Origin: Clavelina lepadiformis
Taxonomy: Eukaryota > Chordata > Ascidiacea > Aplousobranchia > Clavelinidae
Length of the DNA: 64,000 bases
Assembly (NCBI RefSeq): GCF_947623445.1
Contig: NC_135247.1
Coordinates: forward strand, 18,044,501 to 18,108,500
Direction of reading: 5' to 3'
In this document: piece after piece, positions 1 to 64,000 of the stretch
How positions within the stretch are numbered: position 1 is the first letter of the stretch
Layout: the number at the start of each line of letters is the position of its first letter
Program-made: the position numbers and the translations under genes
The notes under the pieces: model-generated
Told to the model about the DNA's origin: nothing
Database searches by the model: none
Seen by the model: only the letters and a program-made list of their open reading frames with translations

Positions 1-2561
1 CCACCACCTCTATTTTGAAATTTTCGTTGATATTTGGCAGAAAAAGCTGTATGTTTAACCAGGTATTTCTCAGTTCTTTTTCGTATGGAGTCCAAATCGT
101 ATTTCTAAATGCATATAGAATAAAAAAAATTTTAAATCCACTTTGCTATAAAGAGCATTGAGTTCCGAGAAAATGTTGAAACATTTACATATCGGCCTAA
201 AGTTTATTTCGTACTTGTTGTTGCTTTGGTCCTTAAGATCTAATCGGAAGTCGTGAACTGTATGTAAGTTTTTTAGCATGTAGTAAAGTTGTACACAATA
301 TGTATTTCCAGGTGTTAGAAAAGGGGATGAGAACTTCGCTTCATCGTCTGATTGAACTTCCGCTCGCAAAACGTACCCTTTAGAAAGCACAATACAGAAA
401 TGATCGTATTCAGGCGTAGGCCTACTAAACACTTGATGCGCACAGATATGTGATTAAAACGACATAAACGCGTATGAAATCTGAAGAGAGACGTTTCAGT
501 TAGCTGAAGTACTTTTTAACTCTGCGAGGTTAGGGCCATTTAGAGCTTTTAAATAACAATCTACTTGCCGTGTGCTGTTACCTGCTGGACCATTTATAAT
601 ATTTCGGCTGAAGACTCTCTGCCAACCCACGCTTGAGTAACCGCATATCGGTCGTCGAATGTTTTCGAAGTCGCAGTCAACATCGACTTCAAAACATACA
701 CTGATTAATGCATATAACATCAAGGGTTTTTAGAACTCATTAATACTTTTGTCAGGATGGACATTTCTTATGGCAACGTTTTAACGTTATGAAATACCCA
801 ACGAAAACCGCGATATTTGCTCACCTACGCATTGTGGTATTTGACCCCATGTTCCGTTTTCATTGCACCTTCCCACAACGTCATCTTTCAATTTATATCC
901 AACATCACATACATATCTCACTTGGGCTCCATATATGTATTGGGTACTGCTGGCGATCTCGACTGAGCCATGAATTGGCGAAATTGGCGATGGACAAGGA
1001 ACGGCTGCAATGACAAAATACAAATCTCTATTAATACAACTATTAGAAGGAATTATTTCTGCTCAGCGAGTTCTTGAAGAAAAACCTGTGCATTTTGGTC
1101 GCGGTCCCATCCATGCACCTGACACTCCGCATGACAGGAAATTTTGACGGTGTTCTAGTTTGTATCCTAAAACGGAGAACAAATTCATTCAATTGGATGT
1201 TTATTGTCCGAACACTGAGTTTTCTTGAAACTACGAGGTATAGTTATCTCAAATTTTGTGAAATGAAGGTAACTCTTGTATAAATAATTGCTATTACCTG
1301 TTTTGCAAAAGTAGAAGACTCTTTTTCCAAAATGGAATTCGTCTCCTGTCATGTATCCGTTCACGAGCTTTACAGGAGTTTTGCAATCCACCGGTTCGCA
1401 TTTGAAATTCTCATCGACATACCGCCATATTCCGCCTTCCACGCAAGTAATTGTCGAATTTCCCAGCATAATATATCCTATTAAACGCACGTAACTTATA
1501 TTACTGCTACATGTTTAAATCTTATATACCAAGAACTATCAATTCCCCACCTAAGCGGCATTGATAGGAGTTAATGGATCCCACTTCAAAGGTTCCGTCG
1601 AAGTTGTCCGGATAACTTGACTTTAGCCTTGGAGGTGGCTGACATCCAGCTACGAAGAAATTTTAAAAAGAATTCCACATTTCGGTAACGGTTAAGCTTT
1701 CGTCACATCTTTGATGCTGTGATGACAGTGAAATCTATAACCGAATAACTTACGTCGACAGATGGGTGCAGTCCCAGACCAGCGTTTGTCTGAACGACAA
1801 ACTCTCGTACTCTGGCCCACTAAAATGTATCCGTCGTTGCAGCGGTAGGCGATACGTGCGCCGTACGTAAATCTATCTCCATCAATAACTCCATCTCCTG
1901 GAGGCGTTGGCTTTGTACAGGGTCCCTCTATATACATTTGCACACATTGTTACCCAACCGGTTAGAGACCTATGATTTACACAGGTCAGGCATGTGCTGC
2001 GTATAATGTTTAATAAGAAAAGCATAACTCGTGTGACCGGGATTAAAACACGACATTCCACAACTGTCGTCACATATGCATCTTTTCAATCCTCCTCTGC
2101 AGTCGTCATCACTCCCGCACTGTTTTCTGCACGTTCTTCCCGGCTCGATTCGTGACAGATCCTTTTGGCAAGTTTGGCAAAAGACTCCTAAAAAATAAAG
2201 CAACACAGACGGATTTTAAGGCACGTATTTCCTAGAATCTAGGAGATCTAAGAAAATCTATAATCTAGGACCTAGATTGTATGAAATTAAAGGTAAAACG
2301 TAACAATATGAGAATAAGGTCGTTGTCGTTGTGGGGCCTTTATGTTATAGTTGGCGGTTTTATAAATATCAATAGAGTTTTTTTTGTTTGATTTTTCCCG
2401 TAAGATTGTGTCTATGATTTTAATTTGTAGTCGTTTTTATAATACCTGTTTGTAGCTTAAGTCATTTTCATAATACTTGTTCAGTCAATTTGTTTCAAAA
2501 ACTTACCCTGCAGTGTCATATAAACGCACGATGAGAGAGCGAACAGGCTGTAGATCAGCAT
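1..2561 (-). CDS. Gene A: secreted WAP-CCP-MAM mosaic protein, 5' part only
   Basis: Partial gene running off the left edge. Exons (coding, minus): 2507-2561, 2038-2187, 1754-1927, 1551-1649, 1298-1477, 1086-1166, 825-1004, 582-686, 189-377, 1-46. Exon 1 encodes a signal peptide starting MLIYSLFALSSC with donor gtaagt. Exon 2 is an 8-Cys WAP-type module ([18 protein letters not shown]). Next come four CCPs with the C-C-W-C pattern; CCP2 and CCP3 are split over three exons exactly as in genes B-D. The MAM domain begins in the 582-686 exon (VDVDCDFENIRRPICGY). Introns are phase 1 throughout, and no stop interrupts the frame. The donor after exon 2 is weak (gtcaca). The signal peptide and absence of any membrane segment so far suggest secretion. 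It is the most divergent of the four paralogues in the MAM region. No ligand can be deduced. Confidence 0.82.
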
Positions 2562-2583
2562 TATTTGAAAACGAAAAAGTTGA

Positions 2584-2592
2584 TCTTATCTT
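2584..2592 (-). promoter_or_regulatory. GATA-type motif upstream of gene A
   Basis: On the minus strand this reads AAGATAAGA, about 25 bp upstream of the gene A start codon. AGATAAG is the consensus for GATA factors. A similar motif lies just upstream of gene B. A short motif of this kind occurs often by chance, so this is a weak call. No TATA box is evident here. Confidence 0.25.
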
Positions 2593-4832
2593 GCCTGTGC
2601 AAATTCAAACCTTGGTTAAAACCCTGCAAAGCGGCGGCTTAAATGGCTCCCGGCTAATATATCCTTAACCTCTGTCAAATGCTGAATGTTTCCACTTGGT
2701 TCAACTATGCTTCCTTCCGGGCACAACAACTGCTAACCTGACGTTAAACTAAGCAGTATTTAATCTCAGTTCACCGTTTTCTGTTTTTATATTTTTTTGC
2801 CCCTGCAGTTTGTACCCTCTGGTAAAAAACATCCATCAAATCATTGCATGTAATACGATAGTGTTTTTATCCTGTGCGATCGGTTTACGTTCGTCATCGT
2901 GGCCACTGAAACGTAACAACCATATGACTGACATCATCACTACCTGGTGACGAAGGACATGATACTTGATAACCTTCGTAAAACGTTTCTGCTATTTGCT
3001 TGTCAGCAAGATGAAACTTTCGATTCTGTGGACCATTATTCTTTTTAGGTTGTTGCCATTAACAGTCTTCGGTTATTTGCGTAAGTTGAGCGATTTCAGA
3101 TTTCAATATTTTAATTGCCGCCTACCTTTGTAGACATCCTTATATTTTTAGATGGTAGCTTCCCTGTCACTTTTTGGTTGTCTGCAAGGAGGTTGTTCAG
3201 CTGGTACCTGACTGTTTGTTTTACGGGCAATTGATCACCAATGCCCAGGAAAAGGATATTTCACTTGATTAGTTAATCGCTATTTTCTTGTAGGGTCATT
3301 TGAGAATCATTTGAGCATGAAGGCGTCTCTTCAACTAAAAAACAATGATAAACGAACGCAAATAAAAAACGGTTTTCAAAGTTTATAGTGATAGTGGACG
3401 TCATCATTGATTTTCTGTTTGACTTTTTTTGGTGCGTTTTTATTCATTTAATTTTCAATGTCATTCACATCTCGTTGTGTTTTCACTTCACGGAGTTCTT
3501 GGTAAATACGAGCGCGGCATGCACCTTCAAAAATCTTTTCCCCTTTAAAGAAATTTTTACTTTCATGTTTGGCTTCTCATGAAATTTCTTACCAACCATG
3601 TATATATATTCTCTATATATTCCATCATTTCTAAGGTCGGGATGTTGGGATTTTTGGTTTCTGAACGCATTCGGTCGAATACGTCAGTTTAGCTTCTTTC
3701 TGTAAGTCCTATTTTGTTAATATTGTGGCGGTTAGCGCCACACTAGTTGAAAAGTTTCCTTTAATTTCTCGTTTCTTTGTTAATTTACATATTTCCATTG
3801 ATTATTATCTTCTTTTGTAAACTCATGTGGTTTAAGTTGAGGCAATTATTTCAAATTACCGTTATGTTTTTTATTGTCAGTTTCATTTTGTGCGACCGTT
3901 AGTACAGTTTTTAATGGTTGTTTTGAGATGGGTGATCTCCTTGTCAAATGCCCAATGAAGAGAATAGGCTGTAACCCTTTTCTATAGGAGTCAGATAACG
4001 CAAGGTTTTGAATACTTTACGGGGCTCTCGCAATCTCCTGACAGTGATAGCTTCGACGCCTGTTTTGGTGTCTTTAAGGAAGCCTCTCAGAAGGCTCTCC
4101 AAGGCCAAAACGAACATATGCAGAGGATACCTCGACCTCGCACAAGTAGACGTACGGACCGACTCTGCTCGTGTTATATTTCGAGACCGTTAATACATCT
4201 GCTTTATTACATCCGCTGTTGCTTTGTATTGTATTTTAATTGGTTGTCAGGAAGCGGTGTTGTTGTGATTAAGGACCTGATTTTCAGTGCTATTCAGTTA
4301 ACTGAATAGGTTATATGGTGACAGATGGGACTATAGTAATTGCAATTCTATGTGGTTGCTGCGACGCTCACTTTCTATTATTACGCAATACTTCGGCTCA
4401 AACACGTACTGTTAGTTAGTCTTAGGCGACCTTTTAATTTGCGAATTCGTATTTGACAATTACAACTAAAATGCTCGGAATATTAATTTGCACTTAAATC
4501 AGGCAGTTTTCTGTTAAACATAGTTCAATGAAAATTGTTACACTGGAACTTTAAACCTTACTTTCACTTATCTTTGTGTTTAGTTCGAATTTACGCGTAT
4601 CGTAAATGGCGGCTTGACATGGTTGGCAATCTTTGTTACAGCGATTTACTGTCTCATAATAAATTTTCTCTATTTTATTTTCATTCAATTTACCAGTAGT
4701 TTTTCAATCACTGTAAGTTCACAGATAGAACACATCATGTGAAGCAATTTATGTGTCCTGTTGATAAAACGGTTTTCTTGTTGTAGCCTTTTCTCTCACT
4801 TTATTTTTAAAAAGACTTAAACTGAAAACCCG

Positions 4833-4838
4833 TTTATT
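4833..4838 (-). other. Poly(A) signal of gene B
   Basis: AATAAA on the minus strand, 74 bp downstream of the gene B stop codon at 4912-4914. The position is right for a 3' end and supports the terminal exon chosen for gene B. Confidence 0.6.
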
Positions 4839-4911
4839 GAAATATCACATGTAACATGGACTATACGACTCTCTAAACTTTATGTACTTTTACACTTATT
4901 CGTAGGATATT

Positions 4912-7900
4912 TTAAGAACATTTATAATTATAAATTAGTGGATTCCATCTGTTTCCGGGTGTACAGGTCAGAACAGGATTGTTGTTCAAGGTCTGAAGTA
5001 TGTCTTCGCACCGCACTTGAAGTGTTGCTCCAATCTCATATTCAAATAGATTCCAGTCAACAATTTCTATGCCCGTTGGTATGGTAGGACCAAAAATACG
5101 GCAACCTTTCGCTGTTGGAAATAGATGGTCATGTCAATTGTAGTTAAGATGAAAAATTTCCGGACTGATAACCTTTAATAACACAAAATTTTAAATAACA
5201 TTACCTTGACAAACTGGTGGTTGATGGTTCCATTCCAAGCTGTCCAAGCATCGCAAGAAACTTTCTCCTTGTAACGTAAAGCCGGTATCACATTCAAAAC
5301 CTACAAGGGAGCCGGGACGACCGATTTCCAATCTACTCGCCTGGTACATGGAACCGTTTGTAGGGGCAACTAATGGAGGGCAAATTGGTACCTCTGCGAA
5401 CCGAAGCAAGCAGTGTAGGTGTTATATAATGCAACAATGATTAGCAAGGACTGATGTGCGGCCTCTAATTACTTTCTCGACACAGGTTCCCGGTCCACTG
5501 TGGTGTGCATTCACAAATATAACTGTTGCCATCTTCTTTGCAAGTTCCATCGTTATCACAAGGATTTATACTACACGGGTCGTTAACTGTAAAACAGTCA
5601 TGTAATGGTAGTTAAATAAGGAAAGTTTAAACCGCACTAAATTCATCTCTAGTGCGTGCTTTTCCGTTGATGCAGCATGTACATAAAACCAGAGCTATAT
5701 GTAAAGTTACCATTTTCACAATTCGTCCCATAAGCACTGCCCAAGCAAACGCACAAATATATACGACCACTGCGGTGGCAAGTACCGCCATTTTTGCATG
5801 GGAAATTGCTGCATGGATCAAAGCCTGCAAATGAAGAAGTGCGAAAGAAATATTTGAAAAAGCTTCCGCCACTAATGTGAACACGGAAGTATTTTAGAAG
5901 CAAGTATATGATTGTAATGATCTTATATAATATATAAATATTCGATGATTAGAATACTGAACTAGGATAAGCATTTTGAAAAATCGACTATACTTCCCGC
6001 CTTTATCACCGAGTATATTAATTGCTTACTGCAAGAAGTTGGAGAGTTTTTATTCCAAGTCCCATGTTCTGTGCACGTCATTTCCGTGTTTCCGGTCAAA
6101 AATTCATTTCGATTTTTGCATTCAAACGAAATGGTCGTTCCTTGAACGTAACTATCGTGGCTTCCTCCGGAGATTTCTATGGATGCTGGCACTTGAGGGC
6201 GATCGCAACGGATAACTTCGTACAAATAAACAAATTTAAATTCAAATTGACTCAGTGTAAATAATTTTTGTTGTTTTACTGCTCAGATGTATTTGACTAG
6301 GCTTTGCATGTCATACTTGCAGCTAGCAAGTAGAAAAGTTTATCTACCATTTTCGCAAGTATCTCCCGAGTATGGTTCTACGCAGTCACATACAAAAGAG
6401 GTCTCTGTATTTCGGCAAGTTCCGCCATTCCGACAAGGAGAACTGCTACATAGGTCGATGTCTGTGAAAAAATTACTACTTTAAACTTGGATTTGGCGAA
6501 AATGATTTGTAATGTCTTTCTCTATGCTTCGTCAGGAGGTTTATTTTAGAGCTGAAAAGATTCAATAAATCCTTGCCAAGCATCTTACCGACTTCGCATA
6601 TGAAATGATGCCTGATGGTTTGGCAATTAACGTTGTACCAGAACCGATGAGGATTCGTATACACCACACCGCAATTTTTTCCGTTATTGTAAGTTTCAGG
6701 CTGGTTGCTGCCCCAACGTTGAAATCTTTGTTCCCCCCGCAGAGGTACTCGGCTTCCATCTGAATACCGCCAAGTTCCCCTCAATTTTTTCAAACCAATG
6801 TGGTAAACCCCGTGATGCGACAGAAGGTTCATGAGTGTGTCAAAGATCCTTTCAGTTTTCAGTGTCGCCAGCCGTCCAGGCAATTGAGCACACTTTGCAG
6901 CTGAATCGCCGTGGTTTAACTCTTGCTGATACAGCCTGTATATCTTGTTGTTTACCGTTGTCAGCTCTACACATGAAAGCATTGAGTGCAATTTTTTTTT
7001 TAATTCAAAGTTTTCGTTATCAGCCTTTCATTCATCTCTGATTTCTGCATAACTTGATAGCTGTTTATAACCCAAGCAAAACAGGTTTTGAAATAGTCTG
7101 ACACTCACCAACTCCACCATTGAGACAAGGTTGAGTGAAACATTCCCTGCTTTCTGTTGCCTCTCCCTCACATATCGCACCACCTTGTGGGTTTTGGCAA
7201 GTTCTTCGCTTGATTTGCTGACCTCTGCCACAAGATTTTGAACACGAGCCCCATCCGCCCCAGCCAGTCCACCCAGCTAAAATAATTCACAGTATTACGG
7301 TATAAAAACAAAAGCAAGTGTCGTCGGAAAAATACACAACTATGAAGAGGTTCAATGGAAAAACATGCATTTAAAGATTATTCGCCAAAGTGTGTCGAAA
7401 GCGTTAAGCTCGTTAAATGTTAATGCTTAACCAGAAACAAAGTAAAACGCACAAGGACAAGACTTGTCACATCTGTCCCATTCATCGTCATATTCTGCAG
7501 TCAAGGAACACCAGTCAGCAAGACCAATTTTAGATTCAATGCAAGCTTTATAGGTTCTTCCTTTGTAGACGAAAGGAAAATGACAATCCCCGGAGTCAGT
7601 GCATTGTCGTTCTAAACGTTGTAAAGTGTTTGTCAAAAAGTAAAGAATAATTTGCATCTTACATGCAGCAATGATATGCCAAGTAAACCTTTTACTAACC
7701 CACACACTCAGGAAACTCATTTGACCAAGTTCCGGAGCGTCGGCAATATATGGTTGGTTGTCCGATCATTGTATAGCCTTCATCGCATGTAAATGAAACA
7801 CTTCTGTCTGCTGCAACTTTTTCCCCAGCAGCTCTTGACAAGGTTCCGTGAGCCGGTGTTTGAGGAACAATACATCGACTCTCTGCACAGGTTTAAGTAT

Positions 7901-10900
7901 TACAGCATAACATGAAAGCCTTTTGACAACACAGATTTCTTATAAGTAGGCTACCTTCACAGACAGGGGTTGGTCGATTCCAATTCCCGCTTCTCAGACA
8001 TGTTGCTTTCAACGTCTCAGATAGCTGATTTTTCATGAAGTAACCTGGATCGCATGAGTAAGTGATTGTCCTATCCAATAACACTCTGTTGCCCGATGAC
8101 GGTGAAACGGATCCATCGGTTGGCGCAGGAGGCACCAAGCAATCAAGGCCTGAGAATGCATTTATTCAAGCTACATACATTCCTTCTTAAAGCTTTAATG
8201 TTACATATCAGTACTTCTTATGCATGATTTGAATGTTGCTTACGTATTGAGCAATCCTTTCCTTCGTATCCGTGCCGACAAAAACAAGTGTAATCATCTA
8301 TCCTGTTGATACAAGTTCCTCCGTTTTGACAAGAATCCGGAATACTACATTCGTCACCTATAAAAATGGAATGAAAATGTTTTTATAATGTTTGATTGTT
8401 CATGCAGTTTTTATCTATTCCTACACCCAATAAATGTTTCGGTTAAAGTTGCTTGATAAGTCTGTCTGTCACATTTTGCTTTCACTTACGGCAGGGCGTA
8501 TTTTCCGAAAACGAAATGTCATCAAGTTCAACTGTAGTCAACGATCGAGAGCTTTTTGCCGTAAAATGAACCTCAAGATCGTTTCTCGACGATGGAAATG
8601 AATAATCCGTCCCAAGCCAGGTGTTTCTGGGTTCCAAGCGATTGAAAGACCACAGCCGTTGACTTGTAAATGTAAAAAGTATTTAAACATTTACTTGAAT
8701 GATTTAGTCAACCGGCATAGACAACTAGAGGGATTTGTCAATGCCAAATTACAATTTTGATTAAAACTATCATAGATACCTTGATCCTGTCATGGATAAG
8801 TAGAAATCACTTCCACTCTCAAACTCCAAAACTCGGTAATAAAACCTCAAGCAAACTTGAGAATTGCGGGAAATACTGGGACTGGATAAAATCGCTTCGG
8901 CATTTGTTTGTGATCTCTCAAAGCTTGCTTTGGCAATATACCCTGCAGAGAGCTATAAATGATAAAGGTGGCCATGTTTTTTGACAAACTGTAAGCATGG
9001 AATCTTATAACATAAAAGCACCTCTTGCAGCTCCAACGCCTCTGCCATGTGCTCCAGTCTTTAAAAACGTGCGATTGAAATTCATTCCCGAAGTTGTGAA
9101 ACCACAAACCGGTCGTCGAAAGTCTTCAAAGTCGCAGTCCTTGTCAACTATTTCATGATGAAACATGCACAGCTAGTCAGCTACTTTGAATAATGTCGTA
9201 AATCTAAAAAGCGCAAGAGCCATCGATTTATATTAATACTGACCCACACAAGTTGGGGCTTCGCCCCAGTTGTTGTTTTCGTTGCACCTCCCTCTCTCAT
9301 TTCCAACCAACTTGTAGCCGTCAGCGCATTTGTACCGTATTTCATTCCCGTAGGTTAGACGAACACCTGCGTCGATCACAGTGCCATGCATGGGAGCGAT
9401 TGGAACTGGGCATTTCTTTGCTGAAAATAGACGTTTGTGTGAAGAGTAAGTTTTGGGAAAGGTCAAGAAAGCATAAATGTGACTGACCATTACAAGCTGG
9501 CACCACTCCCTGCCATTTACCGTTGGTGGAACAAGAAATAAAGTTTTGTCTTTGGTTGATCTCATAACCTGGAAATGAAGTCAAAATGTCGCAGAAAATT
9601 TAGTTCACGTTGTCAAGTATATTATATGAGTTCTTTTGTATATACTGTAGTTCTTTTCAATTATGTCATAATTTAACAAATGGGCTTGGAAACATCCCAC
9701 TTGTACACCATGACTGAAAGCGTTGTCGTCGAAGGTGCATAAATAAGATGACAACATACCAACGTTGCAGTGATAAAAAACTCTTCCTCCGAAGAAAAAG
9801 TCGTCGCCTTCGTAATAACCATTGTTTATTTCGCTGGGCGATTTACAATTTACTTTGGAGCAAAGGTACCTTGGTTCCGTCCAACCATCTGATGTGCAGG
9901 TTATGTTGGGATTTCCGGATAAAATAAAACCTGTTATAACGTCATGTGAGAAAGGTGTGTGTGTTCACAATTCATAAATATTCCACCAAAACCTTGTTGC
10001 ATTCACTCTGAAAATCTGCACTTACTATGCACGATAAACATTAGACTTTAAGTCAAAGAAGCGGGGTTTACACCACCAGAATTTATCACTTGAAGGCTGC
10101 GTTTTGAAACTTTATAGCAAACGCACTTACCAAAGCGGCAGCTGTAAGTGACAACATCTCCAGTTTCATAAACGTCTTTGCTTGTTTCTGGGTATGAGCT
10201 TGACGTGCGAATGGGAGTCGAACAAACAGCTGATGACACATAACCGATGCAGAGAATTGAAATTAAAGTTATTGATTTACTCTGCAACTACTGTGGAACT
10301 GCAGATAAAATAGATTCTTACTAGCTCAGTGGTTTCATTTACCTTTGCAGTACGGTGCTGAACCCGTCCACTTCTTGTCGGATCGGCAAGTTCTCGTACT
10401 GCTGCCGACTAAAACATATCCATCATTGCATGTGTAGATGACCTCATTTCCATAAGCTCTTTCTCCTTCTATTACGGCGTTTTCAACAGGTTCGAGGGCT
10501 TCGCATGGGGCGCCTTAAACAAACCATATTTGATCGTAACATCTAAGGTATGATGATACGGTATTTGCAACAAATCTAATTGCAGACGAGCATTGCGTTC
10601 ATGAACGTTAAAGACGATGACGTTCCCAAGTATTCGTTTTTTTAAACTGTTTTGTAAAGTATATTGTTTGCCAGTTGTCACCACAAAATCGTGTTTCTAG
10701 GTTGCTTCATTTCAAAACAAAAACACTTCGTTTTGTGCCAAAGCAGCTTAACGAAAAGTGCCAGTAAAAGAAATGGTGTCGTCTTAATTGCGTATTATGT
10801 CTTACTTGGGTTATAGCAAGACTTTCCACAAACATCATCGCACAGGCATTGTTTCGAAGAACTTCTGCAGTCAGAGTTTGTGTCGCAAAACTTCCTGCAA

Positions 10901-11256
10901 TTCCTACCCTCTTCAAGAAGCGATAAATTGCGCACGCATGTTTCTTGTCCGGTCGAAAGCAATACTGCAAAACGAGACATGCAATTAGTTAAAGGTACTT
11001 GTTGCCGGAAACTTGATAAGTATTACTTTTCTTAAGCACTTTATTTTCCAAAATCAGATAGAGAGCGAGACCACTGACACGGTTTTGATCAGACCGTTAA
11101 GATATCAACTAACTATACTGTCAACAGCAATCCTAATATTATTAATATTCCAAACCGGTTTGTATACATAAACGTCAAAAACTATTGTATGAACTCCTTA
11201 CCTTGGTAACAGAACGTGAACAGAAAAACACTTCTCTGCATTCTTCCAATCTTCAT
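4912..11256 (-). CDS. Gene B: secreted WAP/CCP/MAM/EGF/FN2/TSP1/C-type lectin mosaic protein
   Basis: Complete 22-exon gene, 1162 aa. Exons: 11202-11256, 10806-10964, 10343-10513, 10131-10229, 9760-9930, 9488-9568, 9244-9420, 9022-9147, 8780-8942, 8490-8662, 8244-8357, 7955-8149, 7700-7882, 7453-7611, 7109-7276, 6589-6966, 6348-6461, 6030-6215, 5711-5824, 5473-5586, 5205-5393, 4912-5111. Domains in order: signal peptide (MKIGRMQRSVFLFTFC), WAP-type, CCP x4, MAM ([13 protein letters not shown]), EGF, CCP x2, fibronectin type II (CHFPFVYKGRTYKAC), TSP1 (WTGWGGWGSCS), C-type lectin, EGF, CCP, EGF, EGF, CCP x2. There is no membrane segment or GPI-like tail, so it is probably secreted. The lectin domain has QPE where sugar binders have EPN/QPD and lacks WND, so canonical Ca2+/sugar binding is doubtful. 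Introns are phase 1 except inside MAM. The FN2 exon uses donor gtgcgt, chosen because it alone keeps phase. Function unknown; an immune recognition or complement-regulatory role is inferred. Confidence 0.88.
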
Positions 11257-12474
11257 AGCCAGCAGTTAGCTTGACTTATCTCTAACTTATAACCCTGTCT
11301 GTTCCTAGCTGACGTTTTCTGTAAATCCTAATGAATTGGTTAGTAGCAATGACATTAAATTGATTATATTTATCACTTGTCGAACGTGTCTACGTCAATA
11401 ATAACCTTTCTATCCTGTGAACTTTATTCTACAGAGTAACCGACTGTTGCTGTACAGTATGCTTTAGGCCTACGTGACTCTTTGTGACTAGTCGTGCGTT
11501 ATATCACTAAAAGATATCGCTTCTTGCACTGTAGACTGGGTTTGATGTAAACAATATTACGGCGCTTTTTCCCAAGGCAGTCATACTTATTAAAAAGCAG
11601 CGCAATGTTTCTGTTGCCACCGTTACAAGTTCGTCATCGAAATTTACGTCATTTAACCTATAAAGATACTGCGGGCGTTATTGCCAACGTCATAAGAACT
11701 CCCCTTTCTTATTTTATGTTTTTTTTCCTGTGAGCGGAAAACACTGATCGATTAATTCGTAATTCGACAGGTTTGCGCTGCATCATAGTACAGCGAAAAG
11801 TGCCCAAACAACCGTTTGACTTCGTCAGACAACCATTTTCTCCTATTGCAGTTTGTTTTAAAACTGACGCTCGCTTTACAGGGCGAAAAAATGCACTTAG
11901 CATTTTGATGAGCAATCACTTGTACTTTTACAGTCAATTTATACCAATTCTGTGTGGATTTCTTGTTTTTAAGGTTTATAGCGTAAACCAAAACTCGCGC
12001 TAAGAGAAATCTTCTTACAAGGCAAAGCAGTTTTATTAAATCTCATATACGCCTTATATATCGACAGAACTTGATCATTAGCGCAAACTAATAAACGATG
12101 TTGGTTTTATAGGCAAGAAGCAAGTTGTTCATCATATAAAATATTTGTGGCGGTAACTGCTTTGACACGTCGGTCATCACTATTGATTAAGTTATGTTTT
12201 TTCATGATATAAAATCATCATAATAAATATAATGCAGTAAAAAGTCGTCATTTTAAAACTTTTTGATGAAAAATTACGCTACTCACAAACTGTTTGCCTA
12301 TTTCCAGCCCATTCTGTAATGAATTTCTACACCATTAATTTGAGAGCGTATTAAGTCGCAGTATGTCAAGACTAGTTGTTGACTCATTTCGTATTTTTTT
12401 TAACGGTTTGACTAAAATAGGTTTCTTACAAGAAGTAAAAAATGTAAAATTTCTTGTATATTATCTCCGAGTTT
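11257..12474. other. Intergenic region between genes C (3') and B (5'), with gene C poly(A) signal
   Basis: About 1.2 kb. A minus-strand AATAAA at 12032-12037 (tttatt on the plus strand) fits as the gene C poly(A) signal, about 440 bp beyond the proposed stop. I looked on the minus strand for the EGF and CCP exons that follow the lectin domain in gene B and found none. Open frames here are AT-rich and featureless. Confidence 0.55.
11275..11293 (-). promoter_or_regulatory. GATA and TATA-like motifs upstream of gene B
   Basis: On the minus strand AGATAAG (11275-11281) lies about 20 bp and GTTATAAG (11286-11293) about 30 bp upstream of the start codon. If transcription starts very near the ATG, the TATA-like element would be functional. 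Both motifs are short and the call is weak. Confidence 0.25.
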
Positions 12475-15400
12475 CTATGGACTCATGTTCGAAGAAGATA
12501 TGTCTTCATCCGCAAGATCCATCATTCTTGGAAGCAGAGATGCTGGGATATCTAATGCAAGAGATTAAAGTATAAGATGCTTTCGTTTTGATAGTATGTA
12601 GCCTTTCTTATTGCTCAATGTGTACAGTGATCGAGAACACGAATTAGCCTACATAGTTTGCTTTAATTATACCGACCTACTCACCGAATTCACATATAAA
12701 AGGGCGTTTTTTGTTACAAGAATAATTATCCCATGTATCGGTATCTGTCCTCAAAATTACGCATGGATATAAGTAACTGTAACTTGGTTGTCCTCTGGCC
12801 CAGCGCTCAAATTTTCCTTCCCCGCTTAAAGGAACTCGACTACCATCTGAAAACTTCCATCTTCCGTCCAATCTTCTTATTCCAATGTGGAAATATCGTC
12901 GACGCGGCATCTGCCGAACCACTTCATTGAAAATGCTTCTCGTTTTAAGCACTGCCAGTCGCCCCTGTGATCGAGCACATCTTGCTGCGGCGTCATTATA
13001 AGTAAATTCAGCCTTGAATAACCTGTAAATCTTGTCTTCGAACCCTACAAATATAGGAGTAATTAATCGCCGTGTGTGCATTTATATTAATTTATAGCTT
13101 GCCAGAAAAATCGAAAACCCAACTGTACTCTATACACACACAGTGAAGTAATACTCCTTTAGGGGATATCAGGCTAAAAACAGAAACTTTCGATAATTCC
13201 AAAGTGTATGGAGAAGACTAAAAGTTTGTGCATTAGTGTTGAAGAAAGTGGACCAATTCGCCAAAACATTTTAGTAAAGACTCTTATTACTGATTTTGAA
13301 TTATTTCGACGTTTTCACCACAAACAAACCCCGCTGATAACTTCATCTTGCGTTTTATCGCCGCAGTTTTTGATGTAAGCTTAATACTGTGGCATCAATT
13401 ATATCGCATAGTAAAGTTATTAGTAGAAAAATGCTTTGACTACTTACTGAAGCCATCACGATCAAGACATGATTGTATGTTACATTCCCGTGTCTCTAAA
13501 GCTTGTCCCTCACAGGGTTTCCCGCCTGTTGGGTTTTGGCAGATTCGGCTCCTGGTTTGGTGACCTTTGACACATCCTTCTGAACACTCACCCCATTTGC
13601 TCCATTCAGACCAACCAGCTATAATACATTATAAATGTGTAGCAAATTGTTTCTATTTGTGGTACGTACAACAACGAAATTTGTTCTATCAATTTTTTGA
13701 AGACACTGAATCTTAAACAAAGATAAAAAGCGACACTTTTGTTACGTTGACAATATTTCTTTAAGTCTTGTTACAACATATTGGTTGAAAATTAACGAAT
13801 TACACTTTTAGCACTAAATTTTGTTGTGAGTAGCCTATTTTGAGAAAAGACAATAGTTCAGGGCAACATAAAGCGGTTACCTATATATGATGTTAATGTT
13901 AAAAATTAACATTAGTCTAGTACACATTGTATGCCGTTAGATATATTGCATTTCTGATCCACTGCTGTTAGTTGCAAGGGAGCAATCATTATGATTGTGT
14001 TCAAAATTGAAGTTGTTAGATAAGAAATTGACTAGAAATAAATGACTCTTACTTTTGCATGCTCTATCGCATACGCCGAAGCTGTCCGTGTATGTTGGAG
14101 TGAGTGAGCACCAATAGTATCCACCGCTAGTATAATAAGGACAAGTTTTATAAGTCTTTCCTCCGTATTTAAATGGAAAGTGACATTCGCCTTTAGATGT
14201 GCATCGTCGTTCTGTTGAATCCGATGTGTTCAAAGAGCATGAAAAATCCTTAGTTTTAGTATTAGGCTTTCCACGTTGCGTTGTTTTTAAGTGCTACTTG
14301 TACTAACCTACACACTCAGGAATTTCGCTTGACCAAGTTTCTGCACCGCTGCAAAATATCGTTGGTTGCCCGATCATTGTATAACCTTCGTTGCAGCCGA
14401 ACACGATGCTTTCGTCAATGGAGATTTTTGTTCCTGCAGTTTCTGACGAGGTACCGTCCTCTGGTAGTGATGGTGCGGTGCAATGAATCTCTACAAAAAC
14501 AGTAATTGAACTATAGAACGGTTTCTAGTCGAATATTGAGGGGCAATTGCAAGGAACTTTTACCTTCACAAGTTGGAACGGTGTGATCCCAGTTTTTATT
14601 ACTTAGACAGATTGCTGTTAAGCTTCCCGTTGGCTGATTGCTCATAAAGTATCCTTGGTCACAGGAATAGATAATACTACCACCCGGTTTTACTTGTTTA
14701 CCCGATGCTGGCCTCACAGATCCAAACGATGGCGCTCGAGGCACAACACAGTCAGTTTCTACGAAAGAATTGCAGGTAGAACAACCTTACATATTGCACA
14801 AGTTTTACTTCATGTGAAGTTTACGTTTCACAGCATCACAACAATCGGTTTTCGACGTTGATGACTTTGCCTGCTCATTAAACTACGTTTGCTGCTTACC
14901 TATTGAGCAATCTTTTCCTTCAAACCCCGTGCGACAAAAACACTTGTAATCGTTGATCCTGTTGACACAAGTCGCTTGGTTTCGACATGGGTTCGGGTTA
15001 CATTCGTCACCTATGGAGGAAATATTGAAAGCAAAATATTGAAGAAGTTGCATGTTAATATTCCCATCATCATCACTTTGTTGCTGATCAGCAAATTGTT
15101 TGCCTTTAAGCCGCCTAATCTTCTTTGTGTTGAATGAAAACTTGCAGAAAAGAAAGTGAAAAACGCAAAAAAATAATTAAATTATTAATTTTTAAACTTG
15201 CCACAGCGAGTATTTTCCGAAAACGAAATGTCATCAAGTTCGACTGTAGTCGACGATCGAGAGCTTCTTGCCGTAAAATGAACCTCAAGATCGTTTCTCG
15301 ATGATGAAAATGAATATTCAGCACCAAGCCAGATATTACGAAGCTCAAATTGATTGAATGCCCAGAAACGCCGACTAGTGAACAAATTTATCAACATACG

Positions 15401-17912
15401 CAGCATGAATGACATAACATAACAAGCTGGATGGAACGTTTGCAAATCTATCATCAGTACCTTTCTCCTTCCATCCGTGCGTAAAATTCACTTCCACTCT
15501 CAAACTCCGAAACTCGGTAATAAAACCTCAAGCAAACTTGGGTATTGCGGGATATTATTGGACTGGATAAAATCGCTTGGGCATTTCTTTGTGATCTCTC
15601 AAAGCTTGCTTTTGCAATATACCCTGGAAACAAGTAGCTTATAAAACAAAATCGAAAAAGTTGTATTGTTAGTTAAGCGTCTATGTATTCCGTGGTGTGT
15701 GTTTACCTCTTCTGCCATTTGCTCCAGTATGTATAAATGTCCGGTTGAACTTCATTCCTGAAGTTGTGAAACCACAAATCGGTCGTCGAAAGTCTTCAAA
15801 GTCGCAGTCCTTGTCAACTATTGTCAAAATTGGATAAAAGATAAAAAGTAATTAACAATACTGTAGATGAAACAAGTAAAAACACTGACATCACTCGAGA
15901 AACACGTTACAGCAGCTGAATTAGTTGAATACTTTGGTTCTTGGCTCACCCACACAAGTTGGGACTTCCCCCCAATTTTTATTTTCATTGCATCTTCCTA
16001 CTTCACTTCCTTCGAGCCTATATCCAGATTCACAGCTGTAAGTAATTCTATTGTTGTATTCATAATCGATTCCTCTGTCATCGACAGACCCGTGTTCCGG
16101 CGCTATTGGAGCCTGGCAGGTTTTTGCTGCCAACGTACAAGTAAAATAGAACAGATCATATATCAAGCCCGTTGGGATAAATCTGTGCTGTGTATTACCA
16201 ACCTTCACAGACTGGCACCTGTCCTTGCCATTCACCATTTGTGGAGCAAGAAATATAGTTTTGCCTTTGTTGGAGCTCATAGCCTGACAATAGGCGTAAA
16301 AGAAGTTTTATTTTTCTTTAGAAACTTTGTTTAAGCTTGTATTTATGTGTCAGTTGTTCTTCGAACACAATTTATAAAAGAAAAAACCGGATGGCCATAA
16401 CATCACAAGTGAACATACCGAGATTGCAGTGATAGTATACTCTGCCGCCGAAAAGGAAATCGTCCCCTTCCCAATAACCATTTTGTATATCTTTGGGCGA
16501 CTTGCAGTCCACTTTGGAACACCGAAACTGGTTTGGTGTCCAACCATTTACCGTGCAAGTAATAGTGGGATTTCCACTTAAAATGAAACCTGTATAAGGA
16601 TATAAAATTCACTGTTTCTTTGTTGTTGATAGACTTTTGTTTTACTTGTAACATTAGCTTTTTTATATCGTTGTTTAATGAATTTGATTTCGGATTTATT
16701 AATCGTTTTCAAAATGTTATGCACATAGAGGTAACAGATACACAGCATGTTTAGATGTCTGCTTACCAAATCGACAACTGTAGGTTACGATATCACCAAT
16801 ATCAAAATTGCTGTCATCGGTTTCTGGGTATGCGCTTGAAGTTCGGGCAGGATATGAACAGACGCCTTCAAACAACAAAATACGCCGGTAATCGTTGATC
16901 CCAGCTATAGATAAGTTACAGATGTGGAATAGAAACTCGAGCTATCAATTCCTACTTTTGCAATACGGTGCTGAACCCGTCCATTTCTTGTCTGATCGGC
17001 AAGTTCTCGTACTGCTGCCGACTAAAACGTATCCATCATTGCATGAGTAAGTGACCTCATTTCCGTAGGTTCTTAGACCATCAATTACGCCGTTTTCAAA
17101 TGGTTCGAGCTCATCGCACGGACCATCTAAAAGCACATATTTAGCTGACAGTACAGTTTTACATTGAAAATAAATTATATCGTATTGGTTTTTGCAAATA
17201 TAATTAGGTTTTTGCTGTTTTATCGATGATTTTGTTTAAACAAGTAAATACTTACTGAAATCAGAAGTTTACAAGGATTTTATTATTTCATAAGTACCAT
17301 AACATCAAAAATTTGAGATTGTTAAAATCGTGAAAAAGCACATGAAGATACGTTTTACCTGGGTTGTAGCAAGACTTCCCACAAATGTTATCACAACGAC
17401 ATTTTTTCAAAACTCCTTTGCAGTCCGAGTTCGATTGACATGGTTTTCTGCATTCCCTGCCCTCCTCCAGTAGTGATAGATTGCGTTTGCATGATGTTTC
17501 CTGTGACGCTGAATCCCATGCTAAAGTTTAAAGCGCATAACTGAGTATTAATTATAATCTATATACGCTGAAAACTCTTTGTGGTCTTTCGTTGTCACTA
17601 TTCACACCTATTCTATATAACTATGCTAGTCATATTTTTTATAGCAGCCTATGTGTTGTTGAATATATGTATTGAAAACAAGTGCACCAAAGTCATCACT
17701 TTTTGTAGGACATGCAATTATATTACAAGTGTGTTGCAATAAAAAGGAAATGATGGTGATGTCCAGCCAGGGAAACGTTGACAAACATAAACATATTTTG
17801 ATAACGGTATCTACGCACACACATCCGCTGTTAGCTTGCATTTTGTTTGTGTCTTACCCTGATCAAAAATCAATAGAAACAAAACACCAATTTGCCTCGT
17901 TCCAACTTTCAT
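12475..17912 (-). CDS. Gene C: secreted WAP/CCP/MAM/EGF/FN2/TSP1/C-type lectin protein, shorter paralogue of B
   Basis: Exons: 17858-17912, 17359-17520, 16956-17126, 16767-16865, 16419-16589, 16203-16283, 15950-16126, 15707-15817, 15461-15623, 15202-15374, 14900-15010, 14564-14758, 14308-14490, 14053-14211, 13448-13618, 12685-13044, and a proposed last exon 12475-12542. About 869 aa. Order: signal peptide ([16 protein letters not shown]), WAP-type, CCP x4, MAM, EGF, CCP x2, FN2 ([15 protein letters not shown]), TSP1 ([11 protein letters not shown]), C-type lectin. Exon by exon it matches gene B up to the lectin domain, then stops. The last exon is weak: it keeps phase and gives a 22-residue acidic tail then TAG, but has no domain support. 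The lectin domain ends TWDNYSC, with Asp and Asn swapped relative to the WND motif, and lacks EPN/QPD. The intron after the 15202 exon seems to use a GC donor (G|gcaagt). Secretion is predicted; the role is unknown. Confidence 0.83.
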
Positions 17913-18993
17913 GGCCAGCAAAAACTTGAAAGTTATACTCGTCCTGAAGTGGCGCTGAGCAAGTTTTTCTAGAACTAAGCTAACAATGATAAACTCTATT
18001 TCGTAAAACTTTTTGCCCAAGGCGAAAACATCTGTAAAGCACTATATCTCAAATTGTTTATATTTGCAGTTGTTTGAACAGCTAATCCCTTTGCCAAACG
18101 TTTACTGTATAAAAAGGCAAAACTTAGTATTACTTTCTGAATCTCTGTAGCTGTTTACCTTTTGCTATCATCAACTTCATCTCCCAAATAGTTGCTGTTT
18201 TTCGTTCCACTCGCTTTCTTTGCTTTATCGTGTACGTGATATGGTAAATGGTAACGTAGCACGTCCGTCAATTGCGTCTCTACCCGAGGCACTTATACTC
18301 GGTTTAGGTTGAAAACAAGCTCATGATAATGACCTTAATACTGTAGTTAATACTGTATGACGTTTTCCGCTACAAGAATGAAATCAGCTTTAAGTATCGT
18401 TTGTATGAAATCATCTATTTTAAAATGCGTAAGGTTTTGAACAAGGGGTTTACACTTTCTCGATTTCTGGCAAAAGAATTACAAACATTCAAATGTACAG
18501 TATGTGCTCTATATTGCAAAATTTTATTTTCGTTGTTATTTTCTTGAATTAATTTTGTTTGGCAACTGATTGTTTACGGCTAACATTTGTAATTATTGCT
18601 TTCAGCAAGTTCTAAGATACACGCTTAAATTCTATTGCCCGTGAGATCAATATCAGAAAAGATTTTGTTTGATGTCTTAAATATTTCACGTGTAGAAAAA
18701 CTTTGTCATAGATGTTTCTAAGCGTGTTTGATTGCGAGAGAACTTCGACAGCTTTCACCAAGTATAAATTTATTTATAAATCGAAGGTCGGTTATGTACT
18801 GCGCTAAAATTATCTTCAAGTGGAATTCCCCCTCGACAACGTTAAGTAATTGGTGATTTCTATTTTTCTATCAAAGACATGACATCTAAAGCGGTGGAAA
18901 CCAGCATAAAATCATGTTGGTTTATTTGCGATATCACTCAGTAATAAAAGTCAAGATGAAAAAGTTTTCAACCAGTCGCTTGTTGTTTCTTCG
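17913..18993. other. Intergenic region between genes D (3') and C (5'), with gene D poly(A) signal
   Basis: About 1.1 kb. A minus-strand AATAAA at 18921-18926 lies 68 bp beyond the gene D stop. Just upstream of gene C the minus strand has a TATA-like GTATAA about 25 bp before the ATG and a GATA-like AATGATAA further out. Nothing else is recognised. Confidence 0.5.
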
Positions 18994-21900
18994 CTAATTA
19001 GGATCCTGGCAGGTGGTTGGAATGGTTCCAACCCACTGACCATCTTCTCCACAGCGAATAGGATTGTTACCGTTCAAAGATTGCGTGTCGTCCACGCACT
19101 CAAAGGTTACTTCTGAACCTACTTCGTAACTGTCGGTAAATGGTGTTATCGTAAATGAACCGTCTGTTTGAAGTCGGCCGCAAACGGAATTACACAAATA
19201 ATTCCAATATTTTGGAGTCCAGCGTCCCTTTGAACAACTCAGCAAACCATCCATGCTCAGGACTAAGTCACCAGCACACGTCACATTTAAGCTTTCTCCA
19301 GATAAAAACTCCTCCCGGCCGTTGTTATTTATTTCAACTCCTTTGTACAGAAGCTGAGGTCTTAAGATGCAATTCCTCTCTGAAAATATAAATGTATTAA
19401 CTTGAATATATGATTAGTGAAAGCTTTTTATCTAAAATCAGATTAGATTAATGGGAATAATTGTTGAGCTGACCTTTGCAAAACGGTAGCGGCTGGGTCC
19501 ATGTAAAATTATCCTGGCATGTGATTACTTCGTTTCCTTCAACTTGGTATCCATCATCGCACCGGAGATTAAGTTGAGATGAAGGTGCGTAGAGGTTACC
19601 ACGTAGGCGACCCCATCTTCCATGATCCGGTTTATCGAGAGCAGGACACGTTGTGACCTCAGCTAAAACATTTAAACATAGTTCGCTAAATAATGTTAAA
19701 CTTAATAAAAAATTACTTGCCTTCAAAGAAATGATGATGTAGTATTTTTGTTTACCTCTGCATGAAGGCCTTGAATGGCTCCATGTATAATCGTCCCGGC
19801 AAGTTATCAAATCGTTTCCATCCACTTCGTATCCTTCGTCACATTCCAATCGTAGCGTTGATGAGCGTGCAAAACGATTTCCAGATTCCAGAAGAAATCT
19901 TCCATTTTGCGGGTTACTAACATCAGGGCATTTCCTTTCTGGAATGTTAATAAAATTTTACGTTGTTAAGTGATGCAAGCTGTTAATTTTGTTATTTCCA
20001 GAAACATACTTTTCAGGTGAAAACTGCTTGGTGGTTACTTTAAGGATGCTGTATCCATGTAGCCTACCTCTGCATGTAGGTACAGATCCATCCCACGTGT
20101 AGTCATCTCTGCATCTAATTGATTCTCTTCCTTCGACCTCATAACCTCCGTTACATTCAAATGCGATTGTTGAACCACGAACATGAACTCTGTTGGCTGA
20201 TTCTGCAATTCTTCCATTTGCAGGAGCAGTGACCGAAGGGCAAGTCGGTGTCTCTAAGGAATTAAGAACTTGCGGGGATAAATGATTTGTTATTCGCTTT
20301 TGCATGATATAGGTATAAATATAAGAGAACGGTATACGCAAGCATTGTGCTTGTTTCCATTGAAGAAACTTAAATATTCACAGCTAATGAGTGTAAAATT
20401 CTGAGTAGCATAACCTAAACATATAGTTTCCATAGGCTACAATAAGTATTTTTATGGCATTCAGTTTTACCGCAAGTATTTGGCGGAGATTTATTCCAGG
20501 TTCCGTCCCTCCTGCATGTTATTTCGTCATAACCTTCTATTGTTTGCTCAATGTCCCGGCAACTAAACTTCAACCTGGTTTCCACGTCATACTCGTCCTG
20601 CTGATTATTTCCTAATAATTGTATTATGTCTTCTATCCGCGGCTTTGGACACTGTACGACTACAAACAAAAGAATGTTTAATAATAAAACGTTAAGCACT
20701 GCTCGATAATGGTTTATTTAGAAACTATGCTCGCGTCAATAATGACGCACTATAAAAATAGTTACAGTAATTAATTATATAATGAAATGCCAAAATCTTT
20801 CGGACCATTCTAGACCTACCAAAGTATTAATATTTCTCTACAAAATGGGCCGAAGAATGAAAAAGTATTGACAAATGAAACGAAGCCAGAAAGATAAAAA
20901 ATAGTAATGTAAGTTGAAATTTCGTGTCTAACCGTTGTCGCAGTGTAACCCGAACGAATTTTCCGGACAAACGCAGTAATAATAGCCGTCTCTGGAATGA
21001 CAATTTCCGCTTTGACAAGACGAATTCCAGCAAGGGTTGAAAACTACAAAAAAAGCAGTGTATCAGGAGTAATCCGAAAAGCAAAGCACCATAAGTAAAT
21101 ATATCCTACTTCTCTCGCAATGATCCCCTCTTGTATATGAAGGGCACTGACACTCGTAACTTTTGAGGTTACTATCGGCAACGCATCGACCTTCATTCAA
21201 ACACACCGTGTCGCTGCACGGGTCCATATCTGGTACAAAATAGATACAACCTATGACCTTGTCAAGCAATTGCAAGATAAGTATTGCAGCATATATAATG
21301 GCAGAATAAAGTATAGTAGCATTGTAAAAAGCCTTTCAAGTTAACATGACTTTGCAGAATAAATTTGTCAACTCACCTCTTTCGCAAATATAATAGGTTT
21401 TTCGCCAACAAGCAAGATCATTCCATTGTCCGTTTCGAAACATGCTTCCGCAATCTTCATTTCCTGAATTGTTCGGTTCACGCGGGTTCCAGTTAGTATA
21501 AGTCAGGTCTGCATCGTCAATCCAGAGCCAGCTTCCTTCTTGTTTTTTATCAGTCATTCCGATAAAATAACCATAACTGAAAGGTGTACGTCCAAGATTC
21601 ACAATAATTGGTGAAAGTGCATTTTGAATCATCTCTGTTTTTACCAAGGCAAGATCTCCCCCTAAATTCTGACAAGCGTCTCTCGCATCGTCGAAGTTTT
21701 TCTGGATTCGAAAGATTAAGTACTCCTTGTCAGAGTAACCTGTGTATACAAGTGGATCCATTGAAGTAATTTCATCGTAGTTCAGACAATAATATTATGT
21801 ACCTTGGCTTATTTACAGCTGATAAATTATGGTAACTCAGACATAAGTCTAATGTTAGGTGGGAAGTGATTGTAAACGCTATGTAAATGTAGAGAGTTAA

Positions 21901-24900
21901 TGGCAGCAAGAATCACGGCGTCCACACAAGCGTGTCCACTGATATTTGAAACACTTCCGGACTCAGGCAAGATTCGCCATTTATACATTGTTTGACTACA
22001 CACATTTTGTTGCCTGTTCTAAAAATCACTCAATATAAGCTACAGTGTGTGCGAGTAAACCCGGATAACAAGACGCGGGAAAGAATTTACGGACAAACGT
22101 CATTGCAAAAAAACAAAATGGTTATAAAATATAATTACAGACAAGCAACGGCCAGGTCTTTCGAGATGTTTGCCAACTAATATTTGTTCTAATGTAACGG
22201 TTTTTATAGTTATGTGTATTGATAGATTATTTCTTTTTTAACGCTTCGGATAAATGGCAATTTTTTTTAACTAGTTCAATTAAAGTTACTAACGGTAAGC
22301 GTTTAAAAATGGAAATAATACGTATCATTGATTAGAAGGTTAGATCACGCTTAGATTTAAGGTAGTAAAGTTTAGCTTAAACTATAAGGCAGATATTTTC
22401 GCTTTTGTGTATTTTTATGTAAGCTTAATTGTTCAAATTGTAACGCGTAGTCACGGCCCAGGTTGAAAAGCAACTTTTACTTGTTTTTGTTGCTGGACAT
22501 GGAGTAGAACATCTTTCTACTTCTGAGGAAGAGCCCTGGCATGCTCCTCCGGTACGACCATATCTTCCACAAACTCTCCATCTTCTTCTGTTTCCCTCAC
22601 CACAGGTAACTGAGCAAGGAGTCCAACCACCCCAGGATTTCCAAACTCCTGCGTATTATGCCATTGTCGTTAGTATTCTTCATGTTCTAATATACGCAGG
22701 ATCTAACCCATTCTTACCATTGTTTAAACGTGCGTTTTCATTTCAAAATTTAATTTTAAAAATCTCCTAATTTTGTAGATATGTAATACCATTGATTATT
22801 ATAGACTAATTGCGTCAAAATCCCATTAGAAGTCAAGTTAATACGGACGTTTATGATAAATAGCAATTATTATCAATCCGTCGTTTATTACCACTATCGG
22901 GAGGACAATCTCTTGTTTTGCACTCTTCTGTTTGTCTTGCAAGTCCGGGGCAAAGATAAGATCCAGGAACTCGGCCAATGCATTCTCTGGATCTTCTTCG
23001 AGTTCCATCGCCACAATCCTCGGAACATAATTCCCATTCACCAAATTTACCCCATGCGTCTATCGTATCCACAAAGCAATAGCACGAAATAAGAAAACTA
23101 TAAAACTCTTCAAGCGTTTCTGTATACCTATCCTACATAAAGACCCTGATGCGTAGATTTACAACTACACTAGATAGATTGTGCACTGGATACACTTCAA
23201 ACTCACCGTATTCTTCCAAATTTGCCTCAACCGCCTCAGCGTCCTCGGCAAAATGACCGATTTTCCACTCACTTCCCAGTCGTTGTGGAAAGTTTGACGT
23301 CAATCTTTTGCTAAGCCAAGTGTTTCCACCATCAGATCTCTCTCCTACTCGCCATATACGCCCTGAAGCATCACATGAGATTTCAAATTTTTATGTGGGA
23401 AACACAAAACCTTTTCGCGATTTATGTGTGTGTTTAATTGCAGAAAGCAATTAGACGTTTATGTCATCGTATTATACGCAATAATAAACGTTGCTTTGTC
23501 ATCAGAAACAGGGTTTGTGAGGTACCTTGCGTATATAGAAAAGAAAGTACCTTACATACCAAAACTGCGGCAGAAGCAAAATTGTTTACCATTTGCAGTT
23601 TCCTGAACAGAAACGTAAGTGTCGTCTTCGCTTGTTGTGTTCAAACGATAGAACACGTTATTTTCGATGAGCTTGCCTTCTACCGGCAAGTAGATTCCGT
23701 TGTAGCGTGGCTCTTCTCGGTGGTCGGAAGTTAGCTTGAAAGCTTTTACTTGCGAGTGCCACTTCATGCAGATAAACTCTTTAGTATGATGACAACGTGC
23801 CCATTCGGTGTCACCAAAGCGACCAACTGTTGTCAAGCAATCACTACTCTTGATGTTTGTAGCTAAGTTTATAACGAGGCCTCCCTCCTCCGACAAGTAC
23901 AAGTCACCGTTTTGCCATTTCAAAACTCCTTCTTTTCCTTCATCACTTATTCCTATCCAGAGCTCTCTGTCATCGTGCAACATCTCAACGAATTTATCCC
24001 GAACGTGGTTGTCTCGAATAATCGGCAAAGTTGCTCCTTCTCTGTGACAGGTTTCAGTGGCATCTTGAAAGTTTTGTCTCTCATTGAACCTCCGAAAACA
24101 GAAGGGAAACTTTTCGGTGTAGCCAGGAGGGCAGGGATTACGATCTGAAATATTAGACAACTTTAGGAATTTCGAGTGAGCTTCGTTTAAGTTTTACTGG
24201 AATGCTTTTAACGAGGATTGAATGAAAGCGAGCATTTACCAGGCAAATAGCAGTTCGGAGGATCGTTATTCCAACTTCCAGATGCTTCACAAATTGACCT
24301 AATTGCACCCTCCAAATCAAATCCGTCGTTGCATGAATATGTAATTTTTTCCTCGAAAATATATCTTTCCTTTCCGGGGATTGACTCGCCGAAGTCGGGG
24401 TCAGAGCGCTCACAGGTGATTTCTGCAAAAACGCAATTTATTTTGCGGATAACCCGTAACATAAATCGTAGAGCCCTAGAGAAGTAGGTGACTTGGATAG
24501 CAAGGTATACTGTATGTAAGGCCTGCAGTAAAGTTGAGTATTACGTTGGCAAGTCGGTACAGGGTGCGACCACGTCCCATCTTCAGTGCATGACAAAGTT
24601 CTGACTCCATTTAAGCGATAACCTCTACTACATCCATATGTTATAGTATCTTCATACACCCAAGACATTTTGTTTGCTGGTCTTATTTTGTCGACGTTAC
24701 GTGGTGGTGTGGGATGCTCGCATGATCTTACTGTAAAGTAAACACAAAAAAATTCTAATAAGTTAAAGCTTCAACCTGTTGTTCACACAGCACTAAATTA
24801 CATACGTTTCAACATTGTTTAAAAGCAATTCATAAAACTGTTTCAACATCATCTTGCTACACACTTACTTGTGCAAGTAGGTGGAGGATCAGACCAACGA

Positions 24901-27900
24901 CGACTTGACGTGCAGCGTGATTCAGCCGATCCTGACAACTCATAGCCACGATCACAAGTGTAAGTGACTCTGTCGCCATAAACCCATTGACTTTTATTAG
25001 GGTTAGCTGTAGAATGTTGTGGAACGTCTCGGTGTACACATCGTCGTACTGAAACAACAACGTGCACATTATGAGTCTTACGTGCTATTTCAGAGTGTTG
25101 GTGATAACTCACAGTGATTGTGAAACGGTATTTCTGTAAAGTTGTATTTCTGCAGAAATAATTCTTTTACAACCCTGTGCTATATTAGAAGATGGAAATG
25201 GCAATTCTTGGTAAACACTTTTTCTCTGTATAGTTTGAGAATGTGTTCGCAATTAGATGAATCCTAAATACATCTAAGTAACTCTGCGTCCAAGAACGAT
25301 TGTATCAATAGTAGCGTCACGATGACAAAAATCCAATAAACTGCTCACTGCGGCAATATGGTAAAGTATTTGACCAACGTCCAGTAACTAGACAGGTTGA
25401 TGAAGGATTTCCTCTCAAGTCATACCCAACATCGCAAGTGTAACTTAGAACATCATCTACCAGCCATCGCGACTTGAATGAACTTGGTGTGGCGTCTGCA
25501 GGTGTGGTGCGGCGTGGACAGGTTATTTCTGGAAAAGTGTTTAATTGGATATGATTGATACAAGTATGACATTTTAAACATCTTTTGCCTTTTAAATGTT
25601 CATTTATCATCCCTTCAACACATATTTCATTTCCAAAATACTCACCGTCGCAACGTGGTGGTGGAGAAGTGAATGTTCGGTCTTCTTCGCAAGTTGCCCT
25701 AGAGGTACCAACCAGTCGATATTTTCGACCACAAGAGTATGTTATGGTCTTATCCAATGCCACTCTGCTATACCTTGGAGGTTTAACAGAACCGAAGCTC
25801 GGAGCTCTGGGTACGACGCATTCTATCTCTGTTTACAATAAGAAAATTGTTTTAACAGAAAACGCAGGTATCCTACACGTGTAAACGTTCAATTTTCTTT
25901 TATTAACCATAAAAACAATATACATAAGCATAACACTTTTAACTTACTTATTTCACAATTATCTCCTTCGTATCCACGCAGACAATAACATTTGTAAGCG
26001 TCGATTCTATTCAAACAAGTTCCTCCATTTCTGCATGGACGTGGTCGGCATTCATCAACTTAATGCAATAAGGAAATGTATTAGTCTAAATACAGCAGGG
26101 TTGGAAAACGTTTCAAAAAATGTTTTGCCAATTTCAACTTTTTGATCCGTTGTTACACTTTACTTACCACATGTTTCGTTCTCTGTGATTGTTATTTCGT
26201 CCAAATCAACTGCGAGAGCGCTTCGCGAAGATTTTCCAGCTCTGAATTCGATTTTAAGATTCTCGTCGCTCCGGTCAAATTCAATGTCGGTGTTCAGCCA
26301 CCGTTTTTTAGGGTCTCGTAAGTCGGGTCTCCAAATCTCCGATCTGCGTTATTATAATTGCGCATAAACTATTTAGAAAGAGCGATAGGAGGTTTTATTG
26401 AACTATGTACATGACTTTACGATTGTTCACTCGTAATTCAGTGTTATTTTCAGAATAGTTTGGCATTTTCATGACTGGCCGAAGCTGTTACCTTCTTCCT
26501 GAACTGTCCACCATTTCCACCACGAAATCTCTATCAAGTGATATCTGGTCCAGGAAGTAGTAAAATTTCAAGCATAGAGGCTGAGTCCTGGGTATGTCCG
26601 GTGATACAAGTCGAGCCTCTAAGTTTGGATCAAATGAACTAAAACTTGCTCTTGCCACGTAACCTAGAAATGCATAGAAACGTCAAACGTTTAAATTTTT
26701 TGTTCTCATAACCTGACTAATATAATGGAAGAACGTTCTGCTGTACAGGTATTGCATTAAAAGTGATGGGAAAAAACTATTTTAAAAGAGTGATAAATAG
26801 TAGCTGTCAAAAGAATACAACAGAAGTATATAACATGACCATACGCTAGTTATGAACACTTTTCAAGTTCGCTATTAGTTATTTTACATTCTTAGAGTAC
26901 CTCTCAGTCCGATGGGAACATTCCTTGAAAACGTTCTGGTCCATCTCCCGGCCAGATTAAAGTAACCGCACGTTGGTCGGCGTGAATCTTGGAAATCGCA
27001 GTCTTTGTCAACTAAGCAAACAAGAGTAGTTTTCAGAAGATATGTAGCGTACAACAAAGAAAATGGTTGTAGCCAGAGATGCCTTCCTGGGAGAATAACC
27101 AACGGAGAGATCTCTCACCTACGCAGGTGGGTACTTCGCCCCAGTCTCCATTTTCGTTGCATCTTCCATTAGAATTTCCCTCTAATTTGTATTCGGTGCC
27201 GCAAGAGTAGGTCACCTCGTTGCCGTATTCGTAAGCAATCCCATTGTCTTCGATAAAGCCATGCTCAGGAGCTATTGGTGCTTGACACTCAATAACTGTA
27301 ACACAATTTCAGCGTAATCAGCTACCGTTTAAATACAAAAAGATTGCAATACAACATAGTGTATTTTCATGAGCAAAAAGTGTGACTCTATCTTACTGTT
27401 GCAAGATGGAAAAGTTCCTTGCCATTCTCCTCTTGTGTTACAGTTGACAAAATTCTGTCTTTGGGAGAGTTCATAGCCTTCAAAAAAGTCATCATAAACA
27501 TGTCTTTCTGCTCTCACAACCGTCGGAAAGGTAAACAAATACCTCATTGTCTCACCTATTTCGCATTCATAAAAAGCCCTGTCCCCGAATTCGTAAAATC
27601 CTTTGTCGGGAGCGGAACTTCTTACAGTAGCATGTGCAACGTCTTCTGGATCCTTACATTGTCTCCGCCTACACAAGAAGAGCGGAGTGCTCCAACCATC
27701 TCTTTGACAAGAAATCTCTGGATTACCGGATAACGTACGCCCTGGATAGACAAAGTTTAGCACACACTTCTGTACAGGTATAAGTTGAGTTCATGCGACA
27801 TAACTATAGGCTATGACGTAATAAAAGCAAGGGGCAAGTGTGAAAGCAAGTTGACCAGGGCTTAAATCAAAGAATAGTTGCCAATATAACAGCTCTTTTG

Positions 27901-28980
27901 AAAACATTTGTTCAACCACTATACATATTATTGAAACATGTTTTCCCTGGTAAATATACTGAAAACTGTACTTTGGTTTAAATTCAACTTGGTTTTGGAC
28001 TTACCCTCACCTTAAAACGTCCCTATTTTACAATCCAAACCTCATACCGAAAAGACAGCTATAAGTAACCGTTTCTCCAAGGTTGTAAGTTCCTTTAGTT
28101 TCTTCAGGAAAGGAACCACCGAACCGAGGAGGTGTAGTACAACCGGCTAGAAACCATTTTAGATGAACGATATTAGCAAAGGTTGTGTTTGAGTAATTAA
28201 CTCAATTTACCATTTTCCAAATAAGCCTGAAGTTGTTACATAATGTCTTGCATGATATAAATGAAACAATTTACGGCTTACGTCTGCATTCTGGCGGCGA
28301 ACCGGTCCATTTCTTATCAGAACGACAAGTTCTTTTCTCGTTTCCATGAAGTATGTAACCTTCTCTGCAGCGGTAGTAGATGCTTTTGTTGTAAGTTCGT
28401 TCATCGCCGATAATTTCACCAAATCTGAGGTTTGCCGGAGTCTCACATTCAGCGCCTACAGCAAAAAATTTTGTGCGTTTGTGCAGTTAATGAAGCGATA
28501 AAAGTGGTAAATATTACGTCACCAACTCAAGAACCTTTTTGAAGCCATAACGCACGTTTGCTTTCTACGCAAAACCTGTTACATTAGCCTATGGCAATTT
28601 TACGGCAAAGTTTCAAATTTTATTTAACTTACCAAGATTGAAGCAAGTCATCCCACAAACGCCATCGCAGTTGCAGGTTTTTAACGCTCCCCTGCAGCTC
28701 GCATCGTCTGTGCATTGCTTTCGACAAGTTCTTCCTTCTTCAAGTGCGTCTACATTTCTTGCTGGGCATTGGGCGCTGGCCTGCTTCGCTGAAATAACAG
28801 CAAATAACGCACCCACTATTACCATATTGTCATTGCAAACTATCTGCTCTAACTTGCTTAAGTTGTAAAAATCACAACCTCTAATCATCCTTTTATTCTA
28901 GTTCACGACTTGAGCTTACCTGTAGTGAGTATAAGTAACGCTACAGCTGCATAATTTACCAACGACAAGCGATAAAGCAT
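18994..28980 (-). CDS. Gene D: giant secreted WAP/15-CCP/MAM/EGF/TSP1 protein with two C-type lectin domains
   Basis: Complete, 28 exons, 1739 aa. Exons: 28920-28980, 28633-28788, 28282-28455, 28048-28146, 27556-27741, 27397-27477, 27119-27295, 26901-27011, 26492-26663, 26168-26343, 25948-26058, 25646-25828, 25349-25528, 24869-25048, 24545-24730, 24240-24422, 23560-24144, 23207-23362, 22892-23059, 22481-22648, 21377-21739, 21110-21229, 20933-21043, 20471-20659, 20068-20253, 19756-19938, 19474-19662, 18994-19379. Order: signal peptide ([18 protein letters not shown]), WAP-type, CCP x4, MAM, EGF, CCP x5, C-type lectin, an unassigned domain, TSP1 x2, C-type lectin, EGF x2, CCP x6 (the last two in one exon). 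The frame is continuous and no internal exon looks like a signal peptide, so I call one gene. The second lectin domain has EPN and WND; the first has neither. Unlike B and C there is no FN2 domain. No membrane segment is seen. An immune pattern-recognition role is inferred only. Confidence 0.87.
21377..21739 (-). other. C-type lectin domain of gene D with mannose-type sugar-binding motifs
   Basis: Single exon of about 120 residues in gene D. It has [11 protein letters not shown] and GQWNDLAC, the EPN and WND motifs that ligate Ca2+ and sugar in mannose-type C-type lectins, plus the WIG-like core ([16 protein letters not shown]). It is the only lectin domain in the window with both motifs intact, so it is the best candidate for carbohydrate binding. 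It is followed by EGF and CCP exons. Confidence 0.8.
23207..24144 (-). other. Two exons of gene D: first C-type lectin domain plus an unassigned domain
   Basis: The exon 23560-24144 starts with a lectin domain ([15 protein letters not shown] near its N-terminus, [12 protein letters not shown] core, TEWARC near the end). It lacks EPN and WND. About 65 further residues follow in the same exon and 52 in exon 23207-23362. Visible motifs are [39 protein letters not shown] and [16 protein letters not shown] do not recognise this segment of about 115 residues as a named family. It precedes the two TSP1 repeats and has no counterpart in genes B or C. Confidence 0.7.
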
Positions 28981-30494
28981 CCTTACGTTGTGGAAAATAA
29001 AAATCTATGAAATCACAAAGAAAAGTTCCAGCACAGCATTCGCTTCTTGAAATATCAAGAGCCTCTTGAAACCACCTTTGTCGTTTCGTCTTTCAAAGCT
29101 TCTCCTAAACTCTCGATACACTTGACTGCAGTTCGTAAACAATATTTACCGTTTGGCTCGTCCTGTCAAGACGCGCTGACGTAAACTTCTCAATCTTATT
29201 GCCTTCGATTGGCAACTACGTTACCTGTTTACGTTTAATCGATCCCGCGTCTACCACTTGGCTGACAAAGACCAACCCGCATCACGTGAGTAACACTCAT
29301 GCCGGCGTAGAAGTAAACACGAGTTTTGGCATTCTCCAAAAGTCTAGCAGCTAGTTATGTCGGTCGTAAACACTTCCGGTTGATACGTGCTACAATCTAC
29401 CTTCGCCATGGAGAAGTAATAAATTGTAAATTGCGAAAAGAGACACTATTTTGAAATATAAAAATACTTTTCCAATATCTAAATGTAAGGCATTTAAACC
29501 GATTTACGTTTTGAATTAATGCATTTATTTTCATTGTGCAGGCTACGTTAATCCAAGATTGACTGCAATTATGTCGTTTTCTGCTAAGCTAACTGCAATT
29601 ACTTAACTATTCTCGGTAAAAATTTTAGACCATCACTAAATAACGTAATCTTTGTCAAAATCCTGTGGTAACCTTTCAGCGTTAGAATATCAATGTAGGT
29701 AACGTCTTGTACGTTTTAGGCGGCTTTGTCTCAGTTTTCCGCCTTCTGCGTACGATTGAGCATTTGTTTGTAGGGTTGTTATAGCAATAAGCAACATATT
29801 TTGGCTCCCCGCAGTTTAAAGTGGAAAGTGAACCACGCGATACTAAAATGACTTATACTGCCTGCTTGTAATAAGGTATACTAATTTCTAATTAAGACAG
29901 TTGAAAGCAGTAATTCAATTGAACTGTACAGGCAGACTTTGCGAAACGCTTGAGGCTGTAGAAATAATCCCGCAGACCTTTTTTTAATGAGGAAGTATTT
30001 TTGTCGAAAGCCCAACTTGACGCCCTTCGCTCCTGACGTGAGTGGACTTTCCCTTTAATTCTTCAAGCAGTTTCGATTACTTTGTTTTTGCTATGATACA
30101 AAATTGACCGGAATGCCAGGTGTACATACTAGATTGCGGAAATATACCGACCGAGCGCTTGTCTCTGCCTTTGCTCAAGCTAAGTGATGAAAGAATGCAT
30201 ACTCTGGCAAAACTATTTGTACTCTTTGCACGAAAGTCGTTGTGGTAGCCTGAGGGGAAGAATCTTCGAGATTTTGCGTAGACTGAAATTCATCTGGTTG
30301 TGTTGTAATGGGAAGCATCTTGGAAAGCAGAGTACATTAATATCTTACGCGGGAAAAGCTATTGTATACGCGAGAGTTAATAAATGGCATGCCAGCCTTC
30401 GAGCGCACATTTTGCCGTTTGCATGTAGTTTTTGATTATTATTACTTTATTTAGTTGTCGAAGCTACTTTGTAAATAGCAATTGAAGTTTAATC
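28981..30494. promoter_or_regulatory. Divergent promoter region between gene D and factor B gene 1
   Basis: About 1.5 kb separate the start codons of the minus-strand mosaic gene D and the plus-strand factor B gene 1, so both 5' control regions must lie here or in introns. A palindromic E-box CACGTG is present near 29285 and a kappa-B-like site near 30043. No convincing gene is present. The open frame at 30184-30435 has no domain and no splice connection to factor B. Confidence 0.5.
30043..30052 (+). promoter_or_regulatory. Kappa-B-like site upstream of factor B gene 1
   Basis: TGGACTTTCC differs from the NF-kappa-B consensus GGGACTTTCC only at the first base. It lies about 440 bp upstream of the factor B gene 1 start codon and follows a TGACGT motif. 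Immune-gene promoters often use kappa-B sites, but a single near-match in 1.5 kb can be chance. No equivalent was seen upstream of factor B gene 2. Confidence 0.3.
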
Positions 30495-33400
30495 ATGAAG
30501 AAGATATTTCTGTCGATTTCAGTGCTACTTCTGCTAAGGTATGCAGCTTGTACGGACTTGAAAGGTAAGTGAAGACGAAGCAAACGTTAACACGACTACA
30601 ACGTAGCTGTAATAATTGTAATAAACTTTGCAAATCGGTTACAGGTTTTGACTTCTTGAATGCAGAAACTTGTCTTACCCGCGACCAAGCCGCCGCGGAT
30701 GCAATTGGAAGGCCTTGCAGGAAGATCTGTGAGCTAACGCATGACATAACTAAGGACAAATGCAAGGGAAAGAAGTTGTGTCTTTGTGATTACGAATGCG
30801 GTTTCTCCTGCATCAATCCTGGTGAGTTGTATTTTACTATACCAGAAATGTTTTAACAGAAAACGATTGCCTTTTGGTAAACAGCAAGCAGGTAAGTTTG
30901 CCGTATCAAAGACTTGTTACAAATTGGCTTGAGGTCGATTGTGGCCGATCGATCGACCGATCCTGTGGTTGGTTATTCAGTCAAGTCAATTATTCACAGT
31001 TAAAACGGGTTACTTGTTAAAGTAACTAACTAAGTGTTAGTTCATTTGTACGTTATACAAAAATAATATAATACAGTAAAGCAGTAAAAATAAGGTTGGG
31101 ACCCAAACCTAGTCATGTTATTTCACCCCTGGTGGTTGTGAGAAAAAATGTTTTGTTTTTCAAAAATTTTACGACTTGATATTTAAACCTGAATGTAACA
31201 ATTTGCATATGGGTTTCTTAAACACTCAGCTTTGGGCTCTTTTGTCATACTGTACAGATAATGCTTTTATTTAAACTTAATATAAGATAATGCTTTTGTC
31301 TGCTTTCATTTAAATTTACTTTTAATCGAAAATTGTAGAAGTCTTTCAATTTATTTTATTTTACGCGAATTCTTATCTTGTCTCGTGGTTATTATTGGCT
31401 TTATTGCAATGATTGGTTTAAAACGCAGACCACAAGTGTACCAGCAAACCCCCAGAGTTTGACAACTTGAAGAGCATTGAAGTGATCAGGTTGGAGTCGC
31501 ATCCCAATGGAACAATTTACGAAAGGAACGTTTTTGATCCTTACGAACACTCAGATCAAGCAATATACAACTGCCAGCCTGGTTACAAACTGGAGCCGAA
31601 TGTTCGGTCATTTTGTCATGGACGTAGAAACTGGACGCACATCACAGGCCCGAGTCGACCCAAATGTTTACGTAAGTTGCATCAGAAAGAGTCGATACAA
31701 CTGTAAAATGAAATGTAAGTGAAGTATTTCCTGCATAGTGGCCTGCAGGAAGTACAATGAAAAGGAAGTCATAAAAAACAACATGACGTGTGGAGTGGAA
31801 TGCAAAACAGACGATGATTGTCCGGGTCTGAAATGCTTGTGCGACGGCCATTGTAGTAGAAGATGCGTCAATCCAGGTTGTTTTTAAACAAGATTTCCAA
31901 TTAAAACAGAAGAAAATCAGCGCATGTTTAAGAATTTATAAACCAGTAGAACAGTAGTTTTTTGAATAGATTTCGTTTGCCTTTTTACCAACATTTCAAA
32001 CGAGTAAAAGACAAGCATTCCTAAAATGAAAACTTTTTTTCGCTTAACTGCACAGACGTGGATTGTGGTACAGCGCCTCCAGTGGAAATGGGAACAATCG
32101 AATACTCCGGAGAAGGGTTTGAAAAGGTTGCGCACTACAGCTGCGCAGAAGGTTACTTCATCAGTTCCGGATCGCCTTCTAGGTCGTGTACAGGCGGTGG
32201 TACATGGGACGGACAACCCTTGGTCTGCGAAAGTAAATAATTCAGTGTGAAATTCAACAACAAATGTTGACCAAAAGTAAATCCGTTTACGTGTTCAGGA
32301 GTTGAATGTGGGAGTCCATTGCCAAGCATAGAAGCAATGGGCGGCGAAATACGAGACTGGACCCCCTCACCTTATTATCCTGGCCAGAATTTCACTTTCA
32401 AATGTCCTTCCAGCAAGAAGACGTTCGGCAGCACCGTGCGCACTTGCCAGAACAACGGTCGATGGAGCGGGAGGCCAACAGTGTGTGACGGCACTGATGG
32501 TGAGCCGGATAAACTTGAAAGATTCTTGATCAAAACAAACGTGTATATAAATTTTATTTGTCATCAGCTTTGTAACTTGTGCAAAGACGTGATAGCTTTG
32601 GGTATACTGTTTGACTACGTTCCTTTTTGAGAAATACCCAATCCCTTAGACTGCTTCATGAGTTAGTTTATGGTTTATGCAAAGCGTTAAATGTAGCCCA
32701 TATAGCATTTAAGTATGTCTATGATTGCACCGACATGTTTTTATAACTTCCCTTTTCATAGAACAACCAGAATTCCCAACTGACCATGTAAAATATTGTG
32801 ATCAACAGATGTCCAGATTCGGTCAAAACGCCGATGTGTTCATCCCGGGGTTCCCGTTAACGGCAGAGTAATAGCAAGATTTTCTTTGAGTGCGAGAGAC
32901 ATGGAAATTGGTGACACAGTTCGATTCCAATGCGACGACGGATATTCCATGGTGGGAGAAGCGGTGCAGGAATGTCTTTACTTTCTGCAGTGGAGTGGAA
33001 ATGGAGCACCTCTCTGCGTTGGTGAGTGGCTGATGATTATCACTAAATTTTAAAGAATTTCGCCGTCGGCTTCGTCAGTCTCGCAATATCTCGTTAACTG
33101 TAAATAGTGTGTGACTGAAATGAAAGACATTTGTTTTGTAAACGGCCTCTTACTTCACTTGTTTGGATTAAACGTTTGAGTTTAAGAAATCACTTATGAA
33201 AGTTGTTTTCAACTTACTGTATGTTATTGTGGAATTTTTAAAATTATAAACTAACTTTATCGTTTTCACGTCATATTAAAAGATCCCCGCTATAGAGATA
33301 GCACGTCAACTGCCATTGGCAAGCTTGAGGAGAGCACCAGACACATCCAAGAGAACTCGAAGCGTCATGGAGCCGGAAGATTCATCAGTAGTACATTTGG

Positions 33401-36400
33401 GCCCGGCCATGAGATATATTTTGTGATTGATCTGTCAAAAAGTGTCTCTGATACAGCTTTGAACAACTCCTTAACATTTTGTGTGAAGCTCATAGAAAGA
33501 GTAAGTTATAAAGTGATTGATACAAGTCCGCTTCACCTCTTTCTGGATTTGTTACGCTTAATTTTCTTTGCTTTTTTACTTTCCTTGAAAAAGTAAGATA
33601 AATTATTTTCCAGCTTAACGCAAACGCCACCGGTGAGATCAACTATGGCATTTTAGTTTTTGCTTTAGAAACGGAAACTGTCTTGAACATAAATGATTTT
33701 TCCCCGTCACCACAAGAAGTTATCGAAATGATACAAAATATTTACAAGGACCGAGGTGATTTGCACTGTATACTGTACTGTACATAATGAGTAATTCAGT
33801 ATTCGTCATATGTTTTGGCGAAAAGAGAAACCTTTTTTATTGACTTTATATTTTTGCAGCCAATATTCAAGAAAGAATTAGGCAAGGCACCAACACTTAT
33901 AATGCTCTTGAGATCTTGGCGAAAGGACAACTCGCATTTTCGTATCAACTGGACGTCAACAAAGAGCGAAAACGTCACGTTTTTATTCTGACGGACGGTA
34001 AGAGATCAATAGATTTACACACCTCCAATGATCGGTTGAGTTGTAAACAGAGTTGTGGTTGCTGTTTGTTTAATAATGAAAACTTTCAAAAATATATTTA
34101 ATAACAATGAGGTAAGTTGTGTCAGAAGGTGAGACGAGATGATTTTTCAAGCAGCTTAAAAGTCGAAATTGTCTTTCATCTAATCATCATCTTCATCTAT
34201 CGTTCTATCATCATTTATCTGTGTATTTGCTTTACATATCTATTCAGGTAAACACAACGATGGTCCGGAACCAGAAGAAATAGTGAATATTGTAACTCAG
34301 AGGGAAAATCCACCGACGGTAAAGAGTCTACTGTATAATACACTTTATTTGCAATATAAGTTATGTTTGTATATTTTACCAAAAACTTTTGTGAAACGAA
34401 AAATGTAGAAACTTTGAAAATAATAGTAAATCATCACTGATTCCAGTTTTATAGCATCACCACATGCGCTGAATGCATCAATTCTGTTGAGGGCGAAGAA
34501 GCTTACACAGAATTGCTGGGATTAGCTCAGGGAAAACTGGAAAATTTCATTTTCATTGACGATTTTTACAACATTCAAAGCAAACTCGATCAAGTTACTG
34601 ATGCTAAAATTGGTAAATTACGTTTTGACCGAAGCCTGCACTTATAGACATGTACAGTATATGTTCTACGTATAACTACAAATATTGTAGAAATATACAA
34701 ATGTTTCCATATAGTCCCTATTGAGTACAATTTCGTTTTCAGATTACAGCGCATGCGGCCAGGCTGGTGACGTTGGCAGCGTAAAGCAGCAAGCAAGAGT
34801 GGGAAGGGTGTTGGGAGGCAACAAGACCATCGCCGCAGATAGATCCTGGCCATGGCAAGCTGTCATAACCAGGTTTCACAGCAAAGTAGTGGACGTGAGT
34901 TGCTGTTTTGTTTTAGAGTGGTAACATCTCATTCGTTCTCGCCTTATTTGTTTCTTTACGTTCACAATCTTGCTCAACTTAAAAATATTTTACACAGACT
35001 TACAAAAATGGAAACTTTTACGGCGGCGGAAGCGTCATCAATAATCGCTGGGTTTTGACAGCCGCTCACTTGTTTGAATATGAAGACACGGAAGACCCTG
35101 ACTGGGCAGGAAATTTTGTTGTCACTTTTGGTAAGTCACAAAAATGAAGTAATATTGATTAAATCGGCGATATGTTTTCCGTTACAAAAGCTATAAGAAA
35201 TATATCAATACAACATTTACAGTATCTATAACAAATTAGCTGATACTGGTCTGGTAGAATTGCATTAAGATATTCACATTATTGGTAACCAGGACATCGC
35301 ATGTATCCTTTTCAGTTGTAAACACAGATTGTATGAAACAGGTCTTCATAAACGCCCAACGAACGTCGCGAAGAAACTGTTACCAATTGTCAGAGCATAT
35401 GTCGCCGAGAGGATTGTCATACATGAAAATTATGGGCTTTATAACTTTGATGTTGCACTCGTAAGTAGGCTATGTTGTGATAATCCATTACAGAAACCGT
35501 GTCTGAGGAAGTTGTTTATATACTTTGTGTATATTTGTTTGTAATCGTTATTTATTACAGTCTATTTTCATTTTTGGCCATCATGTTGTTAACGAGTGTT
35601 TGTATCTGCATATTTTGATTTCGTCTTGCCCAATCATGATGTTTCCTGGTAATCACATCACGGCACTTCATTTTCTCTATAACAACACCCTCATGCGCGT
35701 TTGCTTCACAATAAACTAGTGAAAGCCGAGAGGTTAATTGCGGTTAACATGTGCTATGACCTTACTGGTGCGTTTTGGGTCCTTATTTGTTCACGAAAGC
35801 CTAAGAAATAGGATTGAATTTTAGCCTGGGCACCAAACAAAGAACCTGCAACCGTAATCCATTACGACGTGAGTTTATAACCGATCGATTGCGTTCATTG
35901 GCAAGTATCAAAAGACTGTTCTATTGCCCCTTTTCATAAGACTGAGACTGTTCTGAGAAAATGTTTTCGATATATCACCTGTACAATCGAATCTTTATTT
36001 TCCAGGTCAAAATCGGCCATCAGCTAATTCCAGGTAAAACTAAATGGGAAGAACCCATCCTGAACGTTGGTTGGGTGAACTACACTGATTACATTCGCCC
36101 TGTCTGCTTGCCTTGTATGGAGAACAACTGCCTTGAAAGTTATCTCAGAGACCAAAGTGTTTTAAATGGGAATGAAACTGAAGAGGAAAGTTGCACAAAG
36201 CAAAGTAACATCGATTTCTTCATAGAAAGTCTTGTAGTTGTCATAAAATGGATTCACGAGCACATTTTTTGTGAAGATATTGAAGTTATCTGTTTCATCA
36301 TTTCCAACAACTTTAGGCGACTTCCTACTTGAAGCTAACCGAGCACAAAAAACTATCCTGTCGGTCGCCACAGGTTTCGGACACACGACACCAGCAACAC

Positions 36401-37050
36401 AAAAGCGCATACAGCGAACAGCGCGGCCTTCCAAAGTGCTAAGGCAAGGTCTTTTGAGAATTCAAGATCACGATCTGTAAGTGCTTCAAGTGGTTTTAAA
36501 TTATTTCAACATAAGGCGATTATGCTCATACTGGGCAGTTAAACGACTACACAGTATACAGTACTTGATTTGTTAATACGATCCTGTTGCTTAAAGCGTA
36601 ATAAGAATATTTTGTCTTAAAACAGATGCAGAGATGTTGCTAAAAACATCGACTGGGGACGCGATGACTTCCAAGTTATTTACACAGAGAATATGCTCTG
36701 TGGTGTCTCTGGAATCGCCAACGAAGGCGTCGATACATGTAAAGGCGACAGCGGCGGTCCGCTGGTCCGAGAGGTGAGAAATTATGATTAATTTCTTACG
36801 TAATGCTTTCGCCTTGAAGGAAAATAGAATATGATTTTAAGCAACTTGAATCGACTTTCAAACATAGGTCCATGACTCAAACACCGGGCACTCGTGTTGG
36901 GTGCAAATAGGCATTGTGAGCTGGGGCTGGGGATGCGGTCAAACCTACAGGGATGAAGGGATTGACAGACCAATACCAGGATACTACACAAATCTGATGA
37001 GAATGATGCGATGGGTCAAAGCAAATATCACGGAAAACCCTGAAGAATAA
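30495..37050 (+). CDS. Complement factor B (gene 1 of a tandem pair)
   Basis: Complement serine protease that binds C3b to form the alternative-pathway C3 convertase; secreted. Nineteen exons: 30495-30564, 30666-30821, 31429-31671, 31739-31876, 32056-32232, 32299-32499, 32809-33021, 33283-33500, 33614-33755, 33860-33997, 34248-34318, 34447-34612, 34743-34894, 34998-35130, 35342-35460, 36006-36204, 36317-36476, 36626-36773, 36868-37050; 1008 aa. Order: signal peptide (MKKIFLSISVLLLL), WAP-type, CCP, WAP-type, CCP x3, VWA, trypsin-like domain. The VWA metal site is intact (DLSKSVS, GTNT, LTDG). The catalytic triad is intact (TAAHLF, NFDVAL, GDSGGPL), with Asp six residues before the Ser, predicting cleavage after Arg. 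Vertebrate factor B has three CCPs and no WAP. Unusual: the His-loop disulfide is gone (GGGS and AAHL), and RVLGG precedes the protease domain. Ciona is known to have several factor B genes; I cannot say which this is. Confidence 0.95.
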
Positions 37051-37721
37051 CTTTTTGCTTCTCTTTCGTTGCTTTTTTGTCACAGACTGCGTTTTGTTGA
37101 TAAGTGTCTTTTGGAAACGTTATGAAACTTTGCTTCTTTGAGCAAACTTTAATCAAAATTATTTTGCAAATTCTATATAGTACATTTTTTCTTTTACACC
37201 TGAGGCGCTTTTAACGTTGTGATTACGACCTTGGGATATGTCCTCTATACCGGAGATTATCACGTTTCACGTTTTCGACTTTGCGCTGATATATTGAGCG
37301 CACGTAACATGAGCGTATTTTTTCACTTTTACTTCCGTGGAAATAAATTATGACTAAAGATGTCTGTGGGCCGGTTTGGGTTTGGCCAATTTTGAAACGC
37401 GCAACGAGGTTTTGTACAAATCGCAATGATTGGTCAAATTTAAATCAGCTTCTTTATCTTTTGTGCTGTTTCCATTTTAAACACCGATTGTGGTTTGAAC
37501 GCTAAATTTTCCACCTCAGGCCATTTACTTTTCTAAGCTTCCCACAGCCATGTGCCTTGTTTTTTGTGGATAAACTCGCTCTACCACTTTTCATGAAGCT
37601 TTGCTATGCAGCTGCATTTTTTTCTGACGATCACAGTAAATGAGTTGCGAATTCTTAGTTTTTTGCAATGTTTTCAGTTGCTTTCGTATTGTATCTATCA
37701 ATCTCTTTGAGTTTATACGAC

Positions 37722-37727
37722 AATAAA
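37722..37727 (+). other. Poly(A) signal of factor B gene 1
   Basis: AATAAA about 670 bp downstream of the stop codon at 37048-37050. It is the first clear AATAAA on this strand after the gene, so the 3' UTR would be long for this locus. An earlier variant signal could be used instead. Confidence 0.45.
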
Positions 37728-38301
37728 ATATTGTTTATAACTTGGTGCGCGTTGATGCATCTTGTTGTGATTTTGCACCATAAATGTTAACAAGATGTAA
37801 CAAGAAAAACCGGTAAAAACGCAAAGAAAACACTAGAATTGTATGATGGCGTGAAAATTTGGTGCAAGGTCCGGCGTTGTGGTGGAAGTCAACTTGAGCA
37901 AAGGGAAGCAGTGCATTGTGACGTCATACTGCGACCAACCATAGATTACTTTAACCGTAAAGTAATATGCGGTGTCACTAATCAAAGTGCAAGACACATA
38001 TCTGCCCGCACTTCACTTAGCTTGCTTAATTAGGTGTGTACCGGCCTTTGTTTCAGTACAGTGCGTTTTCATCTGGTATTAGAGTAGGAGCCAAGCCTGC
38101 TCATCATGTTTAAGCTTGTGTTTGTAGGAATTTCAGTTGACTATAGCTCATATTAGCTATTGTTGGTGGTTGCAGTTCACAACAATTCTTAATTTAGACA
38201 ACTTAGTTTCTGGTTCAGTAATATTTGAAATCTTTATCGTGAGCCTTAAAAAGTTTTTGCACGACTTAAATTCAACTATTATTTCTCATCGCTCCAGCCC
38301 C

Positions 38302-38411
38302 GGTTACCGAGCTTGTTTCTGTACTTTCGGCAACAGGTGATGTTTTTGTTGTTTTTTATGTTTCAACCACTTTTATTATCGTTTACCGACAACAGCAAAC
38401 AGGAGCAAGCG
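38302..38411 (+). repeat. Dispersed repeat, copy 1
   Basis: Begins GGTTACCGAGCTTGTTTCTG and ends AACAGGAGCAAGCG. Copy 2 at 60396-60520 begins and ends with near-identical sequence and has a T-rich, more divergent middle. Probably an old interspersed repeat. No terminal inverted repeats or target-site duplication are visible. Confidence 0.4.
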
Positions 38412-38788
38412 TGTTAGGTGGTTTTGTGAGTTAAATGCTTCACTATTGACACTGCCGAGCTAAAGTGCGTTGCAGAATTTTGATGATCTCAAACTTTAAC
38501 CATCTTGTCGTGTAATTTTGTAGAATTTGCTTTAAGGAGAACTAATGTTTTTTTAGTCTTTTTTCTAAAAAATATCCTGCTTCCGAAAATAAAATCTGCA
38601 GCTATAAGTAGAGTAGGTATGGCGAAATCACTTTCCAGCACGCAACCCTGTCTAATGTGCTGGTTCATTAGACTCTGCCTGAATACGAAACGCACTCTTT
38701 TGACAATAGCAATTTTAACGGAGAAAATTCTACAATTTTGTTGTGACGTCACCAATTGCCGCTGATTTTGAGAGGCATCTGCTGTAAT

Positions 38789-38804
38789 GCCGGGAATCAA
38801 ACTT
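38789..38804 (-). repeat. Possible tRNA-derived SINE fragment (B-box-like)
   Basis: On the minus strand AAGTTTGATTCCCGGC resembles the RNA polymerase III B box (GGTTCGANTCC). No convincing A box or cloverleaf could be drawn, so this is at best a decayed SINE head. Confidence 0.2.
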
Positions 38805-41800
38805 GTGCGTTGGCTTGATCAGCTCAACATTACAGCTTAGAGTGAAAGCTTGCCTTGGTACATTTGCTGAGTTTAACATGTAATATTTTGTTCATGCAAT
38901 ACAACTAAATAACAGTTGCAATGTGCCGTAGACAGTGCATGTGAAATGCCTAAAGCCTAAAATAAAAATAGGCCTTCTTAAACTGTAAGTTAGCCTTTCT
39001 GAGGACTAAGTTTAATCTATTTAGAGGTAAAGCTACACAATGCACATACAAAAAACACTTGTTTAATTGCAATGCCTCTTATCATTAGTCAATCATCCAT
39101 TACTGAGAAAAATATGACAACACGCCCATTAAATTTTACAAGAATTGTTTTTAAAGTTTTTACAAACAATATACAATGTGCAATATCCACCACTACAACA
39201 GTACAGTATGATATAACAATACCAACTATGACACAATAAAACTACTGTACAACAAAAAAAAATATAATGAAATTCTTATTATCAGGACTGTAACAGCCTT
39301 CTGCTAAACAAAAAGAAAGGAAAATTTGCCCAACAACCAAACACTTCGAATAAAAATTGATTACAGGTTTCCTGTTTTGCTGTTGCTTCTCTTTAAGTTC
39401 CTAATTAATAGCTTTCGATTGAAACATCGATAATTAATTAATTCGATATTTAATGATCGTGGACAGATAATTACGTATTGTGCTTTGTCGTTTCAAGCAA
39501 TTCAGCGCAATCGAAACATGGTAGTCAATTGATGAAGCTCTTTGGAAGCATACTGCAAGCGAACACTCCTCTCACTTTTATTAAAAACAACAAAACAGCT
39601 TCGTGGCGACAGAAAACATGGATAATTTTCTTTACAATAAGTGGTACTAAAGATGATCTTGCTTCATATTGCAAGCAAGACCTACTACCGACAGGTCAGC
39701 GTTTGGCTGAATGCTGGGCATTGTGAGGTAATAAGTTATAACGAGCAAAGCATTGTACGATTGTTGGCACAATAACTTGCTCACGCCCACAAAATCTTAC
39801 GGTGGGTTTCTCTCCAACTCTTTCTGGAATAATTGTCAATTGACACAAAAACCACAACTAAGCGGTTACTGACAAAATTATCATTAAGTTACTTGCAGTC
39901 TCCAATATTGTGGAAAGCAAATCTTATAAAGAACCAGCAAACGTTGTCGTTATGTCGCCAGACTAATCAGCCGGTACGTGGCACTTGTTTCAGAACAGTG
40001 ATTTATACTTTCAATTACCTTCAAACAACGCAACGTTAAATTGAGACATACGACACCGGCATGCGGTGTATCAATTTATGTTCTTGGCATGAGCTATACC
40101 TCATGAATTATACCTGTGAAATAATTTATTTTAAAACAAATCAACATTTTAATCTACATATGCCAAGTATGTGCATATTGCATGAAGTCTATATTTTGCA
40201 GCGTAGGCTATCCGTAAAACCCTTTTGCTGTGGTTTAAGTTGTTTGCAAGTATTATGATGACGTCATACGATGGAGCTCGGTTTAGGTTCACACTGGCAT
40301 TGAGCTATTTTCGTATTTCTACAACCTTATGTCTTTACTTTGCAAACAGGAAGTCATCCACCTCAGGCATGCATTGATATGCTCGTTAAATTTTGAGGAG
40401 GTTTCGATTGCGTTGTTTCCACCAACACACCAACTTAACTCGATACGGCATTCAATGTAACTCAGTCGAAAGTCTGCCGCCTAAGGTAAACCTTTGCTTC
40501 TTTGGATTAAGTTTTGGTTAAAATTGAATTAAAATATTTGCACAAGAGGGCGCTTTCATCCGAAGTGGTCAAAATTAACAGCTTGAGTTTGTACAAGTTG
40601 AATGTTCGACAGGAATACGAACCAGGTTTCATGAAAATTTGTCTGCAGTGGTAATAATGAATTTTAAAGTTGTACTACCTTAATGTTTCTGCTATTTCCA
40701 TTCTGATCACATAATTTGCTTTAAAGAAATATGGTTAAGCGTACGTTTTACTCAAATTAATTGTAACCTTGCCCGCAGCCCTATATGCTTAGCTTTTTGT
40801 GCATAAACTTGCATCACAGTTAACCCTATCCATACCGGGCTCGCGACTTTGCCATTTTCACTAGATGTGGCCGACACCGCACACACATTTTCAATCGTTA
40901 ATTACTCGAAAACTATAGGTCGTAAACTGATCGGATTTTTACAGGTTTGTAGCAAAAACATCTGGCTTCCTGTATACATCATAATTGTAAAGCAAAAGAA
41001 AGTGAATTTAGTGTAAATTAAGTATTTCCACAAGTGATACATTTCTAGAAATTTTTCTTGTTACGCCGCGCCCCCGCTGTGCGGAAAACCAGCTGACCGC
41101 GAGAAGAGAACGCAAGAGAATAGTTAGTCGAGTTATTGGTGCGTAAATGAGTAAACGAAAACGATTCGCTTCAACGCGGAGAGAGAGCAAAATTATGAAA
41201 ATATCACAATATCTCAAAAATTACAAACTCTAACTTTATAAAACAAACATGGACAGATAGCTGAACATTTTTCAGGAAAAGTCACCAAATTTCAAGTTTC
41301 TACAGCAAACAATGCAACTGTACGCCACGTTTTTCTGTGACTGTGTACGGGAGAAGCCAAGCCTAGTGTAAATAGGGTTAATATTATTGGGGCCTTGCCA
41401 TACATTTGCATTTTCTTTGCAGCGATCGTAACAAACCAAATATGACTTTTGATGAGCCGAACTATAACTCTGGTGTACATGACTGTATTCTAATGACAAC
41501 ACATTGTGTGAAAAGGTCGTACCGGACAAGATCAGGATAGTAGCTTATGTGGTTGTATGGCAAGTCGGTGCAAGGCACTGCGTATTCACGAAAAGTAACG
41601 AGTGACAACCGACAAAACAACTGTGCATTGTGACATCACAGTGCAGGTTGACAACAAGATGACCAGCTGGTATCATATCGTGCCAATTGCTATTTGGCTC
41701 CCTCAAGCGACACTTATCATACCGATTTCAAATTCGTGTTTCCGTTGCATTTTTCGCTATGTCGGCGTCGGTAGGCTCATGTTGGTTTAAAGAATATTAA

Positions 41801-44207
41801 AAAATTGTCTGGGTAAGCAAGGGAAATTGTAATTGCATGCTTTGACGGTTTGTTGTGGTTTGCTTTTGGGCCATAAGCGGAAATTCTCACCGCTATTTGA
41901 AAAGAACCTGAAATGAATCAGGAGAAACTTATCACTGTTTATGTTGAGCGCGTTTGTTTTGTCAACATTTGTTTCGTTGGATTCGTGAATTTTGTAAAGT
42001 TTACGTTTCCGCTTAATAACTTCACTTCAAAACACTTTAAAAACGTCGTGAGTTGATAAAACGTCAGGTGGAACGATTGTCCTAATATCCTGTGATAACA
42101 CCAAGTAGTAGGAATTTGTTGCAGTAGCTGTTTGGAAATTCTATTTTAAATGGAGAAAACACTCGGGTTTTGTTTATATTTCTCCGCAAAATCTTAAACT
42201 ATCATTCAAAGAAATCAATCAAAGAAACCGCGCAATTGAAATCTCTTGGCTGGTTGCATGAAAATGATGGTTTATTGCTCTTCACCGTGTTAAACATTTC
42301 AATGCAGTCGAATCATTGCAGTCGGTCAAAGAATATTAACGCTTTTGAAAGAAAACGTTGGCATGACACTTCACACTTTACATTTTCTCTTAAAATACCA
42401 AACAAGTAGAGAACATGGACATAATTTTTGCAGTATGAAACATCTTAATTTCATTTTGTAGTTTTAATGCGTAATAGTTATGACCGACCATTTTTGTATA
42501 CATAGCGCCAACTTGCGACCCGCTTAAGATTCCCATCTTTTACCGCATGACCGGTGCATCGTAAAAGACAAGGCTTGGGAGATAATATAAAAACTCATAG
42601 GAAAACAGTTAACTATCAATTAGCAATCCATTCACCAAAAAAAATCTTACAAGCTTGAACCCTCAGGTTTGCGTCAGGCAACAACAAAGACTGTGGAAAA
42701 GTTTATCTAAAATCGTCCAACAAACGACATTTTTATCTACAACCCACTAATCAGTCATTAGCGACAGTTTTTTTCAGAATAATTCCCTATTCTTTTCAGG
42801 TTTCTTGGAAAGCAGCAGTTTTTAGGGATAAACAAGCCACTTTATGTTTTATGATAACTATTTAGATTCTTGGTTTTAACGAAGGGCGTATGTTTCCAGG
42901 CATGCTAGTCCTCGACAACAGTTGCGTAACATGACGTAAACTTTGAGCTTTCATCCATGAAGTTCACGACCTTTTGAAACTGAAGAATAAAGACAAAACA
43001 CGAAAATTTCAGACGCTATTTTGTAGCATGTTGGTTTTCCCAGTGCTGGCGGCGGCGAAAATATTAACAAGCAAAAAGTGGTCACGCATCAATTCTTAAT
43101 AGAAAATCATAAGATTATTATCGCCAAAAATACGTCACAAAAAAAACAAAAAAAATTGGCTCGGAAAACCCCTACTGTTCTCTAAGATGAACAGAAGAGG
43201 TCGGCTACGTCAGTGCTTTCTGTGAATCGCGTTTCGACATGAGAAAAACATTTCACAGTTAAATGCAAACAGAAAAACATACAAAGTCAAGGAATTAGTC
43301 ATGCTACCCAACATAGACGCGCATCGCAAACACATTGTATGAGCAAATTATTCAAATAAGTTTAATGATGTGACCTGTTTGTGGATTGTGATTGTTTCTT
43401 TAATGACTCAATTTCAACGCCATTCGTTTGAAGTTTAAATGACGTTATTTTGAAGGAATTCGTCAAACCTTTGGTGTAAAGAATCAAAATTGGTCACATC
43501 AAGTTAGCTGTGGTTCATTCCACTTTCAGGCAATTGGAAGTTCATCAGAAATAGAAGCATATAATCTGCGCATCACGACTTTCATGACCTTGCCGTAATT
43601 ATAAACCAATTAGCGCGAATTCCCACAGAGTTCATTAAGCAGCCTTATCTGCAAAAACTTTTATGCGCCCTGGGCTATGACAGATTTAAGCAGAAAATTT
43701 AAGCAAAGATCTACGCTGGCTTATCAAAACAACCTTAAGTCTGAAGTGTTTTTCAAGTCTTGGATATCGCTGGTGACGTAAGCGGAACTAGCCCCTACGT
43801 ATTTGGGCACTTTTGCTCGTTGTTTTCAGTGAAATCAGTACCGGTTAAAAAGCGCACGTTTTTAGTCAGGAAAAAATAGCGAAAGGCTGTTCCGTCACGT
43901 CTGCTCAAGTAGTAAAATGTTTCATTTCCAGAAAGGATATTAATGTTGTTAAAAACGAAAAAACGTTTCCGTATAGAATAACCGAAAAACATTTCCCTGA
44001 TGCGGTGAAAAGCAGCAATGCATTGTTAACCACCTAGCTATAGTGTACGTCACTAACGGAAATAATTAAACTTTTTGAGCCTGTTATTTTGTTTGAAGAG
44101 AAAGCGTCAATTTACATAAAATTATAGCAATAGCGAAGTATAGTTAAGCGCCAGCGTAACTCAAGCATAACTTTGGTTACTTTGCAGATTTCAGGTTAAG
44201 TTGAAAC

Positions 44208-47200
44208 ATGAGAATAACGTTGCTTGTATTATCGGTGCTACTTCTATTAGGATTTGTGACTTGTAAGCACTTGCAACGTGAGTTGAAACAAATTAGGCAA
44301 AAATTAAGCTTGAAAATTTAAAAGATGTTATTGCATGCTTTGACTTAATTGGCGTATTTCATAAAAAATTCGCTTTTGTTTTATGAACTTGCTTGTCATA
44401 CAAGCTATGGCTACAGTAAAAATTAAGTTGCTTTTTGCGTAGATATAGTAATACAGGTAATCGTAGCGCAACTAAATGTACAATACATTCATGTTTATAG
44501 AAAAGTTTGAGTTGAAATTTATTAGTTATTAATAGCGTGTGGTTTTTCACGTTTTGCCAAAACTACACTAGAGTAAACTTTTTTTCATAGATTTGTATAA
44601 TTGGGCCGACACTACAGTAGACTTCCTACAGCTTCCAAAAAAGCGGAATAAAATGTTTTCATTAACTTTAAAGCTTTCTGTAATGTTAGTGTATTCCAAT
44701 ATCTAAAAATCCAATACAACTTGTACGTATTCGAAGCACACGGTGTATAGCAACCACCAATGTTGTCGGTCAATTCAGTTTCTATTTTCTTGTTTACAGA
44801 GACGTGTGGTCCTCGCAACCAAGCCGCCGCTGATGCAATTGGAAGGCCTTGCAGGAAGATCTGTGAGCTAACGCATGACATAACTAAGGACAAATGCAAG
44901 GGAAAGAAATTGTGTCTTTGTGATTACGAATGCGGTTTCTCCTGCATCAATCCTGGTGAGTTGTTGTTACAAAAACTTAAACGTGATAAGACCCGATATT
45001 GATGTTGTTAAAACGGACAGACAGAGTTCATTTTAAGAACTCGATTGAACCATAAACATCTTCGTATCAGCAACTACAATGAGCAAATTTGCTTTATTCG
45101 TAAGTTGGCTATCGCATATTTTACTCCCTCTATGCTTGAGAACCGCAGAAGGAAAGGAAGTTTGCTGTATTTGACCACCAGCTCATTATGCATATTATGT
45201 TCTAGACTGTGATCGTTGTTTTGTAGCGAAGCTGTCTAAAGCCTTCACGAATCTCATTACTGCAATGAATATAGCTCGTCGTAAATCGCGAACAACAAAA
45301 CGCGATGAACCTAAAGAATAAAAGACGTGAAAACGGTTATAAGTTACACCCCCCAAATGGGTTTGTGGGGGAAGGACATGTGTTCTTTCCTTTCTCTAAA
45401 TCATGTTATGTTGTTAAAATGCAGAAAACAAATGTGACGGCAAACCTCCTTCCATTGAGAACTTGGAGAATATCAAAGTGATCAGAGTGAAGACGCATCG
45501 AAATGGAACCGACTACGAAGCTGAAGTTTTCGGTTCTTCTTACGAGTACTCGGACCAGGCAATATACAATTGTCAGCCAGGTTACAAATTACAGCCAGAT
45601 AACATCCGGTCGTTTTGCCACGGACGTAAAGGATGGACGCATATTACCGGTCAATACAGACCCAGATGTTTACGTAAGTTTCATCATGAAATGCTGTACC
45701 AGCTTTCGCGGTCGTCGATGAATAACAATCGGCTAAATTGAATTTCTAGTGGCATGCAGGAACTTTGATATCTTGGAAGTTGTAAACAACAACATGATCT
45801 GTGGAGATACATGTGTTACAAATGCTGATTGCCAAGCGAATACGAAATGCATGTGTGACGGTCATTGCGGTAGGAGATGCGTCAATCCAGGTTGTTACGG
45901 AAATTTTGAAAGCTTCACAGCACACTTTTTAAGAAATGAACGCCGTCTAACTTTTCTTTTGTCAAATTACACAGACGTGGATTGTGGTACAGCGCCTCCA
46001 GTGGAAATGGCAACAATCGAATACTCCGGGGAAGGGTTTGAAAAGGTTGCGCACTACAGCTGCGCAGAAGGTTACTTCATCAGTTCCGGATCGCCTTCTA
46101 GGTCGTGTACAGGCGGTGGTACATGGGACGGACAACCCTTGGTCTGCGAACGTATGTTAGACACACATAAACGAAGTTAGAAACTGAAGAACTCAACAGC
46201 AACTAGCTTTACATTCTGAATTGTTTAGGAGTTGAATGCGGAGACCCATCGCGCAGTATAGAAGAAATGGGTGGCGAAGTTCGGGATTGGGTGCCGGGAC
46301 CATACCACCCCGGACAAAGTTTCACTTTTAGATGTCGTTCCAGCAAGAGAACGTTCGGCAGCACCGTGCGCACTTGCCAGAACAACGGTCGATGGAGCGG
46401 GAGGCCAACTGTGTGTGACGACAAGGATGGTGAGGGAAAATAATCCTAACCATAGGCTATTACGCCAGGCTTGTCCATGGGACATTTTTTTCTGTCCCAT
46501 CCCATCCCATCCCATGCCATCCCATCAAAATACGATTCAATAAATGTTATTAAATTTATGGAAATTTAAGTCTAATGTCTATTAGAATTGACTACATGTA
46601 CAAAGAGAGATACAAAACGACAAAATTTATTGACTTTGTTAACTTTAAAGTTCAGAAAAGTTGTCTATCTATGACAATTTATTATCATTGGTACTCATAT
46701 TCCGAGTCACTGTGCTCATTTAGCAAATTTTCAATGCCATGGGAATTGCAATTCGTGCTGTCCCATCCCATCCCATCCCATGGGCCATTTCCCATGGGAT
46801 TCTCGTGGGAATCCCATTCCCATGGACAAGCCTGCTATTACCCCTACGAAGTAGAAGTTTAAGTAATTTCCGTGGATGAACCTAAATAAGTATATCAGAC
46901 GTCTAAGATATGAGCTATGTTTGATATGACATGACGTATAAGATAAGATATGACGTATATGAAACGATGTTATTTGGTTGAGTTACATTTAAGATCAAGA
47001 ATGTTATAAAGAGGTTTCACAAAAAATTCGTGCGTATTTGGACCTATTTGGAAAGATTTTATACAAGCGATATCCAGATCACTGTATTTTTCAACAGATT
47101 CTCAAGGTCGTGCGAATAACAGATGTATTCATCCTGGGATCCCAGTCAATGGAAGAATAATAGGGAGGAGTCGATTGGCACCTAGAGACCTGGAAGTGGG

Positions 47201-50200
47201 CGACACGGTCATCTTCGAATGTAACCCAGGGTACTCCATGGTTGGGGAGAGAGTGCAGGAATGCCTTGAATTCTTACAGTGGACTGGAAACGGTGCACCA
47301 TTGTGCGTGGGTGAGAATTTTGGATTAAGATTAAGGATAGTTACGAGAATGAAACGCTGAAATTATTTTTTGAAATATTAATACTGCAGTATGTGAAACC
47401 ACTTCCACCAAAACGTATGAAATTCACATGTACAGCACACATGCGTAATCCAAGCCTTAATAACAAGCAAAATAACAAGCAGTTCCGTCACAAAAATATT
47501 ACTTTATAAAAAGTATCTTTACTCCACTGCTATGTGTAGATGATGAGATGCTATTTTGAAAAAAGTCTTCGTTTGGTTAGTGGGTGAATATTAGTGCAAT
47601 CGGTCGTTCAATGCAATCTGTCTGTCTCCTATTTCTCGCCTTCGACTGTAATTAAGTATTTTTCCCATCAGTCTCGTGGTCAAGATATTGACTTTATCCC
47701 TCCATATTCGCACATATGTTTCAAACAATTTTGTCTTATCGTTGAAGGTCATTTTAATCGATTTCTCGTATCTTTAATAATGTCTCAGACCCTCGCTTTC
47801 GAGACAGCGTTTCAGCTGCCATTGGCAAGCTTGAGGAGAGCGCCAGACACATCCAGGAGAACTCGAAGCGTCATGGAGCCGGAAGATTCATCAGTAACAC
47901 ATTTGGGCCCGGCCATGAGATATATTTTGTGATTGATCTGTCAAAAAGTGTCTCTGATACAGCCTTGAACAATTCCTTAACATTCTGTGTGAAGCTCATA
48001 GAAAGAGTGAGTTGTAGAAATATTACATAGAAATGTCACAAATTCTTGTTGCGTGCAACCCTTCTCTGTGAGCGCGATTTTGTTTGAATTATATAATATG
48101 ACTTTGCTCACTTTCAGCTTACCGCAAACGCCACCGGTGAAATTAACTATGGTATCATCGTCTTTGCTCTGAGGACGGAAATATTTTTGAACTTGATCAA
48201 CCTTCAACCTTCAGCAGAAGGGGTTATCGAAATACTCAGAAATATCTACAAGGATCGAGGTAGCAATATCGCGTTAATGAGCAAATCGGCCCTTTGTATA
48301 TTTAAGCGCTCAGAGAAGCTGGTATTTGCTATCATTCGTTCGCTTTGATATTTGCAGCCAATATTCAAGAGCGAATTAAGCAGGGCACGAACACTTATAA
48401 AGCGCTTGAAGTTTTGGCGCAACAACTTGAGTTCTCCTACATTCAGGACGAGAATAAAGAACGGAAACGTCACGTTTTCATTTTGACGGATGGTAAGAGC
48501 GGCAACTTATAACTGGAAATGTTTCTTTAAAAGGCGAAGTGTTCACTTTCTGTTTCCCTAACACGCCCACTTGCATTCATTCAAGGAAAACACAATGATG
48601 GGCCAGATCCAGAAGACCTGGTTTTCGTTCTCAGTCAAAGGGAAAACCCCCCTACGGTATAGCCATAAGTACTGTACTATATGCAAATAGGCTTGGGTTT
48701 CTCAGTGTCATTAAATCTTCATAAATGCAGTAGGTAAAAAACTGTAACATCTATTTATCATCTTGCGGTAGTTTTATAGCATCACAACTTGCCTCGACTG
48801 CATCGACCCGGTAGAAGGCGAAGAAGCTTACACAGAATTATTGGGACTAGCTCAGAATAAATACGAGAACTTCATATTCATCGACGACTTTTACAACATC
48901 CAAAGCAAGATTGACCTGATTACGAACGCTACGATCGGTAAGTTGCTGTTACGTCATCTTTGTGAGGTTAGAAATGTCAATAAAGGCGAAAGCTCAACGC
49001 CTTTAGACTACTTCAACCAAAATCACACATTTCATTGGTTCTGCTTTTCCTTAGATTACAGCGCATGCGGCCAGGCCGGTGACGTTGGAAGCGTCAAGCA
49101 GCAAGCAAGAGTGGGAAGGGTACTGGGAGGTAACAAGACCATCGCCGCAGATAGATCCTGGCCATGGCAAGCCGTCATAACCAAGTTTCACGGCAAAGTA
49201 GTGGATGTGAGTTGAACACCGGTGACTGGGGCAAGGTTTTAAAGCTTCATGTCTGTTGGTGCAACTTTTTATCAATCCAACAAAATTGTCATGTGATGGA
49301 GAGAGAAATAGTTTGGAGTTAATTCTCTTTAAAATACTTTCCACAGACTTACAAAAGATCGAACTTTTACGGCGGCGGAAGCGTCATCAATAACCGCTGG
49401 GTTTTGACAGCCGCTCACTTGTTTGAATATGAAGACAAGGAAATTTCAGATTGGGCAAACGATTTTGTTGTCACTTTCGGTGCGGTCATTACTTTGATCT
49501 GAAAAAAATGACGTCGGTGTGAGTTACTGTAAAACTAATCCTATTCTTCTTTAAACAGGTCTTCATAAACGCCCTACAGCAGCTGCTAAAAAACTGCTCC
49601 CAATTGTCAAAATCTTTGTCGCTGATCAAATTATTATACACGAAAGTTATGCAAATTTCGACTTTGACATCGCTCTTGTAAGTGTACTTTATTAATGTTG
49701 TGTAAATTACTCTGAAAGCTTTTATGTCAACATTTCAGAAAAACATATCAATGAAGCCGTTTTTTAAAATGAGAAAGATTTTTTGCAGATCAAGATCGGT
49801 CACCAACTAGTTCCTGGAAGCGAGAGATGGGAAGAACCAATCTTGAACGTTGGTTGGGTGAACTACACTGATTACATTCGCCCTGTCTGCTTGCCTTGTA
49901 TGGAGAACAACTGCCTTAACAGTTACCTTAGAAAATACAATGATCTTGACGGAACCGAAAACGAAGAAGAAAGTTGCTCGAAACAAAGTAAAAATTTTTT
50001 GTAATAATTGTTGCCTGAATGTTTTGTCGGGTAAATGGTGATATCTATTAGTTTATCTATCTTTTAATGAACATCTTCTTATCAGGCGACTTCCTTATTG
50101 AAGCTAACAAAGCGCAGAAAACTCTTTTGGCGGTCGCCACAGGTTTCGGGCACACATTGGCAGAAATACAAGAGCAACTGCATCAAAACGCAAGACCTTC

Positions 50201-50852
50201 CACGGTTCTGCGGCAGGGTCTGCTGAAAGTTCAAAGTTTTGACTTGTAGGTTCTGATTACTTTCTTATAACTTTATTTTTCTGTTGTTCTGACCATCTCA
50301 GTACAATCATACGACCTACAAGGGCATAGTAACTAACTTACATACATTTTTATAAAAACGTAGATGCAACGACGTCGCCACAAATCATATTGACTGGGGT
50401 TTTGCTCCGCACGTCGATTACACCGACAACATGCTTTGCGCTGTTTCTGGGAACAAGCATGAAGCTGTTGATACATGCAAGGGCGACAGCGGTGGCCCTC
50501 TTGTTCGAGAGGTGAGCGTACATAATAGAATGCATCAAATACACACAAAAAGTATGGACGTAGAGCATTTTTTTGTCCTAAAATATTGAAGGTTTTTATC
50601 AAATTTGCTGCATCACATAAACAGAATTTAATCAGCATCTTAAACTTTTAACATCTTACTTTAATGAAGGTCTACGATCCTGACACCAAGCACTCGTGTT
50701 GGGTACAAATAGGAATTGTGAGTTGGGGTTATGGATGTGGACAAAGCTACAGAGACGTGGGGATTGATAAACCGACACCAGGATATTACACAAATCTAAT
50801 GAAGTTGATGCCGTGGGTTAAAGCACACATTACGGAGAATCCTGCAGAATAA
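44208..50852 (+). CDS. Complement factor B (gene 2 of a tandem pair)
   Basis: Same role and structure as gene 1. Nineteen exons: 44208-44277, 44800-44955, 45425-45673, 45750-45890, 45975-46151, 46229-46429, 47098-47310, 47789-48006, 48118-48259, 48358-48492, 48586-48656, 48772-48937, 49055-49206, 49347-49479, 49559-49677, 49789-49987, 50086-50245, 50364-50511, 50670-50852; 1010 aa. Signal peptide MRITLLVLSVLLLLGF; WAP-CCP-WAP-CCP-CCP-CCP-VWA-trypsin. The VWA site (DLSKSVS, GTNT, LTDG) and triad (TAAHLF, NFDIAL, GDSGGPL) are intact. Every intron has the same phase as in gene 1; most exon lengths are equal, and the others differ by whole codons (exons 3, 4 and 10). Identity to gene 1 is very uneven: exon 5 differs at 2 of 177 bases while the first half of exon 6 is strongly diverged, which suggests gene conversion. 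The His-loop disulfide is missing here too, and RVLGG is conserved. A MITE sits in intron 6. Confidence 0.95.
46465..46834. mobile_element. hAT-like non-autonomous MITE in intron 6 of factor B gene 2
   Basis: About 370 bp bounded by inverted repeats CAGGCTTGTCCATGGGA (from 46466) and TCCCATGGACAAGCCTG (to 46834). Flanking 8-mers CTATTACG (46457-46464) and CTATTACC (46835-46842) match at 7 of 8 positions, as expected for a hAT target-site duplication. CCCAT tandem repeats lie inside both ends (46495-46527 and 46761-46781). There is no transposase frame. Gene 1 has no such insert in the matching intron, so it arrived after the duplication. Confidence 0.75.
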
Positions 50853-52024
50853 ATTGTTGTTTTGTTTTTGACGTCGATGGTTTTTGCTGAAAAAATTAAA
50901 TTGTATTTTAGGCGGAGAACGAAAATATATCAAAATGAATGACAGAATTTCGCAGAAACTTTTAATTTAACCTTTCCTAAGCTTTTCAAAACAAACTTCA
51001 ATCTCAAGTATTTTTCAAGGCTGTATAGGATGTCTCTGACCATCTTTACCTATTTGGGGATTTTCCTCTCGATGCTGTCGTCCGCAAAGTCATCAGTAAC
51101 GATTGAAAAGCGCTTGCTTTAGTCATGAAATATTGTCCTGCCACGTCTTTTTAAGTAATAAAATACTTCAAACTCAATATAATATTCGTCTAAAACGTTT
51201 TTTTGGTAAGTCAAAAGCATGAAAAGTACCCCGCGTCTTCAAATTGTATGACAATGATATGCAAATAGTTCAGGTGGCATCCATGACGTGCACGATCTAT
51301 AACTTTGGTGGGGAAGGAGTTCAAAGAGTGCAGGTAAAGCCACGTGACATTGTCGACCAACGAATAACCTTAATTGGATCATAACAATTGTCAAACGCAG
51401 TAGATGACTTGGACAAATTCAATGAGAATACACGAGGAATTATGCAGCAGTCGTAGAAAACCGTGAGCAAAAATTCCAGGGCAAAATTGGTAGCTCAAGC
51501 GAAAAGGCAAGCTTCAATAACTAAAACAATCTTTATCTTAATCAAGGAAATGAGATCAGACAAGCTCAATGAATGGGCAGCGCACGATCTAAATTGAGCA
51601 GCAAATTTTCTCGACCTGAAATATTTCGATGCCATAGCACACTACCGCTCTCTAGCGAGTAATAATTTTTCAGAATTTCAACTCGTTTGAATTGCTGGCG
51701 CAAATGACAAGTTTGTTTGGATCTCGCTGCAAACTGGAAATAAAGCGATATACATAAAGGCAAGACGTAATGCTTAAAAGTCCATATATTAGGTAACAAG
51801 TGCAACATAATAATCTAAGGTGGCAGGCAATAATATATATTGTATTACATAGTATGGCATTCTTTGTACAGTCACAATAATATGAAGGCACTCCTACACG
51901 GTCGCGTGCAACCGACATCAAAGATACAAGAACACAAAATCAAGGACATCGCTGGAACCTTAATCATAACAGCAATTACATGGAGAAGATATACTGAAGT
52001 TATCAGAGACTGGGTGGACACGCT
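50853..52024. other. Convergent intergenic region between factor B gene 2 and GPI
   Basis: About 1.2 kb between two gene 3' ends pointing at each other, holding both 3' UTRs. I found no clear AATAAA for the minus-strand GPI gene. Nothing else is recognised. Confidence 0.5.
50895..51162 (+). other. Candidate poly(A) signals of factor B gene 2
   Basis: ATTAAA at 50895-50900 lies 43 bp after the stop codon and AATAAA at 51157-51162 about 300 bp after it. Either could be used. The first is a known variant signal, the second the consensus. Confidence 0.4.
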
Positions 52025-56843
<4,819 letters not shown>

Positions 56844-58832
56844 CTTCTATTTAACTATGATGTCAGTATATGTACTGCACTTTTACTTAGACCTTAGTTT
56901 ATACCAGTAGACGTACCTACTTAATACAAACCGACAAAATTATATTTAAAAGAGTCACCTTTGCCCATTGGAAACTTTAAACTGTGAAAACAGTTCTATA
57001 GACTAGCCTAAGGTTAAATCTAAAAAGTTTCTAACACCGATTTCAATTGCCCCTAAAATCAGGAAAAAATAAAGAAGTAGGCCTAGGTATGATTTTAAAA
57101 AGGCCACAAAATCCAGCAGCGTTGGATGCTTCTAAACACGAGCCTTCCAGCGGCTGCATGAAACTTGCTGGGCACACAAGTTTTCCAGTTATGGCCAAGT
57201 TAAAGTTGTCTCTAGTCTGTTTGTAGAAAGGTTTTCGTAACGACCGTACCACTTTACCTTACCACTTACTGGTTTACCAGCACAAGGTGAGCAGCGGATT
57301 TTCGCTGTGTGCAGTTGTCTAGTATATTGTAGAGCCTATAGCCCCACATATATGCAATAGACTTAGCACTAGCTTTAGTTGATTAGTTCACGGGCAGTCA
57401 TACTCAAGGAAAATCCTTGACCTTTAACCTTTAACCTTGCTGTCTGATCAGTGGTAAACTTTGATCTAAATCCAATGCAGGGCGCTGAAACCTTTTTTGC
57501 ATAGCGTTTTCAACATTTCAATGCTGAAACTGCCAAATGTAACCAAATAAAACAACTAATAAACAAGTAGGAAGAAAAAATTATAACTTTTAAAATTTTC
57601 GCCAAATGGGCTTAATCTTAACCCGTTAAATTTGGCGACTAAAGCGTTCTCTTTCCCTGCAGGCGAGCACAAAGCACAGATCTTACCAATTGTTGTACCC
57701 GTTGACGTGTGCTTTCACGATATAAAAACTAAACTCGGATCTAACAGACCGGGCAACCATAGGGTTGCAACATCTTTCATGGCCGATTATTATTTAAAAC
57801 AACAGAAAAAATCCAATTGTAATTTCTTTGACAAGTTAAATGAAATAAAAATGAAGCATTGTACCAAAAGGTCACAATAAGATTTCACGTTGCGTGATAA
57901 AAAGACGCACACTTAATGAAAAGGAATGCTCACTGATACGAAAATGAACTCCACATCCTTTCTAGTTATAAAGACCATCTCAAAAAACACCGGATCTCGA
58001 CATCATCGATGAAGAAATCATCTCCTAGTTCCAGAGTCTGTATGGAGTGACATGAACCTGTCCTCATTCGAAAGTAGGAAGAGAAAAGGAAGAAAACACC
58101 GAATGTCGTTGCAGAACACCGTCACGGTGCCACGCGGATTTAGCGAAATAAGCTATGAAATATTTATTCCCGTAAAATATACAGTATATGAGAATATATA
58201 TAAATATGCTATCCTTCGCCGCGCGGACCAGAGCTTTCACATTTGTTTGAAATCAATGTTGTTTTTGTACTTTCACAAAGTTCTCTGTTGATCACTTCAT
58301 GAATATCTTGAGACTTAAGTTACTCATCGTTCGACTATGAAGATCCAAAAGTTTGAGGAAGTGTGTTACAAAACATTTTTATTTCTTTTTCCCAACGTTG
58401 TCCTGTTGCAGGTTCCTATCAGCCCATTTGCTTCAAGCGGACGCTTTGTATTTAGAACCTCGTGATTGTCTGCTTGATTAACTATTTTTATCTCTGTACC
58501 TTATCGCTAATCACTGGCACCCATGCCCTTTATATAGCCTATTGTAGACCAGTGTTTTGTTTTGAAGTCGAGCTTACATTCCGCTTGCAAGAAGCAGATT
58601 TTCTGCTCACAGAAAAGTAGCTGCTGTTGTTTACTTTCAAGTGATGAAGCCATGTTTTGGTTTACAGTGAAACAATATGATTTTATAGATGATGACGATT
58701 CTTAAAAATTGTATATTTTGCATTGATTTGATTTAGATTATAGTTGCTTTAGTCTTTTTATAGCACTTTTAATATTTTTAGTTTTTTAGTGGTAAGAGTC
58801 TAATAATAATTAAAACTACAAAAAGCTGAGAA
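56844..58832. other. Divergent intergenic region between GPI and TMBIM6-like gene 1
   Basis: About 2 kb containing the promoters of both genes. The open frame at 57632-57880 is lysine-rich, has no recognisable domain and no splice partners, so I do not call it a gene. A DR1-type nuclear-receptor motif lies at 57418-57437. Confidence 0.5.
57418..57437 (-). promoter_or_regulatory. DR1-type nuclear receptor half-site array
   Basis: On the minus strand AGGTTAAAGGTTAAAGGTCA, three AGGT(T/C)A half-sites spaced by one base. AGGTTAAAGGTCA is close to the DR1 element bound by HNF4, COUP-TF and RXR. It is about 575 bp upstream of the GPI start codon on the GPI sense strand. Regulation of GPI by it is inference. 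Confidence 0.35.
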
Positions 58833-61120
58833 ATGAGCACTTGGTTCGTACTGACAGACTTTTCTCCGCTGTGAGTAAATTAAAATTTCTGTTTAATGTT
58901 GGCTATATCGCATATAGGCTACACATCTTTATAGGTCGTCTATTTTACTTGGTAGAATATATGACAGATTATTTATATCACGAAAGTTATAATTTTTCTT
59001 TAAACGGTATAGGCTGCATTAGTGGTAGCGTTTAGTGTTGTGTTGTTTACAGTTTAGCGTTGTAATAGTATAATAAATTTTTCCTTTTTAATTTAATTAT
59101 AATATTTTCTGAATTGCACCTAAAACAACTTAAACTGGTAGTAATGAGGTAGTCAGTTGTTGAGCTGACTTCTCAAATGGAGAGCACATTTCAGGTTATT
59201 TAAAATTTAGCTCAATACGAATGAATTTAGCTGCGAATAAGTTACGCTACGAAATTAACACTAGTTCAGCAGATGGCGCTTTTTTATTGAAATTTAACAG
59301 AAAACTTCTTCATTGACAGGGGAAGAGTAACGGTAGAACACCTGCACAATGTCTTCACATGCACGGCAGTGTCTATGTTTTGTGCCTATATTGCTTCCTA
59401 CTTCCATGTAATGGATTTTACAACCAAGCAAGCCCATTTATCAACATTTAGCTCTTTCCCATTTGGCCGCAATGGAGTTGTCTTGATAATTAATCCAATA
59501 TATGAACCACCAGTAAGATTTTTAGGCAAATTTGTCTGATATTCTGTATTAGTATAACCGTGTACTTAATGTAAGTATGTTGAGCGTACCTTGGAAATTT
59601 AAAGTTATTATGACGTAGGCCTATTCATCTCGAGCAGCCTATCCACAATATGCTTCTATTAAACATTTGTTCATAATTATTTATAGTTTTATTCATCACT
59701 GTCCATGTTTTACGCGATGATTTTTGTGTGTTACGGATATCTCACCCGTAGAAGCACCAATATCCAGCGTTTCTCAGTTGTAATTCTGATGTCCTTCATT
59801 TGTGGTGAGTAGTCGGCCTAATCTACAATGGTTATTTAGGCACCAAACGCAAACAGATGCTTATAACACAAACTATTACAAAAATATAATTTATTTCTCA
59901 TCACATGCCGGTTAACTTTGAAGCAAAATCCGCTTTTGCTTAGGTTTTGGGTTTCGACCCACTTTGGGTTTTCTGGAGGTAGATCATGGAACCACAAGTC
60001 GGGTATTTCGCTCAGCAAGCGGTGGTTTTCTATTGTTGGCACTTGGTGTACAATATTTTTGAAGAAGGTGGTCCCTGTATTTGGCCGGTGAGTGTTTCTG
60101 AACTTATACATCTATATATAGGCAAGTTCACATAAAAACTTGTTATAATGGTATAGAACAACAGGATCAAAGGAAGGTTATTTACTGATGTTACAAATTT
60201 GTTCGTTGGCATTCTATTATTCAAAAGTTTTGCAGTTTCTTGATCACAAGTTTTGTCACTTGGGAGTGAACTTTGATTTAAAGCAAATGGTTTGATAATT
60301 AATGATACTAAATAATTCATTACAATATCTTGCCCGAACATTAGAGAAAGAATTTGAGTTATTAAACTAGCGGTGATTTCAGATCGTCGAACACTGGTTA
60401 CCGAGCCTGTCTTTGTGCAAGTTCCGATTGTTACGCACAGTTTGTATTTGCGTTTTTGATTTTTGTATCGCGTTGCCGAATTTGGTTCTGATAACCAAGA
60501 ACACTGAACAGGAGAAAGCGTCGTCCATATCTTCCCCGAGGACGTTACAACGGTAACGCCACTGGGTATCGAACCAGGGTCATATTATTGCGAGACATTG
60601 CTAATCACAACGCTTCATACTCATATGGAGAAGCTCAATGTCTGTCAACTTTTTAACGTCTGTATATTTGCAGGTTTCTTTCTAATGGCTTTTCCTGTTG
60701 CAATATCATACATCGGCTTATTGGATGGCACGCTTCAATTCTATGGTTGCGGGATTCTTTTCTACGTGAGGGTTGTCTACGACACGCAGCTGGTTGTTGG
60801 AAAGCACAGACGTGGCCAAGCGGACTTTATCGGGTGGTTGATTAACTTCATTTTTACTTGACTCGTTTGCTTTCCAAATATTTGTGACAACACAATCGTG
60901 AAGATATTCATGTTTAGTCGTTTTTGAAAGTCAGTCTAAAGTTTAGTTTATTAAAATTCAAACTAATGCTTATCATGATTTTCTTTATGGATATAGGCAC
61001 AGCATGGATTTGTCCCAAAACTTTCTCGTTTCTGTCTATCTTTTGGCTTTTCTGCGAGCGAGCAGTTTGACTTGTATGGAAATTATTAGCTTAATCGCTT
61101 CTTCTTCATCACAAACATAG
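58833..61120 (+). CDS. TMBIM6 (Bax inhibitor-1)-like membrane protein, gene 1, apparently lacking one membrane segment
   Basis: Bax inhibitor-1 proteins are multi-pass ER membrane proteins that modulate Ca2+ leak and cell death. Exons: 58833-58870, 59320-59512, 59687-59804, 60674-60833, 60997-61120; 210 aa, against 237 in human. Recognisable parts: LTDFSPL and EHLHNVFTCTAVSMFCAYIA (TM1), GVVLIINPIYEPP (TM2), YLTRRSTNIQRFSVVILMSF, VVYDTQLVVGKHRRGQADFI matching the family's FDTQLII..HGDQDYI, then a last exon HSMDLSQNFLVSVYLLAFLR matching HCIDLFLDFITVFRKL. About 40 residues that should hold TM3 and the GVGLGP motif are missing and I found no exon for them in the 174 bp intron. The donor GG|gtggtt of exon 4 is weak but restores the C-terminal family match; reading through gives an early stop at 60861. 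A tandem paralogue follows at 63380. Confidence 0.72.
60396..60520 (+). repeat. Dispersed repeat, copy 2
   Basis: Begins GGTTACCGAGCCTGTCTTTG and ends AACAGGAGAAAGCG, matching the ends of the copy at 38302-38411. It lies in intron 3 of TMBIM6-like gene 1. Confidence 0.4.
60564..60580 (-). repeat. Possible tRNA-derived SINE fragment (B-box-like)
   Basis: The minus strand reads ACCCTGGTTCGATACCC, a near-perfect pol III B box. The upstream half does not fold as a tRNA and I see no clear A box. It sits in intron 3 of TMBIM6-like gene 1, next to the dispersed repeat at 60396-60520. Confidence 0.3.
60950..60955 (+). other. ATTAAA motif inside TMBIM6-like gene 1
   Basis: A poly(A)-like signal 89 bp after the in-frame stop at 60861 that is met if exon 4 is not spliced. 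If used, it would give a truncated protein lacking the last membrane segment. Because a well-matching last exon follows at 60997, I regard the motif as more likely intronic. Confidence 0.25.
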
Positions 61121-63379
61121 GAGGAATATTCATGTTCCAGCTAAACATTCAACGACTTGTTAATAACAAACGGTACGCAATATTTTGGCTACATTCATCA
61201 TTTGTTTTGCGCTACCAATTGTATGTATGTAGACCTAATATACCCACCAAGTAAATTGTCTGTTGTTGGGTAAAACTCTTAATTTATATGTTATAACTAT
61301 AAATTTACATCAACTATTTATTGGACGCTTGCAATTGTGTACCATACGAATCTAAAATACACAACACAGTAAGACAAGGGCTATTTAGCTAATGAGCTTA
61401 CACAATTGCATTAATTATTATATAATCTGCAAATTACTACAATATTGACAAATTCTATCATAATTAGGGCTTGATGTATTTTATTACATACCACTGCTGT
61501 GCTTTAAGTACACTACATATGATATTTCTGTGATCGGTGTGTTTCCTCGTTTGTGTATTTGTTTCTATACTTTTCTTCTGCAAAAATTAAAATTGTAAGC
61601 TATATCAAATTTTATTGACAAATGCGGCGTTAAAAATTTTCTTTTAAATGCGAAAATTTGCTATTGAATCAACTTAAATTAAAATTGGGATCGCTTGAAA
61701 CTTTGCCAGAAGTCACTACATTTACTTAATTGTTAAAAACTTGTATTTGCAGGAGAAGAAATTCAAAATAATTAAAGTAAGACTATATCCAGGTGTAGAA
61801 TAAGACCAAGATTGTATTTAGTGTATCAATCATGTACAATAAGCATAAAAACAAACTCTATAAGCGTCGTTTGGAATCGCCTCTACGATTTTAACGTGTC
61901 TTCGACCAATGATTTTATTTGACAAGGGCACAATGTATGTACGCTACGTCTTACATGAAAAATGCGTTTTGAAAAAATTCTTCTTCATATACTCAAAATA
62001 GTTACACAAAAATTCAAACTATTTTCCATACAACCAACACCTTAAATAGCCTACGGTAAAACATGTACAACACAAATACTTAAAAGGAACTCCAAATAAG
62101 GTCATGCTTATTCTAGAAAGTATCGCGTCATATAGAGTAATAGAGAACACTAATTTACTTTTATTTTCTGTTTCAAGATGTTTTCAGAGTTTGGATAGAT
62201 TTTGCACAAGTATGAATGTTCTCGTTATTTAACAGCAAATTGTGTCTCACAAAAGCAAATAAAAGTGTAAAAAAGAACACTGCTGCATTGATGGAATAGT
62301 TTCAGACGACAAATGAATAATAATACATTTAGCTGCTGCACAAGACCCATAATGCAAGTAATGCCTAACAGATGTAATAAAAAATATTAGATAACTACTA
62401 CATAGGTCCAAAAACTGTTGCTACTCGCAAAAATTTCACGTTGTTCTATTAGGCACGATTTAAACGCGCGTCTTATACAACACGGGTTCAATCATGTGGA
62501 ACGTAATCACTTGGAAACGTCGTTAAGTTAAAGTTCGGTTTGTCTTGCTAATATTCAGTAAACTCCCCAATAACATTTTGAAGAGGCGTGAGTATTGTTA
62601 ATGATTAAAATAATCGTTGAAGCTGAAGTGAAATTTGTAGAAATTCTTACAGCTTTTTACTTCGAAATATCAGCATTCAGTTAATCGTAAATAATCTGGA
62701 TGTTCCAGTATCGCGATAACAGCACAAAATATGTGAATGAAGTTTACGAATTTAAGCAAATACCTTAACTCGAGACGCAAGGTGAAAACTTTAATTCTGA
62801 AATGTTTCCAATTTTGAAGTATAGGAGCTAATATTGCACCATCACCGTAAAACCATCTCTTTTGTTGAAAGGTCACAACAACATTCGCTTGAATACCATC
62901 GCTCATTTTTCAGTTTATGAGAACAAATAGCCCGAAGCATCACATGACAACGCATAGCAATGTGCTAACAATAGCTCATCGAAAGCGGAACTCTTCTAAC
63001 TTGTCGCTCATGTCATGAGCTTCAATACACGACGGTAACAGGAAGGACCTTGCTTGTGTAGACTACGACTGAAACTTGAGACGGTTTTTTGACAATCTCA
63101 CAGTTCCAGTTTGTTATCCTACGTTTTTTAATTCCTTTGAAGTCGTATCATATGTCTATAGTTGAAATGTGGATCAGAGAAACTAGCAACTGTGTTTTCT
63201 TTTTCGCGTTCATGACTTCCCAAAAATCGAAAAAGCAAGTTCTTTAGGAATGTAGCGATTACAATATAATTGATTAAAACTTCTTTAAACTTAGGCCAGG
63301 TTTGCGCTTGATAGAAGTATTTTCAATACATTGGGACGTTGGGTGATATTATCTGATTGTTTATTGCAAAGAAGCCAGA
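61121..63379. other. Intergenic region between the two TMBIM6-like genes
   Basis: About 2.3 kb, very AT-rich, with no recognisable domain on either strand. It should contain the 3' UTR of gene 1 and the promoter of gene 2. Confidence 0.5.
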
Positions 63380-64000
63380 ATGAGCTTACCAGTCGGCCGA
63401 AGATCATCGATGTCGGTTTTGACTGATTTTTCGCAACTGTGAGTACAACAATTCCAGCTGTGTGATATTTCCAGTGTCTGTTTAAAACCATTTTCATGGC
63501 AATTTTGTTGCAGATAATTTTCCTTTTTAAACCTTTCCACAATCGTAGGCAGTGCCATGTTTGTCGCATTGGTTTTACCCCACGGCTGATATTTTTACCT
63601 TGCTTGAAACGATGCGTTCTAAACTATAGTTTATACCGATGGGTTATTAATTTTATTCACATCTGACGATAAATAATAGTCGAAAATATTCTTTTCCCAG
63701 GAGATCAGGCACCAAGAAGCACCTGCGCAATGTGTACACCTCCATGACTTTGTGTATGCTTGGTGCTTTCATAGGGTCATATGTGCACCTGATGACGCAA
63801 TTCCGAGTGAGTTGAAGCCTTTTGTAGTTGATGCACAAAAAAGATATCGCATAGCGTCAGCGTTGGGCAATAAACAAATGCTTTAAGGGTATTTTCGTGC
63901 GTAGAAAAATGACATTGGGAAATTGTTTCAATCTTTTTAGCTTGTGCTTGTATTGGGTTTTTACATATACAGGTTGATTTCTTGTCTGTATTTCTCTCCA
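63380..64000 (+). CDS. TMBIM6 (Bax inhibitor-1)-like protein, gene 2, 5' part only
   Basis: Exons 63380-63438, 63701-63806 and 63973 to the window edge. The start MSLPVGRRSSMSVLTDFSQL aligns with the N-terminus of gene 1, and the exon 1/2 junction has the same phase (2). Exon 2 reads RSGTKKHLRNVYTSMTLCML then GAFIGSYVHLMTQFR, matching TM1 of Bax inhibitor-1 (LKKVYASFALCMF). The third exon starts VDFLSVFLS, matching the start of TM2. It is more conserved than gene 1 and retains an intron that gene 1 lacks. The rest lies outside the window. Confidence 0.75.

Follow-up and report, generated by a model that had tools for sequence, protein, structure and literature searches.

The 64,000-nt stretch of Clavelina lepadiformis chromosome 8 (C8) analysed here (NC_135247.1, positions 18,044,501 to 18,108,500; hereafter the window) probably represents, as the best explanation of the whole, most of a complement locus of the alternative pathway in which four lectin/CCP mosaic genes are flanked by three factor B genes, one of them outside the window. 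Within the window, four mosaics (M1–M4) on the minus strand face two factor B genes (FB1 and FB2) on the plus strand, with 1.5 kb between them. The M1 and FB1 start codons are separated by 1515 bp, and the intervening stretch (28981..30494) may act as a shared promoter. The gene order, orientation and domains given in the initial annotation were borne out by Pfam, by profiles built from the window's own modules (home profiles) and by signal exons; candidate signal exons in all six genes agree with its picture of four secreted mosaics divergent from two tandem factor B genes. Its cluster of four mosaics and two factor B genes holds inside the window, but M4 is incomplete there and a third factor B gene lies just outside. 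The window thus cuts the locus: M4 extends about 3 kb past the left edge and is followed by FB3 (C8:18033.1–18040.4 kb, minus strand). No description of a lectin-mosaic/factor B cluster was found in the literature searched, among the matches listed; the nearest item there was a title on triplicated Ciona factor B genes (Yoshizaki et al. 2005).

Domain architecture of the mosaic genes

Pfam was run on pieces of M1, M2 and FB2, and M3, M4 and FB1 were assigned by home profiles. Sushi, WAP, MAM, EGF, Lectin_C, TSP_1, fn2, VWA and Trypsin scored above the Pfam cut-offs in these pieces. M1 (18994..28980, minus strand; Pfam and home profiles) has a predicted length of 1710 aa and the order signal-WAP-CCPs-MAM-EGF-5 CCP-CTLD-unassigned domain-TSP1-TSP1-CTLD-EGF-EGF-CCPs, with its own stop; the unassigned part, 120 residues long, had no Pfam match. 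M2 (12685..17912, minus strand; Pfam, home profiles and signal-exon search) reads signal-WAP-CCPs-MAM-EGF-CCP-CCP-FN2-TSP1-CTLD, and its 3' end is provisional. M3 (4912..11256, minus strand; home profiles and signal-exon search) reads signal-WAP-CCPs-MAM-EGF-CCP-CCP-FN2-TSP1-CTLD-EGF-CCP-EGF-EGF-CCP-CCP and has its own stop at 4912. The 5' part of M4 (1..2561, minus strand; home profiles, signal-exon search and reading) comprises the signal exon, WAP, CCPs and the start of MAM, and beyond the left edge of the window the gene goes on with MAM, EGF, CCP, a short C-type lectin domain, CCP, EGF and CCPs. This lectin domain is divergent; it was missed by the home profile and identified by eye. In contrast to complement regulators of the factor H/RCA type, the mosaics are not built mainly of CCPs alone, as MAM, EGF, FN2, TSP1 and CTLD modules are present too.

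Candidate signal-peptide exons on the minus strand lie at 28980–28920 (M1), 17912–17858 (M2), 11256–11202 (M3) and 2561–2507 (M4); together with those of FB1 and FB2 they all have a phase-1 donor (scores 7.7–12.1). M2 is without the EGF/CCP tail of M3, and the donor after its CTLD scores 8.9. A tandem M2–M3 fusion, considered as an account of the missing tail, was ruled out because M3 carries its own signal exon.

C-type lectin sugar sites are marked by EPN or QPD plus WND. Within the window, a Lectin_C match with EPN...WND was found only in the second M1 CTLD, for which mannose is the predicted ligand; the motifs are absent from M2, M3 and the first M1 CTLD, and 6 of 10 full-length C-type lectin matches have neither EPN/QPD nor WND.

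Both families had been described as built from WAP-type and CCP modules, and Sushi and WAP indeed score above the Pfam cut-offs in the pieces run. The WAP scores are 22.1 bits (M1) and 24.1 bits (FB2) against a cut-off of 20.8, which is likewise exceeded in two chimeric units; in the genome search the WAPs of M2 and M4 fell below it (19.2 and 17.7 bits). These modules are divergent, with C-x-C in place of the usual CC. A search of the genome with Pfam WAP gave two places only at E<=0.001, and the doubt that this cast on the label was lifted by the single modules above the cut-off and by matches at 47 places at E<=10, 44 of which are on C8 (43, a part of them examined) or in a factor B gene on chromosome 1 (one).

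Factor B genes and their relatives

FB1 (30495..37050, plus strand; home profiles and residue reading) has the order signal-WAP-CCP-WAP-CCP-CCP-CCP-VWA-serine protease and ends at a plain stop, and FB2 (44208..50852, plus strand; Pfam, home profiles and residue reading) shares this architecture and a plain stop. Their candidate signal-peptide exons are at 30495–30564 and 44208–44277. CCPs, VWA and serine protease follow in this order in FB1, FB2 and FB3 (home profiles, and Pfam on FB2), and catalytic His, Asp and Ser are present in all three. When the FB2 VWA alone was compared with the PDB, 18 of 18 sequences at E<=0.01 were factor B or C2; a query of VWA plus protease put thrombin on top among the best 60 of 397 and was uninformative for the family.

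The VWA metal site consists of DxSxS plus T and D. The whole motif is intact in FB1 and FB2, and DxSxS is present in FB3 and in the chromosome 1 copy. Outside this locus and chromosome 1, 11 of 11 VWAs read deviate from DxSxS (nine DxSxD, one DxSxH and one DxSxK), and such departures in the other C8 copies may lower C3b binding. Two second units also have an altered triad, with D to N (17035) and with H to Q plus S to G (17289). In factor B, the site cleaved by factor D is an Arg-Lys pair that precedes the VWA. Near this site FB1 and FB2 have Lys-Arg, FB3 and the chromosome 1 copy have one Arg, and the factor B units at C8 18.70–18.91 Mb have no basic residue just at it. About 25 factor-B-type protease loci were found in the genome, of which 23 are on C8. 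The C3-type thioester genes are on chromosomes 3, 4 and 5 and none is on C8, so the substrate gene is not linked.

Exchange of modules between mosaics and factor B on chromosome 8

We examined where else mosaic-type exons occur. All matches whose start falls within the MAM portion of the query (below position 100; 150 of 339 candidates scored) are on C8 and form two clusters, the window and a second cluster at 18.70–18.91 Mb, both among factor B loci. The second cluster contains 11 factor B blocks (7 distinct), each followed by a mosaic tail. In the second units at 17.0 and 17.3 Mb, WAP and CCP domains matched a mosaic best in 10 of 10 cases despite running into VWA and protease; 7 of the 10 are clear, three CCPs beside the VWA are weak (83–110), and more mosaic than factor B domains were included in this comparison. 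The WAP at 17.80 Mb scores 204 against a chimera head, 183 against M2 and 102 against the factor-B-type, and its first CCP scores 149 versus 91 for the factor-B-type. Three blocks of the window, introns included, recur at 91–96%, and blocks of DNA with introns are common to the clusters. At the level of sequence, the two families evidently share same-phase WAP and CCP exons and swap DNA blocks on C8.

Neighbourhood without partnership would produce a similar picture if symmetric phase-1 CCP/WAP exons had been shuffled in a duplication-rich region and the mosaics were general matrix or adhesion proteins. The domain exons do have phase-1 borders, blocks do move between clusters, a tandem duplication of about 79.4 kb is near-identical, and MAM, EGF, TSP1 and FN2 are matrix modules as well. 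We nevertheless consider this account unlikely: chimeras unite the same two families at several loci, and the second-cluster tails appear to have been kept as coding sequence, since no stop was found in 30 domain segments (5 domains x 6 copies, all full length), whereas a neutral simulation gave a mean of 9.2 stops and none of 500 runs without any, with copies treated as independent and segments taken from profile matches in open frames.

Junctions between factor B proteases and mosaic-type exons

At four C8 loci outside the second cluster (17.02, 17.04, 17.30 and 17.80 Mb), the final protease exon of factor B ends in a phase-1 donor and not in a stop, with a WAP exon of mosaic type at most 110 bp downstream. 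The donors at all four loci examined score 10.6, 5.4, 6.3 and 10.1, each 16 nt after a W-x-K triplet. The splices so predicted would run from 17020419 to 17020345, 17042095 to 17042011, 17295476 to 17295415 and 17799850 to 17799956. In each of the seven factor B units that no WAP follows (FB1–FB3, the chromosome 1 copy and three terminal second units), that place is occupied by a stop and lacks a phase-1 GT. As a control, 215 domain ends were scanned over 50 nt for a phase-1 GT lying ahead of the next stop; 206 had one, and with the best GT taken each time only one of the 206 scored below 2. The 17.02 Mb locus has a weak acceptor, whose score of 3.3 lies between the 10% and 25% points of the 206 controls. 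Such spliceable junctions, read as gene-fusion evidence, suggest a functional link between mosaics and factor B.

The protease-tail join in the second cluster is doubtful. Its reading as a set of simple fusions was weakened by the alignment of the 11 copies, in which a stop separates protease and tail in 8 (5 of the 7 distinct), and by the donor control, as the sole phase-1 donor at this junction scores 1.5, lower than 205 of 206 control donors. We rejected a splice that bypasses the last protease exon and reaches the tail WAP, because the strong donor of the preceding exon is phase 0.

These stops and the weak donor, and the 79.4 kb pairs, which may be assembly or haplotype duplicates, would fit joins that are unreal, with factor B genes ending at stops and the WAP-headed stretches being remnants that have lost their head or independent genes whose first exons escaped notice. 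We regard this as improbable, because the four other loci combine normal donors with phase-1 acceptors at one position, the tail domains are intact, and a credible signal exon was found before none of six second-cluster tails and none of three second units (0–5 candidates each, those listed lying within the factor B protease stretch), whereas 5 of 7 second-cluster factor B heads searched, an eighth being unreadable, are preceded at 126–127 bp by one whose donor is modest (3.4). Little weight can likewise be given to the second cluster being one transcription unit with one promoter, in which the phase-1 factor B signal exon would be spliced with either the WAP of factor B or the phase-1 WAP of the tail: the phases agree, the tails have no credible signal exon of their own and the stop in 8 of 11 copies would be the normal factor B stop, but several kb of exons must be skipped and the stop is missing from 3 of the 11 copies.

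Proposed partnership of recognition proteins and factor B

The arrangement suggests that lectin-bearing recognition proteins and factor B work together in this sea squirt. Lectin, TSP1, FN2 and MAM modules would bind microbial or altered-self surfaces, the CCP modules would hold or control C3b, and factor B would cleave C3 at the surface so bound, recognition and convertase being brought together as neighbouring proteins in the window or as one polypeptide elsewhere on C8. We infer transcription of the joins, co-expression and all of the binding. The sequence itself shows the gene order, the domains, the intact catalytic residues of FB1–FB3, the module exchange and junctions that could be spliced. 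Action of the mosaics with factor B had been proposed from adjacency; in-line mosaic-type and factor-B-type exons in apparently single genes at several C8 loci, and the intron-containing blocks common to the clusters, give it independent genomic support.

Several observations weigh against this complement-locus reading. Symmetric phase-1 exons shuffle easily, so their sharing need not imply shared function; the stops in 8 of 11 second-cluster copies, the donor of 1.5 and the weak 17.02 Mb acceptor count against the joins; and the C3-type genes off C8, the six motif-less lectin matches and the VWA departures from DxSxS are further points against it. The second-cluster pN/pS is only 0.57 for tails and 0.83 for heads, which is not decisive for selection on heads versus tails.

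We hold more tentatively that Clavelina produces self-targeting complement proteases, in which factor B carries a C-terminal WAP-CCP part (in the second cluster also FN2-TSP1-C-type-lectin), and that a large, fast-exchanging C8 set of factor B and mosaic genes diversifies recognition, with EPN/QPD-type sites among the copies. The oldest complement pathway has factor B as its core protease, which is normally directed to its targets through C3b alone. If the proposed partnership is true, factor B genes that multiplied and became interleaved with and joined to lectin mosaics would provide a second means of directing the alternative pathway, as well as a natural test of the way in which recognition comes to be coupled to convertase activity, and gene fusion would predict the unknown CCP proteins that work alongside factor B.

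Comparison with known systems

The Clavelina genes resemble vertebrate factor B/C2 in the order of CCPs, VWA and serine protease, the triad, DxSxS and a VWA nearest to factor B/C2 among solved structures. They differ in the added WAP modules, in the roughly 25 factor-B-type loci instead of two genes and in that some units appear to continue past the protease into mosaic-type WAP-CCP exons. The factor B genes of Ciona are said to be triplicated, a finding attributed to Yoshizaki et al. in 2005, and are reportedly linked; Clavelina, too, has multiple factor B genes that carry additional modules at the N-terminus. In the retrieved part of one report, the extra domain of ascidian factor B is LDL_A (PMC4714745), whereas that of Clavelina is WAP. 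The retrieved parts of the literature searched, among the matches listed, name no lectin mosaics beside the Ciona factor B genes.

As in the lectin pathway (collectins, ficolins and MASPs), a recognition module is linked to a complement protease; in contrast to that pathway, reading of the M1 and M3 models revealed no collagen-like stretch, and the Clavelina protease belongs to the factor B type rather than to MASP. In Factor C of the horseshoe crab, CCP, EGF and C-type lectin modules likewise share a chain with a serine protease, but there the protease is at the C-terminus and no VWA is known, whereas in Clavelina modules appear to come after the protease. The vertebrate RCA cluster consists of tandem secreted CCP genes, an arrangement that recurs in Clavelina, where the mosaics in addition contain lectin, MAM, TSP1, FN2 and EGF modules and adjoin factor B.

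Organization of the mosaic and factor B genes

The window spans C8:18044501–18108500. Its minus strand carries four mosaic genes (M1–M4), arranged head to tail, and its plus strand two factor B genes (FB1 and FB2). Gene models came from a home-made finder with generic splice weights, in which individual exons may be wrong; in FB1 and FB2, for instance, the finder skipped a portion of the VWA, which was then supplied by eye. Domain order was read from profiles built on the window's own modules, and the modules named in the initial annotation were borne out by Pfam on pieces of M1, M2 and FB2. M1, running from 29.0 to 19.0 kb, encodes WAP, CCPs, MAM, EGF, five CCPs, CTLD, two TSP1, CTLD, two EGF and CCPs; its predicted product of 1710 residues ends at its own stop, and no membrane segment was evident on reading by eye. 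M2 encodes WAP, CCPs, MAM, EGF, two CCPs, FN2, TSP1 and CTLD, and M3 follows the M2 order and continues with EGF-CCP-EGF-EGF-CCP-CCP. M4 comprises WAP, CCPs, MAM, EGF, CCP, a short CTLD, CCP, EGF and CCPs, its 3' half lying beyond the left edge of the window. FB1 and FB2 both read WAP-CCP-WAP-CCP-CCP-CCP-VWA-protease, and a candidate signal-peptide exon with a phase-1 donor was found for all six genes. Between the first CTLD and TSP1 of M1 (window 23207–23758) lies a stretch of about 120 residues with no Pfam match at E ≤ 10; a comparable stretch was seen by eye behind the M4 CTLD.

The locus extends past the window. A third factor B gene, FB3, lies beyond M4 on the minus strand (C8:18033.1–18040.4 kb), and three factor B genes thus enclose the four mosaics over about 62 kb. 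To its left, FB3 is bordered by one gene with a Gla domain and one with SH2 (stretches L002–L004); to the right of FB2 comes phosphoglucose isomerase. All 18 matches of the FB2 VWA to solved structures in the PDB at E ≤ 0.01 were factor B or C2, and all three genes, FB1 to FB3, retain an intact catalytic triad and DxSxS. According to PMC4714745, the additional domain in factor B of ascidians is LDL_A, whereas in the genes described here the additional module is WAP.

In the left neighbour (L003 8064–9936 and L002), the Gla domain precedes a membrane-like stretch and then an exon resembling a tyrosine kinase (22.2 bits, below the cut-off of 23.1); Gla together with a kinase-like exon fits a tunicate, as does a cellulose synthase match on C9. 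Also left of the locus is an open, retroelement-like frame of 1074 residues (L003 2580–5804, minus). Within FB2, window 46492–46842 is 98.3% identical to C8:18863981–18864332 and has the look of a dispersed repeat.

Genomic distribution

With 117 of 170 candidates scored, matches to the FB2 query extended to the protease end in at least 28 places, and at least 25 factor-B-type loci were counted, of which C8 carries 23 and C1 two (at 9.5 and 24.7 Mb); the count excludes three weak single matches (C1:10.90, C1:20.24 and C9:2.01 Mb) and is protease-based at several places where the VWA was unchecked, e.g., 16.90, 17.80 and C1:9.5 Mb. In the DNA stretches examined, a VWA adjoined the protease in 15 of 16 units. 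Among the matches listed (150 of 339 candidates scored), those starting in the MAM part of the mosaic query (position < 100) were confined to two stretches of C8, the cluster in the window and 18.70–18.91 Mb. Since the mosaic clusters occupy about 0.3 Mb out of 209 Mb, chance adjacency to factor B should be rare, by our own estimate about 0.2% for one placement, copies within a cluster being non-independent.

Between the two clusters, C8:18483860–18488460 (minus) holds one CCP match and one WAP match. Thioester-domain genes of the C3/alpha-2-macroglobulin type occur in several copies at C3:17.02–17.13, C3:20.03, C4:22.89 and C5:0.18–0.21 Mb, and none lay on C8 among the matches found. Among the papers listed from the open-access literature, none describes this cluster or a factor B to which lectin modules are joined; most subscription papers were outside this scope.

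Factor B and mosaic-type units at the 17 Mb loci

Behind the factor B at 17.02, 17.04 and 17.30 Mb of C8 comes a second unit headed by WAP and terminating in VWA-protease; behind the one at 17.80 Mb come a mosaic-type WAP, several CCPs and another WAP. A mosaic domain was the best match for all ten WAP and CCP domains of the second units, seven clearly and three CCPs beside the VWA weakly, in a comparison set where mosaic domains outnumbered factor B ones. The second units look like mosaic/factor B chimeras, wherever they start. All four loci carry a phase-1 donor at one position in the last protease exon (scores 10.6, 5.4, 6.3 and 10.1) and a phase-1 acceptor 60–106 bp beyond it, weak at 17.02 Mb (3.3). 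No phase-1 GT is present in any of the seven factor B units without a subsequent WAP (FB1–FB3, the C1 copy and three terminal second units); each has a stop. Among control domains, the donor scored < 2 in 1 of 206, and 9 of 215 had no such donor. The second unit at C8:17289–17291 kb (L011 4214–4312 and 5868–5954), in which His and Ser of the triad are both replaced, is an apparently dead protease behind an intact one.

Catalytic residues have been lost from two second units: 17035 has Asn for Asp, and 17289 has Gln for His and Gly for Ser. All 11 VWAs read in other C8 clusters depart from DxSxS. FB1 and FB2 in the window thus seem to be functional factor B, whereas the chimeras seem to be derived.

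The second cluster

The join at 18.62–18.91 Mb is less clear than at the four 17 Mb loci. Behind every complete factor B block in the DNA examined lies a mosaic block on the same strand, about 140–220 bp past the matched protease end; five more copies are known from short junction stretches alone. The 11 copies represent 7 distinct ones, four junction pairs looking identical over 450 bp owing to a tandem duplication that repeats every 79.4 kb or so (C8:18.64–18.80 Mb; L019–L025 and L030–L034), which may have arisen very recently or be an assembly artefact. Protease and WAP are open in one exon in 3 of 11 copies (2 distinct), and a TAA separates them in 8 (5 distinct). The sole phase-1 donor at the junction scores 1.5 (six copies scored; letters identical in all 11).

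The 30 domain segments of the mosaic tails, taken from open frames, contained no stops, whereas a neutral simulation that took copies as independent gave 9.2 on average; pN/pS of the tails was 0.57. Judged from sequence, the tails are kept as coding sequence. No credible signal exon was found ahead of the six tails examined; one with a modest donor precedes five of the seven searchable factor B heads. The tails would be either translated as extensions or alternatively spliced to the factor B signal exon.

History and exchange of blocks

A tree was built from protease pieces of 16 units over 200 columns, the 17.80 Mb unit left out. In it the 17 Mb first units and the second-cluster units grouped together (93/89, just below the tool threshold), and FB3 came next to them. 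A supported branch (97/95) separated these from FB1, FB2, the C1 copy and the second units. Rooting is arbitrary, and long branches lead to FB3, C1 and 17289. Given this grouping, the protease units preceding mosaic-type WAPs, the 17.80 Mb unit left aside, look like one group.

Blocks of the window recur, introns included, at other C8 loci: the second cluster repeats the 3' half of M3 at 94.5% over 5.8 kb and that of M1 at 96.1% over 5.2 kb, and the 17.04 Mb locus repeats the protease part of FB1 at 91.3% over 2.4 kb. Inter-cluster exchange of DNA has thus been fairly recent.

Lectin domains

EPN and WND motifs are present in the second CTLD of M1, for which multi-lectin receptors and collectins were the top PDB matches (best 60 of 150 matches). 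EPN/QPD and WND were absent from the CTLDs of M2 and M3 and the other CTLD of M1. One CTLD at 18.871 Mb (C8:18871471–18871833; L026 1471–1833) has QPD with WND, which presumably predicts a sugar preference different from that of EPN with WND in M1.
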